Shown here in pieces: positions 1 through 64,000 of a DNA stretch of 64,000 nucleotides. Position 1 is the first letter of the stretch. Each line of letters begins with the position of its first letter. A program made the position numbers and the translations under genes. This DNA comes from Segatella oris. GTDB taxonomy: Bacteria > Bacteroidota > Bacteroidia > Bacteroidales > Bacteroidaceae. The stretch is taken from assembly GCF_900637655.1 (NCBI RefSeq), contig NZ_LR134384.1, positions 3,091,001 through 3,155,000 on the forward strand. The letters run 5' to 3'. Under the pieces are notes generated by a model. That model ran no database searches and was not told where the DNA came from. It was given only the letters and a program-made list of their open reading frames with translations.

Positions 1-3000
1 CCATTACAGATGCCAAGACTGAGCGTATCTTGACGTGCATAGAACTTCTCCAGCGCCTCTTTTGCCTTCTGATTATATAGGAATGCGCCTGCCCAACCCT
101 TTGCACTGCCGAGTACATCGCTATTGGAGAAACCGCCACAGAACACAATGAAGTTCACATCTTCAAGCGTTTCGCGTCCACTGATGAGGTCAGTCATCAT
201 GACATCCTTAACATCAAAGCCCGCTAAATAAAGCGTATAAGCCATTTCTCGCTCTCCATTGGTTCCCTTTTCGCGTATGATTGCGGCCTTTACGCCTGAA
301 GGTTGACGCTGGCCTACAGTCAAACCATAGCTTTCCAAAGTGCCTTTGAAGTAGCTGTTGAACTGTAATTCAATCGCTTGCTTCTTGTAGTTGGTGAAGC
401 GTTTCTTTGCCATTCCGTTGAAACTCTGGTCGCGATCGAGCAGATATGAAGTCTTGAACCATGTGTCGCGCAGTGTATCAATGTCGAATTCATGCACAAT
501 CTCATCCTTCTTTACAGTTATCTTGCGATTGTTTGGCGTAGGATAACCAATCTTTGCAAAGCCTATTCCTGCATCTTCAAGATATTCCAAGAGCTCTGCC
601 TTGTGTGTATCGCTCACTTGAATAACGACACCTGGGTTCTCTGCAAACAGCATTTTAACGAGGTCATTGCCTGCAATATCGTGCAGATTGATGTTCAACC
701 CGCCCGCTTTATTGGCGAAAGTCATCTCCAACAAGGTGGTAATCAGACCACCGGCACTGATATCATGTCCTGCCATTACCCACCCGCGGCGGATTAACTC
801 CTGTACGGCGTTGAAGCAATCTACGAAGTATTCGGGGTTCTTTACTGTCGGAACGTCGCTGCCTACTTTGCCCAAACTCTGTGCAAAGGCGCTACCTCCG
901 AGATGTTGCTCGTCAAAACTGAAGTCAATATGGTAGAGACTGGAGTTCTTGTCATTGATAATTACAGGGCTTACTACCTTTTTTACGTCGCTCACTTCAC
1001 CTCCTGCGCTGACGATTACAGTGCCGGGAGCAATGATTTTCTCACCATTTGGATATTGTTGTGAAAGAGAAAGCGAGTCTTTTCCAGTCGGAACATTCAC
1101 ATGAATGGCACAACAGAAGTCGCTTAATGCCTCAACTGCTGCGTAAAGGCGGGCATCTTCGCCCTTTTGTGAACGGCAGGGCCACATCCAGTTGGCGCTT
1201 AAACTGACACTGTCAAGGCCTTCTTCCAATGGCGCCCACACGAGATTGGTCAGTGACTCGGCTACAGAGAGCACGCTTCCTGCCTTTGGATCGGCCAACC
1301 CTGCTTGCGGAGCATGCCCCATAGCAGTGGCAATACCCTTCTCTCCACGGTAATCCAAGGCCACAACTCCACAGTCGGAAAGTGGCAATTGAATTTCACC
1401 TTGTCCCTGTTGGCGGGCAATCTTTCCCGTAACAGAACGGTCAACTTTGTTTGTCAACCAGTCTTTGCAGGCCACAGCTTCTAATTGAAGCACGCGATTC
1501 AGATAGTTGTCGAGGTGATCTTCGCTATACTTGACATCATCATATCGGCGTTCTACGGTCTCATCTACCATGACAGTCTTCGGCGTATGGCCAAACATCT
1601 GTGCCACATCCAAGTCGAATGGCTTCACACCATCAGCCTGCTTGAAACAGAAATGTGCATCACCTGTCGTCTCACCGACCACATACATCGGCGCACGTTC
1701 ACGCTCGGCAATCTTCTGAACATGGTCTAAATACTTCTCATCAATGAGCAATCCCATGCGTTCCTGGCTTTCATTGGCAATGATTTCCTTTGCCGAAAGG
1801 GTCTTGTCTCCAATCGGAAGCTTGGCCATGTCAATCTCTCCACCACATTCTTCAACCAATTCTGAAAGGCAATTCAAGTGGCCTGCACTGCCATGGTCAT
1901 GAATGCTGACAACAGGATTTTCGTCTTCTTCAACCAAAGCACGCACGAGGTTATAGGCTCGTTTCTGCATTTCGGGATTGGCACGCTGTATGGCATTCAG
2001 TTCAATTCCATTGCTGTAGCGACCTGTATCCACAGAAGAAACGCTGCCACCACCTAAACCTATGCGGTAATTATCACCTCCTACAACGACAATCTTATTG
2101 CCTTTCTGTGGCTCTTTCTTCAGACAATCGCGCTTCTTTCCATAGCCCACACCGCCTGCAAGCATGATAACTTTGTCGTAAGCATACTTTTCTTGGTTCT
2201 CCTGATGCTCGAAAGTGAGCACCGATCCGCAAATTAAAGGCTGACCAAACTTGTTTCCAAAGTCGCTCGCTCCATTGGAAGCCTTGATCAATATCTGTTC
2301 AGGACTCTGGTAAAGCCACTTTCTGACAGGCATGATATCTTCCCAATCGCGCTCCACATCGGGCTTTCCTTGTTCGTCTTTCAGACGCGGATAAGCCGTC
2401 ATATAACAGGCTGTGCCGGCTATTGGCCATGAACCTGTGCCACCACCCATGCGGTCACGTATCTCACCTCCGGTTCCTGTGGCAGCTCCGTTGAAGGGTT
2501 CTACAGTCGTTGGAAAGTTATGTGTTTCGGCTTTCAGCGAGATAACGCTCTCTATTTCCTTGACTTTGAAATAGTCACTTGTGCTCTGGTCGGCCGGTGC
2601 AAACTGCTCAATGACCGGGCCTTGGGCAAAAGCTACGTTGTCTTTATAGGCAGAAAGAATCTTATTGGGGTTCTCCTTGGTGGTCTTTTTAATCATGTTG
2701 AAAAGCGAAGACTCCTTTTCTTTGCCGTCAATTACAAACTGACCACCGAATATTTTGTGGCGACAATGCTCTGAATTTATCTGTGCAAAGCCGAATATTT
2801 CAGAGTCGGTGAGCGGTCTTCCATTCTCTTTTTCCAGTTTATGAAGATATGAAATTTCATCCTTACTCAATGCAAGTCCTTCTTCTTCATTGTATTTTTC
2901 AAGGTCGTCCACGTATTGAATGGGCTCGGCTTCATGGTTTACCGTGAAGATGTCCTGACCGATACCGTTGTACATGCGCTGCAACATCGGGTCGTGTTCT

Positions 3001-3266
3001 GCGTCTTCCGAGTCAACGGGGAAATACTCTTCAATACGCAAAATGCCGTCAAGACTCATGTTTTGAGTAATCTCAACGGCATTCGTACTCCATGGAGTAA
3101 TCATTTCGCGACGTGGCCCTACGAAGAAACCCGTAAGTTCTTGAGCCTCTTCAAGCGTTGCATCGCCATAAAGCCAGCTAAGTTTACTGATTTCATCTGG
3201 ATTGAGCTGATGGTCAACTTCAGTCGCAATCACACTCTTTGATTGAGTTCTGAAAAAAAGAATCAT
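1..3266 (-). CDS. purL: Phosphoribosylformylglycinamidine synthase, large single-chain type (3' end cut off by window)
   Basis: Makes formylglycinamidine ribonucleotide from FGAR, glutamine and ATP in purine synthesis. The reverse strand read from the ATG at 3264-3266 gives an open frame to the window edge. It contains the FGAM synthase motif AETHNFPT near residue 246, a Gly-rich GGEIRDRMGGG stretch, a second AIR-synthase half, and from about residue 985 a fused glutamine amidotransferase domain with GGFSNSDVLGSAKGWA. The nucleophile elbow LGICNG is the last thing visible; its Cys codon is at 6-8, residue 1087. About 150 C-terminal residues, including the amidotransferase His and Glu, should lie outside the window. 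This is the large PurL form, with no need for separate PurS or PurQ. It stands alone behind its own promoter at 3307-3337. Confidence 0.97.
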   Translation of the reverse strand, partial: MILFFRTQSKSVIATEVDHQLNPDEISKLSWLYGDATLEEAQELTGFFVGPRREMITPWSTNAVEITQNMSLDGILRIEEYFPVDSEDAEHDPMLQRMYNGIGQDIFTVNHEAEPIQYVDDLEKYNEEEGLALSKDEISYLHKLEKENGRPLTDSEIFGFAQINSEHCRHKIFGGQFVIDGKEKESSLFNMIKKTTKENPNKILSAYKDNVAFAQGPVIEQFAPADQSTSDYFKVKEIESVISLKAETHNFPTTVEPFNGAATGTGGEIRDRMGGGTGSWPIAGTACYMTAYPRLKDEQGKPDVERDWEDIMPVRKWLYQSPEQILIKASNGASDFGNKFGQPLICGSVLTFEHQENQEKYAYDKVIMLAGGVGYGKKRDCLKKEPQKGNKIVVVGGDNYRIGLGGGSVSSVDTGRYSNGIELNAIQRANPEMQKRAYNLVRALVEEDENPVVSIHDHGSAGHLNCLSELVEECGGEIDMAKLPIGDKTLSAKEIIANESQERMGLLIDEKYLDHVQKIAERERAPMYVVGETTGDAHFCFKQADGVKPFDLDVAQMFGHTPKTVMVDETVERRYDDVKYSEDHLDNYLNRVLQLEAVACKDWLTNKVDRSVTGKIARQQGQGEIQLPLSDCGVVALDYRGEKGIATAMGHAPQAGLADPKAGSVLSVAESLTNLVWAPLEEGLDSVSLSANWMWPCRSQKGEDARLYAAVEALSDFCCAIHVNVPTGKDSLSLSQQYPNGEKIIAPGTVIVSAGGEVSDVKKVVSPVIINDKNSSLYHIDFSFDEQHLGGSAFAQSLGKVGSDVPTVKNPEYFVDCFNAVQELIRRGWVMAGHDISAGGLITTLLEMTFANKAGGLNINLHDIAGNDLVKMLFAENPGVVIQVSDTHKAELLEYLEDAGIGFAKIGYPTPNNRKITVKKDEIVHEFDIDTLRDTWFKTSYLLDRDQSFNGMAKKRFTNYKKQAIELQFNSYFKGTLESYGLTVGQRQPSGVKAAIIREKGTNGEREMAYTLYLAGFDVKDVMMTDLISGRETLEDVNFIVFCGGFSNSDVLGSAKGWAGAFLYNQKAKEALEKFYARQDTLSLGICN

Positions 3267-3306
3267 ACTTTTCTATAATTAAAAATAGGTAATATAATCT
3301 GTTGTG

Positions 3307-3337
3307 CAAAGTTAATGTAAATCGCTCATAAATCAAA
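3307..3337 (-). promoter_or_regulatory. purL promoter
   Basis: On the minus strand a -7 box TAACTTTG (3307-3314) follows a -33 TTTG (3334-3337) at 19 bp spacing, which is the Bacteroidota sigma-ABfr arrangement. The predicted leader before the purL ATG is about 36 nt. No riboswitch-like fold was recognised in it. Confidence 0.7.
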
Positions 3338-3658
3338 ATAAAAGTGATGTTTTTATTGAAGGATAGGGTAAAGACCAATCTGATAAATTCTCCTATGTAA
3401 GTTGTTTGTCTTTCAGCAGCACAGTCTTTCCTGTCTTTTTGAAGGGAAATAGTAAACGGCACCATTGAACTGACACCCTGTTTCGCTTGTAGTTTTCTTC
3501 TGGTTTTGTAAATATTGTTCCCCTGTTTTTAACACTTCCAGAACACACCAAATAGAAAAGAAAAGCTGCTCTCAATGCTTTTACGAAGTCATTTCTTGGT
3601 TTCTGCATTCCTGTTTCTGTCTCTTTGTCTTGTCATCTCAGTCACTTTACCGTGCTTT

Positions 3659-3731
3659 CTGAGTCAAAACACACAGTCATCTCATGCGAATTGCAAGGCA
3701 ATTTGACGCAAAAGGCAAGGCTTTTCTGCGT
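3659..3731. repeat. 22-bp-phased array, degenerate copy
   Basis: Related heptamers occur 22 bp apart: CTGAGTC at 3659, CTCATGC at 3681, TTGACGC at 3703 and TCTGCGT at 3725. The third unit matches the core seen in the other arrays; the rest are weak. The exact phasing is what links it to the family. Confidence 0.5.
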
Positions 3732-3834
3732 GATTTCACCTCTTTATTTGCTTCGAATTTCATAATAGCTTGATAGACAGAGTGTTGCAAACTATTAAAA
3801 AACAGCACGTATTTGGACCGAAGATGTCTTTCAT

Positions 3835-3870
3835 TTCAAATACGCGAGTATAGCGAAGGCTTTTGTAAAG
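3835..3870 (+). repeat. CAAATACGCGAG intergenic element, copy 1
   Basis: TTTCAAATACGCGAGTA followed by GCGAAGGCTTTTGTAAA. The same order of motifs recurs near 12172 and, more degenerate, near 41412. An inverted pair of the core lies at 43379-43423. Confidence 0.55.
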
Positions 3871-4010
3871 TTTCTTGGGGAAATACAAATTATACCTTCT
3901 TATATGCAATTATATGAGACGATTTGCAGCCTTTTTGTTAACATTCGGATAGGAAATACCGGATAAGGCGACAGACTTTCCGCATTCAAATGTATGTAGA
4001 AAAGTTTGAT

Positions 4011-5864
4011 TCAGCCGGCAAACTCGGCAGTTTCTCCTTGAGGTTGCGCCGTCGAAAGGCCGTCTATCTCTTTCAATACGCCTTTCAACAGATACGTTGC
4101 ATTTTGATTTCGTGCTACGCCTGGCGTGATTTTATAGGAATAGGTAACTGCCGTTCCGAGTTCAATCTCAAAGCAATAGTTGCTGAAATGGCGGGGATAT
4201 TCGTTTGCAAGCTTTGAAAGTTCAAGGTCGTGTGTGGCGATAAGGCCCGTAACGGGTAATTTGCAGATGTTCTCCAAGAAGAGTCTTGAGCCGTTGAGCT
4301 TGTCGAGTGAATTCGTCCCTTTCAGTATTTCGTCGAGGATAATGAGTGTAGACGGACTTTCGGCAGGCTTCCCTTGGACATAAACAGGGTGTTTGCAGAA
4401 GCGTATGAGCTGTTGCAAGCGTCGCAGTTCGGCGTTGAAATACGAGATGCCTCCTGCCAGATCATCCGTCGTGCGCATGCTGCTGAAGAGGTTGAATGAG
4501 GAGGTTCGCATTCGTTTTGCAAACACCGGAGCACCGTTTCTGGCCAGAATATAGTTGATACCTATGGTTCTTAGGAACGTACTTTTACCTGCCATGTTCG
4601 CTCCGGTCACAATGGTATAACTGCCATTTTCAATCGAAAAGTCGTTCTTGACGGCTTTTGTTCCGAGGAAAGGATGATAGATTTCCTCTGCTTCAAAACA
4701 GACCTTCTGTTCTGTCGTGACTTCTGCTGTGGTGGTTTCCGGGTGATTATAGGCGAAACGTCCCCACGAAACGAGGGCGTCAATATGGCTTAATGCCTTG
4801 ACTTGAGCGGCAATTTGTGCTTTAAAATCATGTTCCCAACGCAAGTATTCGCGTATGAGGAAGTAGTCGTTCAGCCCAAATGTGTCGATAATCATCAGTC
4901 CTAAGATGTTTCCCCTGCGGTCAAGTCGGTTGATGATACTTGTCAATAGTGCAGCCTGTTGGCGGGCATTGCGCAGCGTGTCGACCTCTTTCTGCAGGGA
5001 AAGTGGCAGGTCGTGCAGGCTGACACATTGCTTGATGAGTTGTTGAAAGCCCTCTGCCTCGCGATGAATTTTGGCAGTTCGCTTGGCAATATTACGGGTT
5101 GCAGCGTTGCAGGCAAGGTAGACGATGAAGAATTGCAGGGTGGCATAGAAGACAGGGACATTGCCTTCGATGAGTCCGAAGAGTGAAAGAATGATGAGTA
5201 AAGGCAGCAGGCAGAGCATCAGAGAGGCCACAATGAGCGACCAACGCGTGGAGAACCACCTTGGACATGATGCTTTCGAAAGCTCGTTTTGCAAGGCGAG
5301 CATGGCCAAGGTGTCAATGGTTTGCCCTTCTCCCAAGGCTTGAAAGTTGTCCATGAAGCTGACTTGGTGGCTCATATAATGGATTTCCTTGGGCTGAAAC
5401 TGTATCTCTTCAAATGAAAGATTGCGTGCCAACAAAGCTTTTCCGCCTGTGGTCACCGTGCGGTTGAGGCGTGCAAAGAGTGAGTTTTGCCCGAAAACAT
5501 CGAGGTCAAAGGTAAAAGGATGATGATAATCCATGAAGTCTTGTCCGCTGTCAAAGGCTGAATAGTTGCCTTCAATGGCTTCTAATTCGTGCGTATAGAC
5601 GGCAAGTAGTTGCTCTGTCTGCTTGATAGTGCTTGCGTTTTTGTTGTCGAAAAAGCGCGTAAATAGGTATGCTGAAAGGCAAATCACAGCCATCAGAAGG
5701 CCTGATTTGCTCCATGCTGTCATGGCAAAAACGGCAATCGAGGCAACGATAAGCATGAAAAGGGCTATTTCACCCACGATAAAATAACGGTTGTAACGTT
5801 TCAGTCGGCTGATGACAGCGGTCATCTTGGCCTTTTGTTCAAGGTAGTGTTTTTGATTTTCCAT
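4011..5864 (-). CDS. Membrane-anchored MutS-family ATPase
   Basis: A P-loop protein of the MutS superfamily, about 617 aa from the ATG at 5864; an upstream in-frame ATG at 5915 would overlap the previous gene further. The C-terminal half carries MutS ATPase motifs: Walker A TGANMAGKS near residue 421, Walker B STLIILDE near 505, then KGTNSLDK and the ATHDLELS switch. Unlike mismatch-repair MutS, it lacks the mismatch-binding N-terminus and has hydrophobic, membrane-like segments near residues 35-75 and 205-255. Such MutS-like membrane proteins are seen in Bacteroidota; their substrate is unknown to me. A role in post-replicative repair should not be assumed. It overlaps the upstream secreted-protein gene by 26 bp, so the two are probably cotranscribed. 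Confidence 0.85.
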   Translation of the reverse strand: MENQKHYLEQKAKMTAVISRLKRYNRYFIVGEIALFMLIVASIAVFAMTAWSKSGLLMAVICLSAYLFTRFFDNKNASTIKQTEQLLAVYTHELEAIEGNYSAFDSGQDFMDYHHPFTFDLDVFGQNSLFARLNRTVTTGGKALLARNLSFEEIQFQPKEIHYMSHQVSFMDNFQALGEGQTIDTLAMLALQNELSKASCPRWFSTRWSLIVASLMLCLLPLLIILSLFGLIEGNVPVFYATLQFFIVYLACNAATRNIAKRTAKIHREAEGFQQLIKQCVSLHDLPLSLQKEVDTLRNARQQAALLTSIINRLDRRGNILGLMIIDTFGLNDYFLIREYLRWEHDFKAQIAAQVKALSHIDALVSWGRFAYNHPETTTAEVTTEQKVCFEAEEIYHPFLGTKAVKNDFSIENGSYTIVTGANMAGKSTFLRTIGINYILARNGAPVFAKRMRTSSFNLFSSMRTTDDLAGGISYFNAELRRLQQLIRFCKHPVYVQGKPAESPSTLIILDEILKGTNSLDKLNGSRLFLENICKLPVTGLIATHDLELSKLANEYPRHFSNYCFEIELGTAVTYSYKITPGVARNQNATYLLKGVLKEIDGLSTAQPQGETAEFAG

Positions 5865-6381
5865 CGTTTTCAGTTGTCGGATTTGGGTCCGGTGTGTATT
5901 TCTCAACAGCCTCATGAGCCTTTTTCATGACTTTACCTGATAGTTTACTGCGTTTTTCAAGAAACCACAGAAAGTTCATTCCGGAGGGTGATGTCGGCTT
6001 GAGAAGCGGATCTTTACTGATGACCGTAGACGCGTTTACAGGGTTGGAACTCATGATACTGGGGGCTTTTGCCGTGATAACGACCGTGTTAATCGTGATA
6101 GCTTTAGGCAAGAGCAACACCGTGTCCTTTATATTGGTCAGATTTAATGTGCGGTTTACGTAGCTGTTATGCGAGAAAGTGACGCTCCGCGAAGCCCTGT
6201 CAGTAATGGTATAATGGCCTTGTCGGTCGGTCATATACATTTTGTTGGTGTTCGTGTAGACTTTAACGCCTGCTAAAGGTTGGCGAGTTTCCATGTCAAG
6301 AACCACGCCGTTACGTTGCGCCATGCCCTGAATGGCTGTCAGAATCAGTAGGAGTGTAAGAAAGAAATACCTGATTTTCAT
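5839..6381 (-). CDS. Secreted carboxypeptidase-regulatory-like (beta-sandwich) domain protein
   Basis: A 180-aa protein with a signal peptide (residues 1-21, ending GMAQ). Residues 23-100 look like a CarboxypepD_reg/CNA-B type beta-sandwich, as found at the N-terminus of TonB receptors: NGVVLDMETRQPLAGVKV, then a Tyr-rich strand and DRQGHYTI. Here it stands alone with a basic, low-complexity C-terminus. It probably acts in the periplasm or at the outer membrane, but no partner can be named. It is first gene of a two-gene unit with the MutS-like gene and has a -7 box TATCTTTG on the minus strand at 6424-6431. Confidence 0.75.
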   Translation of the reverse strand: MKIRYFFLTLLLILTAIQGMAQRNGVVLDMETRQPLAGVKVYTNTNKMYMTDRQGHYTITDRASRSVTFSHNSYVNRTLNLTNIKDTVLLLPKAITINTVVITAKAPSIMSSNPVNASTVISKDPLLKPTSPSGMNFLWFLEKRSKLSGKVMKKAHEAVEKYTPDPNPTTENDGKSKTLP

Positions 6382-6423
6382 TTTCCGTTCTTGTTACTTG
6401 ATAGAAGATTTCAACCTTTTCTG

Positions 6424-6431
6424 CAAAGATA
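6424..6431 (-). promoter_or_regulatory. Promoter of beta-sandwich protein / MutS-like unit
   Basis: Minus-strand -7 box TATCTTTG, about 40 nt before the start codon. No clear -33 TTTG was found at the right spacing. Confidence 0.5.
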
Positions 6432-6640
6432 AATATAAAATATTGAAGGCCATAAAAGCTTCCCCGAGTTTATGTTTTCTTATCTTTTTTTGAATTTTTG
6501 ATGCACGATGAAAGGGAGAGAAGATAGAGTTGATGAGCAAAGCTGAAAGTCAATGGCTGTCAAGGTTAGGCATCAGGGGTGATGTTCGTTAAATAACACA
6601 AAAACCGGTAAACTTATTTCGTTTTTCAATATCTAAGGTG
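6432..6640. other. Divergent intergenic region
   Basis: Lies between divergent promoters for the beta-sandwich/MutS-like unit and the OmpA-family gene. Nothing else was recognised; the 22-bp arrays are absent here. Confidence 0.5.
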
Positions 6641-6690
6641 TATATTTGCAATATCGAATAAATGGATTATCAATTAAAAAGAGAGGAATA
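6641..6690 (+). promoter_or_regulatory. Promoter and RBS of OmpA-family gene
   Basis: A -7 box TATATTTG at 6641-6648 and, unusually for this window, a good Shine-Dalgarno-like AGAGAGGA a few bases before the ATG at 6690. A strong RBS fits an abundant envelope protein. Confidence 0.6.
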
Positions 6691-7544
6691 TGAAAAAAAA
6701 CGTATTTTTACTTACAATGGTGGCCGGAGTGCTTCTCATAAGCAGTTGTGCCAGCAAGAAAGATCTGGAGAACTGTCAGAATGAAAACCGCGAATTGACT
6801 GCCAATTATCAGAACACGAAGGAAGAACTTGCTGCGAGCAAGGCACGCGTTGCAAGTCTTGAAGAGCAGTTGGCGCAGCAAAAGAAGAATGTTGCAGCAT
6901 TGCAAAACGCTCTCGATAAGAGTCTTGTGAATGCTAATGCCAATAACATCAATATCTCAAAGCTGGTAGATCAGATCAACGAAAGCAATCAGTATATCCG
7001 CCATTTGGTTGAGGTGAAGAGTAAGAGTGACTCTCTCAACATGGTACTTACCAATAACTTGACCCGCTCGTTGAGTCGGGAAGAGATGAAAGAAGTTGAT
7101 ATTAAGGTGCTCAAGGGAGTTGTCTATATCTCTTTGGCCGATAACATGCTCTATAAGAGTGGCAGTTATGAGATCAATGATCGTGCCGAAGAAACGCTTA
7201 GAAAGATAGCTAAGATCATCATGGATTATAAGGATTATGACGTACTTATTGAGGGAAATACTGACAATGTGCCTGTCAATACGAAGTCAGCGGCAATGAA
7301 GAACATCCGCAACAATTGGGATCTCTCTGCTTTGCGCGCTTCTTCTGTTGTGCAATATCTGCAGGATCGCTTTGGGGTTGCACCGAAACGACTCACTGCC
7401 GGAGGCCGAGGAGAATACAATCCTGTTGCTTCCAATGACACGGAATTGGGCAAACAGCGCAACCGCCGTACCCAGATTATCATCACTCCGAAGCTCGATC
7501 AGTTCATGGATTTGATTGATAAAGCACCTGAAGAGAAGAAGTAA
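6690..7544 (+). CDS. OmpA-family peptidoglycan-binding lipoprotein
   Basis: A 284-aa outer-membrane lipoprotein. The signal peptide ends in the lipobox LISSC (Cys20). A Gln/Ala/Leu-rich coiled coil follows (about residues 28-110, with heptads such as ARVASLEEQLAQQKK). Residues 145-265 form an OmpA C-terminal domain with YEINDRAEETLRKIA and the peptidoglycan-contact region TDNVPVN...LSALRASSVVQYL, ending in GKQRNRRTQIII. The layout of lipid anchor, coiled-coil spacer and peptidoglycan clamp suggests it tethers the outer membrane to the wall. It is monocistronic, with its own promoter and an intrinsic terminator at 7571-7610. Confidence 0.9.
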   Translation: MKKNVFLLTMVAGVLLISSCASKKDLENCQNENRELTANYQNTKEELAASKARVASLEEQLAQQKKNVAALQNALDKSLVNANANNINISKLVDQINESNQYIRHLVEVKSKSDSLNMVLTNNLTRSLSREEMKEVDIKVLKGVVYISLADNMLYKSGSYEINDRAEETLRKIAKIIMDYKDYDVLIEGNTDNVPVNTKSAAMKNIRNNWDLSALRASSVVQYLQDRFGVAPKRLTAGGRGEYNPVASNDTELGKQRNRRTQIIITPKLDQFMDLIDKAPEEKK

Positions 7545-7570
7545 ACCCTGTATTGAGATTTGAATATAAA

Positions 7571-7610
7571 AAGGAGCAAAGTTGAAACATCAGCTTTGCT
7601 CTTTTGTTTT
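7571..7610 (+). terminator. Intrinsic terminator after OmpA-family gene
   Basis: Stem GAGCAAAG (7574-7581) pairs with CTTTGCTC (7594-7601), followed by TTTTGTTTT. Confidence 0.85.
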
Positions 7611-7725
7611 ATCCTTTTGTATGGTTTTAATGATGTTCTGTCTGCAGGCAAGTATAACTTTGATAGAAGCTTGCTGCAAGTAAAATTTCCCTCTTTTGGG
7701 GAGGGCAGTAGGGGATGTTCTCGCC

Positions 7726-9150
7726 CTATAGTAACGGACTCAGCAACCTCACAATGCTTTCCCAAAGTCGTAAGAAGAAAGAACGATGTGTGAAATCACG
7801 TATTTCTTCGATGTCAACACAATCCTTTTCATCTTTCAAATAGATTTCCTTGATGCGTAAAGCCATGTCTTTATCATAGAAGAAAACATTGCATTCGAAG
7901 TTGTTCTCAAAACTTCTGAAGTCGATGTTCGTACTGCCACAAGTGCAGAGATGATCATCACTTACCATCAGTTTTGAATGATTGAAGCCTGCTTTATAAA
8001 GGAAAACCTTGGCTCCCGCCTCTACAATCTCACCCAAATATGACTTGCATGCCCACTCCACAAGCTTGGCGTCGCCGTGCATGGGGATTATCAGTCGCAC
8101 GTCAACTCCCGACAAAGCAGCTGTCCGAATGGCGAAAAGTATGGGTTCGGTAGGCAGGAAATAGGGCGTTTCCATATACACATAATGCTTCGCTTCAATA
8201 AGAATGCGCACATAACCTTGCATGATGTCAGGCCATGGTTGAATGGGACTGCTCGTTACAATCTGCGCCAGACAGTTGTTTCTTTCAATGTGTGTATTCT
8301 CCGGATAATAGCGGTGGTCGGCCAGCAATGTGCGTGCAACGAAGTACCAATCTATCAGGAATGCACGCTGCATGGAATAGACAACGCTACCTGTGATGCG
8401 CATATGGGTGTCGCGCCAAGGCTGTCCTTTAGTGCCTTTTACATAGCGCATAGCGATGTTCATGCCACCGATGAAGCCTGTTTCTCCGTCGATAACGCAT
8501 ATCTTTCGATGGTTACGATAGTTCACCTTGCTTGTCAAAGCCGGGAAACGCACGGGAATAAAGGGCTTCACTTCTATTCCTTCGCGCTTCATTCTATTGA
8601 AGAATTTGTCGCGAACATTCCAACAACCTACGTCGTCATAGATAATCCTAACCTCAACCCCTTGCCTCACTTTGTCAATCAACGCATCAGCAATGAGCAT
8701 GCCGAGCGGGTCGTCATCAAAGATATAAGTATCGATATGGATGTGGTCTTGTGCCCTTCCGATAGTGCGGAGCAGCGCAAGAAAGAAATCACTTCCATGG
8801 GTGTAGATGTCTGCATTGTTGTCTTTGAAAGGCAAAGCCATGCTCTGATTGGCAAAAAGATGCATCAACTGGCGTGCGTTTTCAGGCAGATGCAGGTTGC
8901 GTTGTTCCGTGAATTCAAGCATACTTCGCTTCGTCAGTTCGTCCAAACTGTGCTGACTGATGAAGTGTTGTCTGCGGTAATTCTGTCCAAAGAAGATATA
9001 AATGATGATGCCTACTATCGGGATGAAAGAAAGCACCATGAGCCAAGCTACAGTCTTTGCAGGCTGCCGATTGTCCATCAGAACGGCTATCATGGCCAGT
9101 ATGACACTGATAGTGTAGATGCTTACTATAATCCAATGCAGATAAGACAT
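7726..9150 (-). CDS. cls: Cardiolipin synthase, phospholipase D type
   Basis: Joins two phosphatidylglycerol molecules to cardiolipin at the inner membrane. The 474-aa length is typical of the family. Two N-terminal transmembrane helices (residues 5-27 and 34-55) are followed by two HKD motifs: NHRKICVID near residue 211 and FNHSKLMVSDD near 389, the latter with CGSTNIDFRS. It is the last gene of the dnaG-queD-queE-cls run; its ATG directly abuts the queE stop, so translation is probably coupled. A long antisense frame over this gene is a shadow. Confidence 0.95.
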   Translation of the reverse strand: MSYLHWIIVSIYTISVILAMIAVLMDNRQPAKTVAWLMVLSFIPIVGIIIYIFFGQNYRRQHFISQHSLDELTKRSMLEFTEQRNLHLPENARQLMHLFANQSMALPFKDNNADIYTHGSDFFLALLRTIGRAQDHIHIDTYIFDDDPLGMLIADALIDKVRQGVEVRIIYDDVGCWNVRDKFFNRMKREGIEVKPFIPVRFPALTSKVNYRNHRKICVIDGETGFIGGMNIAMRYVKGTKGQPWRDTHMRITGSVVYSMQRAFLIDWYFVARTLLADHRYYPENTHIERNNCLAQIVTSSPIQPWPDIMQGYVRILIEAKHYVYMETPYFLPTEPILFAIRTAALSGVDVRLIIPMHGDAKLVEWACKSYLGEIVEAGAKVFLYKAGFNHSKLMVSDDHLCTCGSTNIDFRSFENNFECNVFFYDKDMALRIKEIYLKDEKDCVDIEEIRDFTHRSFFLRLWESIVRLLSPLL

Positions 9151-9723
9151 TTATTGAAAACCAATCATTTTGTGGGTTTGCAGACTCAGACGCCACTTGG
9201 GATGTGACGCTATATAACGGATACAAGCCTGCGTAATGGCCCTGTTCTGAACGTCGTTGCCCACGTCACAGGGTTGCAGATAATAGTAGTCGGCCTCAAT
9301 TCCGAGGTCATCAACAGGTTTTTGTCCGTCGAAAATGCACTTCAGTTCGTTGCATTCGGTAACAACGACATGCTCTTTCGGCGATATGGTCAGCCAGTCG
9401 AGATTGGGCGGGGGCACGTTTGTTCCGTTGGATTCCATGGCTACATAGAAGTCTTCGGCATGCAAGGCATCAATCAGTTTGCTGTCGACTTGCAGCGTGG
9501 GTTCGCCTCCGGTGAGCACCACGAAGCCTGCCGTTTTCCATTCTCTGACAGCATCAACGATAGCCTCGGCCGTCATTTCGTGATACAATTTGAAATCAGT
9601 ATCACAGAAACTGCACTTCAAGTTGCATCCGCTGAAACGGATAAACACTGCTGCACGGCCCGTGTTTCGGCCTTCGCCTTGCAGTGAGTAGAAGATTTCA
9701 TTGACCTTATACGTCTTCTTCAT
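9151..9723 (-). CDS. queE: 7-carboxy-7-deazaguanine synthase (radical SAM)
   Basis: Converts 6-carboxytetrahydropterin to 7-carboxy-7-deazaguanine in queuosine synthesis. The 190-aa protein opens with FYSLQGEGRNTGRAAVFIRF and the radical-SAM cluster motif C-NLK-C-SF-C (CxxxCxxC) at about residues 33-40, followed by the SAM-binding VLTGGEPTLQ. It overlaps queD by 17 bp, so the two consecutive pathway steps are encoded together. queC and queF are not in the window. Confidence 0.95.
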   Translation of the reverse strand: MKKTYKVNEIFYSLQGEGRNTGRAAVFIRFSGCNLKCSFCDTDFKLYHEMTAEAIVDAVREWKTAGFVVLTGGEPTLQVDSKLIDALHAEDFYVAMESNGTNVPPPNLDWLTISPKEHVVVTECNELKCIFDGQKPVDDLGIEADYYYLQPCDVGNDVQNRAITQACIRYIASHPKWRLSLQTHKMIGFQ

Positions 9724-10042
9724 ACGTGGCTATATTTCCATCACTTTCCTGCACAGTGGCCTTATAGCAGGTAGGAATCTGCTCGGTTATCCAGCGTGCA
9801 ATGTTCTCGGCTGTAGGGTTGAAAGGCAGCACTTTGTTGATATCGGCATGGTCAAGTCGGCCATGAATGAGGCGCTTTACTTCTGAAAAGTCAGCCACCA
9901 TGCCGTCTTTGTTGAGCTCACGTGCCTTGCAGAACACCGTGATGTGCCAGTTATGACCATGCACATTGCTGCATTTACTCTTGTAAGAGAGGGTCAGATG
10001 GTGTGAGGCTGATACCTCGAAACTCTTTTGTATGTAATACAT
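9707..10042 (-). CDS. queD: 6-carboxy-5,6,7,8-tetrahydropterin synthase
   Basis: Makes the QueE substrate from dihydroneopterin triphosphate. It is 111 aa, typical for QueD. Zinc ligands are seen as SASHHL and VHGHNW. DFSEVKRLI, LDHADIN and NPTAENIARWI are family hallmarks, and the catalytic Cys lies in SKCSNVHGH. It starts 21 bp after the dnaG stop and overlaps queE. Confidence 0.95.
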   Translation of the reverse strand: MYYIQKSFEVSASHHLTLSYKSKCSNVHGHNWHITVFCKARELNKDGMVADFSEVKRLIHGRLDHADINKVLPFNPTAENIARWITEQIPTCYKATVQESDGNIATYEEDV

Positions 10043-10063
10043 ATCCTGTTCTTTTCGGTTAGT

Positions 10064-12007
10064 CTATACGATAATATTATTGCCCAACTGCTTTGCAAGC
10101 GCATTGCGTATGGCCGTCATTTCCTTATATTCGGTCATGAGTGGCATGAGATTGTCAGCCGAAGCCTTGGCAATTTGCTGCTTTAATTCGCGCAGATGCT
10201 TCTCAACATACTCCATTCTGAAGTCGAGCATCAAGTGAATGGCACGGTTTCGAAGGCTCTCATTGTCGCTCTTCACTTGCTGACTTTCAGACAGTTTGAA
10301 CCGTTCTTCGGTCATATGGATAGCTAATTGGCTGATATGAATGTCGTGATGATGCACGAAATAAGGTTCAGTGTCGAACGAACGGTCGTGTCCTTTCTCC
10401 ACAACTTCTTTCAAAATCTGATTGTAGACAGGGCTTTCGAACGACAAACCATCGGCAGAAAGACAGTAATCAAAGTATTCGGCAATCGATAATTGCAGTG
10501 GTTTCCCGTCGCTATCCTCTATGTTCTCGAAGACAACTCGATTGCCATGCTTGATAATCATCTGCAACATGAGCTGCTCTGCCTTGGATTCTATGTTTGC
10601 TTGGCTTTGAGATTGAATAGCGCTTTGATTGGCTTGAAGAGGCTGTGGGCCCGTAGCTGTGGGCTGAACTGCCGTAGGAGTCATCGAGCCCGTGGCCTTT
10701 CTGTCACGTATCATGTTGTTCATCTGGGTGATAAGTGTGGCTTCATTGATGCCGATACGCTGTGAACAGTCGTGCAGATAGGTATCGCGGAGGATGGGAT
10801 TCTGCACCATCGAGATGCTCGTGACAATGGAGTTGATAGCCTCCGAGCGCTTCAAGGGGTCGGTTTCATTGTCAAGCAGCAAGGCCGTCTTAAAGCGGAT
10901 GAAGTCTGTGGCATGTTGTTCGATATAGTCTTTGAACTCTTCTGCCGTGTGTTTTCGTGCGAAACTGTCGGGATCATCATTGTCGGGAAGCAGCAGCACT
11001 TTAAGGTTCATGCCCTCTTGAAGCAGCATGTCTGTACCGCGAAGTGCCGCATGAATGCCTGCCGCATCACCGTCATAGAGCAACGTTATGTTGGCGGTGA
11101 AGCGGTGAAGTGTATGTATCTGGTGAATGCTCAAGGCCGTTCCGGAGTTTGCAACGACGTTTTCAATGCCGCACTGGTGCATGGAAATCACATCCGTGTA
11201 GCCTTCAACCATGTAGACACGGTCTGCTTTTGCAATCGCTTTCTTGGCCTGATAGATGCCGTAAAGCTCATGATCTTTGTGATAGATGTCACTGTCTGGC
11301 GAGTTGACATACTTCTGATTGACGCCTTTTGTGCGTGCATCGAGCACGCGACCCCCAAAGCCAACCACCTTGCCGCTTATGCCTATCCAAGGAAAGATGA
11401 CGCGACCTGAATAGCGATCAACTAATTCTCCGCGCTCATTTCGATAGCAAATGCCGGTCTTCAGCAGGTATTCGTCTTGGAAACCCTTTTGCCGTGCCGT
11501 ACGTCCGAGCGTCAAACGGTCGGGTAAGTCAAAGCCTAATTTGAACTTTCTGATAATATCATCGCGGAAGCCTCGCGTGCGGAAGTATTGCATCCCAATA
11601 GCCACGCCGTCGACATTGTTATGGAGTATGTCTTCAAAATAGCCGGAAGCCCACTCGTTGATGATGAACATGCTTTCGCGTTCGCTTTGCTCTCGTTTCT
11701 CATCATCGGTCAGTTCGCGTTCCTTTATCTCTATATGATACTTGTTAGCTAACCAGCGAAGCGCCTCGGGATAGGTCATTTGCTCATGCTCCATGATGAA
11801 ACTTATGGGATTTCCTCCTTTGCCACAGCCGAAACAATGACAGGTTCCACGGGCCGGAGAAACATAGAAAGACGGTGTCTTCTCATTGTGGAAAGGGCAT
11901 AATCCCTTATAGTTACTGCCACTTTTTCGCAGCGTAACAAACTCGGAAACAACGTCAACGATGTTTGCAGCGTCTTTGATTCGCTCAACTGTTAGTCTGT
12001 CAATCAT
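10064..12007 (-). CDS. dnaG: DNA primase
   Basis: Makes RNA primers at the replication fork. The 647-aa protein has the N-terminal zinc-binding domain (CPFHNEKTPSFYVSP, then CHCFGCGKGG), a catalytic core around residues 110-250 (KFKLGFDLPDR, GRVIFPW, GFGGRVLD), and TOPRIM motifs VEGYTDVISMHQ and LLYDGDAAG. The C-terminus ends in a helicase-binding-type helical region preceded by a Gln/Thr/Pro-rich linker (about residues 435-475). It is the first gene of the dnaG-queD-queE-cls run. Its -7 box lies only 8 nt from the ATG, so the mRNA should be almost leaderless. Confidence 0.97.
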   Translation of the reverse strand: MIDRLTVERIKDAANIVDVVSEFVTLRKSGSNYKGLCPFHNEKTPSFYVSPARGTCHCFGCGKGGNPISFIMEHEQMTYPEALRWLANKYHIEIKERELTDDEKREQSERESMFIINEWASGYFEDILHNNVDGVAIGMQYFRTRGFRDDIIRKFKLGFDLPDRLTLGRTARQKGFQDEYLLKTGICYRNERGELVDRYSGRVIFPWIGISGKVVGFGGRVLDARTKGVNQKYVNSPDSDIYHKDHELYGIYQAKKAIAKADRVYMVEGYTDVISMHQCGIENVVANSGTALSIHQIHTLHRFTANITLLYDGDAAGIHAALRGTDMLLQEGMNLKVLLLPDNDDPDSFARKHTAEEFKDYIEQHATDFIRFKTALLLDNETDPLKRSEAINSIVTSISMVQNPILRDTYLHDCSQRIGINEATLITQMNNMIRDRKATGSMTPTAVQPTATGPQPLQANQSAIQSQSQANIESKAEQLMLQMIIKHGNRVVFENIEDSDGKPLQLSIAEYFDYCLSADGLSFESPVYNQILKEVVEKGHDRSFDTEPYFVHHHDIHISQLAIHMTEERFKLSESQQVKSDNESLRNRAIHLMLDFRMEYVEKHLRELKQQIAKASADNLMPLMTEYKEMTAIRNALAKQLGNNIIV

Positions 12008-12015
12008 AGATAAGG

Positions 12016-12046
12016 CAAAGTTAATAAAAAACGTTGAAACCGCAAA
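12016..12046 (-). promoter_or_regulatory. dnaG promoter abutting the start codon
   Basis: Minus-strand -7 box TAACTTTG (12016-12023) with -33 TTTG (12043-12046), 19 bp apart. Only 8 nt separate the box from the dnaG ATG, which leaves a predicted leader of a few nucleotides. Confidence 0.7.
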
Positions 12047-12171
12047 GCGTGGTGCATAACAAAAGAAAATATAATCTCATCAAGGTTTTGTTGCCATGTT
12101 TTTCAGATTATCATACTTCTTTACAAAAGCCTTTTCAGGAAGGGCCTTGCCGAAAAATAAAATGCAGGTGG

Positions 12172-12235
12172 CTTCAAATACGCGAGTTTTAAGGCTTTTA
12201 AGCAAAGGCTTGAACATTAGAGATTTAACTCAAGA
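12172..12235 (+). repeat. CAAATACGCGAG intergenic element, copy 2
   Basis: CTTCAAATACGCGAGTTTT, then GGCTTTTAAGC, then TTGAACATTAGAG followed by TTTAACT. The order matches copy 1 (3835) and the region after the inverted core at 43414-43470, where TTGAATTTAGAGTTAAC follows. Confidence 0.55.
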
Positions 12236-12278
12236 AAAGCTTTCTTGGAGTTTGTTTTCGTTGTAATTGGGTGCTGAT

Positions 12279-12373
12279 TTGACGCAAATTGTTGGCTGAT
12301 TTGAGGCAAGTTACACTTCATTTTGACGCATCTTGGCTTACGAAATGCACCATATTGCGGCGTGTTTTGACGC
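12279..12373 (-). repeat. 22-bp-phased array, five units
   Basis: Heptamers begin at exactly 22-bp steps: TTGACGC 12279, TTGAGGC 12301, TTGACGC 12323, ATGCACC 12345 (degenerate) and TTGACGC 12367. The flanks vary, but the core GATTTGACGCAAAT approaches a perfect dyad (ATTTG-ACG-CAAAT). Confidence 0.75.
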
Positions 12374-12727
12374 AAATGGCGTGATAAGTCGATTGCTATG
12401 GGCAGATGAATAGCTGCAAATGAGTGCAAAATGGGCACTTATGTGACTTCTGTTTTCCTGGAAGGTGTTTCTGAAAGTGGGTGTTTTTTTACGATTTATC
12501 TTTACAAAAAGGATTGGATTTTCAAGGAGTAGTGCGGGCTGTTGTTTGTAAATTCACTCACATTTCGGCCTTCATGAACTCATGTTCTTCGTCTTTCGGG
12601 ATTGCAGCATGCTGTCTGCGGTTTTGCAAAGTGGGAGAAATCATAGAGAAAAAGGATGCTTTTTGTGGTTTCGGCACTGTTTTTGCTGTGTATGACAGCG
12701 TATTAATCGTATTGGGATAATAAAGAT

Positions 12728-14002
12728 ATGAGAGCAAATATTAAGCGCAATGAACAGCGAAGAGTTGTTGTCGTAGGAGGTGGTCTGGGGGGACTGAAAA
12801 TGGTTTCGAGTCTCCGTGACACAGACTATCAGGTGGTGTTGGTAGACAAGAACAATTATAATCAGTTTCCACCGCTGATTTATCAGGTGGCTTCGGCTGG
12901 TTTGGAGCCGAGCAATATATCGTTTCCTTTTCGTAGATTGTTTCAGGGATGGAAGAACTTTTTCTTTCGAATGGCCGAGGTTGAGCATATTGATACCGAG
13001 GAGAAAGCCATTCGCACATCCATCGGAACGATACACTATGACGACTTGGTGCTGGCTGCCGGTGCAACAACCAATTTCTTTGGAAACAAGAATATCGAGG
13101 CTTCAGCGTTGCCGATGAAGTCGGTTAGTGAGGCTATGCGGCTGCGCAACACGATTTTGCAGAACCTTGAAAGGGCTGAAACTGAAGACAATGAAGCTTG
13201 CAGGCAAGCGTTGATGAACATAGCAATCGTAGGAGGCGGCCCGTCTGGTGTAGAGATTGCCGGTGCATTGGCTGAGATGAAGCGCACCATTCTACCCCGT
13301 GATTATCCCGATCTTGATACTTCTTGCATGCGCATCTATCTCATCAATGCAGCTCCACGCCTTTTAGGTGCCATGGCAGAAAAGTCTTCTCGTGAGGCAG
13401 AGAAAGCCTTGAAAGAACTCGGAGTGGAGATAATGGCCGGATGTATGGTGACAGATTATGTAGATCATGAATTGATTTTGAAGGATGGAAGTCATCTTCC
13501 TGTGGAGACAGTGATATGGGTGAGCGGTATTCGTGCTAACCATATAGACGGTATTCCGACAGATAGTATCGGACGTGGTGGCCGCATCATAACGGATCGT
13601 TTCAATCGGGTTAAGGGAATGGAGAATGTCTATGCCATTGGCGATCAATGCTTGATAGAAGGTGATAAGGCCTATCCGCAGGGACATCCACAGTTGGCTC
13701 AGGTGGCAATGCAACAGGCAGAGAACTTGGCAATGAACCTGAAACGGCAGGATAAAAACGAGCAGGAGCATCCCTTTTCTTATAGAAATTTAGGCACAAT
13801 GGCAACCATTGGGCGCAAAAAGGCCGTTGTAGAGATTGGTAGATTGAAGTTTGGAGGCTTCTTTGCCTGGCTTCTCTGGTTGGTTGTTCACTTGCGTTCT
13901 ATTCTTGGAGTAAGGAATAAAACGATTGTGTTTCTCAATTGGATGTGGAGTTATTTCAATTATAAACAGAGCCTTCGATTGATATTAAAGGCGAAACGCT
14001 GA
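12728..14002 (+). CDS. ndh: Type II NADH:quinone oxidoreductase
   Basis: A single-subunit, non-pumping NADH dehydrogenase that passes electrons to quinone at the inner membrane. The 424 aa contain an FAD dinucleotide fold (VVVVGGGLGGLKMV, residues 15-28), the family motif YNQFPPLIYQVASAGLEP, a second fold for NADH (IAIVGGGPSGVEIAGALAEM, about 160-180) and the FAD-ribityl motif VYAIGDQC. The hydrophobic C-terminus (FGGFFAWLLWLVVHL) fits membrane docking. It is monocistronic and convergent with tRNA-His. Confidence 0.93.
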   Translation: MRANIKRNEQRRVVVVGGGLGGLKMVSSLRDTDYQVVLVDKNNYNQFPPLIYQVASAGLEPSNISFPFRRLFQGWKNFFFRMAEVEHIDTEEKAIRTSIGTIHYDDLVLAAGATTNFFGNKNIEASALPMKSVSEAMRLRNTILQNLERAETEDNEACRQALMNIAIVGGGPSGVEIAGALAEMKRTILPRDYPDLDTSCMRIYLINAAPRLLGAMAEKSSREAEKALKELGVEIMAGCMVTDYVDHELILKDGSHLPVETVIWVSGIRANHIDGIPTDSIGRGGRIITDRFNRVKGMENVYAIGDQCLIEGDKAYPQGHPQLAQVAMQQAENLAMNLKRQDKNEQEHPFSYRNLGTMATIGRKKAVVEIGRLKFGGFFAWLLWLVVHLRSILGVRNKTIVFLNWMWSYFNYKQSLRLILKAKR

Positions 14003-14031
14003 TAGCAGTAGCTGTTGAAATGAGGCCGTGA

Positions 14032-14082
14032 GTCCTTGGTTTCTGATATTGGGATGTCTGTCTAAAGATAGAAGCCAAGGAC
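14032..14082. repeat. 13-bp inverted repeat after ndh
   Basis: GTCCTTGGTTTCT at 14032-14044 pairs with AGAAGCCAAGGAC at 14070-14082, with a single G-U pair and a 25-nt loop. No T-run follows, so it is not a classic terminator. It may stabilise or process the ndh mRNA end. Confidence 0.55.
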
Positions 14083-14192
14083 GCTGTTGACTTGTGTCAT
14101 TTGATATTCTTCATTTTATGTCAACTCACTTGCATGGGATTGAAGTGATAGTTATAAGCTTCAAGCCCTATTATTCATAGCCTATTGCACGC

Positions 14193-14228
14193 AAAAACGG
14201 GAACCCTTGAATAAGGATTCCCGTTTTG
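14193..14228 (-). terminator. Bidirectional terminator between ndh and tRNA-His
   Basis: AAAACGGGAA pairs with TTCCCGTTTT across a short loop, with T-runs on both strands. It fits the end of the tRNA-His transcript and may also stop ndh. Confidence 0.8.
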
Positions 14229-14229
14229 G

Positions 14230-14304
14230 GGTGGAGGGTGGGACTCGAACCCACGACATTCAGAACCACAATCTGACGCTCTAACCAACTGAACTACATC
14301 CACC
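14230..14304 (-). tRNA. tRNA-His (anticodon GTG)
   Basis: The reverse strand folds as a tRNA. The anticodon stem TCAGA/TCTGA encloses TTGTGGT, the T-arm is GTGGG-TTCGAGT-CCCAC, and an extra 5' G (14304) faces C73, as expected for tRNA-His. CCA appears to be encoded at 14227-14229. The acceptor stem has one T-C mismatch. Confidence 0.93.
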
Positions 14305-14338
14305 ATGTAATGCGTTTGCTATTGTTGTTTAGCGGGTG

Positions 14339-14375
14339 CAAAGGTATGAGAAAAGTTTGGATTGACCAAACTTTT
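14339..14375 (-). promoter_or_regulatory. tRNA-His promoter overlapping the secG terminator
   Basis: Minus-strand -7 box TACCTTTG (14339-14346) with -33 TTTG (14367-14370), 20 bp apart. The -33 sits inside the perfect 10-bp stem AAAAGTTTGG/CCAAACTTTT (14351-14375), which also serves as the secG-side terminator. One sequence therefore ends one transcript and starts the next. Confidence 0.7.
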
Positions 14376-14397
14376 CCCTTGTTTTTTTGCTGTTTTT

Positions 14398-14748
14398 TTA
14401 TTTGGCAGGTGTTTGAGGAGCCTGTGGTACCTGCTGACTTGCCCCAAATCCCTGGGTATTTGTTGGGTTGGTGGTCTGTGTTTCGGTTGCACTCTTCTCC
14501 ATAACGCTTTGTTCTGTTGCTGCCTGTGGTGCTACATAAGCACATGCAACACTAAGGATTACCATTGAAACAGCGAGCGCCCATGTTGCTTTTTCTACCA
14601 CATTGGTCGTCTTGCGAACGCCCATAATGGCATTTGATGATGAGAAGTTTGAGGCCAAACCACCACCTTTTGATTCTTGAATAAGTACGACAAGCACCAT
14701 CAAAATGGCTGCTAATACGATCAATACAACGAATAATGTGTAAATCAT
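14398..14748 (-). CDS. secG: Protein-export membrane protein SecG
   Basis: An accessory subunit of the SecYEG translocon. It has 116 aa with two transmembrane helices (residues 2-22 and 55-75) around the conserved cytoplasmic loop VLIQESKGGGLASNFSSSNAIMGVRKTTN. The tail is Gln/Thr/Pro-rich and variable, as is common in Bacteroidota SecG. It starts 5 bp after the TPR gene and is the last protein gene of the run from rlmN. Confidence 0.93.
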   Translation of the reverse strand: MIYTLFVVLIVLAAILMVLVVLIQESKGGGLASNFSSSNAIMGVRKTTNVVEKATWALAVSMVILSVACAYVAPQAATEQSVMEKSATETQTTNPTNTQGFGASQQVPQAPQTPAK

Positions 14749-14753
14749 TTCCC

Positions 14754-15593
14754 TTATTTTTTGTTTTTATTATTTATTATCAATTTCTCCAAGAAACGTA
14801 TTTGGTCTGCAAAGTAAGCATTTTTTTTTGGATTATTCAAATTTAAACGCTTAATAATTTCCAATGCCTTTGCATATCGTCCCTGTTTGACATAGATGCG
14901 AGCCAGCGTTTCTGTGAAATAATTTTCATCGCCTTCGTTCTCTTCTTGGAGTTGTAGTTCAGGCTCAAGTGAGAGTGTTGGTGTCGGCGTTTCTGTTTCA
15001 ATATCTTCTATCTGATAGCTTATGGCGTAGTTCTTTGTCAGTTCTTCATTCGTATCTTCTTCTGTTCTGAGGTTGAAACCGCCGTCTTCAATGAAGTTGT
15101 CTATCAGAGTTGTTGTGCGGTCCTGGGCCTTCTGCTGGCGTTGTTCCTGTTCTTCTTCCTCTTCAAGGTTAAGTAGATAGGAGACGTAGTCCACGGTTGC
15201 ATCGGCTGGAGTGGGGCGGCGGGTTTTGTCCTTAGCTTCTTCTTCTGTGCCTTCGGGAATGGAATCGAGGAAGCTGTCAATGAGTTTCGTTGTGCGATCT
15301 CCGTTCTCGGCCGTTGTCTCGTGTAGCTTCCTTTGGGTTGAAGTAGATTTGTCTGCATGCACTTTATAATGGGCAGCCTCAATCATATTGAAGAGAATGC
15401 GTCGGTCGGTGATGCAAATAGCAGCTTTGCGCAGCTCTTCATCGAATGCAGGATCATGCAGAATGTAAAGGTTTTGCAGCATCAGTATGCGTGCCGTTTG
15501 ATAGTAGGGGTGGAGTGCAATGAAACTACGGAGATCGTAAAGGGTCTCGCGATCCATGTATTCGGGATGCAGTATAAGGCGCTTAATGTCCAT
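14754..15593 (-). CDS. TPR-containing protein of the lptE-secG cluster
   Basis: A 279-aa, mostly helical, probably cytoplasmic protein with no signal peptide. The N-terminus (residues 1-80) is Leu-rich and helical; the middle is acidic and low in complexity, with EEEEEQEQRQQ. One recognisable TPR motif lies near residues 225-262 (YFTETLARIYVKQGRYAKAL). The acidic middle suggests a linker. It sits 6 bp downstream of lptE and just ahead of secG, so a link to envelope assembly is plausible but only by position. Confidence 0.75.
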   Translation of the reverse strand: MDIKRLILHPEYMDRETLYDLRSFIALHPYYQTARILMLQNLYILHDPAFDEELRKAAICITDRRILFNMIEAAHYKVHADKSTSTQRKLHETTAENGDRTTKLIDSFLDSIPEGTEEEAKDKTRRPTPADATVDYVSYLLNLEEEEEQEQRQQKAQDRTTTLIDNFIEDGGFNLRTEEDTNEELTKNYAISYQIEDIETETPTPTLSLEPELQLQEENEGDENYFTETLARIYVKQGRYAKALEIIKRLNLNNPKKNAYFADQIRFLEKLIINNKNKK

Positions 15594-15599
15594 CTTTTA

Positions 15600-16112
15600 T
15601 TACCAATTGGCTACAGTTGCATTGAAAATTTGGTCGACAATATCCTTTATCATCTGTGTAACGAGTTCCTCTTGAACGGAATTCAAGCTTCTGGCAGACT
15701 CGTAACTGGCAGTCGATGTAAACTGTTTCTCGATGAATTCCGGGCGGTTTTTGGGATTGGTAATCCTCACATTGACAGTCATAGAGAGTTCTGTCTGGGC
15801 CGAAGTTCCATTACTTGTCACCGACTTATTGCGCTGGTTGTATTGCGTAATCTCTCCTTCTATCTTTATATCTCCATTGCGTTTCACCAGAATTAGTTTC
15901 GTATGATCGGCAAATTGATCTTTCAATCGGTTGTTGAAAAGAGGCCCCATAGGTCCCCATACATAGCTGGAACGAATGGGAAAATCGGCAATCTGTATTG
16001 TCTTTGTCTTGCTGTAGTCGATGCTGGCGCCATTGAACTTGTAGCCTTTGAAGGCACATGAGCTTATCAGTATAAGCAGACTGACTGCCAATATGTATTT
16101 CAGTTTCTTCAT
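15600..16112 (-). CDS. lptE: LptE-like LPS-assembly lipoprotein
   Basis: The partner of LptD in placing LPS at the outer membrane. The start is taken at the ATG near 16112, giving about 170 aa; the longer frame would need a TTG at 16136. The signal peptide ends in LLILISSC. After the Cys comes AFKGYKFNGASIDYSKTKTI, then a DFPIRSSYVWGPMGPLFNN segment and a C-terminal helix ending DQIFNATVANW, matching the short Bacteroidota LptE-family architecture. It lies just after the sigma-54 activator gene. Confidence 0.85.
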   Translation of the reverse strand: MKKLKYILAVSLLILISSCAFKGYKFNGASIDYSKTKTIQIADFPIRSSYVWGPMGPLFNNRLKDQFADHTKLILVKRNGDIKIEGEITQYNQRNKSVTSNGTSAQTELSMTVNVRITNPKNRPEFIEKQFTSTASYESARSLNSVQEELVTQMIKDIVDQIFNATVANW

Positions 16113-16132
16113 TTTCGTGGGAGTTGATGACG

Positions 16133-17401
16133 TCAAATAGATTTATCTAATCCGTATTGCTTGATACGTCGGTAGAGCGTACGGTCTGAAATACCCAATT
16201 CCTGTGCTGCTTTCTTGCGATTTCCACCATTGCGTTCCAGGGCTTTCTCTACCATCTGACGCCCTAAGTCATTGAGGTTCAAGCTTTCGGGTTCACGTAT
16301 TTCCTCGGCAATAACATCGTAGGCAGCAGGTTGTGTTTGCTGACTTGGTGTACTGATGATACCATAAGGATTTTTATTCTCACCGCGTATAAGCGCTGTT
16401 TCCTGTGGAGAAGCGAGCGATTGACTTTGAAAACCCTGTGCACCGGATAGCGAACGGGTCTCGTCAAGCTGCTTTTTCAGCATGTTCATGTCGCGTTTTA
16501 AGTCGCTGACATTGCCTCGGAGTTCATACAATATCTTATATAGTATCTCGCGTTCTGTTTCGTAAGAGTGCTCTCCTGGCTTCGAAATGGTGGCCAACTG
16601 CGTACTTTCCGTATCCTTTGGAATAAAGTGTAACAAGGCTTCTGCATTGATTTCGCGCTGTTCACTGAGTACCGACATCTGCTCTGTGATGTTCTTTAAC
16701 TGGCGAATATTACCCGGCCATTTGTATTGCATGAGTAATTGTTTGGCCTCATCTGTAAGCGTAATCTTTGGAAGATGATACTTTTCAGCCATCTGCATGG
16801 CGAAAAGACGGAACAAAAGTACGATGTCTTCGCCCCTATCTCGCAAGGGAGGCATCTGCACGGGAATAGTATTCAGACGGTAAAATAGGTCTTCACGAAA
16901 CCTGCCTTCACTGACAGCCTTGCGCATGTTGACGTTTGTTGCAGCCACGATACGCACATTTGTCTTCCTGATTTCCTGTCCTCCAACACGAATATACTCA
17001 CCCGTTTCGAGCACACGGAGCAGTCGTGCCTGTGTAGCAAGTGGCAGTTCGCCCACTTCATCAAGGAAAATCGTACCCTTATTTGCTGTTCCAAAGTAGC
17101 CTTCGCTTTCTCCAATAGCTCCTGTGAACGAGCCTTTCTCGTGGCCAAACAGTTCACTGTCAATCGTTCCTTCAGGGATAGAACCGCAGTTAATGGCAAA
17201 ATATCTCTCGCGACGGCGGGGAGAATTGTCGTGAATAACACGTGGAATAATCTCTTTGCCGACGCCACTTTCACCTACAACCAATACAGATAGGTCGGTT
17301 GGGGCTACCTGCAGGGCTATGTCTAAAGCTCTGTTTAGCCCATCACTATTGCCTACAATGTTGTAGCGTTGCTTTATTTTTTGCAGTTCAGAAGTATTCA
17401 T
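16133..17401 (-). CDS. Sigma-54-dependent transcriptional activator without sensory domain
   Basis: An NtrC-type AAA+ activator of 422 aa. Visible parts are Walker A GESGVGKE near residue 43, the sigma-54 contact loop as GSFTGA (consensus GAFTGA) inside DSELFGHEKGSFTGA, Walker B GTIFLDEVGELP, the arginine-finger region FREDLFYRLN, and a C-terminal Fis-type helix-turn-helix (NRKKAAQELGISDRTLYRRI). No receiver, GAF or PAS domain precedes the ATPase, so activity must be set by expression, a partner or the variable linker (about residues 250-370). Its -7 box ends 7 nt before the ATG. The cluster position suggests envelope-related targets, which is only inference. Confidence 0.92.
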   Translation of the reverse strand: MNTSELQKIKQRYNIVGNSDGLNRALDIALQVAPTDLSVLVVGESGVGKEIIPRVIHDNSPRRRERYFAINCGSIPEGTIDSELFGHEKGSFTGAIGESEGYFGTANKGTIFLDEVGELPLATQARLLRVLETGEYIRVGGQEIRKTNVRIVAATNVNMRKAVSEGRFREDLFYRLNTIPVQMPPLRDRGEDIVLLFRLFAMQMAEKYHLPKITLTDEAKQLLMQYKWPGNIRQLKNITEQMSVLSEQREINAEALLHFIPKDTESTQLATISKPGEHSYETEREILYKILYELRGNVSDLKRDMNMLKKQLDETRSLSGAQGFQSQSLASPQETALIRGENKNPYGIISTPSQQTQPAAYDVIAEEIREPESLNLNDLGRQMVEKALERNGGNRKKAAQELGISDRTLYRRIKQYGLDKSI

Positions 17402-17408
17402 TGGATGA

Positions 17409-17416
17409 CAAAATTA
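17409..17416 (-). promoter_or_regulatory. Candidate promoter of the sigma-54 activator
   Basis: Minus-strand TAATTTTG with only 7 nt to the ATG; no good -33 is visible. If real, the mRNA is nearly leaderless and the activator can be transcribed separately from the upstream genes. Confidence 0.45.
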
Positions 17417-17504
17417 CATATTTTATTCCATAATCCTGCTAATTTGGCAGACTTTTTATATGTTTTTAGGGCAGCGATTACCGTGCAGTGGTTTCGCCAA
17501 TCCA

Positions 17505-18497
17505 TTAATTTCGTTTGCCAAACTTGATGAGTAGCAGGCCTATTCCCGTCCAAAGCAACTCGCGGAGTCTTACAATCAATGCTACGAAGATACCCGCACT
17601 TGCTGATATACCCAATGCTGTTGTCGACATCAGAAAGCCACCCTCGCGTCCTCCAAGCTGCAGAGGAATGAAAAAAAGCAGGTTAGCAAAGAGGCTTGTA
17701 AAGGCAAGAATGAGCACACATTGCAAGAAATCAACATTCGGCATGAGCACCAATAGCACGAAAAATATTTCTAAAGCCGAGCAAATGCGACATGATAATT
17801 CCAACAGAACTGCCGAAACAAAGGTCTTGGGGTTCTGCTTATGAAGAGCTGCTATCTGTTGATCTATGGTGTCAAGTTGCTCGCGATGACTTTCAACAAA
17901 AGGCTGTGCCCACTTCTTCAAGAGAGGAATATGCCCGAGAAACTTCATCACTCGGTTGGCCAATCCCTTGCGATAGCCCGATATGAAGAACCAAATTCCT
18001 AATAGACAGAAGGCACCTGTGACAGCCAGCAGCGTTGCTAAGAGCAGCGTTATAGGCTGTGTGAGCATGAAAATAACTATCGAAAGCAACCAAAAACAGA
18101 AATGACTGAAGATGTGAGTCATGGCATAAAGGATTACCGATGACGATGCACGCTCCGGTCCTATGTATGGAGAAAGCGACATGATACGGTAAGGTTCGCC
18201 CCCCATCAGACCGCCGGGAGTGGCATAGTTGAGGGCAAATCCCGACACGGTAATCTTATAAAGCCATGCAAAGGATATTTTCTTTTGTCCTTTGTCGGCT
18301 TTCTGTGAATTGATAATGATATACCATGCCGAAGTGTTGAAGATGTAGAGAAAGGCCCAAAGCACGACAACGGCAATGAACCAATAGCCTGCATGACACA
18401 GCCCTTCCCACACTTGGTGGAAATCAAGCTGTGTAATCATGATGCCGAGAACGACAATCCCGAAGATGAAAAATCCGTTCTGATACTTCTTATTCAT
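17505..18497 (-). CDS. Flippase-like / lysylphosphatidylglycerol synthase transmembrane-family protein
   Basis: An integral membrane protein of 330 aa from the ATG at 18497; the longer frame to 18653 lies inside pdxA. It has about eight hydrophobic segments, starting with FFIFGIVVLGIMITQL. FALNYATPGGLMGGEPYRIM and PLQLGGREGGFLM are hallmarks of the UPF0104/YbhN family, which comprises the membrane half of MprF and relatives. It has no aminoacyl-transfer domain, so it is not a full MprF; lipid or lipid-linked substrate flipping is the family's suggested role. It overlaps pdxA by 8 bp. Confidence 0.85.
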   Translation of the reverse strand: MNKKYQNGFFIFGIVVLGIMITQLDFHQVWEGLCHAGYWFIAVVVLWAFLYIFNTSAWYIIINSQKADKGQKKISFAWLYKITVSGFALNYATPGGLMGGEPYRIMSLSPYIGPERASSSVILYAMTHIFSHFCFWLLSIVIFMLTQPITLLLATLLAVTGAFCLLGIWFFISGYRKGLANRVMKFLGHIPLLKKWAQPFVESHREQLDTIDQQIAALHKQNPKTFVSAVLLELSCRICSALEIFFVLLVLMPNVDFLQCVLILAFTSLFANLLFFIPLQLGGREGGFLMSTTALGISASAGIFVALIVRLRELLWTGIGLLLIKFGKRN

Positions 18498-19575
18498 GCT
18501 TTTTCTTTGGTATAGAGAAGCGAACTTTCTCCCCATCATCATGCTTTTCGCGGTAAAGCTTAGGCAAAGGATTCTGCAAAGGCTCGTCATAACGCTTGCG
18601 GTTGCGGTAGATGTCGATGGCTGTATAAATGGCATGACGCAGTGAAGAAGCATCGGCTATGCACTGACCTGCAATATCAAAGCGAGTATGGCAATCGGGT
18701 TCAGTGGCTATAATGGGTAGGTTGGCATTGAATTTTACCACACTTTCCGTAGCAAGGGCTTTTAATGGAGGCACTCCCTGGTCGTAATATAGGGCCAAGA
18801 TGCCGTCAAACTGGTCGTAATAACCATTTTCAAAGAATTCTTCAGCAGTGTAAGGACCGAATGCCTGCACGCTGTCCTCTTCCATTTCTTTAATTGCAGG
18901 CAAGATAATCTCTTGCTCTTCTTTGCCTTGTGCCGTAGGATTTAAGGATAAAACAGCAATGCGTGGATTGGAAATATTAAAGTCGCGGCGAATGGTTTTG
19001 AATAATAATGTAGCCTTTTCTTTTACTAAATCCTTGGTCAACACATTTGCAATGTCCTTTACAGAAGCCCTTTCTGCCGCAACCATCAGCCGCAGGTTGT
19101 CACTGATATAAAGGGTAGAAGCTTTGTTTCCTTCGCCTAAACAAGTTTCAATATACTTGCTGATGCCGGTAAATTTGTAGCCTTCAATGTGAATATTGCT
19201 GTCTTCCACCGGACAATTCACGAGCACATCATAGGCATCATCCCGATAATCGGTCATGGCTTTATCAAGTGCTTTCAATGCAGCAGCACCGCTTTCAGGC
19301 GACACTATGCCCATCTCCACTTTCACATCATCGTCGAAACATGTCAGCAGATTAATGCGGTTTTCAACTGCTTCATCGGCAGTATTGATGATACTGAAGT
19401 TTCCTTGAATGTCAAGTGCCTTGCGATGATAAGATGCTATCTTGGGAGAACCATAGATGATTGGCGTGCAAAGCTCCAGCATCTCGGGTTCAGAGAAAGC
19501 CTTAAAGATGAGTTCATATCCGATACCATTAGTATCACCATGTGTGATAGCCACACGAATTTTCTTATTTTCCAT
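18490..19575 (-). CDS. pdxA: 4-hydroxythreonine-4-phosphate dehydrogenase
   Basis: Oxidises 4-phosphohydroxythreonine in pyridoxal phosphate synthesis. It is 361 aa. The N-terminus RVAITHGDTNGIGYELIFKA matches PdxA's GDPAGIGPE region with substitutions usual in Bacteroidota, and metal-site elements such as YDQGVPPLKAL and TEPDCHTRFDIAGQ follow. It overlaps the flippase-like gene (8 bp) and the upstream lipoprotein gene (11 bp). PdxJ, the next pathway enzyme, is not in this window. Confidence 0.93.
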   Translation of the reverse strand: MENKKIRVAITHGDTNGIGYELIFKAFSEPEMLELCTPIIYGSPKIASYHRKALDIQGNFSIINTADEAVENRINLLTCFDDDVKVEMGIVSPESGAAALKALDKAMTDYRDDAYDVLVNCPVEDSNIHIEGYKFTGISKYIETCLGEGNKASTLYISDNLRLMVAAERASVKDIANVLTKDLVKEKATLLFKTIRRDFNISNPRIAVLSLNPTAQGKEEQEIILPAIKEMEEDSVQAFGPYTAEEFFENGYYDQFDGILALYYDQGVPPLKALATESVVKFNANLPIIATEPDCHTRFDIAGQCIADASSLRHAIYTAIDIYRNRKRYDEPLQNPLPKLYREKHDDGEKVRFSIPKKKHE

Positions 19576-20182
19576 TGTTATTCTTTATATTTATAGAGCC
19601 CAGTATGGCGTTAAGCTGACCGAGCAGAGTTTTCTTATTGCTTATTTCGGGCGCATAGAGGAAGCCTTCTGCGAAGATGAGTCCTTCTCCTTCAGGGCGC
19701 TTATAGACGTTGCAGATGAATAGCCCTCCCATGGCATCGCCCTGCATCTCCCATAGTCCTTCATAGCGACATCGCCTTTTCTTTGGGTTGAAATGCCCCT
19801 TGACAGAAGCCTTCAGCGTTGTGATGAACATCGAATCGGTTTCACCTTTAATATTGATTTGCATCACACTGTCGTGCAACTGACAGAAACGTTCCACGCT
19901 TAGTGGCAGTGTGTCGGCAGTCGTTACTTTGTAGATAGCTACGTTTTTCATGCCTGTTGTGGCATTGTTGGATATCCATAGAAATCCTTTTCCTTGTTTG
20001 CTCGACCGCATGTCAGCAGGCAATTCAATGCTCATTCCCATCAGTTTGCGCACTCGTTCCTGCATCTCGGGATTGTCTTCATACGGGTGGTTGAGCCGTC
20101 CGAGCATTCCCTTTCGCCGACCGTTGCAGCCACAAAACACGAGCATTGCAGCCAACATGAAGACAATGATCTTATTGCTCAT
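19565..20182 (-). CDS. DUF4837-like lipoprotein
   Basis: About 205 aa from the ATG at 20182, which makes an 11-bp overlap with rlmN; the longer frame to 20278 lies inside rlmN. The signal sequence ends MLAAMLVFCGC, a lipobox. The mature part has a Trp/Tyr-containing beta-rich region (GKGFLWISNNATTGMKNVAIYK) and ends NKKTLLGQLNAILGSI. From its position between rlmN and pdxA I place it in the Bacteroidota family DUF4837, function unknown. It is tightly linked by overlaps on both sides. Confidence 0.7.
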   Translation of the reverse strand: MSNKIIVFMLAAMLVFCGCNGRRKGMLGRLNHPYEDNPEMQERVRKLMGMSIELPADMRSSKQGKGFLWISNNATTGMKNVAIYKVTTADTLPLSVERFCQLHDSVMQINIKGETDSMFITTLKASVKGHFNPKKRRCRYEGLWEMQGDAMGGLFICNVYKRPEGEGLIFAEGFLYAPEISNKKTLLGQLNAILGSINIKNNNGK

Positions 20183-21218
20183 GACGGATTTCGCCGATTT
20201 TCTTCGACGTAGAAAGCAGTCCGCAGGCTGCAAAGATATCTTGTCCGCGACTCGCACGGATAGTCGTGAAGATGCCATGTGATGTCAGATAGTCGCGCAA
20301 TTCCTCCATTCTCTTCTCGTCGGCACCATGCAGTGGCACGTCAGGTATTTGGTGGAAGCGTATCAGATTGATGCGACAGTCAAGACCTTTCAACAGTTTT
20401 ACAAGCTCACGGGCATGTGTCATAGAGTCGTTTACGCCTCCGAAGACGATATATTCAAACGACAAACGACGTTGGTGGGAGAAGTCATAATTGCGCAGAA
20501 GTTCCACGATTTCCGCAATACTCATGCCCTTTTGGGCCGGCATAAGCTCGGCTCTTTGCTCGGCTATCGGCGAATGAAGACTGATAGCTACATGGCAATC
20601 GCTCTCTTCAATGAAGCGTTTCAGCTTGTTCTTAACGCCGACACTGCTTACCGTTATGCGCTTCGGACTCCATGCCCAGCCGTAGTCGGCCGTGAGAATC
20701 TCCGTTGTTCGCAGAATGTTGTCAAGGTTGTCCATCGGCTCCCCCTGTCCCATGAACACGATATTCGTAAGTTTATCCACTTCGGGAAGCGAATAAATCT
20801 GGTTCAAGATGTCACAAGTTGTCAGGCTTCCCTCAAAGCCTTGCTTTCCCGTTTGACAGAAAAGACAGTTCATTTTGCAGCCCACCTGACACGAAACGCA
20901 AAGAGTGGCGCGGTCATTCTCGGGGATATACACCGTTTCTACAAACTTTCCGCTTGCTGTGGGGAATAGATATTTGATGGTTCCGTCCTTGGAATGCTGT
21001 GCTTCCAAAGCTTCTGCACAACCTATAGTGTAGGCTTCTTCTAATTTTGCACGGTTAGTTTTGGATATATTTGTCATCTCGTCAATGTGCTTCACGTGAT
21101 GCGTATATAGCCATTTTGCAATCTGTCCGCCCGTAAAGGCAGGCATTCCCAATTGCTTGCAGGCTTCCTTGAGCTCGTTCAAGGTCATGCCTAAAAGTGC
21201 TTTCTTCGAAGAAATCAT
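20172..21218 (-). CDS. rlmN: 23S rRNA A2503 / tRNA A37 C2-methyltransferase
   Basis: A radical-SAM enzyme that methylates C2 of A2503 in 23S rRNA. It has 348 aa, with cluster motif C-KMN-C-LF-C in SCQVGCKMNCLFCQTG (about residues 108-123), GQGEPMDNLDNIL, and the C-terminal catalytic Cys region (RASRGQDIFAACGLL). An N-terminal HhH-like domain (LGMPAFTGGQIAKWLY) is present. Its ATG is 4 nt from the -7 box, so the transcript is predicted leaderless. It heads the run rlmN-DUF4837-pdxA-flippase. Confidence 0.96.
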   Translation of the reverse strand: MISSKKALLGMTLNELKEACKQLGMPAFTGGQIAKWLYTHHVKHIDEMTNISKTNRAKLEEAYTIGCAEALEAQHSKDGTIKYLFPTASGKFVETVYIPENDRATLCVSCQVGCKMNCLFCQTGKQGFEGSLTTCDILNQIYSLPEVDKLTNIVFMGQGEPMDNLDNILRTTEILTADYGWAWSPKRITVSSVGVKNKLKRFIEESDCHVAISLHSPIAEQRAELMPAQKGMSIAEIVELLRNYDFSHQRRLSFEYIVFGGVNDSMTHARELVKLLKGLDCRINLIRFHQIPDVPLHGADEKRMEELRDYLTSHGIFTTIRASRGQDIFAACGLLSTSKKIGEIRHEQ

Positions 21219-21222
21219 ACTG

Positions 21223-21230
21223 CAAAGATA
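21223..21230 (-). promoter_or_regulatory. rlmN promoter, predicted leaderless
   Basis: Minus-strand -7 box TATCTTTG with only four bases (CAGT) before the ATG. Transcription should begin at or next to the A of ATG. Confidence 0.6.
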
Positions 21231-21409
21231 ATAAATAATGTTGAATGTTTCACGCTTTGTATTGTTTTTTTGATTTGTGGAGAGAGCGTGGAATGCAGGG
21301 GTAAGGAGTGTGGTTTGTTTTCAGACAGTCTTTAAGCCCTTGCAAATTGCGACTTAGGTATAGGCTCACAGGGCTGTAATTTGATATTGGAAAGCAGCAA
21401 AAAAGATTT
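21231..21409. other. Upstream flank of rlmN
   Basis: No gene or motif seen apart from the rlmN promoter at its edge; the long repeat element starts after it. Confidence 0.45.
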
Positions 21410-21708
21410 TGAAAAATAATCAAAAAACATGACAATAAGAATTGTTCCGCATGGTTCTGTTTTTCCATAAACAGCAAATTGTCTTCTCACATGAATGCTT
21501 CAGTCATGTCATTTGCATCATTTCGTCTTGCCATCTAAGGCATATTGCAGTGTGTTTTGCGTCATTTTATCTTGCGATTTGACGCATATTACACACTGAT
21601 TTGACGCATATTGAATGCCTTCTTGGAAGGAGTAACAAAAAAGGGAAAACCAAATTGCGGTCTTCCCTACGGCAAAGATAATCATTTTTTGAGGCAAATG
21701 CAAATGGA
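21410..21708 (-). repeat. Long intergenic element with promoter-terminator head and 22-bp array, copy B
   Basis: Read on the minus strand, this matches 30822-31130 throughout. An ATTTGCATTTGC block comes first, then -7 box TATCTTTG, CCGTAGGGAAGACCGCAAT, the closing stem arm GGTTTTCCC and a T-run. A five-unit 22-bp array follows (minus-strand cores at 21601, 21579, 21557, 21535 and 21513), then a shared tail with AAAAACAGAACCATGC and TTGTCATGTTTTTTGATT. Similarity stops abruptly on both sides. No open reading frame is conserved between the copies. Confidence 0.8.
21632..21680 (-). ncRNA. Mini transcription unit: promoter directly followed by terminator (copy B)
   Basis: -7 box TATCTTTG (minus strand), then stem GGGAA-G-ACC against GGT-T-TTCCC and TTTTTTG. 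The predicted RNA is only about 35 nt. Conservation of both the promoter and the hairpin in copy A argues that the unit is selected or was copied as a whole. Confidence 0.5.
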
Positions 21709-21794
21709 TAATGAAATATCTTTACTTTTAGAGCGACATTAAAGAGCCTGTGGAAAAATCGTGTTTCAGCAGCATGTAATTCGATTTTATTTGC

Positions 21795-21802
21795 TATCTT
21801 TG
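21795..21802 (+). promoter_or_regulatory. Promoter of the glycosyltransferase-SpoIID-AmpG operon
   Basis: -7 box TATCTTTG, leaving a leader of about 80 nt before the ATG at 21887. The leader contains short GC-rich complementary stretches but no family I recognise. Confidence 0.6.
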
Positions 21803-21886
21803 CAGGAAATATGGTGTCGTTGCTGACATGCCAAGGGGCAATCCGGCGGTTGCAACAGTGCCTCAACACGCGTTAAACACATTTTT

Positions 21887-24307
21887 ATGATTGGAAAAAT
21901 AGACTGTTTTCTGCCTTGCAGCAATCCCAACGACCTGAAAGAGACCATCGAGATGTTGCGGAAGAGTAAGACAATCCGACAGATAAACTTACTCGTGGAC
22001 TCGGATTTCAAGGTCGCGGAGCGGGCTGATGACTGCACGACTATCGTTGTTGACAATTTGCTTTCGACCGACACCATGCGCAAAGTCAGTGAAAATGCAG
22101 AGGCCGACTATGTGCTTCTTGCGCTCAAATCAACGCCTCTTGTGTTAGGCCAGCATGCACTTGACCGCCTGCTTCGTGTGGCCACAGATACCCATGCGGC
22201 CTTGGTTTATAGCGATTATCATGCGGTTGTTGACGGGAAACGCGAGCAACATCCAGTCATAGACTATCAGATGGGGAGTCTGCGTGACGATTTTGATTTC
22301 GGTTCCTTGCTGTTCATTCGTGCCGATCTGTTGCATGAATATGCTGCAACTTGCGGTAAAGAGGGCGGTCATCAGTTTGCTTTTGCCGGACTTTACGACC
22401 TGCGTCTGTTCCTCAGTCGCAAGGGGAAACTCTTCCATATCAATGAATATCTCTATACAACAGAGGAGTCTGATACGCGAAAGAGCGGTGAACGCCAGTT
22501 CGATTACGTCAATCCGCGCAACCGCGAGGTGCAGATCGAAATGGAAAAGGCTGTTACTTTGCATCTCGAAGCCGTTGGTGCACGCATTGATACGCATGAT
22601 TATGAAGCGCCAAACTTTAACCGTGAGCCTTTCAATTGCGAGGCCTCTGTCGTCATTCCAGTGTATAATCGCGAGCGAACGATAGCCGATGCCGTGAAAA
22701 GTGCATTGCAACAAGAGGCCGATTTCAAGTATAATGTGATTGTTGTCAATAATCACAGCAGTGACCATACAGGCGATATCCTGCGCGAGTTGGCTTGCGA
22801 ACGCCTCATAGTTATTGAGCCTGAACGCACTGATTTGGGGATTGGCGGCTGCTGGAATGTAGCTGTTGACGATGCAAGGTGTGGCCGTTTTACCGTTCAG
22901 TTGGATAGCGATGATCTCTATTCTTCCCCACATACGCTGCAGAAAATCGTTGATGCGTTCCATGAACAGCATGCAGCAATGATTATAGGTGCCTATCGTA
23001 TGTGTGATTTTGAACTCAAGACACTGCCTCCGGGAATGATAGAACATCGTGAATGGACCGAAGATAACGGTTGCAACAATGCCTTACGCATTAATGGTTT
23101 GGGTGCTCCACGCGCATTCTTTACGCCACTTCTGCGTGAAATTCATTTCCCTAACACCAGTTATGGCGAGGATTATGCGTTGGGATTGGCTTTCAGTCGC
23201 CGCTATCGTATAGGCAGAATATACGATGAACTCTATCTTTGCAGGCGGTGGGGAGGCAACAGCGATGCTGCATTGAGCATTGAAAAGGTGAATGCCAACA
23301 ATCTTTATAAGGACCGTTTGCGCACGATAGAGTTGAAGGCACGCCGTCAGTTGGTGAGCAAAAAGGCTTCTCTTGGTGACGATGACGACTTGAAACGCTT
23401 TTTCAATCAACAGTTGAAACAGTGGGAGGATGCCCGAAAACGCTATCAAGACCTGCGGGATGTGAAGACAAAACAATTAGGCATATTGCGCGTGCAGTAT
23501 AATCCGGCACGCATGGTAAGCACTGGAGCGAAGATTGATGCACACACATTGGCACAGCGTCCTTGCTTTCTTTGTGCATCAAATCGGCCGAAAGAACAGC
23601 TGACGGAAAGGCTTGATGATGACTTCTGTCTGCTTGTTAATCCGTTCCCTATCCTTCCTATCCACTTCACTATTCCTGCTTTGCGCCATGAGCCACAGGC
23701 TATTCTGTCGCATTATGGTGAGGTTCATAAGCTGCTTTCAAGGTATAAAGCGCTCATGGTGTTCTATAATGGGCCGAAATGTGGGGCGAGTGCTCCCGAT
23801 CATCAGCATCTGCAAGCGGGTGAAAGTGGGCTTGTGCCCTTGCAACGTGAATGGAAACGCATGCAAAAAAGCCTTGAGCCGATAGTCACATTGAATGAAG
23901 ATAACGATGTTTGTCTGCTTCGTGACTTCGTGGTTCCAGCGCTTGTCATTCGCAGTACGAGTGCCGAGAGCGACGAAAAGCTCTTTCATCTTGTGTATAA
24001 GTGCTTGCCGTTACGTGACGGAGAGACCGAGCCGATGATGAATATCGTGGCTTGGCGTGAAGGCAGACAGTATATTTCAGTGGTTATTCCGCGTGAAAAG
24101 CATCGCCCGGATTGCTATTTTGACGAGGGCGAAAAACAGTTGTTGGTAAGTCCCGGGGCCTTGGATATGTCGGGATTGCTGATTGTTCCGCGTGAAGAAG
24201 ACTTCAATAAACTGACCGAAACGCAGGCTGAAACCATCCTGAAAGAGTGTGGTGTCACTGAAAAGACAATGCAGGCGGTGGTTGAACGCATAAAAGAAAA
24301 CAACTGA
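21887..24307 (+). CDS. Glycosyltransferase (GT2) fused to DUF4922 GalT/HIT-like nucleotidyltransferase domain
   Basis: An 806-aa three-part protein with no signal peptide. Residues 1-230 look like a decayed GT-A fold. Residues 250-500 are a canonical GT2 domain: ASVVIPVYNRERTIADAV near 253, NNHSSDHT, and the metal-binding QLDSDDLY near 340. After a basic helical linker, residues 540-800 form a DUF4922-type domain with RPCFLCASNRP and DHQHLQAG. The HxHxQ at 639-643 resembles the active site of GalT, Ap4A phosphorylase and GDP-glucose phosphorylase. I infer that the protein handles a nucleotide sugar and transfers a sugar. Its stop is 2 bp before the SpoIID gene, and an AmpG-like permease follows, pointing to cell-wall sugar metabolism. 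The exact substrate is unknown. Confidence 0.85.
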   Translation: MIGKIDCFLPCSNPNDLKETIEMLRKSKTIRQINLLVDSDFKVAERADDCTTIVVDNLLSTDTMRKVSENAEADYVLLALKSTPLVLGQHALDRLLRVATDTHAALVYSDYHAVVDGKREQHPVIDYQMGSLRDDFDFGSLLFIRADLLHEYAATCGKEGGHQFAFAGLYDLRLFLSRKGKLFHINEYLYTTEESDTRKSGERQFDYVNPRNREVQIEMEKAVTLHLEAVGARIDTHDYEAPNFNREPFNCEASVVIPVYNRERTIADAVKSALQQEADFKYNVIVVNNHSSDHTGDILRELACERLIVIEPERTDLGIGGCWNVAVDDARCGRFTVQLDSDDLYSSPHTLQKIVDAFHEQHAAMIIGAYRMCDFELKTLPPGMIEHREWTEDNGCNNALRINGLGAPRAFFTPLLREIHFPNTSYGEDYALGLAFSRRYRIGRIYDELYLCRRWGGNSDAALSIEKVNANNLYKDRLRTIELKARRQLVSKKASLGDDDDLKRFFNQQLKQWEDARKRYQDLRDVKTKQLGILRVQYNPARMVSTGAKIDAHTLAQRPCFLCASNRPKEQLTERLDDDFCLLVNPFPILPIHFTIPALRHEPQAILSHYGEVHKLLSRYKALMVFYNGPKCGASAPDHQHLQAGESGLVPLQREWKRMQKSLEPIVTLNEDNDVCLLRDFVVPALVIRSTSAESDEKLFHLVYKCLPLRDGETEPMMNIVAWREGRQYISVVIPREKHRPDCYFDEGEKQLLVSPGALDMSGLLIVPREEDFNKLTETQAETILKECGVTEKTMQAVVERIKENN

Positions 24308-24309
24308 AA

Positions 24310-25653
24310 ATGGTCTTGAAAGATAATCATATGCAGGTAGATACACAGCCGGATGTGTCGGTAGGCATTGTCAGTGGAAGTCAGATTAGGTTTCGTCTTG
24401 ATGCGCCTTATCTTGTAGAGGGGGGGCTTGCAGAGGGCGAACAAACGGTTGCTTTTGCTGAAAAAAGTATACATTGGAAAGGAAAATGCTATCAAGAGCT
24501 GACTTTCATACCACAACAAAGCGATGCTTCTTTCTCACTTTTCGATGTCACTATAGGTGTAAACTTTCATTGGGAGCGTAAGGAAACACAGACTTTTCTT
24601 GGCAGATTGAAGTTCATAGTCAATGAAGATAAGGTGTGTGCTGTCAATGAATTGCCGGTTGAAAGCTATTTGGAGAGTGTTATCTCAAGTGAAATGAGTG
24701 CTACTTCGAGCCTCGAACTGCTCAAGGCTCATGCTGTGATATCGCGTAGTTGGCTGTTGGTGCAGATGCAAAACCGCAAGGATAATCATGGAAAAAGCAA
24801 GTCCATGTCGTCTGAAATGCCTACTGAAGGAGAACTTATCCGCTGGTATGACCGCGAAGATCATACGCTTTTCGATGTCTGTGCCGATGATCATTGCCAG
24901 CGTTATCAAGGAATAACGAAAGAAACAAGCCCACAGGTGGCAGAGGCTATCAGGCAAACCAAGGGGCAGGTGCTGCTGTATGACGGTGAAATCTGCGATG
25001 CAAGGTTCTCTAAATGCTGTGGAGGTGAGACTGAAGAGTTCCAATATTGCTGGGAGAACTTGCGCAAACCTTATCTCGTTGCCCTACGTGATGCGCCGCA
25101 TAATGAGTCACTTCAGTTGAATGTTGAGGCTGATGCAGACCGTTGGATACGCTCAAATCCGGAGAGTTTCTGCAATACACACGATGTAAAAGTGCTTTCA
25201 CAAGTGCTCAACAACTATGACCAGGAGACGTCAGACTTCTACCGTTGGCGCGTGGAATACACGCAGGAGCAGCTTCAGATGCTGATAACCGAGAAGCTTG
25301 AAATAGACTTTGGGCATATCATTGACCTTATTCCTGTGGAGCGTGGAACGAGTGGAAGACTTTCAAAGCTTAAGATAATAGGTGACAGAAAGACGCTTGT
25401 CATTGGCAAGGAACTGGAGATTCGCCGTGCTTTGAGCAAGACTCATCTCTACAGTTCGGCTTTTGTGGTCGATGCACTTGACCGCAATGAGCAGGGAATT
25501 CCGCAGCGGTTTGTCCTCATTGGAGCCGGTTGGGGGCATGGTGTAGGGCTTTGTCAGATTGGCGCAGCCGTCATGGGAGAGCGTGGTTACAATTATAATG
25601 AAATCCTGTTGCATTATTATAAAGGTGCAACTATCGAACAAATCTATCATTAG
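24310..25653 (+). CDS. SpoIID/LytB-domain protein (peptidoglycan amidase enhancer-like)
   Basis: A 447-aa SpoIID-domain protein. The SpoIID core runs from about residue 100: NELPVESYLESVISSEMSAT, LKAHAVISRSWLL, then FSKCCGGETEEF and the C-terminal GAGWGHGVGLCQIGAAVMG. In Bacillus, SpoIID is a lytic transglycosylase acting on stem-free glycan; the Glu in SSEMS fits the catalytic position. No clear signal peptide is seen at the annotated start, so how it reaches the wall is open. It is translationally close to both neighbours (2-bp gaps). Confidence 0.88.
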   Translation: MVLKDNHMQVDTQPDVSVGIVSGSQIRFRLDAPYLVEGGLAEGEQTVAFAEKSIHWKGKCYQELTFIPQQSDASFSLFDVTIGVNFHWERKETQTFLGRLKFIVNEDKVCAVNELPVESYLESVISSEMSATSSLELLKAHAVISRSWLLVQMQNRKDNHGKSKSMSSEMPTEGELIRWYDREDHTLFDVCADDHCQRYQGITKETSPQVAEAIRQTKGQVLLYDGEICDARFSKCCGGETEEFQYCWENLRKPYLVALRDAPHNESLQLNVEADADRWIRSNPESFCNTHDVKVLSQVLNNYDQETSDFYRWRVEYTQEQLQMLITEKLEIDFGHIIDLIPVERGTSGRLSKLKIIGDRKTLVIGKELEIRRALSKTHLYSSAFVVDALDRNEQGIPQRFVLIGAGWGHGVGLCQIGAAVMGERGYNYNEILLHYYKGATIEQIYH

Positions 25654-25655
25654 AC

Positions 25656-26942
25656 ATGAAGAATTCAAGACCTTGGACATGGGTTCCTTCACTTTATTTC
25701 GCTGAAGGGCTGCCTTATATTGCCGTGACAGTGCTGGCCATCGAAATCTATATGCAGCTTGGGTTGAGTGATGCAGAAGTGACATTCTATACCTCTTGGC
25801 TCTATTTACCATGGGTGATAAAGCCTTTCTGGAGTCCTTTTCTCGAGTTGTATAAGACAAAACGCTGGTGGATTACAGCCATGCAACTGCTTCTTGGCGC
25901 TGCTTTTGCGGGCGTTGCCTTTACCATTCAGGCTTCATGGTGGCTGCAAGGAACAATTTGTTTCTTTTGGATGATGGCCTTTTCAAGTGCAACTCACGAC
26001 GTAGCTGCTGATGGTTTCTACATGATGGGACTTGACCAACACGACCAAGCGTTCTTTGTGGGCATTCGAAGTACGTTCTATCGCCTTTCAATGATAGTCG
26101 GGAAAGGAGTTCTTATCATGCTTGCCGGTGTGCTTCAAGTGGTGTTCCGTTATCAGATTAAATTCTCATGGAGTCTTATTTTCTATGGACTGACAGGGCT
26201 TTTCATCGCTTTCTATCTCTATCATAACTATGTTCTTCCACACCCGAAAGAGGATGCTGACCATGTAAAGAAGCGGGGTGCAGAGGATATTCTGATGGAG
26301 TTTGTGATGACTTTCGTTACATTCTTCTCCAAGAAACAAGTGCTTGTGGCTATTCCTTTCTTGCTTCTTTTCCGACTTCCAGAGGCATTGTTGACTCCCG
26401 TTTCACAGCTTTTCCTGCAAGCCTTGCCAAGTAAAGGCGGATTAGGGCTGTCACCTCAGGAGTTCGGATTGGTCAATGGAACTGTCGGAGTGATAGGTTT
26501 GTTGGTAGGAGGTGTTATCGGTGGGATGCTGGCGAGCCGTGATGGACTGAAGAAGTGGCTATGGCCTATGACCTGTGCAATAACAATTCCCAATGTTGCT
26601 TACGTGTATTTAGCTTATGCAATGCCTGAAAGCTTGATTGCAATCAACGTGTGCGTATGTCTTGAGAACTTTGGTTATGGCTTTGGTTTCAGTGCATATA
26701 TGCTCTTCATGATATACTTTTCTCAAGGTCAGCACAAGACATCTCATTATGCACTTTGCACGGGGTTCATGGCCCTTTCGATGATGTTGCCGGGCTTGTT
26801 TGCCGGTGCTTTGGCCCAGGCGGTAGGCTATCGGATGTTCTTTATCATTGTGATGATCAGCTGTTTGCTGCCGTTCGCCGTTGCCTCCTTCCTGAAAATC
26901 GACCCGAACTTCGGTAAGAAAGAAGTAGAAGAAGAATTATAA
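25656..26942 (+). CDS. AmpG-like MFS permease (muropeptide uptake candidate)
   Basis: A 428-aa major-facilitator protein with about 12 hydrophobic segments. The opening WVPSLYFAEGLPYIAV and the loop FSSATHDVAADGFYM resemble AmpG, which imports anhydro-muropeptides. The operon partner SpoIID supports wall-turnover products as substrate. It is the last gene of the operon, 2 bp after the SpoIID gene, and an intrinsic terminator follows. Other MFS sugar or peptide carriers cannot be ruled out. Confidence 0.85.
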   Translation: MKNSRPWTWVPSLYFAEGLPYIAVTVLAIEIYMQLGLSDAEVTFYTSWLYLPWVIKPFWSPFLELYKTKRWWITAMQLLLGAAFAGVAFTIQASWWLQGTICFFWMMAFSSATHDVAADGFYMMGLDQHDQAFFVGIRSTFYRLSMIVGKGVLIMLAGVLQVVFRYQIKFSWSLIFYGLTGLFIAFYLYHNYVLPHPKEDADHVKKRGAEDILMEFVMTFVTFFSKKQVLVAIPFLLLFRLPEALLTPVSQLFLQALPSKGGLGLSPQEFGLVNGTVGVIGLLVGGVIGGMLASRDGLKKWLWPMTCAITIPNVAYVYLAYAMPESLIAINVCVCLENFGYGFGFSAYMLFMIYFSQGQHKTSHYALCTGFMALSMMLPGLFAGALAQAVGYRMFFIIVMISCLLPFAVASFLKIDPNFGKKEVEEEL

Positions 26943-26949
26943 AACAAGG

Positions 26950-26987
26950 AAAAGGCTTGCAAACGGTGATGTCTGCAGGCCTTTTAT
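26950..26987 (+). terminator. Terminator after the AmpG-like gene
   Basis: AAAGG-CTTGCA pairs with TGCAGG-CCTTT across a 13-nt loop, followed by T residues. Confidence 0.75.
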
Positions 26988-26998
26988 ATTAGATGTTT

Positions 26999-27520
26999 TC
27001 ATTTCAGAAGTTCGGGCAGAGCTATCATTCCTTGCATTTTAAAAGGCTTTTTCATGCGCTTATATGTGGTCTTTTCCTCATCTTCTTCTGGCTGAAAAAG
27101 TCGTGTGATGATTTTATCGAGGAAGAAAGAACCTTGCCGATAGCGAAAGATATATTTCATATTGTAGAAATATTTGCCTCCTCCCCAACTGATAAGCAAC
27201 ATGAAACCACGCTTGGTTTGCATGAGACTGTCTACACAGAAGTTCTTACATTCAAAGTCGGCAAGCGGTAATTTGATAGTTGCAAACCTTGTCTTACCAC
27301 TTGAGAAATGGATATATCCGCGTCGAAACTCATCATTCGTATCTCTGACATACCTTATTTGATAAGTCTTTTTGCCATATAACTGACCTTTCAATGTCAG
27401 TCTTTGCCAAACGTCCCAGCGTGGTATCTCTTCTCGAAAACCAGTCTTTCCGACATTTGCACATTGTCCTTGAAAAGCAAGACAAAGCAAGGAATAGAGT
27501 AACAACAAGTATTTGTTCAT
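26999..27520 (-). CDS. Secreted protein of unknown function
   Basis: A 173-aa protein with a signal peptide (residues 1-20, cleavage probably after GQCA). The mature part is basic and rich in aromatic residues, with alternating hydrophobic strands (YQIRYVRDTND, GYIHFSSGKTRFATIKL) typical of a small beta-rich periplasmic protein. I do not recognise the family. It is the last gene of the aguA-aguB run and lies 11 bp after the frameshifted membrane-protein gene. It is convergent with the AmpG-like gene. Confidence 0.6.
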   Translation of the reverse strand: MNKYLLLLYSLLCLAFQGQCANVGKTGFREEIPRWDVWQRLTLKGQLYGKKTYQIRYVRDTNDEFRRGYIHFSSGKTRFATIKLPLADFECKNFCVDSLMQTKRGFMLLISWGGGKYFYNMKYIFRYRQGSFFLDKIITRLFQPEEDEEKTTYKRMKKPFKMQGMIALPELLK

Positions 27521-27531
27521 GTCGTTGGGCT

Positions 27532-28098
27532 TTAATCAAGTATTGGATAATAATAGTTGACGCCGAGACACCCCTCATATTGCTCAATCTTTACAGGCGC
27601 CCCGATTTGTAATTTATTGTAAAGTTTGTGGGAGATATATACCCTTTCATCTTCTTTTAAGTCATTCCATGGAGCGAGTTTTAAGTAATATCGATGCCCT
27701 TTTCCTGTTGTACTCGACTTATCTTTAATGCTCGAATCAAAATACTTTGGCTTAGATGGGTCGAAAGTTATATTGCAAAATATGAGCGTACTATAGCTAT
27801 AAACAAAGCAACCGATTAGTATTACTCCAATGAAAAGAAGCAAATCGCGCTGCCCATACGTTGGCGTTATGTGCTCATTTCGTGTGCAAAGATAAGTCAG
27901 GACGAGTGTAACCACGATGACAATCAACCAGAATTGAGAAGGAATATGAAGGAGATTCTCTCGCCAAGCACTATATAACAGGCCTAAAGAACAAACACTT
28001 CCTATCGACAATAGCGATGGATGAGGGTCTGTTTTACTGACATAAAATTTCGCCAATCCATGGCTTTTGTTGTAGACAATGATTGCAACGAGGGGCAA
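27532..28098 (-). CDS. Membrane protein, C-terminal part of a probably frameshifted gene
   Basis: A 188-aa frame whose first ATG falls inside a hydrophobic helix (LPLVAIIVYN). It has two further transmembrane segments (FWLIVIVVTLVLTYL and LLLFIGVILIGCFVYSY), then a soluble tail with GKGHRYYLKLAPWNDL and APVKIEQYEGCLGVNYYYPI, which resembles DUF3592-type tails. The frame continues upstream of the ATG into the preceding ORF if one base is removed near 28112-28131. It is therefore best read as the back half of one gene of about 375 aa. Confidence 0.55.
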   Translation of the reverse strand: MPLVAIIVYNKSHGLAKFYVSKTDPHPSLLSIGSVCSLGLLYSAWRENLLHIPSQFWLIVIVVTLVLTYLCTRNEHITPTYGQRDLLLFIGVILIGCFVYSYSTLIFCNITFDPSKPKYFDSSIKDKSSTTGKGHRYYLKLAPWNDLKEDERVYISHKLYNKLQIGAPVKIEQYEGCLGVNYYYPILD

Positions 28099-28666
28099 AA
28101 GTGCGGCAATTGAGTGGATAGATTATTTTCTTGAGCTTGTTTGCCTTATTTCTGATATCTTCTTCACTTGCTCCATAGTGCAAATCTGATAGCATTTCTT
28201 CCGTCTCTTGCTTTTCATCAATGATATCTTTGTTTTGAAATTGCGAATGAGCCCATGCTTCTATGCTCGCAAAACCATCGTAATCATTGGATATAATAAT
28301 AAACTTTGACAACCTCGTTGCATGCAGAGTGATTCGGTTTTTCTCATCTTCATAGCAGTCAATCTCAGCCATTGGAAGGATTGTTTTGCCGAAAATGCTA
28401 ACACGAATCACGGCTTCTGGTGTGATGAACAGCTTCGAAACTACTTGGTTTATCACATAACCCATACTGCCAATAATAAAGGCTAAGGCCAGCAACCCCA
28501 AGTAAATGCGTGCTGATAAGTCATAATCGTCAAACGTCATCATGGTATAAAAGGTCATGAGACCAAGGAAAATGAAGAGTAAAGCGACTATCCAGGCACC
28601 GACGATTGACGATTTTTGTGGGCGATGTTCACCGAGAATGCGATGATGTTTCAATGGTTTGTACAT
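28034..28666 (-). CDS. Membrane protein with PH-like region, N-terminal part of a probably frameshifted gene
   Basis: A 210-aa frame. It has two transmembrane helices (residues 22-43 and 52-75), then a beta-rich bacterial-PH-like region (KLFITPEAVIRVSIFGKTI, ITLHATRLSKFIIIS) and a charged helix. After KLKKIIYPL the sequence turns into a Cys/Arg-rich tail unlike the rest. The alternative frame at that point encodes a transmembrane helix, so the tail is probably out-of-frame sequence. The gene starts 15 bp after aguB and likely belongs to the aguA-aguB transcript. Confidence 0.55.
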   Translation of the reverse strand: MYKPLKHHRILGEHRPQKSSIVGAWIVALLFIFLGLMTFYTMMTFDDYDLSARIYLGLLALAFIIGSMGYVINQVVSKLFITPEAVIRVSIFGKTILPMAEIDCYEDEKNRITLHATRLSKFIIISNDYDGFASIEAWAHSQFQNKDIIDEKQETEEMLSDLHYGASEEDIRNKANKLKKIIYPLNCRTFAPRCNHCLQQKPWIGEILCQ

Positions 28667-28681
28667 AACTTTACAGCTATT

Positions 28682-29569
28682 TTACTCGTCGATATAGCGC
28701 TTAGTGATGTCCTGATAGCTGTCAATGCGGCGGTCACGGAGGAATGGCCACCACCTGCGTACTTGCTCACTGTGGTGCATGTCAACTTCTATCACGATGC
28801 TTTCTTCTTCATTATTGCTGGCTCTGTAATGGATTTCGCCCTGCGGTCCGACAGCAAAGCTGCTGCCCCAGAACTCAATTCCTCGCGTTTGTCCGCTTGG
28901 ATCAGGCTCATGACCAACGCGATTAACGGCAATGACAGGTAGTCCGTTGGCCACTGCATGTCCACGCATTACGGTCGTCCATGCCTCACGTTGTCGCTCC
29001 TGTTCATCGGGCGTATCGCTGCTTTCATAGCCAATGGCCGTGGGATAGATAAGGATTTCGGCCCCTTGCAGCGCCATTAAGCGGGCTGCTTCGGGATACC
29101 ATTGGTCCCAACATACCAACACTCCGAGTCGCCCTATGCTTGTGTCGATGGGATGAAAACCAAGATCTCCGGGCGTGAAATAAAACTTTTCGTAGTATGC
29201 AGGGTCATCAGGAATGTGCATTTTCCGATACTTCCCGGCTATCGTTCCGTCTTTTTCTATCACTACAGCCGTATTGTGATAGAGTCCCGGGGCACGCTTT
29301 TCAAACAGCGAAGTGACGATAACCACTCCGTATTGCTTGGCCAATTCACCATAGAAACCCGTTGAAGGCCCTGGTATCGGCTCTGCAAAATCGAAGTTGT
29401 TGACGTCTTCCACCTGGCAGAAGTAAAGCGAATTGTGAAGTTCCTGCAACACAATGAGCTGTGCTCCACGGGCAGCTAAGTCGGCTATTCCCTTTGCCAA
29501 GCGTTGAATGTTCACAGCAGGATCAGCAACATTATGTTGCTGGAGAAAACCTATTTTTATTTCTTTCAT
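28682..29569 (-). CDS. aguB: N-carbamoylputrescine amidase
   Basis: Hydrolyses N-carbamoylputrescine to putrescine, the step after AguA. The 295-aa nitrilase-fold protein shows the catalytic triad: Glu in LIVLQELHN, Lys in YRKMHIPDD, and Cys in GVLVCWDQWYPEAARL. The C-terminus ends HSEQVRRWWPFLRDRRID, typical of this family. The start at 29569 gives a 4-bp ATGA overlap with aguA, so translation is coupled. Confidence 0.95.
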   Translation of the reverse strand: MKEIKIGFLQQHNVADPAVNIQRLAKGIADLAARGAQLIVLQELHNSLYFCQVEDVNNFDFAEPIPGPSTGFYGELAKQYGVVIVTSLFEKRAPGLYHNTAVVIEKDGTIAGKYRKMHIPDDPAYYEKFYFTPGDLGFHPIDTSIGRLGVLVCWDQWYPEAARLMALQGAEILIYPTAIGYESSDTPDEQERQREAWTTVMRGHAVANGLPVIAVNRVGHEPDPSGQTRGIEFWGSSFAVGPQGEIHYRASNNEEESIVIEVDMHHSEQVRRWWPFLRDRRIDSYQDITKRYIDE

Positions 29570-30594
29570 AACTTTGGATATTGCATAGTGAGACAATGAA
29601 GTGAGCCGTGCTGACGGATAACCGTGCGTGCATCAATGCCTATAACCTTGCGGTCGGGGAAGGCTTTCTGCAGTTGTTGCATAGCTAAACGGTCTCTTTC
29701 GGGTTGTGCATACGTAGGACAGAGCACGTGATGATTGAGGATAACGAAGTTGGCATAGGTTGCAGGAAGCCGCTCTTTATTGTCGTATATCGGCTCAGGA
29801 AAAGGCAATCGCAGCAGATGATAGGGCTTCCCCTCAAGCGTGCGCAGTGTTTTCAGCTGGTCTTCCAAAGCTTGGAAGTCAGCGAAATGCACATCTTCTT
29901 CGTCGCTGTATATATATAATAAGGTGTCATTGGGCGCCAATCTCACGGTCGTGTCAATATGTCCGTCGGTGTCATCGCCAAGGAGTTGACCGTGTTCAAG
30001 CCATACAATGCGCTCTGCATGCAGTGTTTCGAGCAGCTTTCTCTCAATGTCTTCACGCGTCATGGGTTGGTTTCTGTGAGGTGCCAAAAGGCAGCATGTG
30101 GTGGTGAAAATGGTGCCTTTACCGTCACTTTCAATGCTTCCACCCTCTAAAACGAAGTCGGTGTGGTCTTCTATGGTGCCGTCAAAGGCTCCCATTTGAG
30201 CCATGTTGCGTGTGATGGCATTGTCTTTCTGCCAGTTGAATTTCTCTCCCCAGCCATTGAATTTGAAGTCAAGCATGCGTAATTCAGAACCGTTCGAAAG
30301 CGTGACAGCGCCGTGGTCGCGTGCCCAAGTGTCGTTGGTATCTATCGCGAAATAGCGGATATTGGCATGTTGACTGCTTGAAAGTTGCTGCTCAAGCAGG
30401 GCTTTCACCTTGTCGGGTTCAGGCGTAACGATGAGAAGTTGCTCATCCGTTGTGATGACTTTCGCCATTTCAATGAATGTCTTTGTAATGTCTTCGAGAT
30501 AGGGAAGCCAGTCGGTTTGAGCATGGGGCCACGTGAGTTGAATGCCTCGTTGCGGTGCCCATTCAGCCGGAAGTACAAAGTCTTTGTTTGCCAT
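29566..30594 (-). CDS. aguA: Agmatine deiminase
   Basis: Converts agmatine to N-carbamoylputrescine and ammonia. The protein is 342 aa from the ATG at 30594; an in-frame ATG at 30615 is the alternative. Family features are LPAEWAPQRGIQLTWPH near the start, DTNDTWARDHGAVTL, LEGGSIESDGKGT, HGQLLGDDTDGHIDTTVRL, and the nucleophilic Cys near the end in GSLHCLTMQYP. With aguB it makes a complete agmatine-to-putrescine route. The two genes after aguB have no obvious polyamine role. Confidence 0.95.
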   Translation of the reverse strand: MANKDFVLPAEWAPQRGIQLTWPHAQTDWLPYLEDITKTFIEMAKVITTDEQLLIVTPEPDKVKALLEQQLSSSQHANIRYFAIDTNDTWARDHGAVTLSNGSELRMLDFKFNGWGEKFNWQKDNAITRNMAQMGAFDGTIEDHTDFVLEGGSIESDGKGTIFTTTCCLLAPHRNQPMTREDIERKLLETLHAERIVWLEHGQLLGDDTDGHIDTTVRLAPNDTLLYIYSDEEDVHFADFQALEDQLKTLRTLEGKPYHLLRLPFPEPIYDNKERLPATYANFVILNHHVLCPTYAQPERDRLAMQQLQKAFPDRKVIGIDARTVIRQHGSLHCLTMQYPKL

Positions 30595-30821
30595 ATCGTA
30601 GGAGTGATAGTTCAATATATAATCGTTTGCTGGTTACAAAATTAGTTGTTTTTTTCCAATTGTTGTGAGTTTGAAGAATAGAAAGGTGAATATTTTTGTG
30701 AGAAATGAGAGTAGCGCACGCTTCATTCAGGGTGCATCGTGAAGCTTTTCAGGGCGTTTCGAATGCGGTTTTCATAGCTTTGGAAAGCCGGAATGAACGC
30801 TTTGATTGTAAACTTAAATGA

Positions 30822-31130
30822 CAGTTGATTTGCATTTGCTTAGAAAATTGATTACCTTTGCCGTAGGGGAAGACCGCAATGTGGTTTTCCCTTTTTTGTT
30901 ATGCCTTGCAGAATGGTTTGCAATATGCGTCAAATCAGCGTGTCATATGCGTCAAGTTATATGCTGAAGTGACGCAAAATGCACAGCAATATGCCTTAGA
31001 TTGAAGGGCGAAATGATACGAATGACAGGACAAAAGCATTCATTTGGGAAGATAATTTGCAGTTAATAGAAAAACAGAACCATGCAGAATAACTCTTGTT
31101 GTCATGTTTTTTGATTATTTTTATTTATTT
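30822..31130 (+). repeat. Long intergenic element with promoter-terminator head and 22-bp array, copy A
   Basis: Matches 21410-21708 in inverted orientation. The order is ATTTGCATTTGC, -7 box TACCTTTG (30853-30860), hairpin and T-run, then array cores at 30927, 30949, 30971, 30993 and 31015 (exactly 22 bp apart), and the tail AAAAACAGAACCATGC with TTGTCATGTTTTTTGATT. The fourth unit is GCCTTAG in both copies. The two copies diverge in sequence but keep their spacing. Confidence 0.8.
30853..30900 (+). ncRNA. Mini transcription unit: promoter directly followed by terminator (copy A)
   Basis: -7 box TACCTTTG, then GGGGAAGACC-GCAATGT-GGTTTTCCC and TTTTTTG. The predicted transcript is about 35 nt. 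It matches copy B, with differences in the loop. Confidence 0.5.
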
Positions 31131-31237
31131 TTCGATGTCCGAATATCCATCAAGAAAGCATAATACTTATGGCGTTGTTTACGGTCACTCCTTGCTAAAA
31201 TTATATTGATTGATATTGCATTTAGGATAAAAAACCG

Positions 31238-31245
31238 TAACTTTG
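31238..31245 (+). promoter_or_regulatory. Promoter of the FetA/FetB-like operon
   Basis: -7 box TAACTTTG, predicted leader about 15 nt to the ATG at 31266. Confidence 0.6.
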
Positions 31246-31265
31246 CCTTATAAAAAGCAACGGAA

Positions 31266-31871
31266 ATGCTGGAAATCAAGAACGGAACCCTAAACGGAGT
31301 GGAGCATCCCGCGACGGCTGCCGACATTAACTTAGTGGTTGATGCGGGCGAAATGCTCTGTATCTATGCTTGGCGCAGCGACAAACGGCAGGCGATTGTC
31401 CATACTCTTTTAGGGTTACAACCTCTCAAGTCGGGCTTTATGTCGGTTGATGGTGATGTAATCGACGAGCGTTCGGCAGCTTATTATCGAAGTCATACAG
31501 CCTTCGTGCCGCGCGATTTACGGTTGCCTTTCAAAACGGTTAGCGAGACTATGCAGGCAATGATGACGGTCGATAAAGACTTGACAAAAGGCACTATTGA
31601 AAGCGAATGGCGCAAGGTGGGCATAGCGGATGGCCTGTGGAATGCGCTTGTTGAGCACGTAGGGCAGGATATTTTGCAGCAAATGATGATGGTTGTAGCC
31701 GTGATGAGAGGGTGTAATCACATGATTATCGACCTGCTTCCCGGGGCTATGACGCCTGAAATGATGGGCTATCTACGGCAGTACACGGCTTCTGGCGGAC
31801 TGATTGTGATAGCTACTGACGATGAAGAAGTAAAGGGGCAGTGCGACAAGTCGCTGCTCGAACCGCAATGA
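31266..31871 (+). CDS. Degenerate ABC-transporter ATPase-like protein (FetA-like position)
   Basis: A 201-aa protein with the overall course of an ABC ATPase: a beta-strand start (LEIKNGTLNGV), a loop at the Walker A position, GFMSVDGDVID, and IIDLLPGAM at the Walker B position. Key residues have changed. The P-loop reads YAWRSDKRQ instead of GxxGxGKS, no LSGGQ signature is present (GQDILQQMM lies there), and the catalytic Glu after the Walker B Asp is replaced. It is followed 16 bp later by a FetB-like permease, which normally pairs with an active ATPase. It may bind the permease without normal ATP hydrolysis, or a different ATPase may serve. Confidence 0.75.
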   Translation: MLEIKNGTLNGVEHPATAADINLVVDAGEMLCIYAWRSDKRQAIVHTLLGLQPLKSGFMSVDGDVIDERSAAYYRSHTAFVPRDLRLPFKTVSETMQAMMTVDKDLTKGTIESEWRKVGIADGLWNALVEHVGQDILQQMMMVVAVMRGCNHMIIDLLPGAMTPEMMGYLRQYTASGGLIVIATDDEEVKGQCDKSLLEPQ

Positions 31872-31887
31872 TTAAATAGAACAAGCA

Positions 31888-32679
31888 ATGAATATTGGTT
31901 TTATGGGTATCTGTATCCTCGTGATACTGCTGTGTGTCCCGGTATATCTGATTTATTTCTATAAGCTCAATCTGCAGCGCAAGTTTGCCTTGGCTTTGGC
32001 TAAAGTCGTGGGTTATTTGGCTTTGACTGGCATCATGTTGGAGTTTGTTTTCCGCATGAACAACATCGCACTCAATATCCTTTGGGTGGTGTTGTTGGCC
32101 TTGCTGACTTCGGTGGTGACGGTGAACAGGGCACGCTTGACCATGAAAAGCTATTTCATTCCGGCTTTCATTTCTACGCTTGTCGTGACATTCGGCATCG
32201 GTGTTCTTGTGGTTCTGGCTGCTTTTTCGACCGAAAATCCCTTTGATGCACGCTATCTTATTCCCGTGACGGGCTTCATTCTTGGTGGCATTATGGAGAG
32301 CAATTGCAAGGCACTTGAAACCTATTATGCGGGTTTGAGAAATCATAACGCTCTTTTCTACTATCTTCTGGGCAATGGGGCAAGCCATAATCAGGCTGTA
32401 AGATATTTCGTGAAACGGGCTTTGGAACGTAGCATGATACCGTCATTGGGGCGCATGGCTTATATAATAATAGGTGTAACACCAATGGTGATGTGGGCAA
32501 TGTTGCTGGCAGGAAGCGATGTCTATTCGGCTGTTCTGATGCAGTTGCTGACGTTTGCAATGGTGTTGGCAGCCTCGCCTTTAGCCTTGTTGCTGACTCT
32601 GATGCTTGCCAAACGCTACGCATTCGATGAATATGGCAAGCTGAAATCACAGGAAATGGTAAACAAGGCAGAAGCATGA
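31888..32679 (+). CDS. FetB/UPF0014-family ABC permease
   Basis: A 263-aa inner-membrane protein with about seven hydrophobic segments. YLIPVTGFILGGIMESNCKALETYYAGLRNH and GASHNQAVRYFVKRALERSMIPSLGRM match the FetB (YbbM) family, whose E. coli member takes part in iron efflux. The tail is basic and cytoplasmic. It overlaps the nuclease gene by 4 bp (ATGA). Metal export is a family inference; nothing in the window confirms the substrate. Confidence 0.88.
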   Translation: MNIGFMGICILVILLCVPVYLIYFYKLNLQRKFALALAKVVGYLALTGIMLEFVFRMNNIALNILWVVLLALLTSVVTVNRARLTMKSYFIPAFISTLVVTFGIGVLVVLAAFSTENPFDARYLIPVTGFILGGIMESNCKALETYYAGLRNHNALFYYLLGNGASHNQAVRYFVKRALERSMIPSLGRMAYIIIGVTPMVMWAMLLAGSDVYSAVLMQLLTFAMVLAASPLALLLTLMLAKRYAFDEYGKLKSQEMVNKAEA

Positions 32680-33545
32680 AGAAGACTTTTCTGCTTGATT
32701 TAGCTTTTCTGACGTTGCTCTTTGGGGCGTTAGGATGTGACTTTGCCAAGGGAGGGCACAAGCCTTTGATCGGCAGTATACGGCAGACGGTCGAAGCATG
32801 CGCAGTGAACGACACTGAAACCACTGTCAGAAAGAACATCAAGTACAAGGCCCCTGCAGGCGATGATCGGTTGCTGACACAGCTGGTTCCTAAGGATATT
32901 CCACAACAGTTGTTGCGGAGAGTGGGCTATGTGGTGTCGTATAATCCCGAAACGCATATTCCAAATTGGGTTGCCTGGCAGCTGACGGAGTCGCATACTA
33001 CCGGCCCTTACAAGCGCAAAGGCATTGAATTTCAGGAAGACAACGAGGCAGAAGGCGTGAAAGTAAACACGTTTGACTACAGTAGGAGTGGCTATGATCG
33101 TGGTCATATGTGTCCTTCGGGCGACAATAAGTGGGATAAGACGGCGCAACAACAGTCATTTCTCATGACGAATATATGTCCGCAGAACCGCAATCTGAAT
33201 GCAGGTGACTGGAATGAAATGGAAAATCAGTGTCGCAAGTGGGCTAAACAGTATGGCCGTATCTATATCGTGGCAGGCCCAATTCTTTACAATCAGAAGC
33301 ACAAAACTATCGGTAAGGCTAAGGTTGTGGTGCCGGAAGCATTCTTTAAAGTGGTGCTTTGCATGGAAGGAACACCCAAGGCGATAGGCTTCATCTATAA
33401 AAATGAGGCAGGAAACCGACCGAAAGGCGACTATGTGAATAGCATTGATGCGATAGAACGCATTACAGGTTTCGACTTCTTTCCTGCACTTGAAGATGCA
33501 CTTGAAGCGAAAGTGGAGGCTGAAGCAAACCTTGCTGACTGGTAA
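32676..33545 (+). CDS. Secreted DNA/RNA non-specific endonuclease
   Basis: A 289-aa NUC1/EndA-type nuclease. The N-terminal hydrophobic segment ends FGALGC and may be a lipoprotein signal, though the lipobox is weak. The catalytic motif DRGHMCPSGDN (about residues 141-151) contains the His general base; downstream TNICPQNRNLNAGDWNEME carries the metal-binding Asn. The family degrades DNA and RNA without sequence preference and usually acts outside the cytoplasm. The 4-bp overlap with the permease gene places it in the same transcript, an odd pairing. Confidence 0.9.
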   Translation: MKKTFLLDLAFLTLLFGALGCDFAKGGHKPLIGSIRQTVEACAVNDTETTVRKNIKYKAPAGDDRLLTQLVPKDIPQQLLRRVGYVVSYNPETHIPNWVAWQLTESHTTGPYKRKGIEFQEDNEAEGVKVNTFDYSRSGYDRGHMCPSGDNKWDKTAQQQSFLMTNICPQNRNLNAGDWNEMENQCRKWAKQYGRIYIVAGPILYNQKHKTIGKAKVVVPEAFFKVVLCMEGTPKAIGFIYKNEAGNRPKGDYVNSIDAIERITGFDFFPALEDALEAKVEAEANLADW

Positions 33546-33594
33546 AAAACGTTAAACAATAGGCGATTGACCTTACATCATGTAATAAAATGGC

Positions 33595-33602
33595 TATCTT
33601 TG
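33595..33602 (+). promoter_or_regulatory. Promoter of the Nif3-zinc ribbon unit
   Basis: -7 box TATCTTTG. Transcription would start near 33608, favouring translation from the ATG at 33624 over 33615. Confidence 0.6.
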
Positions 33603-33623
33603 TAGTCTCATTTTATGCATCGC

Positions 33624-34412
33624 ATGAAGATAAAGGAAGTAATTGGTGCCCTTGAACAGTTCGCGCCTCTGCCTCTGCAGGCTGACTATGACAATGCTGG
33701 CCTACAGATTGGATTGACAGAAGCGGAAGTCTCAGGGGCTTTATTGTGTCTTGACGTGACCCCGAAAATCGTTGATGAGGCGGTTGCAAAAGGCTGTAAT
33801 CTCATCGTTTCTCACCATCCGCTCATTTTTCGTAAGTTGAATAGGATTGCCGATGAGAATGAAGTGCAGGTGACAGTGCGTAAGGCTATTGAGCAACATG
33901 TCGCTATTGTGTCTATGCATACGAATATAGACAGTGCACGAGGTGGCGTGAACTTCAAGATAGCTGAAAAGCTCGGACTGCACAATCTGCATTTCTTTGG
34001 TAAGCAGACTGTCGTTGACGGGGTTGAAGGAGGCGAAGGAGTTGTGGGCGAATTCATGGGAGAATTGGCAGCCGATGACCTTGTATTGTTGCTCAAAAAA
34101 TGTTTCGATGTGGAGTGTGTGCAGTGCAATCAGCTGCTGCGTAGGCCCATTCGGAGGGTTGCAGTCTGTGGTGGGGCGGGATCGTTCCTGCTTGATGATG
34201 CCATAGCTGCAGGTGCAGATGCTTTTATTACGGGCGAAATGCACTATCATGAGTACTTTGGTCACGACCAGGAAATACAGATTGCAGTCATTGGTCACTA
34301 TCAGAGTGAACAGTTTACGAATGAAATTTTTAAATCAATCATAGAGGAACGGTGTGCTGGTGTGAGTTGTTATCTCACGGAATTGAACACTAATCCCATC
34401 ATTTATTTATAA
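33624..34412 (+). CDS. Nif3-family dinuclear metal-centre protein
   Basis: A 262-aa protein of the YbgI/YqfO/Nif3 family. The start at 33624 (MKIKEVIGALEQFAP) is chosen over the ATG at 33615. Metal ligands are visible in DNAGLQIG, VSHHPLIF and MHTNID, and near the C-terminus in GEMHYHEYFG and IGHYQSEQF. It has the short form without the YqfO insert. It was once labelled GTP cyclohydrolase 1 type 2, but a clear physiological role is lacking. A zinc-ribbon coiled-coil gene follows 5 bp later; these two genes are often neighbours in Bacteroidota. Confidence 0.9.
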   Translation: MKIKEVIGALEQFAPLPLQADYDNAGLQIGLTEAEVSGALLCLDVTPKIVDEAVAKGCNLIVSHHPLIFRKLNRIADENEVQVTVRKAIEQHVAIVSMHTNIDSARGGVNFKIAEKLGLHNLHFFGKQTVVDGVEGGEGVVGEFMGELAADDLVLLLKKCFDVECVQCNQLLRRPIRRVAVCGGAGSFLLDDAIAAGADAFITGEMHYHEYFGHDQEIQIAVIGHYQSEQFTNEIFKSIIEERCAGVSCYLTELNTNPIIYL

Positions 34413-34417
34413 GAATT

Positions 34418-35254
34418 ATGGCAAAGAAAGATCCTACAGATTTGTCAGTTGAGGAGAAGTTGAAGACCCTCTATCAGCTGCAGACAACATTGAGTAGCAT
34501 TGATGAGAAGAAAGCATTGCGTGGAGAACTTCCTTTGGAGGTTCAAGATTTGGAAGATGAACTTGAAGGTTTGCACATCCGCGTAGAGAAGATTCAGAAC
34601 GAAATCGCAGAGTTTCAGGATGCTGTTGCCCAGAAAAAGCACGAGATTACTGATGCTGAGGCCAGTGTAGAGCGCTATAAGAGCCAGCTTAACGATGTGA
34701 AGAACAATCGTGAGTATGATACTTTGACGAAAGAAATCGAGTTCCAGTCGCTGGAAATAGAGCTTTGTAACAAGAAGATTAAAGAGGCAGCGATTAAGAT
34801 AGAGGAGTGTAAACGCGATCTTGAAAGTACACAACAGAGTATCAGTGAACGTGAAGAAGATCTCAATGAGAAGCGAGATGAACTGGATGAGATTATGCAA
34901 GAGACCCGCGAAGAAGAGGATAAGCTGAAAGCAAAGGCTAAGGAACTCGAGACAAAGATAGAGCCTCGCCTGCTGACAAGCTTCAAACGAATTCGCAAGA
35001 ATGCCCGTAATGGACTTGGAATTGTTTATGTTCAGCGTGATGCTTGTGGTGGTTGCTTTAACAAAATCCCTCCACAGCGCCAGTTAGACATAAAGATGCA
35101 TAAGAAAATCATCGTTTGTGAGTACTGCGGTCGCATTATGATTGACCCGGAATTGGCTGGTGTAAAGACAGAAAAGTCTGCTGCAGAGGAGAAGCCGAAG
35201 CGTGCAAAACGAACAATTCGCAAGAAGAAAGAAGAGACAGAAACTGCAGAATGA
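34418..35254 (+). CDS. Coiled-coil protein with C4 zinc ribbon
   Basis: A 278-aa cytoplasmic protein. Residues 10-190 are a long charged coiled coil (ELEGLHIRVEKIQNEIAEF and following heptads). A C-terminal zinc ribbon has CGGC near residue 210 and CEYC near 235, followed by a basic, Lys/Glu-rich tail. The pattern fits the C4-type zinc-ribbon family (zf-RING_7), function uncertain, possibly nucleic-acid or ribosome related. It is cotranscribed with the Nif3 gene and ends at a strong terminator. Confidence 0.85.
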   Translation: MAKKDPTDLSVEEKLKTLYQLQTTLSSIDEKKALRGELPLEVQDLEDELEGLHIRVEKIQNEIAEFQDAVAQKKHEITDAEASVERYKSQLNDVKNNREYDTLTKEIEFQSLEIELCNKKIKEAAIKIEECKRDLESTQQSISEREEDLNEKRDELDEIMQETREEEDKLKAKAKELETKIEPRLLTSFKRIRKNARNGLGIVYVQRDACGGCFNKIPPQRQLDIKMHKKIIVCEYCGRIMIDPELAGVKTEKSAAEEKPKRAKRTIRKKKEETETAE

Positions 35255-35280
35255 GGCAGCAACTGTAATGGAAACAGGAA

Positions 35281-35314
35281 ACTGAAAGATTGACAATCTT
35301 TCAGTTTTTTTTAT
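35281..35314 (+). terminator. Terminator after the zinc-ribbon gene
   Basis: CTGAAAGATT pairs with AATCTTTCAG around a very short loop, followed by eight T. Confidence 0.9.
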
Positions 35315-35346
35315 ATTTTGTCTGCTCATTTTCCTTTTTTTCTTAT

Positions 35347-35354
35347 TAAATTTG
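35347..35354 (+). promoter_or_regulatory. Promoter of the AraC-type gene
   Basis: -7 box TAAATTTG, with a predicted leader of about 80 nt. Confidence 0.5.
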
Positions 35355-35438
35355 CAGCCCATAAAAAGGAAAGTGATTGGTAGACAATCTGTAGATTGTA
35401 TATAGGAATAACAATAATCAATAAAAAAATAGCGAACA

Positions 35439-35909
35439 ATGCCTAAGTATAACATTACAGAAAAGCGTGAACGGTCGGCCGTTTATCGCGTTCTGATGAG
35501 TTCAGAGGTAAAAGATGACCTGCAAGAGAGAATTAATCAAAAGATTATAATCGAGCAGAAGTATAGGGATAAAGACTACAGTGCAAAGCAATTAGCTGAT
35601 GATTTGGGAACTAATGTGCGTTATGTTTCGGCTGTATGTGCCGAACGTTTCCACACAAACTATTGTGGATTGGTTAACGCACAGCGTGTAAATGAAGCCA
35701 TGTCAATGCTTGTTGATACGCGATATCTTAAATTTCGCATTGAAGATATCGGAGAAATGGTTGGCTTTTCCAATCGACAGAGCTTCTATGGTGCTTTCTT
35801 CCGTTTCAAGAATATGACTCCCAGACAGTATCGTCAGAATTATATGGATAGTCATCCTGAATTGGCTAAGCCGAAAACTACACGCAATCGTTCGCGTAAA
35901 ACAGCCTGA
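35439..35909 (+). CDS. AraC-type DNA-binding protein without sensor domain
   Basis: A 156-aa protein made up almost only of an AraC/XylS DNA-binding domain (residues 45-140). The first helix-turn-helix contains YSAKQLADDLGTNVRYVSAV; the second contains FRIEDIGEMVGFSNRQSFYGAFF followed by MTPRQYRQNY. The tail is basic (TTRNRSRKTA). No effector-binding domain is present, so it probably acts constitutively or through its level. Its operon context is monocistronic and gives no target hint. Confidence 0.88.
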   Translation: MPKYNITEKRERSAVYRVLMSSEVKDDLQERINQKIIIEQKYRDKDYSAKQLADDLGTNVRYVSAVCAERFHTNYCGLVNAQRVNEAMSMLVDTRYLKFRIEDIGEMVGFSNRQSFYGAFFRFKNMTPRQYRQNYMDSHPELAKPKTTRNRSRKTA

Positions 35910-35936
35910 AAATTTGTTTAAGTGGGATTTTTAGCT

Positions 35937-35944
35937 TAACTTTG
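35937..35944 (+). promoter_or_regulatory. Promoter of the AAA-CYTH gene
   Basis: -7 box TAACTTTG; transcription should begin near 35950, which favours the ATG at 35971 over the TTG at 35953. Confidence 0.6.
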
Positions 35945-35970
35945 TGTCTTGATTGTACACAACGAAACAG

Positions 35971-37056
35971 ATGAAAACAGTTAAGAAAATAGTTCTCACG
36001 GGCGGCCCTTGTGCAGGGAAAACAACGGCTTTGGTTAAGGTTATTGAACACTTTTCGAGCCTTGGCTATAAGGTTTTTACCATTCCAGAGGTGCCGACAA
36101 TGTTCAGTCAGTCGGGTATGGACTATCTGACGACGAATAAAAAACTTTTTTATGAAGGCGAAAAGGCTACGTTGGAAGTACAGTTGGCGCTTGAGGATAA
36201 GTTCCAACGAATGGCTGAACAGTGTGAAGAACCGGCTGTGATCATCTGTGATCGTGGCGCAATGGATATCTCTGCCTATATGAGTTCCGAGATGTGGAAC
36301 GCTATAACGAAAGATGTGGGGACGAGTACGAGCGAACTTCGCGACCACCGTTATGATGCGGTCTTACATTTGGTTTCGGCTGCAGATGGTGCAGAAAAGT
36401 TCTATATTACCAGCAATAACAAACAGCGTACAGAGGGTTTGGAGTTGGCCCGTGTGCTTGATAAGAAGGTGATTGAAGCCTGGACGGGACATCCGCACTT
36501 GCGAGTTATCAACAATCATGAGGACTTTAATAACAAGCTTCATCGTGTATTGAAGGAGATTTCGAATGTTCTGGGTATTCCACAACCAATCGTTGAAGAG
36601 CGAAAATACATTGTAGAACTGACCGGTGAGATACCAAACTGTATTGAAAGTGAAATCACCCAGACCTATTTAGTGGCTGAACCGGGGTGCGAAGTGCGCT
36701 TGCGTCGTCGTGGTTGGCAGGGCAAATACGTCTATGTGCATACGACAAAAAAGAATATTTCTGACACAGAACAGCTTGAAACAGAGCGTCAGATAAGCAA
36801 GAACCTCTATACATCGCTGTTGCAGCAAGCTGATCCTTATCGTCAAAAGATACAGAAAACGCGCAAGAGTTTCATTTGGAAAGGGCAGTATTTTGAATTG
36901 GATAACTTTCAAAAGCCTGTCAGCGGACTGATGATTTTGGAAACAAAAGGCATTGCAGAAAAGGAGTCTGTGAACTTCCCTCCTTTTATTAAAGTGGTAA
37001 AAGACATTACGGGTGTGCAGCAATATTATAATTACAATATTGCTTTGAAAGGCTAA
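35971..37056 (+). CDS. P-loop NTPase (AAA_28) fused to a CYTH-like domain, Ttd14-like
   Basis: A 361-aa two-domain protein. Residues 1-190 are a P-loop kinase-like fold: IVLTGGPCAGKTTALVKV at the start (Walker A GGPCAGKT) and VIICDRGAMDIS as the Walker B-type strand. Residues 210-361 look like a CYTH/triphosphate-tunnel domain: a strand IESEITQTYLVAEPG, then EVRLRRRGWQG with clustered Arg, and KGIAEKESVNFPPFIKVVKDIT. The same domain order is known from the eukaryotic TTD14 proteins, which bind GTP and phosphoinositides. The bacterial substrate is unknown. It is monocistronic and convergent with a phosphodiesterase gene. Confidence 0.8.
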   Translation: MKTVKKIVLTGGPCAGKTTALVKVIEHFSSLGYKVFTIPEVPTMFSQSGMDYLTTNKKLFYEGEKATLEVQLALEDKFQRMAEQCEEPAVIICDRGAMDISAYMSSEMWNAITKDVGTSTSELRDHRYDAVLHLVSAADGAEKFYITSNNKQRTEGLELARVLDKKVIEAWTGHPHLRVINNHEDFNNKLHRVLKEISNVLGIPQPIVEERKYIVELTGEIPNCIESEITQTYLVAEPGCEVRLRRRGWQGKYVYVHTTKKNISDTEQLETERQISKNLYTSLLQQADPYRQKIQKTRKSFIWKGQYFELDNFQKPVSGLMILETKGIAEKESVNFPPFIKVVKDITGVQQYYNYNIALKG

Positions 37057-37073
37057 GAACAGCACTTTCAAAG
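37043..37073. terminator. Hairpin between convergent AAA-CYTH and phosphodiesterase genes
   Basis: CTTTGAAAG (37043-37051) pairs with CTTTCAAAG (37065-37073). The left arm lies inside the last codons of the AAA-CYTH gene. T-runs are weak, so function as a terminator is only likely. Confidence 0.45.
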
Positions 37074-37097
37074 TAAAAATGTTAGGGATGTTCCATC

Positions 37098-37637
37098 TTA
37101 AAGGCTGATTTCTTTCAAGAGATTGCCATTGAGATGGAATATTTTTATGGTTCCATTTTCGTATATTCCAAGCGTCGGAGGATTGCCTCCTTTAGGAAAT
37201 GTGACCGACCCTGTGTTGCAAATAACGGTGTTTTCTGTCCTCTCAAGCTCCCAAAGATGGGTGTGTCCATAGATGATTGCATCAAAACTACCTTTGGGGC
37301 GGTTCACCTTATTATATATATGACCATGCGTAAGCAATAGTTTCTTACCCTCATCTACCAGAAGCATGTAGTCTTGCAGGATAGGAAAGGAGAGCAACAT
37401 CTGGTCGACTTCAGAGTCACAGTTACCTCTTACGGCCACAATCTCATCGGCAATGGCATTCAGTTTTTCAGCAATGGCCTTGGGGTTCAGGCCCTCCGGC
37501 AGTCCGTTTCGTGGGCCATAGTTCAATATGTCGCCCATGATGCACATCATGTCGCAATGTTGTTGATGATAGAAATCAAGCATTTTCTCTAATGCCGGCA
37601 GTGAACCGTGAATGTCGGATACCAATAGATATTTCAT
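37098..37637 (-). CDS. YfcE/MJ0936-type metallophosphodiesterase
   Basis: A 179-aa protein from the ATG at 37637; the longer frame to 37754 has no support. Metal-binding motifs appear in order: VSDIHGSLPALEKM, MGDILNYGPRN, VRGNCDSEV, LLLTHGHIYN and YGHTHLWE. The family hydrolyses simple phosphodiesters and is cytoplasmic. It is monocistronic, divergent from nrdD and convergent with the AAA-CYTH gene. Confidence 0.9.
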   Translation of the reverse strand: MKYLLVSDIHGSLPALEKMLDFYHQQHCDMMCIMGDILNYGPRNGLPEGLNPKAIAEKLNAIADEIVAVRGNCDSEVDQMLLSFPILQDYMLLVDEGKKLLLTHGHIYNKVNRPKGSFDAIIYGHTHLWELERTENTVICNTGSVTFPKGGNPPTLGIYENGTIKIFHLNGNLLKEISL

Positions 37638-38206
37638 GTTTTCAGCTTCGTTTGAATGTATTTTGTTATGGATGAATTCCAATGCAATATTCGGAATTTT
37701 CTCTGGAATACGCAAGTTTTGGAGGCGAATAAATGTGTAATAAGCATAATGCACATGGAAAACGGATTGTTTTTATCAGTTAGAATGGACTTCTATGAGG
37801 GGTGTTGAAGATGTAGTTTGTGTTATTTTAGCCCGTCATCTGCGTCAAGTGACACGCTAACTTGCGTCAAATGACACGCTAACTTGCATCAAATGACACG
37901 CTGATCTGCGTCAAATCAGCATGTAATTCGCCTTATATTGCAAGGCTGTTCGTAATGTGTTGAGATGCAGGTTGATACAAATTTCAGACTGATTTGTTGG
38001 ATGAGGTATGTGGATTGTAAATCAATTAAATGATAATGTTTTACGTATTACATATTGATTAAATGTTTTCTGTTTTGAAAACAAAAACAAATCATGTTGT
38101 TTTCAAAGTTTTCCAAAAATTTTTGTAATATATTGATAACTAACAACTTGACATTTATTAACACGCAAAAAGTTGTCCAAAACGATTAACTTATATATTT
38201 ATATGC
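37638..38206. other. Divergent intergenic region upstream of nrdD
   Basis: Contains the clearest 22-bp tandem array of the window (37839-37948) and then a long A/T-rich run (38010-38200) leading to the nrdD promoter. No gene was recognised. AT-rich sequence next to the array would fit binding by an oxygen or redox regulator, but no known FNR-type site was identified. Confidence 0.5.
37839..37948 (+). repeat. 22-bp tandem array, five units (best copy)
   Basis: Adjacent 22-bp units start at 37839, 37861, 37883, 37905 and 37927. The first three share TGCRTCAARTGACACGCT almost perfectly; the fourth has TGCGTCAAATCAGC; the fifth is GCCTTATATTGCAAGGC, itself an inverted repeat. The units touch each other with no spacer. 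Confidence 0.9.
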
Positions 38207-38214
38207 TATCTTTG
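38207..38214 (+). promoter_or_regulatory. nrdD promoter
   Basis: -7 box TATCTTTG, about 30 nt of leader before the ATG at 38250. Confidence 0.65.
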
Positions 38215-38249
38215 CAAATGAATTTCAAACCATATTCACCTATAAAATA

Positions 38250-40472
38250 ATGATACAGACCGTAGTAAAAAGAGACGGACGAATAGTCGGTTTCAACGAA
38301 CAGAAAATCATGGCAGCCATCCGAAAGGCCATGATGCACACCGAAAAGGGTGAGGATGACGCACTCGTACAGAAGATTACAGACCACATTTGCATTCATG
38401 GCAAGAGTCAGATGACCGTGGAGAAAATTCAGGATTCCGTTGAAATGGAGCTCATGAAGAGTGCTCGAAAGGATGTAGCACAGAAGTATATTGCCTATCG
38501 CAATCAGCGAAGCATCGCACGAAAAGCCAAGACCCGTGACGTGTTTATGGAGATTGTGAACATCAAGAATAATGATGTGACACGCGAAAATGCCAATATG
38601 AATGCAGACACTCCGGCCGGAATGATGATGAAGTTTGCTTCGGAAACAACGAAACCCTTTGTGGATGATTATCTGTTGTCTGAAGATGTGCGTGATGCTG
38701 TGGCACATAATTACATTCATATTCACGACAAAGACTATTATCCGACAAAGAGTCTGACTTGCGTTCAGCATCCGTTGGATCATATTCTGGAGCATGGTTT
38801 CGTGGCCGGACACGGCTCTTCGCGACCTGCCAAGCGTATAGAAACGGCGGCAGTATTGGCTTGTATCTCTTTAGAAACTTGCCAGAATGAAATGCACGGC
38901 GGTCAGGCTATCCCTGCGTTTGACTTCTATTTGGCTCCCTATGTGCGCAGTTCATATATAGAAGAGGTGAAAAACTTGGAGAAACTGACGGGACGTGATC
39001 TTGCTTCACTGTATCATAAGGAGTTTGATGACTTTATTCTGAAAGACCTTGATGGGCTTGAAGGCGACGAAAGACTTTGTCAGCACGCTATGAACAAGAC
39101 CGTGAACCGCGTGCATCAAGCTATGGAAGCCTTCATTCACAACATGAATACCATTCACAGTAGGGGTGGAAATCAAGTGGTTTTCTCGTCAATCAACTAT
39201 GGAACGGATACCTCGGCAGAGGGGCGTTGCATCATGCGTGAACTGCTGAAATCAACGTATGAGGGTGTCGGTAATGGTGAAACGGCTATTTTCCCGATAC
39301 AGATATGGAAGAAAAAACGTGGTGTAAGCTATCTTCCTGAAGACCGGAACTATGATCTTTATCAGTTGGCCTGCAAGGTAACTGCACGCCGTTTCTTCCC
39401 GAATTTCTTAAATCTTGATGCCACGTTCAACTGGAACAGCAATTGGAAAGCTGACGATCCGAAGCGCTATCTGTGGGAAGTTGCGACAATGGGATGCCGC
39501 ACTCGCGTTTTTGAAAACCGTTTCGGTCCAAAGACAAGTGTGGCTCGTGGTAACCTTAGTTTTACGACAATCAACATCGTTAAGTTAGCTATTGAGTGCA
39601 TGCAAATCGCTGATAAGGAAGAGCGTATCAATGCTTTCTTCGCCAAACTCGACAATATATTGGAGATAACAGCTAAGCAGTTGGACGACCGTTTCCAGTT
39701 CCAGAAGACTGCTTTTGCCAAGCAATTCCCGCTGTTGATGACGAAGTTGTGGATTGATTGCGATAAGCTTCAGCCTTCAGATACGATTGAAAGTGTGCTT
39801 AATCAAGGCACTCTCGGTATCGGTTTCATTGGTCTGGCCGAATGTTTGAAGGCTTTGATAGGCAAGCATCATGGTGAAAGCGAAGAAGCGCAGGCTTTAG
39901 GTTTGAGGATTGTAACGTATATGCGTGACCGTGTTAACGATTTCTCGGAGCGTTATCAGCATAATTACAGTGTGTTGGCAACGCCGGCTGAAGGACTGTC
40001 GGGACGTTTCACAAAGTTCGACCGCAAGCGTTTCGGTGAGATAGAAGGTGTGACCGACCGCGAATATTATACTAATTCAAACCACGTTCCGGTATATTAT
40101 AAGTGCTCGGCACTGCATAAGGCACAGGTGGAAGCACCTTATCATGACCTTACACGTGGCGGACATATCTTCTATGTAGAGATTGATGGCGATGCAACGC
40201 ATAATCCGGAGGTCATTGCTAACGTAGTAGATATGATGGATAAATACAACATTGGATATGGCAGTGTGAACCATAATCGCAACCGTTGTATGGATTGTGG
40301 CTATGAAAATTCGGATGCCAAGCTCGATGTCTGCCCTAAGTGTGGCAGCCAACATATAGATAGGTTGCAGCGCATCACAGGCTATTTAGTGGGGACAACA
40401 GACCGTTGGAACCAAGGAAAATTAGCCGAATTGAACGATCGCGTGACGCATGTTGATGGTGCTTGTAAGTAA
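38250..40472 (+). CDS. nrdD: Anaerobic ribonucleoside-triphosphate reductase
   Basis: Reduces NTPs to dNTPs without oxygen through a glycyl radical. The 740 aa start with an ATP-cone domain (residues 1-95, VVKRDGRIVGFNEQKIMAAI). The catalytic barrel includes ETCQNEMHGGQAIPAFDF and NTIHSRGGNQVVFSSINYG. A zinc site CMDCGYE...CPKCGSQ lies near residues 680-700. The radical Gly is in RITGYLVGT at about residue 711. The gene is followed by nrdG after a hairpin, and together they fit an anaerobic lifestyle. Confidence 0.97.
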   Translation: MIQTVVKRDGRIVGFNEQKIMAAIRKAMMHTEKGEDDALVQKITDHICIHGKSQMTVEKIQDSVEMELMKSARKDVAQKYIAYRNQRSIARKAKTRDVFMEIVNIKNNDVTRENANMNADTPAGMMMKFASETTKPFVDDYLLSEDVRDAVAHNYIHIHDKDYYPTKSLTCVQHPLDHILEHGFVAGHGSSRPAKRIETAAVLACISLETCQNEMHGGQAIPAFDFYLAPYVRSSYIEEVKNLEKLTGRDLASLYHKEFDDFILKDLDGLEGDERLCQHAMNKTVNRVHQAMEAFIHNMNTIHSRGGNQVVFSSINYGTDTSAEGRCIMRELLKSTYEGVGNGETAIFPIQIWKKKRGVSYLPEDRNYDLYQLACKVTARRFFPNFLNLDATFNWNSNWKADDPKRYLWEVATMGCRTRVFENRFGPKTSVARGNLSFTTINIVKLAIECMQIADKEERINAFFAKLDNILEITAKQLDDRFQFQKTAFAKQFPLLMTKLWIDCDKLQPSDTIESVLNQGTLGIGFIGLAECLKALIGKHHGESEEAQALGLRIVTYMRDRVNDFSERYQHNYSVLATPAEGLSGRFTKFDRKRFGEIEGVTDREYYTNSNHVPVYYKCSALHKAQVEAPYHDLTRGGHIFYVEIDGDATHNPEVIANVVDMMDKYNIGYGSVNHNRNRCMDCGYENSDAKLDVCPKCGSQHIDRLQRITGYLVGTTDRWNQGKLAELNDRVTHVDGACK

Positions 40473-40481
40473 GAATGATAT

Positions 40482-40510
40482 CCCCTCCCTTGTCTGAAGG
40501 GAGGGGATTT
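40482..40510 (+). terminator. Strong hairpin between nrdD and nrdG
   Basis: CCCCTCCCTT pairs with AAGGGAGGGG around GTCTG, followed by ATTTTGCTG. It looks like a terminator or mRNA-stability hairpin. A -7 box TATTTTTG at 40517-40524 follows, so nrdG may also have its own promoter. Confidence 0.7.
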
Positions 40511-40531
40511 TGCTGTATTTTTGTTTGGAAA

Positions 40532-41047
40532 ATGGCTATGATAAGTGTTTTGAAAATAGTGCACGACACGATGGTTGACGGCCCGGGATTTCGCACATCC
40601 ATTTATTGTGCAGGCTGTCCGAATGGCTGCCCAGGTTGTCATAACCCGCAGTCGTGGGATATTAAGAATGGAACGATGATGGAAACTGCCGAAATTATGC
40701 AGGAAATCACTAAGGATCCTTTTGCCAATGTGACTTTCACGGGGGGGGATCCAATGTTCCAACCTGAAGGTTTCCTGGCCTTGGCAAAGGCTATCAAGTA
40801 TCAGACGAAGAAAACGATATGGTGTTATAGTGGCTTTGTTTTCGAAACATTGTTGAAGAGCCCGGCACAGCGTGAATTGCTTCAATACGTTGATGTGTTG
40901 GTTGATGGTCCTTTTATAGAGGCACAGAAAGATACTGATTTGATTTTCAGAGGCAGCAGCAATCAGCGTCTGATTGATGTAAAGCGCTCGTTGGAAGAGG
41001 GCATGACCGTGCTGTTGGATTATCGCCCGTTGGAACTCGGCATGTGA
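40532..41047 (+). CDS. nrdG: Anaerobic ribonucleotide reductase activating enzyme
   Basis: A radical-SAM enzyme that makes the glycyl radical on NrdD. The start at 40532 (MAMISVLKIVHDT) is chosen because a frame from 40475 would run through the hairpin; the protein is then 171 aa, close to the usual size. The [4Fe-4S] motif is seen in CAGCPNGCPGCHNP (CxxxCxxC), with VDGPGFRTSIY before it and TFTGGDPMFQPE after it. It is coupled to nrdD in function, but the intergenic hairpin and box suggest separate control of its level. Confidence 0.95.
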   Translation: MAMISVLKIVHDTMVDGPGFRTSIYCAGCPNGCPGCHNPQSWDIKNGTMMETAEIMQEITKDPFANVTFTGGDPMFQPEGFLALAKAIKYQTKKTIWCYSGFVFETLLKSPAQRELLQYVDVLVDGPFIEAQKDTDLIFRGSSNQRLIDVKRSLEEGMTVLLDYRPLELGM

Positions 41048-41086
41048 AAAGCAGGAGAATAACGGCCAAGTAACTCTGCTTTTTGT
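41047..41086 (+). terminator. Terminator after nrdG
   Basis: AAAAGCAG (41047-41054) pairs with CTGCTTTT (41076-41083), ending in a T-run; it overlaps the nrdG stop codon. Confidence 0.65.
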
Positions 41087-41192
41087 AAATATTATAGCCT
41101 GTTTTTAACACTTCTAAGTATCTCCTTCTGTAGAAATAAAGAAGCAGAAATAGGGGAGTTACCTCATGATTGAATTGATTTTAGCATACAAT

Positions 41193-41287
41193 ATGGCGTG
41201 TAATGCATTGTAATTTGATGCAAATTACACGCTTTTTTGCGTCAGAATACGCGATGAAATGATGCAGATTACGCTGTAACTCCATAC
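41193..41287 (-). repeat. 22-bp-phased array, four to five units
   Basis: Heptamers step by 22 bp: ATGGCGT near 41193, TTGATGC 41215, TTGCGTC 41237, ATGATGC 41259 and TCCATAC 41281 (degenerate). The second unit has the full dyad ATTTG-ATG-CAAAT. Confidence 0.65.
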
Positions 41288-41411
41288 AGATTGCAATACT
41301 TTTTGTCGTGATTTTACTGCGAATATCAGCTTGAAATTCATAACGTACTGATTTTCAATAGTTTGCTAAATGCCTGAAATTTGAGCGAATTTGGAGTGAG
41401 GAAGAGTTTTG

Positions 41412-41460
41412 TTTCAAATACGCAAATCTGATGAGAGCTATTGTAAAATTAGTTGAAGAA
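41412..41460 (+). repeat. CAAATACGC intergenic element, copy 3
   Basis: TTTCAAATACGC followed by GAGAGCTATTGTAAA, parallel to GAAGGCTTTTGTAAA in copy 1. It is less conserved (CGCAAAT in place of CGCGAGT). Confidence 0.45.
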
Positions 41461-41660
41461 AATTAACATATAATTCGTTTCCTTATAGGAGTTGTCGAAA
41501 ATAGATACGCCTTGTTGCTGCGTTTGTAGGAGGATGACGGTTTACCTAAAGGTTGTGATTGAAAGAAAGTTTTCTTTTTGTGGTATCATTGTGTCTGAAT
41601 TTCGTTTTCGGTAGAAGCAGATTGTCTTGAAAAATTACCTGTTTAGAGGTTGATTTCCAA

Positions 41661-42119
41661 TCAAATTTGTTGAATTTCTTGATAGTTTGGGATGTCCTCT
41701 AAATATAAATATTTTTGATAGTTATAATCCATTTTGCAGCAATAGTGTTGGAGACCGTTAGACACAATGAGATAGTCTACGTGGAGTAGCATATTGTAGA
41801 CCGTGATTTGGTCAAACACTTTCTGTGTAATGGCAATATGGGGTGCCTTGTATTCAATGATGATACGCGGTTTCAGTTCACGTGAATAGAGTACGGTGTC
41901 TGCACGAAGATGCTTGTCGCCAATCTTAAGTTTCACCTCGTTTGCCAAAAGAGTTGCGGGGTAACCTTTGTGATTAATCAAAAAATGTACAAAGTGTTGA
42001 CGCACCCATTCTTCTGGAGTGAGAGCCACATACTTACGGCGTAAAATATCGAAAATCGTTGGCTTTGTGGGAGTGCCGGATAACTTTATTTCGTAATCGG
42101 GTAGGTTTAATGGAATCAT
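41661..42119 (-). CDS. Orphan HsdR N-terminal-domain protein (PD-(D/E)XK-like)
   Basis: A 152-aa protein from the ATG at 42119; the longer frame runs into the divergent promoter region. It matches the HSDR_N nuclease-like domain: VRQHFVHFLINHKGYP, then LRADTVLY and IIEYKAPHI, which carry the Asp...Glu-x-Lys residues of a PD-(D/E)XK site. No HsdM, HsdS or helicase part is nearby, so this is not a restriction system. Such stand-alone proteins occur next to holA in Bacteroidota; their role is unknown. The gene is divergent from holA. Confidence 0.82.
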   Translation of the reverse strand: MIPLNLPDYEIKLSGTPTKPTIFDILRRKYVALTPEEWVRQHFVHFLINHKGYPATLLANEVKLKIGDKHLRADTVLYSRELKPRIIIEYKAPHIAITQKVFDQITVYNMLLHVDYLIVSNGLQHYCCKMDYNYQKYLYLEDIPNYQEIQQI

Positions 42120-42124
42120 TTTAT

Positions 42125-42206
42125 TATTTTTGCAGAGAAAGAACGGGCTGTAGATAAGGGCTTTCTTATAATTACAAGCCTCTATTGCCTGTTTTTTGCA
42201 AAGATA
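42125..42206. promoter_or_regulatory. Crossed divergent promoters of holA and the HsdR_N gene
   Basis: Plus-strand -7 box TATTTTTG (42125-42132) for holA and minus-strand TATCTTTG (42199-42206) for the HsdR_N gene. Each lies close to the start codon of the other gene, so the two leaders overlap and would be complementary. Confidence 0.55.
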
Positions 42207-42229
42207 AACAATAAAAATAAAATATCGGG

Positions 42230-43264
42230 ATGCCTGAAAAGAAAAATACAGGAACATCGTATGAAACGATAATGCGTGACTTGAAAGCACGCAATTTTTC
42301 ACCTATATATATATTGATGGGTGAAGAATCCTATTACATTGATAAGATTTCAGATTATATTGCAGATAATGTGCTGAAGCCGGAAGAGCGTGATTTCAAT
42401 CAAACTATAGTGTTTGGCTCTGATGTTTCGGCCTCACAAATCGTGGATTCTGCCAAGGCTTTTCCAATGATGGCCGAGAAACGGGTTGTGATAGTGAAAG
42501 AATCACAGAACTTGAAAGGTACGGAACCTTTGGAAAAATATTTCAAAAATCCAGTTCCTTCCACGGTTCTTGTCTTTTGTCATAAGAATGGAAGTATTGA
42601 TAAAAGAAAGAAGATTATTCCAGCTGCACAGGCAGGTGGCGCTGTGATTTTTGAGAGTAAGAAACTTTATGAGCGCGAATTGCCTGGATTTATTGAAACT
42701 TATTTGCGGCAGCATCAAGCCACAGTAGAACAGAAAGCTGCCCAGATGATTGCCGATCATGTGGGAGCTGACTTGAACAGATTGACTTCTGAACTTGATA
42801 AGGTCTTGATTTCTTTGCCTGCATCTGACAGGAGGGTAACCCCTGATGTGGTTGAAAAGGAAATAGGAGTCAGTAAAGATTTCAATGCTTTTGAACTACG
42901 AAATGCAATCGTTCAGAGGGATATTTATAAGGCGAATTTAATTATAAAATATTTTGACAACAATCCCAAAGCAGGATCGTTGTTTTCATTTCTCCCAATG
43001 CTCTTTTCTTATTTCGAAAATCTGATGATAGCATTTTATTCGCCAAATAAAAACAATGAAAATGCTGTTGCGGAGTTCCTGGAATTGAGAAATGGGTGGG
43101 CTGCCAGAGACTATCTTACAGGGATGCGAAACTACTCGGGAATGAAAACGATGCAGATAATTTCTAAAATAAGAGAAATAGATGCCAAAAGTAAAGGTCT
43201 TGATAACCCAAATACACCTCCGGGAGAGTTAATGAAGGAGCTGATTTTCTTCATTTTGCACTAA
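42230..43264 (+). CDS. holA: DNA polymerase III subunit delta
   Basis: The clamp-loader subunit that opens the sliding clamp. The 344-aa length is normal. Recognisable parts are SPIYILMGEESYYIDKISDYI at the start, AFPMMAEKRVVIVKES, KKLYERELPGFIETYL, and the domain III helix MIADHVGADLNRLTSELDKV. FNAFELRNAI and the C-terminal KSKGLDNPNTPPGELMKEL are typical of the Bacteroidota form. It is monocistronic, ending at a terminator. Confidence 0.93.
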   Translation: MPEKKNTGTSYETIMRDLKARNFSPIYILMGEESYYIDKISDYIADNVLKPEERDFNQTIVFGSDVSASQIVDSAKAFPMMAEKRVVIVKESQNLKGTEPLEKYFKNPVPSTVLVFCHKNGSIDKRKKIIPAAQAGGAVIFESKKLYERELPGFIETYLRQHQATVEQKAAQMIADHVGADLNRLTSELDKVLISLPASDRRVTPDVVEKEIGVSKDFNAFELRNAIVQRDIYKANLIIKYFDNNPKAGSLFSFLPMLFSYFENLMIAFYSPNKNNENAVAEFLELRNGWAARDYLTGMRNYSGMKTMQIISKIREIDAKSKGLDNPNTPPGELMKELIFFILH

Positions 43265-43297
43265 AAACACCCTTTTTCTACCTCTTTTTTCTCTAAA

Positions 43298-43327
43298 ACG
43301 AGCACTCTTGAAGGGTGCTTTTTTTAG
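43298..43327 (+). terminator. holA terminator
   Basis: AGCAC-TC pairs with GGGTGCT around TTGAA, followed by seven T. Confidence 0.85.
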
Positions 43328-44039
43328 GCTTAAATCATTATAAATAAGCATTTTAACCTGTTTTTACCCCCTCTAAAACTCGCGTATTTTCAAAATATAA
43401 ACCCCTCGTTCAGAATACGCGAGCTATGGCGTTTTTAGCCAATTTAAGCCCCCTTGAATTTAGAGTTAACTTTTATTTGCGTTTATAATAATAAACTTTA
43501 CGATACTAAATTACAACGGCGGCACCATGTATTTATGTATATAAATATTATATTTGTGTTTGTATAAATATATTCTTGTTTTTAGTTGCAATATGTAAAT
43601 GTATATATTTAGATATCAATTCTTATATGCATATATATGTTTCATATTATAATTTAACATAATAGCTTTGATATTCAGTGATTTATACAGTTTTTTCAAA
43701 TCAAATATCAATATAAACGCCTCGATTCTTATTTCTATATTGCATATCCATATAGATCTTGTTTAATACCAATAAATATCTATCTATAAACCAATAACTT
43801 TACTATACTTTGCTATATAAAGCATTATATAGTATTTTGACTTGTAAATTTAGTTTTGTATTTTATATAGCTGTTCCGTCACATGTGTATATGTAGAATT
43901 GTAAACTTTACAAATTAAAACATAAATTCTTTGATTCTAAATTTAATATACAATTGTTGCGTATCTCATTTTTTTGTTTTACTTTTGTAAAATCAATGAA
44001 AATTAGGGTAAAGTTCCCTTTTTTGCATGTTATAAGCTT
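43328..44039. other. Very AT-rich intergenic region before the XRE gene
   Basis: After an inverted CAAATACGCGAG-type pair at 43379-43423, about 400 bp (43480-43900) consist of A/T-rich TATATAAATA-like sequence with no open frame of interest. A -7 box TACTTTTG for the XRE gene is near 43980. Confidence 0.5.
43379..43423. repeat. Inverted pair CTCGCGTATT / AATACGCGAG
   Basis: CTCGCGTATT (43379-43388) and AATACGCGAG (43414-43423) form a perfect 10-bp inverted repeat with a 25-nt loop. The right arm is the core of the CAAATACGCGAG family, and the following sequence (GCGTTTTTAGCC, TTGAATTTAGAGTTAAC) resembles copy 2 at 12172. Confidence 0.65.
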
Positions 44040-44507
44040 ATGAAAGATAGAATTAAAATGATTATGGAGAGTCAACACATGACTCAGCAAACCTTTGCTC
44101 AGTTCATACAAATCTCCCCTGCTTCACTCAGCAGTATCTTCAATGGGAGAACCAAACCGACCTTGGCTATCGCTGAAGCTATTAAGGCGAAGATACCATC
44201 TTTGTCTACCGACTGGCTTTTGTTTGGTTCAGGATCCATGTATATGGGAGATAAATCTGCATCTGATTCCGGGACAACTGATAACACTTCTGTGCCTCAG
44301 GAAGGCTTGGTCGATTTTCCAGGAGCTTCTAACTCCTCCACTCCAACACTTTTTGATCAAGATGTTGTGCACGGTGTTGGAGCAACACTCAATAACACTA
44401 AGAAAATAACTACGAAAATAATTGACAATCATCAGCGTAAAATTGTAGAAATAAGAGTCTTTTATGATGATAAGACTTGGGAGACTTTTGTTCCTCAAAA
44501 AGGTTAA
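44040..44507 (+). CDS. XRE-family helix-turn-helix regulator
   Basis: A 155-aa protein. Residues 1-65 are a Cro/C1-type helix-turn-helix (MTQQTFAQFIQISPASLSSI, then FNGRTKPTLAIAEAI and LSTDWLLFG). A Ser/Thr-rich linker follows (about 66-115), then a basic C-terminal strand region (KIVEIRVFYDDKTWETFVPQ). No phage genes are nearby. Its stop is 60 bp before the pyrK ATG, but pyrK has its own promoter in the gap, so a regulatory link is only possible. Confidence 0.88.
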   Translation: MKDRIKMIMESQHMTQQTFAQFIQISPASLSSIFNGRTKPTLAIAEAIKAKIPSLSTDWLLFGSGSMYMGDKSASDSGTTDNTSVPQEGLVDFPGASNSSTPTLFDQDVVHGVGATLNNTKKITTKIIDNHQRKIVEIRVFYDDKTWETFVPQKG

Positions 44508-44532
44508 GTGTTTGTCGATTTAGTTTTTTTTC

Positions 44533-44540
44533 TTATCTTT
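44533..44540 (+). promoter_or_regulatory. pyrK-pyrD promoter
   Basis: -7 box TATCTTTG, with about 20 nt of leader to the ATG at 44567. Confidence 0.6.
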
Positions 44541-44566
44541 GCATAAATCTAAATGCAAAAGCAAAG

Positions 44567-45343
44567 ATGAAGAAATTCATTCATGATCTGACGGTTAAGT
44601 CAGTAGAGGCACTTAGTTCTAAGCACGTGCTTTTGAAGCTTACGTCTGATAGTCCTCTACCGACAATAACGCCAGGACAATTTGTCGAAGTCCGAGTTGA
44701 TTATTCTCCGTCAACCTATCTTCGGCGTCCAATTTCAATAAACTTAGTAGATTATCAGCAAAATGAACTGTGGCTTCTCATTGCCATGATTGGTGATGGA
44801 ACGCGACAGTTAGGAAAACTCCATGTCGGAGATACGCTGAATTGTCTTTATCCTTTGGGAAACGGTTTCACACTCCCTACGGATCCGAGTGAAAACATGC
44901 TGTTGGTTGGTGGCGGTGTGGGGGTAGCTCCACTGCTTCATTTAGGACATGAAATTAAAGAAAGAGGTGGAGAACCCTCTTTCCTGTTGGGTGCCCGCAC
45001 TAAAGATGACCTGTTAGAGCTTGACCTGTTTCAGCAACTTGGGCATGTCTATGTGACGACAGAAGATGACAGTTTGGGCGAGAAAGGTTTTGTAACAGAC
45101 CATTCAGTTCTCAAAAAAGAAAAGTTTTCGCGTATAGCTACCTGTGGGCCTAAGCCAATGATGATCAGTGTAGCGCGTTATGCACATGCAAGAGGCATCG
45201 AATGTGAGGTGTCTTTAGAAAATAAAATGGCGTGCGGATTGGGTGCTTGTCTATGTTGTGTTGAGAAGACAACAGAGGGTAATTTATGCGTCTGTAAAGA
45301 GGGACCGGTGTTAAATATTAAGAAGTTATTATGGCAGATCTAA
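44567..45343 (+). CDS. pyrK: Dihydroorotate dehydrogenase B, electron-transfer subunit
   Basis: Passes electrons from PyrD to NAD+. It is 258 aa from the ATG at 44567. FAD-binding [16 protein letters not shown]-binding [16 protein letters not shown] and a C-terminal [2Fe-2S] cluster with Cys in [13 protein letters not shown] and VCKEGPV are all visible. It overlaps pyrD by 13 bp, matching the usual PyrK-PyrDB pair. Confidence 0.95.
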
Positions 45344-46236
45344 ATGTAAAAATAAATAACTTAAATTTCAAGAACCCTGTAATGACTGCTTCAGGGACCT
45401 TTGGGTACGGTCTTGAGTTTGCAGATCTTGTACCACTTGATGAACTTGGAGGTATCATCGTAAAGGGTACGACATTACTTCCGCGCGAAGGGAATGATTA
45501 TCCTCGTATGGCCGAAACAGCCAGTGGGATGCTCAATTGTGTTGGATTGCAGAATAAAGGTGTCGATTATTTTTGTTCAAAGATCTATCCACAGATTAAG
45601 GATATTGACACGAACATGATTGTCAATGTGAGTGGAAACAGTGCTGAGTCGTATGCTGCATGTGCTCAACGGATAGATGAACTCAATCGTATTCCTGCCA
45701 TTGAACTGAATATCAGCTGTCCGAATGTGAAAGAAGGAGGCATGGCTTTCGGTGTGACCTGTGAGGGGGCAGCAAGCATTGTCAAGGCTGTCAGAGCCGT
45801 ATATCACAAGACATTGATTGTGAAGCTCTCTCCGAATGTGACGGATATTGCTGCAATTGCCCGCGCTTGTGAGGCAGAAGGAGCTGATGCCGTCTCGTTA
45901 ATCAATACCTTAATGGGTATGGCTGTGGATATTGAAAAGCGACAACCGCTGTTGAGCATTCGTACGGGAGGATTGAGTGGTCCTGCCGTGAAGCCTGTAG
46001 CTTTGCGTATGGTTTATGACGTGGCCCATGCAGTAAAGATACCCGTGGTAGGCTTAGGAGGCATCAGCAGTGCAGAGGATGCGATTGAATTTCTGATGTG
46101 TGGTGCCACAGCTATAGAGATAGGAACAGCTAATTTTGTAGATCCTGCGATTACGAAAAAGGTGAAAGACGGAATGAATACCTGGCTGGATTCCCATGGC
46201 TGCACCAGTGTCAGGGATATTATTGGTGTCATTTGA
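45331..46236 (+). CDS. pyrD: Dihydroorotate dehydrogenase B, catalytic subunit
   Basis: Oxidises dihydroorotate to orotate in pyrimidine synthesis. The 301-aa FMN barrel shows [27 protein letters not shown], the active-site Cys in [26 protein letters not shown], and the FMN phosphate site [21 protein letters not shown]. It is class 1B because it is paired with pyrK. The start overlaps the pyrK end. Confidence 0.96.
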
Positions 46237-46280
46237 CCGTAATAATGGCGTACAATATGTGGCGTTCCAATAAAAAGCAT

Positions 46281-46288
46281 TAACTTTG
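46281..46288 (+). promoter_or_regulatory. slyD promoter
   Basis: -7 box TAACTTTG with a leader of about 24 nt to the ATG at 46318. Confidence 0.6.
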
Positions 46289-46317
46289 TAGAATAATCAT
46301 ATATAATAATAGGTATA

Positions 46318-46917
46318 ATGGAAAATAAAATCAGCAAATATATTGCTGCTTCATACACGCTGTATGATGTGACAGAAGGCAAGAAAGAAGTGATAGAACA
46401 GACCGTTGATAAACGTCCTTTCGATTTCCTGAGTGGCTTCGGTATCACTATTCCTGCATTCGAGGAGGCCTTGGTTAATCTTAACAAGGGTGAACATTTT
46501 GATTTCACGCTCACTCCCGACCAGGCTTATGGAGACCATAATCCAGAGCATGTGCTTGATCTTGACAAGTCAATCTTCAGTGTCAATGGTAAGTTTGACG
46601 ATGAACATATAGTTGTAGATGCTGTCATTCCACTTCAAAACGAAGATGGAAACCGCTTCAACGGCCACGTACTTGCCATTTCAGAGGATAAGGTGAAGGT
46701 GGATCTCAATCATCCGTTGGCAGGCAAGACCTTGAATTTCGTTGGTGAGATTGCTGAAAACCGCGAGGCGACAAATGAGGAAATCTCCAAGTTTATGAAT
46801 ATGCTCAGCGGTGAAGGTGGTTGCAGTGGCTGCGGAGGTGGCTGTGGCGAAGGTGGTTGTGAAAGCGGCGGTGAAGGCTGTTGCGGTGGCAGCTGTGGTG
46901 GCGGTTGCCATGAATAG
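46318..46917 (+). CDS. slyD: SlyD-like FKBP-type prolyl isomerase with Cys/Gly-rich tail
   Basis: A 199-aa peptidyl-prolyl isomerase and chaperone. The FKBP part (residues 1-70 and 125-150) surrounds an insert-in-flap domain (about 71-120). Features are RPFDFLSGFGITIPAFEEAL, LTPDQAYGDHNPEHV and VDLNHPLAGKTLNFVGEI. The C-terminal 33 residues hold eight Cys in a Gly-rich setting and only one His, whereas E. coli SlyD has a His-rich tail. The tail should bind soft metals, so a metallochaperone role is plausible. aroC follows after 15 bp. Confidence 0.92.
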   Translation: MENKISKYIAASYTLYDVTEGKKEVIEQTVDKRPFDFLSGFGITIPAFEEALVNLNKGEHFDFTLTPDQAYGDHNPEHVLDLDKSIFSVNGKFDDEHIVVDAVIPLQNEDGNRFNGHVLAISEDKVKVDLNHPLAGKTLNFVGEIAENREATNEEISKFMNMLSGEGGCSGCGGGCGEGGCESGGEGCCGGSCGGGCHE

Positions 46918-46932
46918 GATGAAAAAACAGGC

Positions 46933-48012
46933 ATGATGAGAAACACTTTTGGCAATATATTCACGCTCACTACCTTTGGTGAAAGTCACGGTGTGGCTGT
47001 GGGAGGCGTTGTTGATGGTATGCCTGCCGGCATAGCTATCGACATGGAGTTCATCCAGAACGAACTGAACCGTCGTCGACCGGGCCAGAGTAAAATTACT
47101 ACAAGCCGTGCTGAACCGGACAAGGTAGAGTTTTTCAGTGGTGTCTTTGATGGTAAATCCACTGGAACACCAATCGGTTTTGCTGTCTACAACACTAATC
47201 AGCACTCGAAAGACTATGACAACATGCGTGATTTATTCCGCCCTTCGCATGCCGATTTCACGTATTATGCAAAATATGGGCTACGCGATCATCGTGGTGG
47301 TGGTCGTTCTTCGGCCCGCATCACCATAGCCCGCTGTGTGGCAGGAGCCTTGGCCAAGCTTGTGCTCCGCAAGCTGAATATCAGTGTCAGAGCTTATACT
47401 TCGCAAGTGGGAGACATTGCGCTTGACCACGATTACCGTCATTACGACCTCAACACCACAGAAGATAATATCGTTCGCTGCCCGGATCAGGAGATGGCTG
47501 CACGCATGGCAGCACTCATTGCACAGGTAAAAGCAGAGGGAGACACCATTGGTGGCGTTATCAGTTGCGTCATTCAAGGTTGTCCTGTAGGACTCGGAGA
47601 ACCGGAGTTCAGTAAACTTCATGCCCAGTTGGGAGCCGCCATGCTCGGTATCAACGCCGTGAAAGGCTTTGAATATGGTATGGGTTTTGCGGGAGTGGGA
47701 CAGCGTGGCAGCACCATGAACGATGCTTTTGTGTCACATCATGGCCAGATTTCAACGGTAACCAATCACAGTGGAGGAATTCAAGGAGGCATCAGCAATG
47801 GCGAGGATATTTATTTTCGCGTTGCATTCAAGCCCGTAGCTACGCTTCTCATGCCACAACAGACCGTTGATATCCAAGGTCATTCTGCAACGATAGATGT
47901 CCGTGGGCGTCATGATCCCTGCGTATTGCCGAGAGCAGTCCCTGTTGTTGAAGCTATGGCTGCTATGGTAATATTAGACAATTATCTTCTGAATTTGACC
48001 ACAAAAGTATAA
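46933..48012 (+). CDS. aroC: Chorismate synthase
   Basis: Makes chorismate from EPSP with reduced FMN. It is 359 aa, typical. Signatures are [18 protein letters not shown] at the start, [27 protein letters not shown], the [10 protein letters not shown] motif, and [13 protein letters not shown] [21 protein letters not shown] near the end. Two adjacent ATG codons exist; the first is used here. It is probably cotranscribed with slyD. Confidence 0.96.
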
Positions 48013-48073
48013 AAAGAGTAATTTTTTTTACTTATTTTATACTTGAATTGTTTGCTTTTTGCATAAAAGGTAT

Positions 48074-48185
48074 TATTTTTGTATCGGCGATTACGAAGTT
48101 CGTGAGAATGGATAATCGTCTTAGTTAAGTCTAGTTTAGTTTTTGTGTTGGTTGAGGGCAGTCAATTGGCTGCCCTCATTTTTTG
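48074..48185 (+). ncRNA. Candidate small RNA downstream of aroC
   Basis: A -7 box TATTTTTG (48074-48081) is followed about 100 nt later by a strong terminator, GAGGGCAG (48154-48161) against CTGCCCTC (48170-48177) and then ATTTTTTG. No open frame lies between. The unit could be a free-standing RNA from about 48088 to 48185. The hairpin also ends the slyD-aroC transcript if read-through occurs. Confidence 0.55.
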
Positions 48186-48359
48186 TGGAGGAAAGACCGA
48201 AAGAGACTGAAAAGATATTGCACACAGGATGAAATTCTAAGTTTTCCCTATTTCATGTAAACATTGCTTTCTATCTTTATTCAATTCGTTAATAATCAAG
48301 AAGTTATGAGTTTTGAATGGAATTGTGTGGCAATATGCTGTAGAAAAGCGTTGTTATCT

Positions 48360-48454
48360 GCGTCAAATCACCTCGCCATCTGCATCAAGTTAGCACGTGT
48401 TTTGAGTCAAAATGCGGTGTAATCTGCATCAAGTTATCGCGTTGAATGACGCAA
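48360..48454 (+). repeat. 22-bp-phased array, five units
   Basis: Heptamers at exact 22-bp steps: GCGTCAA 48360, GCATCAA 48382, GAGTCAA 48404, GCATCAA 48426 and GACGCAA 48448. The sequence before the core, ATCTG, recurs in three units. Confidence 0.85.
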
Positions 48455-48760
48455 ATTGGAAACCGAGTATTTTGAAATCAGGAATTAACACCTTTTTTCT
48501 CATTTTCCTTCTCCTGCTTGGCTGTATTTTAAATTGGTAGTTTCAAGCCGATAACCTTTGCAAAGATAAGAAGGCGGTGCCGGCAATATGCCTCTGCATT
48601 CAATATTGCAAGTGGGCCGACATGGTTGTCACTGTTCATGATTTTTACAGTTATTAGCAGATTATAGAGGATGACAGCTTGGGGTAGACAGGGCTTAGAA
48701 CCAAATGAAAACCGTTTAAAATACTCATTTGTAGGTATTGTTTGCAGTATTGTTATTTTT

Positions 48761-48768
48761 TAATTTTG
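48761..48768 (+). promoter_or_regulatory. Promoter of the TonB receptor
   Basis: -7 box TAATTTTG, leader about 50 nt to the ATG at 48822. Confidence 0.55.
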
Positions 48769-48821
48769 CAAAAAATATTTTGATATTTTATACATTGCAG
48801 CATTGAAAGGGTTTTAGAATC

Positions 48822-51611
48822 ATGAGAGTTATCGCACCAATTCTATGTAGGCGGATGCGTGTTTTTGTTTTGTTTATGGTCTTAGTATTGTGCCCTTGTG
48901 TTCAATTCTTGCGGGCCAGCACCACTGAAGAAAGCGTTTCATTGACGATTACAGACCGCGAAGGGCAGGCTTTGCCTTTTGCTTCAGTTATCGTGGAGAG
49001 TGCCGGTCTCACCTATACTGCCGATGCGCAAGGGCAACTTCGTCTCAAGTCGACCCTCTTCACAGGCAAGGGGACACGACTGACTGTGTCGTATTTGGGA
49101 AAAGCCACGCGCAGTTTGACCATTACGCAAGAGGCTGTTGCGAAGAATAAGAAGATAAACATAGCATTAGACGACAACAACCTCTATCTGAAAGGCGTTC
49201 AAGTGAATGCTACGCGCACGCCAAGACACAGCAACTCTTCAATGCTGATACAGCGAAACACGATTGACAACATCCAAGCTTACAGCATGGCCGACATCGT
49301 TCAGTCACTTCCGGGAAAGGCTATTCTCAATACCGACATGCACAATGCCAGCTTTCTGACTCTGCGCTCGGCATTGCAGGGAGACCTGCAGAACCCGCTC
49401 GATGCTTATTCGCGTAACAAGCTTAACGACTATGTGCGTAATGCTGCTTTCGGTATTGCCTATGTGGTGGACGGCACTCCTATCTCCAACAACACCAACA
49501 TGCAGCTTGACAGTTATGGTAAGTGGGGTGGGGTGAAGATGTTTAATCGCCGTTTCAATACCGATAATAATGAGAATGTGGGCAGTGGAAATGACCTGCG
49601 TTTAATTCCCGCATCATCTATAGAGAGTGTTGAAGTCATATCGGGTGTGGCTCCGGTAAAATATGGCGACCTGAGCAGTGGGGCTGTCATCATCAATCGT
49701 CGTGCCGGACTTACTCCTTTCTATGGCAGTGTAAAGGTGCAGTATGACATTTTCAATGCATCGTTGGGAAAGGGTTTCTCTCTCGGTGAACGTTGGGGAT
49801 TGCTTAATCTCAACGTAGACTATATGCACAGTACACGCGACCGACGCGACCGATTGAAGACCAATGCCAACATTGCTTTCAATGCCACGTGGACGCATAC
49901 ACTTAGTAGGGCCTTGGGTTGGAAGAACACAATCTCTGCTGATTTCTCCAAGAATATCGACGGACTGAAAAGTGATCCCGATGCAACACTCAATAGAACA
50001 CGAACCGACAGGCAGAACCTTCGCTTGGCTTTCCGCGGTGCACTTTCACCCCAGGAAAATGCTTTCATCGATGGTATAGACTATAATTTCTCGCTCTCTC
50101 TGTCGCATCAATACGACATGCACGAAGAGTTTATCGCTAACAACAGGCTTAATCTCATCACCGATGCCTATACTAACGGGCTGCACGAAACTGATGTTGC
50201 ACCACCTTATTATAATGCGCTTTTGGAGATTGATGGCAAACCTTTGGCGCTCTCGGGTAATATCGAAGCGCGTAGGACGCTGAAATGGGGACAATCCACA
50301 CATACGCTTAGTCTGGGTTTCTTCGCTCGTCATGAGTCCAATCATGGTCGGGGAAAGATTTTCAATGCTGAAACACCGTTCTATGATGGTGGGCAAGGTG
50401 GCCGCGGTGACCGTTCTTATAAGTATCGCAACCGCATCCAACTAAATCAATCAGGACTCTATGTGCAGGATAAATTCATGTTGTCTACAGCCCATGGAAC
50501 GCTTAGTACAACGGCAGGTGTGCGACTTGAATTCCAGAACCGACGCTTTGCAGCCAGTCCGCGCATCAATACGATGTGGGCCTTTGACAATGGGTTGAGC
50601 TTCAATGCAGCCTATGGTATCAGTTATAAGATACCCGCCACAGCTTATCTCTATCCCGAAAACGTGTATTTCGACCGTCTTGTGTACAGCAATTACAGCA
50701 ATAATGCCAAAGAACGACTGTTTTTATACAAGACAAAGGTCGTTGATCCCACCAATCCCAACCTGCGTTCTCCTTATACTCACAGCTTCGAATTGGGTAC
50801 AACATACGCCAAGTCCAACTTCAATACATCGCTGACAGGCTATCTGAAGATTGATCAGAGAGGCATAAGTTCAGAGGCTGTGCTCGATACTATGTGGGTT
50901 CAGCGCTATGAAACCGTATCTCAGCAGCCCAATCAGTGCCCCATTTATGCACCAAAGGGCGCTCCCGAGCTGATTATCGACTATTACTATACGCCTCGCA
51001 ACCAGCTTTACAGCCGTAATGCAGGCTTGGAATGGATTGGAGGTCTGCGCAATATCAAACCTATAGGATTGGATGTTAACTTCTCTATGGTTTATAATTA
51101 CAGCTTTTACTATCAGAAAGGGGAACGCATGGGCACAAGCATCGACCTTGATAAAGAGGCGGTTGCCGGTATCTATAAGCCAACGAAGAACAGTTCTAAC
51201 GAACTCATCTCAACCCTTAGTCTTACCAAGCAGATCCCTACTCTTGGCTTGATATTCAATCTGCGCTTGCAAAACTTCTGGTTCCGACACTTTAATCGTC
51301 ATGGCTTTGATATCTATCCTATCGGCTATATCGATCAGAATTTTCATCGTGTATATCTTGATGAAGAGCAGCGTAAAGACATTCGCTGGACTTATATCCG
51401 ACTGAAAGACAGTGAACCTGTAAATATCTCGCAGCCTATCATCATTCCCAACTGTCATCTTCGGGTGTCTAAGGAGATTGGAAAAAAACTGCGCCTTTCG
51501 TGCTATATCAATAATGTGTTCAACTATCGTCCTTGGATAGAACGTCAGGGTGACCGCATATACTTTAATCAACCGCCGACAGTGAGCATGGATGTCAGCT
51601 ATAAGTTCTGA
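48822..51611 (+). CDS. TonB-dependent outer-membrane receptor
   Basis: A 929-aa receptor. The signal peptide lies in residues 1-33 (start at Met1 or Met12). A CarboxypepD_reg beta-sandwich (about 38-115, ITDREGQALPFASVIVES) is followed by a plug domain (about 125-290: NTIDNIQAYSMADIVQSLPG, VEVISGVAPVKYGDLSSGAV) and a 22-strand barrel ending in an aromatic residue (MDVSYKF). It is not followed by a SusD gene. Instead it is followed by a DUF4876-like lipoprotein and a DUF6850-like barrel protein. It imports an unknown ligand; a small organic or metal complex is more likely than a long glycan, given the missing SusD. Confidence 0.92.
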   Translation: MRVIAPILCRRMRVFVLFMVLVLCPCVQFLRASTTEESVSLTITDREGQALPFASVIVESAGLTYTADAQGQLRLKSTLFTGKGTRLTVSYLGKATRSLTITQEAVAKNKKINIALDDNNLYLKGVQVNATRTPRHSNSSMLIQRNTIDNIQAYSMADIVQSLPGKAILNTDMHNASFLTLRSALQGDLQNPLDAYSRNKLNDYVRNAAFGIAYVVDGTPISNNTNMQLDSYGKWGGVKMFNRRFNTDNNENVGSGNDLRLIPASSIESVEVISGVAPVKYGDLSSGAVIINRRAGLTPFYGSVKVQYDIFNASLGKGFSLGERWGLLNLNVDYMHSTRDRRDRLKTNANIAFNATWTHTLSRALGWKNTISADFSKNIDGLKSDPDATLNRTRTDRQNLRLAFRGALSPQENAFIDGIDYNFSLSLSHQYDMHEEFIANNRLNLITDAYTNGLHETDVAPPYYNALLEIDGKPLALSGNIEARRTLKWGQSTHTLSLGFFARHESNHGRGKIFNAETPFYDGGQGGRGDRSYKYRNRIQLNQSGLYVQDKFMLSTAHGTLSTTAGVRLEFQNRRFAASPRINTMWAFDNGLSFNAAYGISYKIPATAYLYPENVYFDRLVYSNYSNNAKERLFLYKTKVVDPTNPNLRSPYTHSFELGTTYAKSNFNTSLTGYLKIDQRGISSEAVLDTMWVQRYETVSQQPNQCPIYAPKGAPELIIDYYYTPRNQLYSRNAGLEWIGGLRNIKPIGLDVNFSMVYNYSFYYQKGERMGTSIDLDKEAVAGIYKPTKNSSNELISTLSLTKQIPTLGLIFNLRLQNFWFRHFNRHGFDIYPIGYIDQNFHRVYLDEEQRKDIRWTYIRLKDSEPVNISQPIIIPNCHLRVSKEIGKKLRLSCYINNVFNYRPWIERQGDRIYFNQPPTVSMDVSYKF

Positions 51612-51663
51612 ATGACTACACGCTCTTCGTAAGCGATATAAACAATAACAATTCTATAATAAA

Positions 51664-53022
51664 ATGAAAACAACAAAACATTGGGGCAGCAACATTGCCC
51701 TGTTCATGGCGCTGATCATGACCGTTTTCTTCACTGCTTGCGGTGAAAATGACACTCCAGAAGTATCAAGTGCTTCGGTGAAATTGAATGTTAAGATTAA
51801 CAAGACTTTCGAAAAGGCTAAGACCAAGAAAGTGGTTATCACGTTGAAAAACACCAGTACAGGTAAGGAAACTACCTATGAGACCACACTCAATACCGAC
51901 ATGGTGCTGCCTAATCTGCCTGTAGACATGTATGACATAACGGCAACCTATACCATTCCTGCTAAAGAGTATACCGAAATAACAGGTGAGAAGACTCCCG
52001 AAGATGTGCTTTTCTCAGCAGCTGCAACGGGCATACAGCTTCAACCAAATAAAGAAAAGGAAATAAACTTGGAGTTGACAACCTCTACTACGAATGATTT
52101 TGTCATTAAAACGATTTACTATGCAGGGTCAGACAATAAGAAAGCTGCAGGCGAAAATGATTGCTTTGTAGAGATTTATAACAACTCTGCAAAGACGCTT
52201 TATGCTGATGGTTTGTGCTTTGCCCTCACAACGATGAACCGATATGGCTATATGGCAGATGGTACTTGGCATAAGTATGCAAGGCCTACGAAGTTCTATT
52301 TTACTTCTAAAGGTACCTACGATTGGAGCAAATCAGAAGGTATGGCTGACCCAGCAGGAGCCAATGACAAGTATGTTTATGGCAATGTTGTCATCATGGT
52401 GCCCGGTTCGGGTAAGGAACATCCCGTTAAACCAGGTGAAAGTTTCATCATTGCTCCTTTTGCCCAGAACTATAAGCAGACTTTCACAACGCAGAAAGGT
52501 GATAAAGTTACTCCCGAATGGCCCGACTCTACACTCGACTTGAGCAAGGCAGAGTTTGATGTGGTGTACCCTGGATACGAGCAGTTGGATAACAAGAATG
52601 CTGCCAATATGGTGCTGATACAGAAAGGAAATAACCGCTATATGAGAATGTCACGCAATGGTAAAGAGGGGTATGTCATCTTCCGTCATCCTTCACCAGC
52701 TACCTTACCGGCATATCAGTATCCATATAAAGATTTGAAGTATTCTGATAAAACGGTCTATACTCAAATTCCAATAGCTTCTGTTATTGATGCTGTTGAG
52801 GTTATTAATCCTAATGCAGATGGCTATGTTTCACCAAAGGCTTTCCCGAAATCGCTTGATGCAAGCTACACATTCTCTAAGCCCGATTATAGCTTCCGCT
52901 GTGTTTCTCGCAAGGTGAGCCGTACAGAAAATGGTCGCATCATACTGCAAGACCTCAACAACTCTGCAATCGACTTTGTAGAGATGATCCCTAATCCAAA
53001 GGCTTTTGCCCCGAGCAAGTAA
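51664..53022 (+). CDS. DUF4876-like lipoprotein, TonB-receptor partner
   Basis: A 452-aa secreted lipoprotein whose signal ends TVFFTAC. Residues 35-140 resemble an Ig-like or prealbumin-like beta-sandwich (VVITLKNTSTGKETTYETTL). Residues 150-450 contain NDFVIKTIYYAGSD and DCFVEIYNNSAKTLYADGLC, which look like a lamin-tail-type beta-sandwich with inserts. It fits the Bacteroidota family DUF4876. Spacing and order suggest that it is a surface ligand-binding partner of the receptor, like SusD in function but unrelated in fold; this is inference. Confidence 0.75.
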   Translation: MKTTKHWGSNIALFMALIMTVFFTACGENDTPEVSSASVKLNVKINKTFEKAKTKKVVITLKNTSTGKETTYETTLNTDMVLPNLPVDMYDITATYTIPAKEYTEITGEKTPEDVLFSAAATGIQLQPNKEKEINLELTTSTTNDFVIKTIYYAGSDNKKAAGENDCFVEIYNNSAKTLYADGLCFALTTMNRYGYMADGTWHKYARPTKFYFTSKGTYDWSKSEGMADPAGANDKYVYGNVVIMVPGSGKEHPVKPGESFIIAPFAQNYKQTFTTQKGDKVTPEWPDSTLDLSKAEFDVVYPGYEQLDNKNAANMVLIQKGNNRYMRMSRNGKEGYVIFRHPSPATLPAYQYPYKDLKYSDKTVYTQIPIASVIDAVEVINPNADGYVSPKAFPKSLDASYTFSKPDYSFRCVSRKVSRTENGRIILQDLNNSAIDFVEMIPNPKAFAPSK

Positions 53023-53043
53023 AGTCTGAGGCTATGAATTTCA

Positions 53044-53072
53044 GCCTGCCTGCGCTTATGATGCGGGCAGGC
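53044..53072 (+). promoter_or_regulatory. Hairpin between DUF4876-like and DUF6850-like genes
   Basis: GCCTGCC pairs with GGCAGGC and the stem extends by three more pairs; no strong T-run follows. It could attenuate expression of the third gene or stabilise the mRNA of the first two. Confidence 0.5.
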
Positions 53073-53193
53073 GAAATATTGTTTAAGACAGTTTTTATAA
53101 TCAACTAAATTGTATTGAAAGGCTGCTTAGTAGCTTTTAGGTAGCAGGAATTTTCAGAAACAGTCTTGATTTATAAAGAACAACCCCATTAAT

Positions 53194-54714
53194 ATGCACG
53201 TACGTATACTCTTTTCTTGTCTCTTGTGTGGGCTTTTCTCCATTGCACACGCCCAAGATTCGCTCACGCGTTTTGCCGTTCCGACTTCTCAAGAATGGCA
53301 ACTGCACCACCGGATCATAGCTTCACCCTTAGGTGTTTACTTGCTTCCTGCTTGTAACTATGGTTATACCTCGGTGGCTTTCACGCAAGCGCAAGGTGCT
53401 TTGGCGCGCATTCAGACACCCGAAAAAGATACGAACGTGAGACTTTCGTCCATGGGATTGTATACTTCTGAACGTTGGCGACTCTATGGGGAGTTTGCTT
53501 ACGACCGACAATTTGCCGACAGTGTAGGGTGGTTACTTAGTGAAATGCCGCGTAACGGAATGCCCTATTATTTTGCATCTCCACGTAAAGGCAATTGGCA
53601 GAATGAGACCTATCTGCTGAAAGGAGTAGCCGGTTATAAGCTTTCACGCCTGTTTGCTATTGGTGCTGGCTTGCAGATAAGGTATCACAAGGGGGCACGC
53701 AGCAACGATCCGCGCCCTTCTGCCGAAAGTTTTAATTCGCGTTATCACCTTAATGTCGACCTAAATCTTGCTCCTGTACATATTGCTGTGGGAGCGGGAA
53801 TGGTCTATGGCACGAGCGATAACAACCTTATCTACGTCAATGAGAGCAATGATCGCATTGACCGTCTTGACTTCATGGCCTATGAACTGATGGGATTTGG
53901 CATGCATCGGAAAACAGGTAAGCTGCAAAATCGTGAGATGCAAACCAATACTTACGGACATGAACTGGCTCTGCAAGCCTATCTTCATGTAGACAGTACT
54001 ATGCTCTGGGTACGCGCAACATATCTGTCACAACGCGACAGCATACGCCGAAGCAGAGTTACTAACGTGTCGGCTAATCTTCTTTCCACCTATAATCTCC
54101 GTCAAACGAATGTTCTCTTGGGCATAACTCATCCTTTCTCACGTGTTCTTCACCTGCAGGCTACAGCTTATGCTGACTTTACTAAAGGCTGGGATAGGTT
54201 GGATAATATTCTTGGTGGGCAGAAAAATTATGTTTATTCTCATCGCAACATCGGGATGAATGCATTGCTCTATCATCGCTTTTCCTCAGAACGACTCGAT
54301 CTTTATAGTTTAAATTTCGGTGCAGAGCATGAAAAACGACAAGACGGTGCTACGCAGCATGTTTTTCTTCGAGATGCTTTTCATATGGTTGCAGCCTATC
54401 GTTCACAGCGTCCTTTGCCTCGTGCTTTCGCCTTTTTCTATGGTGCAAGTCAGGCTTTCACCTTACCTTCGGCTTCGTTGAACTATCCTTCAACACAGGA
54501 AAATGTGTTTTCAACCCAGCTGGCACGTCCCTTGCAACGTTTCTATGCCACATCAACGGCTTGCACTCGCATTGATATTGGTGCCGTGAAACGCTTTTCC
54601 CACTATTGTTTGACGCTTTCCATGGCCTATCAGCTGTCCTATGCACTCAAGGCACAACCTACCATTCACGGTACGCGCCAATACTTTGAGGCTGCAATAG
54701 GATTGGCTTTTTAA
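53194..54714 (+). CDS. DUF6850-like outer-membrane beta-barrel protein
   Basis: A 506-aa protein with a signal peptide (residues 1-20, ending AHAQ). The mature protein is a run of amphipathic beta-strands with alternating aromatic residues (SSMGLYTSERWRLYGEFAYD, RYHLNVDLNLAPVHIAVGAG) and ends in a barrel-type last strand (YFEAAIGLAF). This suggests an outer-membrane barrel. I assign it to DUF6850 from its order after the DUF4876-like gene; the function is unknown. Confidence 0.72.
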   Translation: MHVRILFSCLLCGLFSIAHAQDSLTRFAVPTSQEWQLHHRIIASPLGVYLLPACNYGYTSVAFTQAQGALARIQTPEKDTNVRLSSMGLYTSERWRLYGEFAYDRQFADSVGWLLSEMPRNGMPYYFASPRKGNWQNETYLLKGVAGYKLSRLFAIGAGLQIRYHKGARSNDPRPSAESFNSRYHLNVDLNLAPVHIAVGAGMVYGTSDNNLIYVNESNDRIDRLDFMAYELMGFGMHRKTGKLQNREMQTNTYGHELALQAYLHVDSTMLWVRATYLSQRDSIRRSRVTNVSANLLSTYNLRQTNVLLGITHPFSRVLHLQATAYADFTKGWDRLDNILGGQKNYVYSHRNIGMNALLYHRFSSERLDLYSLNFGAEHEKRQDGATQHVFLRDAFHMVAAYRSQRPLPRAFAFFYGASQAFTLPSASLNYPSTQENVFSTQLARPLQRFYATSTACTRIDIGAVKRFSHYCLTLSMAYQLSYALKAQPTIHGTRQYFEAAIGLAF

Positions 54715-55003
54715 TGGTTTGAATGTAGGCCTTCATGTAGATTGGGGTATTCAATCTTTATGCATTGGTCCTTTATTTGTGAAGCTATCTGCACTTTCAG
54801 ACTACTTCTCTTATAGTAAGGTGGAACTTGTTGTGGTAAGCCATCTTCTTTCTTTTCACTTCAAAGAGCTGTGGAAAGTGTTTTTATCCATTATTTCTCT
54901 CGTTTGCTTTTAATCTATAACTTGTTTCGTTGATATATGTCAATAAAAACAGTTGTTTGCGCAAACAAAGTTATAAATTCTTGTTGCTTCAATCTTTTCA
55001 GCG
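54715..55003. other. Intergenic region with a perfect palindrome
   Basis: Contains the 16-bp palindrome at 54953-54968, then the promoter of the next gene. A short open frame starting near 54719 is not supported by codon use or context. Confidence 0.5.
54953..54968. promoter_or_regulatory. Perfect 16-bp palindrome, candidate operator
   Basis: TTGTTTGCGCAAACAA, about 36 bp before the -7 box of the downstream gene. The symmetry suggests a site for a dimeric regulator; no regulator gene is adjacent. Confidence 0.6.
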
Positions 55004-55011
55004 TATCTTTG
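55004..55011 (+). promoter_or_regulatory. Promoter of the small secreted protein gene
   Basis: -7 box TATCTTTG with a -33-type TTG at 54981, 20 bp before the box. The leader is about 100 nt. Confidence 0.6.
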
Positions 55012-55114
55012 CAATGTCTTAAAGAAAGAATAAGATATTAGGATAATATAAATTAGGTATAACAGAACCCAGAAATGAAATAGGGGTTCACAAAAGATGA
55101 AAGGTAAAAAGATT

Positions 55115-55477
55115 ATGAAAAAGATGTTTTTGACACTCGTTGCAGTTATGAGTATGACAATGGCTTTTGCTGAAGGTGAGAATACAGTGGCAACAAATAC
55201 AGTTGCAGCTTACAATATGACAGTCAATTACAGCAAGCTTGCAGAGGCACTTGGTCTGTCAATGGATCAGCTTGAGAGCGTAGAAGATGTTCATAAGACA
55301 TTCTGCATTGAAATGATGAATGCAGCTAATGCTCCTAAGGATGAGCGTAAGAACATGGTTGACAAGGCTATTGAAAAGAACCTCAAGTATATGCACTATA
55401 TTCTGAACAACAGCCAGTACAGCAAGTATCTTCTGTTGCTCAACACCACAATGAACAATCGTGGACTCAATAAGTAA
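55115..55477 (+). CDS. Small secreted protein of unknown function
   Basis: About 120 aa from the ATG at 55115; an earlier in-frame ATG at 55097 is less likely. The signal peptide is residues 1-19 (MKKMFLTLVAVMSMTMAFAE). The mature part is helical and charged (LAEALGLSMDQLESVEDVH, DKAIEKNLKYMHYILNNSQYSKYLLLLNTTMNNRGL). No family recognised. A strong promoter, a long leader, a palindrome upstream and a terminator downstream suggest an abundant and regulated periplasmic protein. Confidence 0.75.
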   Translation: MKKMFLTLVAVMSMTMAFAEGENTVATNTVAAYNMTVNYSKLAEALGLSMDQLESVEDVHKTFCIEMMNAANAPKDERKNMVDKAIEKNLKYMHYILNNSQYSKYLLLLNTTMNNRGLNK

Positions 55478-55504
55478 ATCGCATTTAAGAGAGAGAAATA
55501 TGAT

Positions 55505-55548
55505 AGAGCTGGATGTCTGGTAAAACAGATGTTCAGCTCTTTTGTTTT
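55505..55548 (+). terminator. Terminator after the small secreted protein gene
   Basis: AGAGCTG...TCTG pairs with CAGA...CAGCTCT, followed by TTTTGTTTT. Confidence 0.85.
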
Positions 55549-55787
55549 ATGATATTTCTTAAAGCAATCCGCTTGGGGGAAGTTCTCCATGTAGCTGTTG
55601 ATTGGCAAAGCAAGCATTGCAACAGCCATTGGCTTTTTCTTTCCTGTGCGAACACTATGGAAGGTTTGTATTTGATGCTGTAGTTGTTTCTTCAAATGCT
55701 ATCTTCAATTTCATGAAAGAGTGGGCCAGTAATCCCCTATACTGCCCCCACATTCTCCATTCTTTATAGCATAACGCTACGGCTTGC
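55549..55787. other. Convergent intergenic stretch
   Basis: Lies between the terminator of the small secreted protein gene and the stop of the LtaS-like gene. Nothing recognised. Confidence 0.45.
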
Positions 55788-57863
55788 CTATTTTGCTTTT
55801 ACATACAAATTGGTATATTGGTAATAGGCTTGTGCTTTGCGAACGAGCTTTTCATCTGTCTTTCTGGCGGGTTGCTCGTCATAAGTGCCGTCTTGTAATG
55901 GTTGCAAGGTATATTGCTGAACGTTGCGGACGGGTGAGAGCACTGTCAGTCGATTGCCTTCCATATAGCCTAAGTCTTGGTAGGTTGCCATGAATGCCCG
56001 AGGATGATAGGTCGGAGCAAGAATATCCTGTCCTGTGAAACTTACGCTGCTGCGTAGGTTGAGCAGTGAGAGAACAGTAGGCATCAAGTCAATTTGAGAA
56101 CAGATTTTCTCAATCTTCCCTTGTTGTATGATTTCCGGTGCATAGACAAGGCACGGGATGTGATAGCGGTCTATAGGCAATGAGGTTTTTCCTGCACTGG
56201 AGGCGCAGTGGTCAGCAATGACAATGAAGACAGTGTTCTTAAACCATACTTTCTTTTTTGCATCATCAATGAACTTACCAATCGCATAATCCGTATATTT
56301 AACAGCGGCTTCCCGCGTGTTAGGATCACCATTCACTGTTATTTTCCCAGCGGGGTAGGTGTAGGGGCGATGGTTGCTGGTAGTCATAATCTGTGCAAAG
56401 AAAGGATGTCCCGACTTGTTATTTGTATCGAACACCTGCAGGCTTTTCCTGAATATATCTTCATCACAGACACCCCATATATTTGCGAAAGTCACTTGGT
56501 TGTCAGGGATATTTTTCCTATCAATTACCTCATAACCGTTATGACTGAAGAAGTCGCCCATATTGTCAAAATAGCTGTCTCCACCATAGATGAACTGCGA
56601 TTTGTAGCCTAAACGCGATAATACACTCCCAACAGACAGGTTGCCCATTCTGTTGGCCTTTCGCTTAATAATACTCTCTCCGGCACTCGGTGGCAGACAA
56701 AGAGACAGGGCTTCCAACCCTCTGACCGTCCTGTTACCTGCAGCAAAGAGGCTGTCGAAGACAAGACTCTCCTGCATGAGTCTGTCAAGTCGTGGTGTAA
56801 GGTTCTGCTTGTTTCCATACCGTGTGAGGAAATCTGCGCTGAGACTTTCTACTGTGATGAGAACAATGTTTGGCCGATTTTCTGCAAGACTGTCGCCTAT
56901 GTTCTTCTTGCCATCCTTGTTCAGTCCGCTCAGTTGCCGGTACATACTTATACATTCCTGCTTTGGCAGCATGGCATAGAACTGATCATATGCCAGCTTA
57001 TTGCTTTGGAAAGCGATGACGAAATCGCATGCTCCGTTCTGTTCTAATTGCGTAACGTATTGATTATCGCTCTTGAGGGAGTGTGTCTCCCATAAGATGA
57101 AGTATGCACTTGTTGCAAGAACAGCGTATAAGAAAAGGTGTATGATGAGCATCTTTACACCATAAAGCTTTGTGATATTAAATCTGTAATGGCGCGACTG
57201 CAGGAAGATGAGGCCAACGGTGAGGAGTAGTGTCATGCCAATCATGGGGATAATGGCATACGACTCCATGATGTTTCCTATTACTTCGTGGGTATAGACC
57301 AAATAATCTACCGCAATGAAGTTGTATCTCACTCCAAACTCACCCCAGAAAATGTATTCTCCCGCAGTGACACATAGAAACAGAAAGACATAGACTGCCC
57401 AGGTAAGATAGAGTGAAACTCTTCGCCAGGTCTCCCTTATCTTCGGAAAGAAGAAGCGCATGGAGAAGCTGAACAGCTTCCAACCCAAGAAAATCCGGGC
57501 AATTGTTGGTGCACCACCTCCATACTCATGAAAGATAGTGTGGAAGAACAGCACGTAGGCGAATGATGCAATCAGTAGGATCTCTATCATCCATCCTATG
57601 ATGCGATGATACTTTCGTTCGTTCAGTCCAAGATAGATAATCAGTAATGGCAGAGCGAGTAAGATAGCCATGCAGAAGTCGGAAACAATACCGATGCTTA
57701 ATAATCTGACTATCTCTCCCAAGGAGAAAGACGCATCTCCGGGAGTAGCGTGCATAAGAATGATACGCAGGATGAGTCCAATGATGATATATAACTTTAG
57801 AAATCGGGTTCCAATGAGGTAAATAGGATTTCTGTAAATCAATTTTTTATCGTTCATATTCAT
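55788..57863 (-). CDS. LtaS-like sulfatase-family membrane protein (phosphoglycerol/phosphoethanolamine transferase type)
   Basis: A 691-aa inner-membrane protein; starts at 57863 or 57857 are both possible, and the promoter lies 11 nt upstream of the first. About five transmembrane helices (residues 15-275) precede a periplasmic sulfatase-fold domain (about 330-640). Visible motifs are NIVLITVESLSADFL, the nucleophile region AGNRTVRGLEALSLCLPP, FIYGGDSYFDNMGDFF, QIMTTSNHRPYTYP and VIADHCASSAGK. Members transfer phosphoglycerol or phosphoethanolamine to envelope glycans. Which acceptor is used here is unknown. Confidence 0.88.
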   Translation of the reverse strand: MNMNDKKLIYRNPIYLIGTRFLKLYIIIGLILRIILMHATPGDASFSLGEIVRLLSIGIVSDFCMAILLALPLLIIYLGLNERKYHRIIGWMIEILLIASFAYVLFFHTIFHEYGGGAPTIARIFLGWKLFSFSMRFFFPKIRETWRRVSLYLTWAVYVFLFLCVTAGEYIFWGEFGVRYNFIAVDYLVYTHEVIGNIMESYAIIPMIGMTLLLTVGLIFLQSRHYRFNITKLYGVKMLIIHLFLYAVLATSAYFILWETHSLKSDNQYVTQLEQNGACDFVIAFQSNKLAYDQFYAMLPKQECISMYRQLSGLNKDGKKNIGDSLAENRPNIVLITVESLSADFLTRYGNKQNLTPRLDRLMQESLVFDSLFAAGNRTVRGLEALSLCLPPSAGESIIKRKANRMGNLSVGSVLSRLGYKSQFIYGGDSYFDNMGDFFSHNGYEVIDRKNIPDNQVTFANIWGVCDEDIFRKSLQVFDTNNKSGHPFFAQIMTTSNHRPYTYPAGKITVNGDPNTREAAVKYTDYAIGKFIDDAKKKVWFKNTVFIVIADHCASSAGKTSLPIDRYHIPCLVYAPEIIQQGKIEKICSQIDLMPTVLSLLNLRSSVSFTGQDILAPTYHPRAFMATYQDLGYMEGNRLTVLSPVRNVQQYTLQPLQDGTYDEQPARKTDEKLVRKAQAYYQYTNLYVKAK

Positions 57864-57874
57864 TTGCTTTGTTG

Positions 57875-57882
57875 CAAACTTA
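57875..57882 (-). promoter_or_regulatory. Promoter of the LtaS-like gene
   Basis: Minus-strand -7 box TAAGTTTG only 11 nt from the ATG at 57863, giving a very short leader. Confidence 0.5.
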
Positions 57883-58073
57883 CATAAAATTTTAGAAACC
57901 CGCAACAATCAAACTAAGATAATCTTTCTTTTCTTTTAGAAAGAATGTTGAATGTAAGAATGCACATCAAAAATTACAGAGTGCACGGTCATAAGTCTGA
58001 TAAACTTACCGAGCAGCATAGAAATAATCATAAAATTAAAAGTATATATGTTGTTCATATAGAGAAAATTAAT

Positions 58074-58081
58074 TATTTTTG
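58074..58081 (+). promoter_or_regulatory. Promoter of the small membrane protein pair
   Basis: -7 box TATTTTTG, leader about 25 nt to the ATG at 58113. Confidence 0.55.
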
Positions 58082-58112
58082 TAGCCTATATTCTTAAAAA
58101 TAATACATTGAA

Positions 58113-58637
58113 ATGGAAGAAAATCTTGTTTCAAGACATGTGTTAGACGCAAGTCATTATGAGGGAAAGGGAAAGTGGAAAGGTGTAATACAAGGTTGGA
58201 TTGTATTTCTGGTTATATTCATAGCCACGCTTATTCCTGCTGTTCGGCAGGCGCTGCTTGGTTTTGCTGACTCGGTAAAGAGTGTAGAATGGGTCGTAAC
58301 GTCTGTTCATTTCTTGCTTAATGGCTTTTGGATTATAGCTGTTTTTATGGCAATTGGCACACTCATGAAATGGAGAGAAAAACAGCCATTCGAAGAGATT
58401 TGCATCTATGAAGACGGCATTGGCTTTGTTACGGTGTTGGGAAGACAAGAGAAAGTAAACTTCGATCAGGTGTATGTGCACTATGGTGCTTATCAGAAGA
58501 GTGTCTATATTGATTGTGCCCTGCTTGGGATCTCGGCCAAGAATATTCCATGGAATTATTTCTCACAGTCTGATGTCCTGCACAAGAACCTTCAGCGTTA
58601 TGCAAATTGGAATATTGGTAAATACAAGAAAAAGTAA
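58113..58637 (+). CDS. Small membrane protein with PH-like tail, function unknown
   Basis: A 174-aa protein with two transmembrane helices (residues 26-50 and 62-86) and a C-terminal beta-rich part (EICIYEDGIGFVTVLGRQEKVNFDQVYVHYG) of bacterial-PH-like type, ending basic. The layout resembles the N-terminal part of the frameshifted gene at 28034-28666, though sequence similarity is low by eye. It is cotranscribed with the next gene (21-bp gap). Confidence 0.65.
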   Translation: MEENLVSRHVLDASHYEGKGKWKGVIQGWIVFLVIFIATLIPAVRQALLGFADSVKSVEWVVTSVHFLLNGFWIIAVFMAIGTLMKWREKQPFEEICIYEDGIGFVTVLGRQEKVNFDQVYVHYGAYQKSVYIDCALLGISAKNIPWNYFSQSDVLHKNLQRYANWNIGKYKKK

Positions 58638-58658
58638 ATGAATTAAAGTAAATTGTCA

Positions 58659-58991
58659 ATGGAAACTACTACTTATTATGTTTGGGCTACCCTTGTCATC
58701 GTCTTAGGCATTGTGGTGGTTGTTTTGGGTGTGTGGTATAATGTGAACTATGGTAAGTTTAAACCAAAGTTTGAATTCTTCTCAGATGGTTCTGCCCGTA
58801 TGATATTTTTCGGTGTTTCAGAGCGCTACCGAAAGCAGATGGAACGTTTCAATGCAGAATATAAAGTAGGACAGACGGTCACATATCATGACCGAGTTTA
58901 TGTCATAGAGGAGATTAAGCCGATTGATGCCTTTGATGATAAATATCTTGGGCAGCGTCATGGTTTAGCTGCCTACTTGAAGGAAGTTTAG
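58659..58991 (+). CDS. Small single-pass membrane protein, function unknown
   Basis: 110 aa from the ATG at 58659 (a TTG at 58653 would add two residues). One N-terminal transmembrane helix (residues 7-29, WATLVIVLGIVVVVLGVWY) is followed by a cytoplasmic or periplasmic domain with RMIFFGVSERYRKQMERF and VGQTVTYHDRVYVIEEIKPI. No family recognised. It is the last gene before the rRNA operon. Confidence 0.6.
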   Translation: METTTYYVWATLVIVLGIVVVVLGVWYNVNYGKFKPKFEFFSDGSARMIFFGVSERYRKQMERFNAEYKVGQTVTYHDRVYVIEEIKPIDAFDDKYLGQRHGLAAYLKEV

Positions 58992-59757
58992 ACTGATAAC
59001 ACCGAAAAGCTTGGTAAGGCAGGCTCAATAGATGAGAAACATATTCTGTGATTACATTTAATCATACCTCTTTATAAAGGGCATTTTATCATGTCATCTC
59101 TGTCATATCAGTGTGTAAGATGATAGAGATGACATGATGAAATGACAGAGATTGCGCGCTAAGATGAATGAAGTTGCAGCTTGTTTTCATAGATATGGGA
59201 AAGCATGCTGATAACTTCTGCAGTTTTAGAAGAAATAGAAGGAAGCTCTTTCGCGCGTACATTATAAATATATATAGATCAGTTGGTGGCTGTCAGAGAA
59301 GTGATAATTGCAACAAAATAATTAAAAAACTTTACAAAGTATGCTTTCGGAGTATGTTCTTATCTCTCTGAATTACGTCCGATTTCCCACCGACTTTTCC
59401 TCCACTTCTGCTCCACTTTTCTTCAATTGCCCTGAAGTTTAGATTAATTAACATTTCAACTATCTGATAATCAATGGCTTTTCTTTCTCTAAGAACAAGA
59501 ACAAAGAACAAGAACAAGAACGACGGAAAGAAACAGAAGAAAGGGAGCCGCCGACGCCGAAGTGTTCTCTGTGTAGTTTTCTTTACAGTTGCACCGCAGC
59601 CTTCAAGCTTGCGGTTAGCCTCTCTGCGGTCAGCCTTTTGTCGGTATGTTCTGTTTCCTGATCTCGTAAATCCTGTCTTTCTGTCATGATTTATGAAAAT
59701 TTTCAGTTATTTTCAAACTTTTCTTTAAAAACATTTGGAAGTGGCGTGTTTTTGTAT
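58992..59757. other. Intergenic region before the rRNA promoter
   Basis: Holds the inverted repeat at 59088-59138 and an AAGAAC-type simple repeat near 59489-59520. Short open frames here, one Lys/Arg-rich, follow from the simple repeat and are not supported as genes. Confidence 0.5.
59088..59138. repeat. 19-bp inverted repeat with one wobble pair
   Basis: TCATGTCATCTCTGTCAT (59089-59106) pairs with ATGATAGAGATGACATGA (59120-59137), extended by one A-T pair, around a 13-nt loop. A further AATGACAGAGAT follows 22 bp after the right-arm motif, hinting at a relation to the 22-bp arrays with a different core. Confidence 0.7.
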
Positions 59758-59765
59758 TACCTTTG
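59734..59765 (+). promoter_or_regulatory. rRNA operon promoter
   Basis: -7 box TACCTTTG (59758-59765) with a -33 TTTG about 20 bp upstream. The leader to the 16S gene is about 375 nt. Confidence 0.65.
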
Positions 59766-60147
59766 CAAACGCTTTCAGGAAGAAATCACTTGAACATTGA
59801 TTATGCATTCCAGGAGCAAGGCAGGGGTCTTGCAAAAGATTTTTGCCACTTAGAAGAAGCGTTCTTTGAAAGGATTTACATAAACAGAGAAGTAGTACAA
59901 GAAGCAAGGCATGTAGTGATATGTGTCTTGGGTAGAATAAACGAACCGATCAATTCGAGCAAAGAGGTGATGGGGAATGGGACAGTGAGTGATTGCTTTC
60001 CTGGTCCGTTGCTTTCTTGCTTTCAATTTGTTTTTTTACTATTAAATCAGGGAGATTCGTTCTGAACAGATTATTCATGGTATGAGCTTGAAGCCGAGAC
60101 AGTTCTGCTGTCTTTTCTTTTTGCTTTTTACCTATCAAGCTTATTTT
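59766..60147 (+). other. rRNA operon leader
   Basis: Transcribed spacer before 16S. It contains a small hairpin GACAG-TTCTG-CTGTC (60098-60112) followed by T-rich sequence, which resembles a weak terminator that the rRNA polymerase complex must pass. No coding gene. Confidence 0.5.
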
Positions 60148-61681
<1,534 letters not shown>

Positions 61682-61950
61682 GGAGACGGATTTCCTGCCG
61701 GCAGACGAGTTGACAGTATACATGTTGACGAGCTGACAGCAAAGAAAAAGAGAAGTGATAAAGACGAAGGGAAACAGAATGGATAGGCAAGATATTCTTC
61801 CATTCTTCTTGTACTGCCGCACCTGTTTTTTGATATAGAGAAAAAGGAAGCCGGGCTATCCAAGCCCAGGTCTTGGACAGCAGCCAACCGGGATTCATGA
61901 GCATGAGCATGGAAATGATAATTATGCATTGTGCATCATGAACAGACCAC

Positions 61951-62024
61951 AGTCCTATAGCTCAGTTGGTCAGAGCGCCACACTGATAATGTGGAGGTCG
62001 GCAGTTCAAGTCTGCCTGGGACTA
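61951..62024 (+). tRNA. tRNA-Ile (anticodon GAT)
   Basis: A 74-nt cloverleaf in the 16S-23S spacer. Acceptor arms are AGTCCTA/TGGGACT, the anticodon loop is CTGATAA, and the T-arm contains GTTCAAGTC. CCA is not encoded. Confidence 0.96.
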
Positions 62025-62174
62025 CTTCTTTAATTCATAATTCATAATTAATAATGCATAATCCAAACTAAAATTTGAGTTTTGCTTATTAATGGAACCT
62101 TGAATGATGAACACTCCAATCAAATGGTAATCATAATTATGCATCATGCATTAATCATTATGAATTACTACCTT

Positions 62175-62248
62175 GGGGGATTAGCTCAGCTGGCTAGAGC
62201 ACCTGCTTTGCAAGCAGGGGGTCAACGGTTCGAATCCGTTATTCTCCA
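62175..62248 (+). tRNA. tRNA-Ala (anticodon TGC)
   Basis: A 74-nt cloverleaf with acceptor arms GGGGGAT/ATTCTCC (G-U pairs), anticodon loop TTTGCAA between CTGC and GCAG, and T-arm GGTTCGAATCC. The tRNA-Ile/tRNA-Ala order in the spacer is typical. Confidence 0.96.
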
Positions 62249-62477
62249 CAGATGGACATCACAGTGCATGCTGAAGCGTGCATTCTGAAGGTTCCATACG
62301 ATCTTTGACATATTGACACAAGCAAAAACTGTAAAGTAAACTAAGTTCAGTCTTAGAAATCAAATCGCAAGATGAGATTTCACTTGACAGCTGAAAGTAT
62401 GAGCTTCAGAAGGTGAAGCCGGAGGAAGGAAGAGTAATATATGTTGCTTTTTGTATCCCCGCTTTATCCTTTATAAG

Positions 62478-64000
62478 AAGAAAGTAAGAAAGGGCGTATG
62501 GCGGATGCCTAGGCTCACAGAGGCGACGAAGGACGTGATAAGCTGCGATAAGCCCCGGGTAGATGCAAATAATCTCTGATCCGGGGATTTCCGAATGGGA
62601 CAACCCGGCCGTCTGAAGGACGGCCACTCACGCTGAGCGTGAGAGCTAACGCAGGGAACTGAAACATCTTAGTACCTGCAGGAAAAGAAAATAAACAATG
62701 ATTCCCCCAGTAGTGGCGAGCGAACGGGGAAGAGCCCAAACCGTGACTGTGGCAACGCAGCTGCGGGGTAGTAGGACCGCGACATTGTATGGATCGAGTG
62801 AAAAGAATCTTCTGGAAAGAAGAACCACAGAGGGTGAAAGTCCTGTATTTGAACCAAGATTCGGCATAGCGGTATCCTGAGTAACGCGGAACACGAGTAA
62901 TTCTGCGCGAATCCGCCGGGACCATCCGGTAAGGCTAAATACTCCTGTGAGACCGATAGTGAACCAGTACCGTGAGGGAAAGGTGAAAAGCACTTCGACA
63001 AGAAGAGTGAAACAGTTCCTGAAACCATACGCCTACAAGCGGTCGGAGCCGGTATATCCGGTGACGGCGTGCCTTTTGCATAATGAACCTACGAGTTACC
63101 ATCTCTGGCAAGGTTAAGAGTAATGATGCTCCCAGCCGCAGTGAAAGCGAGCCTGAACAGGGCGTTTAAGTCAGAGGGGGTAGACGCGAAACCAAGTGAT
63201 CTACACTTGACCAGGTTGAAGTTCCGGTAACACGGAATGGAGGACCGCACCGATAAGCGTTGAAAAGCTTCCGGATGAGTTGAGTGTAGGAGTGAAAGGC
63301 CAATCAAACTTGGAGATAGCTCGTACTCCCCGAAAGGCATTTAGGTGCCGCGTGTGGCGATCTCCGTGAGAGGTAGAGCGACCGATAGGTCAAGAGGGCT
63401 TCACCGCCTATCGAGACCTGACGAACTCCGAATGCTCACGGACTGCAGCCATGCAGTAAGGGGGCGGGTGCTAAGGTCCGTCCCCGAGAGGAGAAGAATC
63501 CAGACCGCCGTCTAAGGCCCCGAAATTCTGTCTGAGTTAGTCTAACGAAGTCCGGTCCCCATGACAGCTAGGATGTTGGCTTGGAAGCAGCCATTCATTC
63601 AAAGAGTGCGTAACAGCTCACTAGTCGAGGGTCCGGGCATGGATAATAATCGGGTATAAGTCAGATGCCGAAGGCGCGGGATAGCAATGTATATTGAAAG
63701 TATCGGTAGGGGAGCATACCATGTGCGCAGAATGGTGAGATGACTGATCCTGGAGCGCATGGTAAAGCAAATGTAGGTATAAGTAACGACAAGAGGGGTA
63801 AGATTCCCCTCCGCCGTAAGTCTAAGGTTTCCCGGGCAATGCCAATCATCCCGGGGTAAGTCGGGTCCTAAGTCTCAGCCGAATGGCGAAGGCGATGGCA
63901 GAAACGGTCAACATTCCGTTACTACCTTCAGGAGCGACGTGGAGACGGAGCAGTGACACTGCCGCGGGGCGACGGAAGTCCCCGTTGAAGAGCGTAGGCG
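62478..64000 (+). rRNA. rrl: 23S ribosomal RNA (5' part, cut by window end)
   Basis: The start is inferred by aligning GGATGCC at 62503 with E. coli position 26. Further conserved blocks include GAGGCGACGAAGGACGTG, AGTACCGTGAGGGAAAGGTG near 62967 and GCGTAACAGCTCACTAGTCG near 63607. About 1.5 kb of roughly 2.9 kb is visible. Confidence 0.95.

What the first reader, a model, noticed from the sequence alone, without database searches (positions are those of the whole stretch)
3659..48454. A family of intergenic arrays locked to a 22-bp period
Seven intergenic regions (3.7, 12.3, 21.5, 30.9, 37.8, 41.2 and 48.4 kb) carry the core TGCGTCAAAT or its complement at steps of exactly 22 bp, three to five units each. 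I checked unit positions one by one, for example 30927, 30949, 30971, 30993, 31015 and 48360, 48382, 48404, 48426, 48448. Degenerate units keep the phase although the bases between them vary, so the spacing is better conserved than the sequence. The core tends towards the dyad ATTTG-NNN-CAAAT. Four of the seven lie between divergent genes. This is compatible with cooperative binding of a dimeric protein on nearly one face of the helix (about two turns per unit), such as a nucleoid or regulatory protein. It could also be a degenerating non-autonomous repeat. I know of no named element of this kind.
Basis: partly seen in the sequence, partly recalled or inferred. Interest (0 to 1): 0.85.

Follow-up and report, generated by a model that had tools for sequence, protein, structure and literature searches.

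The report
Genus-wide 22-bp intergenic dyad arrays
Gut and oral bacteria related to Prevotella carry, between their genes, many short DNA arrays whose two-helical-turn spacing stays fixed while their letters differ from species to species, which suggests docking strips for an unidentified DNA-binding protein.

Summary
In a 27% sample of the genome, 71 of 351 intergenic regions carry an array, against 1 of 351 shuffled. Exact TGCGTCA cores pair at 22, 44 and 66 bp and almost nowhere else. Genome-wide there are 326 pattern matches against 38 for a reversed control. Each unit has two pseudo-dyads 11 bp apart, and 57 of 71 arrays have 4 or 5 units.

Many arrays sit inside dispersed ~300-400 bp intergenic repeats. 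Other species of the genus have 22-bp dyad arrays with unrelated cores; P. bivia has GTAAAAG-RTNAY-CTTTTAC, 3-5 units. One locus compared across species gave no sign of positional conservation. Dyad arms pair worse than randomly re-paired arms, which argues against hairpins. Genes beside the window's arrays are functionally unrelated, and in tandem gaps arrays lie mostly nearer the preceding gene's end.

Best reading: double-stranded binding platforms for cooperative dimers, carried by dispersing elements, with species-specific sequence. The binder is unknown and binding was not shown. I found no description in print in the nine searches made.

The parts
3604..3721 (.). Array A1, about 4-5 units of 22 bp, between tandem genes (MutS domain V gene end and PurL-type gene start)
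   Evidence: profile 65.9 bits; genes
3501..3898 (+). Main-family dispersed element containing A1
   Evidence: nhmmer 282.0 bits; alignment
12265..12423 (.). Array A2, divergent genes (dnaG-type and NDH-2-like)
   Evidence: 87.3 bits
12109..12512 (-). Main-family dispersed element containing A2 (diverged copy)
   Evidence: 107.6 bits; not in alignment A2
21474..21625 (.). Array A3, divergent genes (rlmN-type and glycosyltransferase-domain gene)
   Evidence: 83.2 bits
21411..21707 (+). Second-family dispersed element containing A3; 84% identical over 295 bp to the A4 element, inverted
30908..31060 (.). Array A4, divergent genes (peptidyl-arginine-deiminase family and a 201-aa ORF without a Pfam hit)
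   Evidence: 86.3 bits
30828..31122 (-). Second-family dispersed element containing A4
37812..37996 (.). Array A5, highest-scoring in the window, divergent genes (phosphoesterase and nrdD-type); its flanks had no relative in the sample
   Evidence: 106.5 bits
41152..41305 (.). Array A6, convergent genes (nrdG-type and HSDR_N-domain gene)
   Evidence: 78.1 bits
41046..41493 (+). Main-family dispersed element containing A6; 28 matches in the own genome with 22 of 154 candidates scored
48348..48460 (.). Array A7, 5 units, tandem genes (chorismate synthase end, TonB-dependent receptor start)
   Evidence: 85.2 bits
48265..48592 (-). Element containing A7, assigned to the main family by profile only; with the array masked its flanks joined no cluster
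   Evidence: 198.4 bits over model 10-336; singleton
59080..59211 (.).
   Evidence: 49.1 bits

Best explanation
The arrays are double-stranded DNA binding platforms. Each 22-bp unit has two pseudo-dyads 11 bp apart, so the array reads as alternately oriented 11-bp half-sites, one per helical turn. The likely occupant is a dimeric protein (or a pair of proteins) that binds neighbouring half-sites cooperatively and forms a defined complex of 4-5 units, about 110 bp. The arrays travel as the core of dispersed intergenic repeats. Each species has its own core sequence, so binder and site have probably changed together while the geometry stayed fixed.

SHOWN: the period, dyads, unit number, intergenic position, dispersal (in the own genome) and difference of cores between species. 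INFERRED: that a protein binds, that binding is cooperative, and that site and binder co-evolve. NOT KNOWN: which protein it is, and whether its job is nucleoid structure, insulation between transcription units, or the element's own spread.
For: - Exact 22-bp lock: core pairs at lags 22:30, 44:24, 66:14; intergenic self-match also stands out at 22, 44, 66, 88, 110 and 132, beside the short lags that composition raises.
- Pseudo-dyads 11 bp apart in own species and P. bivia. In other species 26 of 37 arrays exceed the 95th percentile of a column-permuted dyad control.
- Similar size with unrelated sequence: 57 of 71 own arrays have 4-5 units; 18 of 20 in P. bivia, counted as length/22.
- Units are not fresh tandem copies: identity 0.559 for adjacent units, 0.508 between arrays.
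- No hairpin covariation: dyad arms pair below re-paired controls, own z -4.8 and -4.0, P. bivia z -2.8 and -1.6.
- Half-sites look tuned: exactly one G/C in the four-base word in 446 of 674, 296 expected.
- Lag-22 segments in 39 of 328 gaps of 23 genomes of the genus; other lags (44 apart) average 1.3.
Against: No binder was found: genes beside the window's arrays are diverse, and no protein family recurs beside arrays in more than 3 genomes sampled. No positional conservation was seen at nrdDG, the one locus compared. Much of the abundance could be element dispersal rather than selection on the array. The half-site word rule could partly reflect shared founder words, because copies are related. 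Arm anti-complementarity in own units comes mainly from the core (z -7.8); the outer words alone give z -1.5 each. By the dyad measure own arrays are only modestly above control (0.474 against 0.415, sd 0.100). Fold energies are below shuffles (own mean z -2.1; others -4.0), so an RNA role is not excluded. In P. bivia only 6 of 20 arrays share flanks with another. A 22-bp pitch is not exactly two turns at 10.5 bp. The profile was trained on the same gaps it scored, so profile counts lean high; the exact-word test does not share that.
Confidence: 0.5

Rival explanations
1. Purely selfish: the array is the recombinase or transposase docking site of a non-autonomous mobile element (as multiple 22-bp TnsB sites sit in Tn7 ends, recalled), and has no role for the host.
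For: With arrays masked, 40 of 71 array gaps fall in one single-linkage flank cluster and 8 in another; 27 copies cover most of the main-family model. Homologous units have sharp ends against unrelated flanks, e.g. the 379-bp pair at 86%. One element query found 28 matches in the own genome. No shared position at nrdDG in relatives.
Against: In the main family the array lies inside the element, roughly 90 bp from one end and 180 bp from the other, not at the ends. No terminal inverted repeats or consistent target duplications were seen by eye in the pairs printed. 23 of 71 arrays have no flank relative in the sample. No autonomous partner was identified; only Y1 transposases were searched for.
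Confidence: 0.25
2. REP/BIME-like elements: single-stranded hairpins recognised by a Y1 (RAYT) transposase, present in the genome.
For: Own genome has 2 intact and 1 broken Y1_Tnp genes, with arrays on both sides of two of them and on one side of the third. Intergenic, palindromic, sequence differing between species, biased away from gene starts in tandem gaps. Own core often reads CGTC before a dyad, as in CGTC-tagged REPs (PMC3733652, section 6 read).
Against: Dyad arms are less complementary than re-paired arms in two species. Homology among the Y1 copies ends at or before the arrays, and the Y1 regions have their own short repeats. 17 Y1 loci of other genomes (7 in the genus, P. bivia included; 10 in the order) show no lag-22 segment in the 3-11 kb fetched. 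G012 and G016 have arrays but no Y1 hit. The P. bivia consensus lacks CGTC. Gaps over 600 bp carried arrays in 43 of 61 anyway.
Confidence: 0.1
3. Arrays act in RNA, as multi-hairpin ends that protect or terminate transcripts.
For: Fold energies are below shuffles (own mean z -2.1, 67 of 142 strands below -2; other species -4.0, 49 of 74). In tandem gaps 28 of 35 lie nearer the upstream gene's end.
Against: No compensatory pairing: excess mutual information at separations of 4 or more is at most 0.08 bits against 0.49 for neighbours, and arm complementarity is below re-paired controls. No Rfam match to the arrays at gathering scores.
Confidence: 0.08
4. Ordinary minisatellites made by replication slippage, with 22 bp by descent.
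For: Some arrays in relatives have near-identical neighbouring units (L069, L071). Adjacent own units are slightly more alike than units of different arrays (0.559 against 0.508).
Against: Unit number is 4-5 in 57 of 71 and adjacent units are nearly as different as units of different arrays. Unrelated sequences share exactly 22 bp in many species.
Confidence: 0.04

Closest known systems
BrickBuilt minisatellite-MITE of Porphyromonas gingivalis (PMC4596501; search listing and passages seen)
   Same: Short tandem repeats inside dispersed, always intergenic elements; P. gingivalis is in the same bacterial order (recalled)
   Different: 23-nt repeats with one consensus and as few as 1 unit, leader and tail with small inverted-repeat ends; 19 copies in one strain. 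Here 22 bp, dyad-symmetric, mostly 4-5 units, no inverted-repeat ends seen, unrelated cores per species
REP/BIME/REPIN elements with RAYT transposases (PMC3733652 passages and section 6; PMC2817692 and PMC3116915 listing only)
   Same: Intergenic, abundant, palindromic, alternating orientation, differing between species
   Different: REPs are 20-40 bp hairpins with paired stems, most with GTAG or CGTC tags; here arms do not covary and the pitch is fixed at 22 bp
Centromere-like and iteron repeat arrays (ParR/parC, plasmid iterons; recalled, no call)
   Same: Tandem sites about one or two helical turns apart, bound cooperatively into a curved filament
   Different: Those are one or few loci per replicon beside par or rep genes; here about one array per 12 kb of chromosome beside unrelated genes
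Nucleoid-protein or Lrp/MetJ-type phased operator arrays (recalled, no call)
   Same: Phased dyads, multimeric binding, complex of about 100 bp
   Different: Known cases are regulated promoters; here arrays are not centred on promoters and cores differ between species

Membership tests
REP/RAYT (REPIN, BIME) | Palindromic arms that pair as a hairpin | tested here: not met
   Arm complementarity below re-paired controls in own species (z -4.8, -4.0) and P. bivia (z -2.8, -1.6); fold energy alone is below shuffles
REP/RAYT (REPIN, BIME) | GTAG or CGTC tag at one end | tested here: not met
   CGTC occurs in TGCGTCA cores of own arrays but many cores lack it, and the P. bivia consensus has neither tag
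REP/RAYT (REPIN, BIME) | Cognate Y1 transposase flanked by the repeats | tested here: inconclusive
   Own Y1 genes have arrays nearby, but homology ends at or before the arrays and 17 Y1 loci elsewhere show none
BrickBuilt | 23-nt repeat of consensus AGAYCATARTATCCTCTCRTRTG | tested here: not met
   Period 22, different consensus (paper passage)
MITE | Terminal inverted repeats and target-site duplications | tested here: inconclusive
   Not seen by eye at the ends of the three element pairs printed or in the alignment; no empty site in a close strain was available
Minisatellite/VNTR | Variable unit number and homogenised neighbouring units | tested here: not met
   4-5 units in 57 of 71; adjacent identity 0.559 against 0.508 between arrays; strains of one species not compared
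CRISPR array | Identical repeats separated by unique spacers, cas genes | tested here: not met
   Units contiguous and degenerate; none of the 20 window genes examined had a Cas family hit
Iteron origin or par centromere | Adjacent rep or par gene, one or few sites per replicon | tested here: not met
   71 arrays in 864 kb; the 14 genes examined beside window arrays have no rep or par hit
Cooperative operator array of a dimeric protein | Specific protein bound | not testable with these tools
   No binding data; candidate not identified

The most novel reading that the evidence does not exclude
A genus-wide chromosomal system in which hundreds of 110-bp nucleoprotein platforms with a fixed two-turn, two-dyad geometry punctuate long intergenic regions, mostly away from promoters. 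Binder and site change together so fast that each species, and sometimes one genome, has its own cores; only the 22-bp ruler and the 4-5 unit size are conserved. It would be a bacterial counterpart of rapidly evolving repeat-bound chromatin.
Probability: 0.3. Interest if true: 0.92.

Novelty: categorically new. Interest (0 to 1): 0.8.

Why it matters
Repeats are normally recognised by sequence. Here the conserved quantity is a length, 22 bp, together with a dyad layout and a unit count, while the sequence differs between species. If a protein reads it, that protein is probably abundant, is unidentified, and is widespread in a major gut and oral genus, and would define a new layer of chromosome organisation there. 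If instead it is an element's own docking site, it is a new type of dispersed element whose binding site outlives its flanks. Either way the question is directly testable in cultured type strains such as P. bivia DSM 20514.

Tried and rejected
Strand polarity along the replichores: the first pattern listing suggested it, but that was a listing cut-off; sampled stretches show both orientations mixed. A coding origin for the right end of the main element: the 29-aa reading has 56 places genome-wide at E up to 10 (25 at E 0.01 or better), no stop-free frame exceeds 83 aa, and there is no codon-position bias, so it was rejected. A regulon: Pfam on 20 window genes, 14 of them beside arrays, gave unrelated functions. 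A recurrent neighbouring gene: none beside arrays in more than 3 genomes. Positional conservation at nrdDG: of 7 relatives fetched, a 22-bp segment with another core was found in 1, about 0.8 kb upstream of nrdD; at least two loci (L172, L174) end before the upstream gap, so they say nothing. RAYT as the binder: weakened. Faster divergence of arrays than flanks: 75 pairs compared; mixed (of the 8 pairs with flank identity above 0.8, the array is lower in 5 and higher in 3), so not used. An own exact 27-mer in GTDB contigs and in viral contigs: 0 each; the own genome may be left out of those collections' answers.

Left out of the 39-of-328 count: stretches chosen around profile hits, four stretches on contigs with profile hits (G205, G185, G170, G223: 1 array in 27 gaps) and G273 (0 in 3 gaps).

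Literature. PMC4596501 was seen as listing and passages, PMC3733652 as listing, passages and section 6; all others as search listings only. None of the listings or passages that I saw describes these arrays; only open-licence PubMed Central papers are held.
Full report
OBSERVATION. The exact core is missing from the 41.2-kb array, which has variants only, and an eighth degenerate array lies at 59080-59211. My gene calls put four arrays between divergent genes, one between convergent genes and two between tandem genes.

CHANCE. The window lies in a 3,168,212-bp single-contig genome. I took 40 stretches of 20 kb plus the window: 864 kb, 27% of the genome, some of it masked. In 351 intergenic regions (118,854 bp), TGCGTCA or its complement occurs 103 times against a mean of 10.4 in 20 dinucleotide shuffles. 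Pairs fall at lag 22 (30), 44 (24) and 66 (14), with at most 1 at any other lag up to 70. Coding DNA (641 kb) has 57 occurrences and no pair within 70 bp. Genome-wide, the two-unit pattern with up to 3 mismatches has 326 matches against 38 for the reversed pattern. A cyclic 22-bp profile, trained on these same regions, finds arrays in 71 of 351 regions and in 1 of 351 regions shuffled once each.

ANATOMY. Each unit has two pseudo-dyads 11 bp apart: TTTG-MSK-CAAA and TTAC-NNN-GTAA. Units per array are 4 in 21, 5 in 36, 6 in 5, 7 in 5, and 1-3 in 4 of 71. Median length is 120 bp, quartiles 111.5 and 133.5. Strong units (over 9 bits) number 300 in phase and 21 out of phase. Adjacent units are 0.559 identical, non-adjacent units in one array 0.525 and units of different arrays 0.508, so most are not fresh tandem copies.

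LOCAL RULES. Excess mutual information is concentrated in neighbouring columns, up to 0.49 bits, and is at most 0.08 bits at separations of 4 or more. Half-site words such as AGTTAC, GATTAC, CTTTAC, AATCAC and AATGAC carry exactly one G or C in the four-base block in 446 of 674 cases against 296 expected from the columns. At the two central variable positions, A/G (102), C/T (99) and A/T (78) dominate while C/G occurs 6 times in 337 units. Arms of a dyad match worse than when re-paired at random: z -4.8 and -4.0. Most of that comes from the core (z -7.8); the outer words alone give z -1.5 each. P. bivia, with a different core, shows the same sign: z -2.8 and -1.6. Hairpin function predicts the opposite. 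Tuning of duplex half-sites, or avoidance of perfect palindromes, fits; relatedness of copies may contribute. Against this, fold energies are below dinucleotide shuffles (own mean z -2.1; other species -4.0).

SETTING. Arrays are in long gaps. Of gaps of 300 bp or more, arrays are in 19 of 30 convergent, 16 of 37 divergent and 33 of 75 tandem ones; in tandem gaps 28 of 35 lie in the half nearer the upstream gene's end. Twenty window genes were examined, 14 of them beside arrays; they include purine synthesis, primase, ribonucleotide reductase, chorismate synthase and TonB-receptor genes. No regulon is apparent.

DISPERSED ELEMENTS. With the array masked, flanks of 40 of 71 array gaps join one single-linkage cluster and 8 another; 23 have no relative in the sample. 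Some links in the large cluster run through other repeats, such as those beside the Y1 genes, so it is not all one element; 27 copies cover most of the main-family model. The main element is about 390 bp with the array inside. In the window it holds A1, A2 and A6, and by profile A7, whose flanks alone did not cluster; A5's flanks have no relative; A3 and A4 belong to the second cluster, 84% identical over 295 bp in inverted positions. I saw no terminal inverted repeats or consistent target duplication in the three pairs printed. A 29-aa reading of the right end recurs in 56 places at E up to 10 and shows no codon-position bias, so it is not taken as coding.

OTHER SPECIES. In 59 other genomes (35 of the genus) the own pattern has at most 11 matches each, mostly near control level. 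A sequence profile matched 58 of 299 same-genus genomes, the own genome included, with 14 candidates scored per genome. The loci printed showed 22-bp arrays with other cores. In stretches not placed for arrays (23 genomes of the genus; my script's label says 22; several genomes were picked knowing that the profile hit them elsewhere), 39 of 328 gaps have a lag-22 segment and 25 a lag-44 segment. Other lags average 1.34, the largest being 10 at lag 14. In the 18-genome set alone, 17 of 142 gaps and 11 of 18 genomes are positive; 7 of those 11 are not among the 58 profile-positive genomes listed. There lags 14 and 21 also rise (9 and 11 gaps at the lowest threshold), probably 7-bp repeats. Four further stretches gave 1 array in 27 gaps and one gave 0 in 3. 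Dyad symmetry exceeds the 95th percentile of a column-permuted control in 26 of 37 arrays. Four genomes of other families gave 0 of 65 gaps, a small sample. One array appeared among 16 gaps from three other genera of the same family, so the limit of the system is not fixed.

NAMED SPECIES. A pattern from G010 found 52 places, 51 of them intergenic by my calls, in P. bivia DSM 20514 (17) and 11 other record sets, nearly all titled Prevotella or Prevotellaceae. In P. bivia the unit is GTAAAAG-RTNAY-CTTTTAC-NNN with 5 units in 12, 4 in 6 and 3 in 2 of 20 arrays, counted as length/22; most of these loci were fetched by that pattern, and 6 of the 20 share flanks with another. P. nigrescens (5 of 16 gaps at the lower threshold) and Prevotella oral taxon 299 (2 of 23) also have 22-bp arrays in the 50 kb taken. 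At nrdDG a segment was found in 1 of 7 relatives, elsewhere in the upstream region; some loci were too short to judge.

MECHANISM. A length rule, two dyads 11 bp apart in the two species profiled, and a usual count of 4-5 units, held across unrelated sequences, point to a ruler set by a protein lattice on duplex DNA. I infer cooperative dimers on a 110-bp platform. The binder is unknown and binding was not shown. Dispersal of the surrounding elements means that a purely selfish docking site is the main rival.

REP/RAYT CHECK. Y1 transposase genes exist (2 intact, 1 broken) with arrays beside them. However, their shared DNA (95.8% over 925 bp between the two intact copies) ends at or before the arrays and the regions contain their own short repeats, and 17 Y1 loci in other genomes, 7 of them in the genus, show no 22-bp array. 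Gaps over 600 bp carried arrays in 43 of 61 anyway.

NOVELTY. Nine literature searches gave no description of such arrays in what I saw. The nearest are BrickBuilt (23 nt, P. gingivalis) and CGTC-tagged REPs, each failing a defining feature. Subscription papers are not in the library, so an unseen description is possible.

Noticed in passing
L201:6863-7324, L202:2052-2513, L203:5038-5235 (own genome): Two near-identical Y1 transposase genes (IS200/IS605-like, below NCBIfam's cut-off) and one broken copy, with short repeats around them: a probable REP/RAYT system.
   Followed up: partly
window 59080-59211: Eighth, degenerate 22-bp array upstream of the rRNA operon.
   Followed up: yes
L074:1413-1676, L078:1337-1583: Contiguous 22-bp arrays made of different unit types, in L074 with inverted-looking outer blocks; about 11-12 units in all.
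   Followed up: no
L101:3203-3886 and L101:13395-14133 (G145): 22-bp arrays of purine-rich units adjoining a second unit type; long AC dinucleotide runs in the same genome.
   Followed up: no
Genus sample L147-L166: Self-match at lags 14, 21 and 35 in some relatives, probably a separate class of 7-bp-based repeats.
   Followed up: no
L223 and L255: Records titled Bacillota MAG carry P. bivia-type arrays; possibly Prevotella DNA under a wrong title.
   Followed up: no
G392, L280:6999-7221: A 22-bp array of near-perfect palindromes (TTCTTTTGTACAAAAGAA) in another genus of the family.
   Followed up: no
own genome, stretches near 2.48 and 2.88 Mb: Masked runs of N (8,000 and 8,500 bases in the stretches taken).
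   Followed up: no
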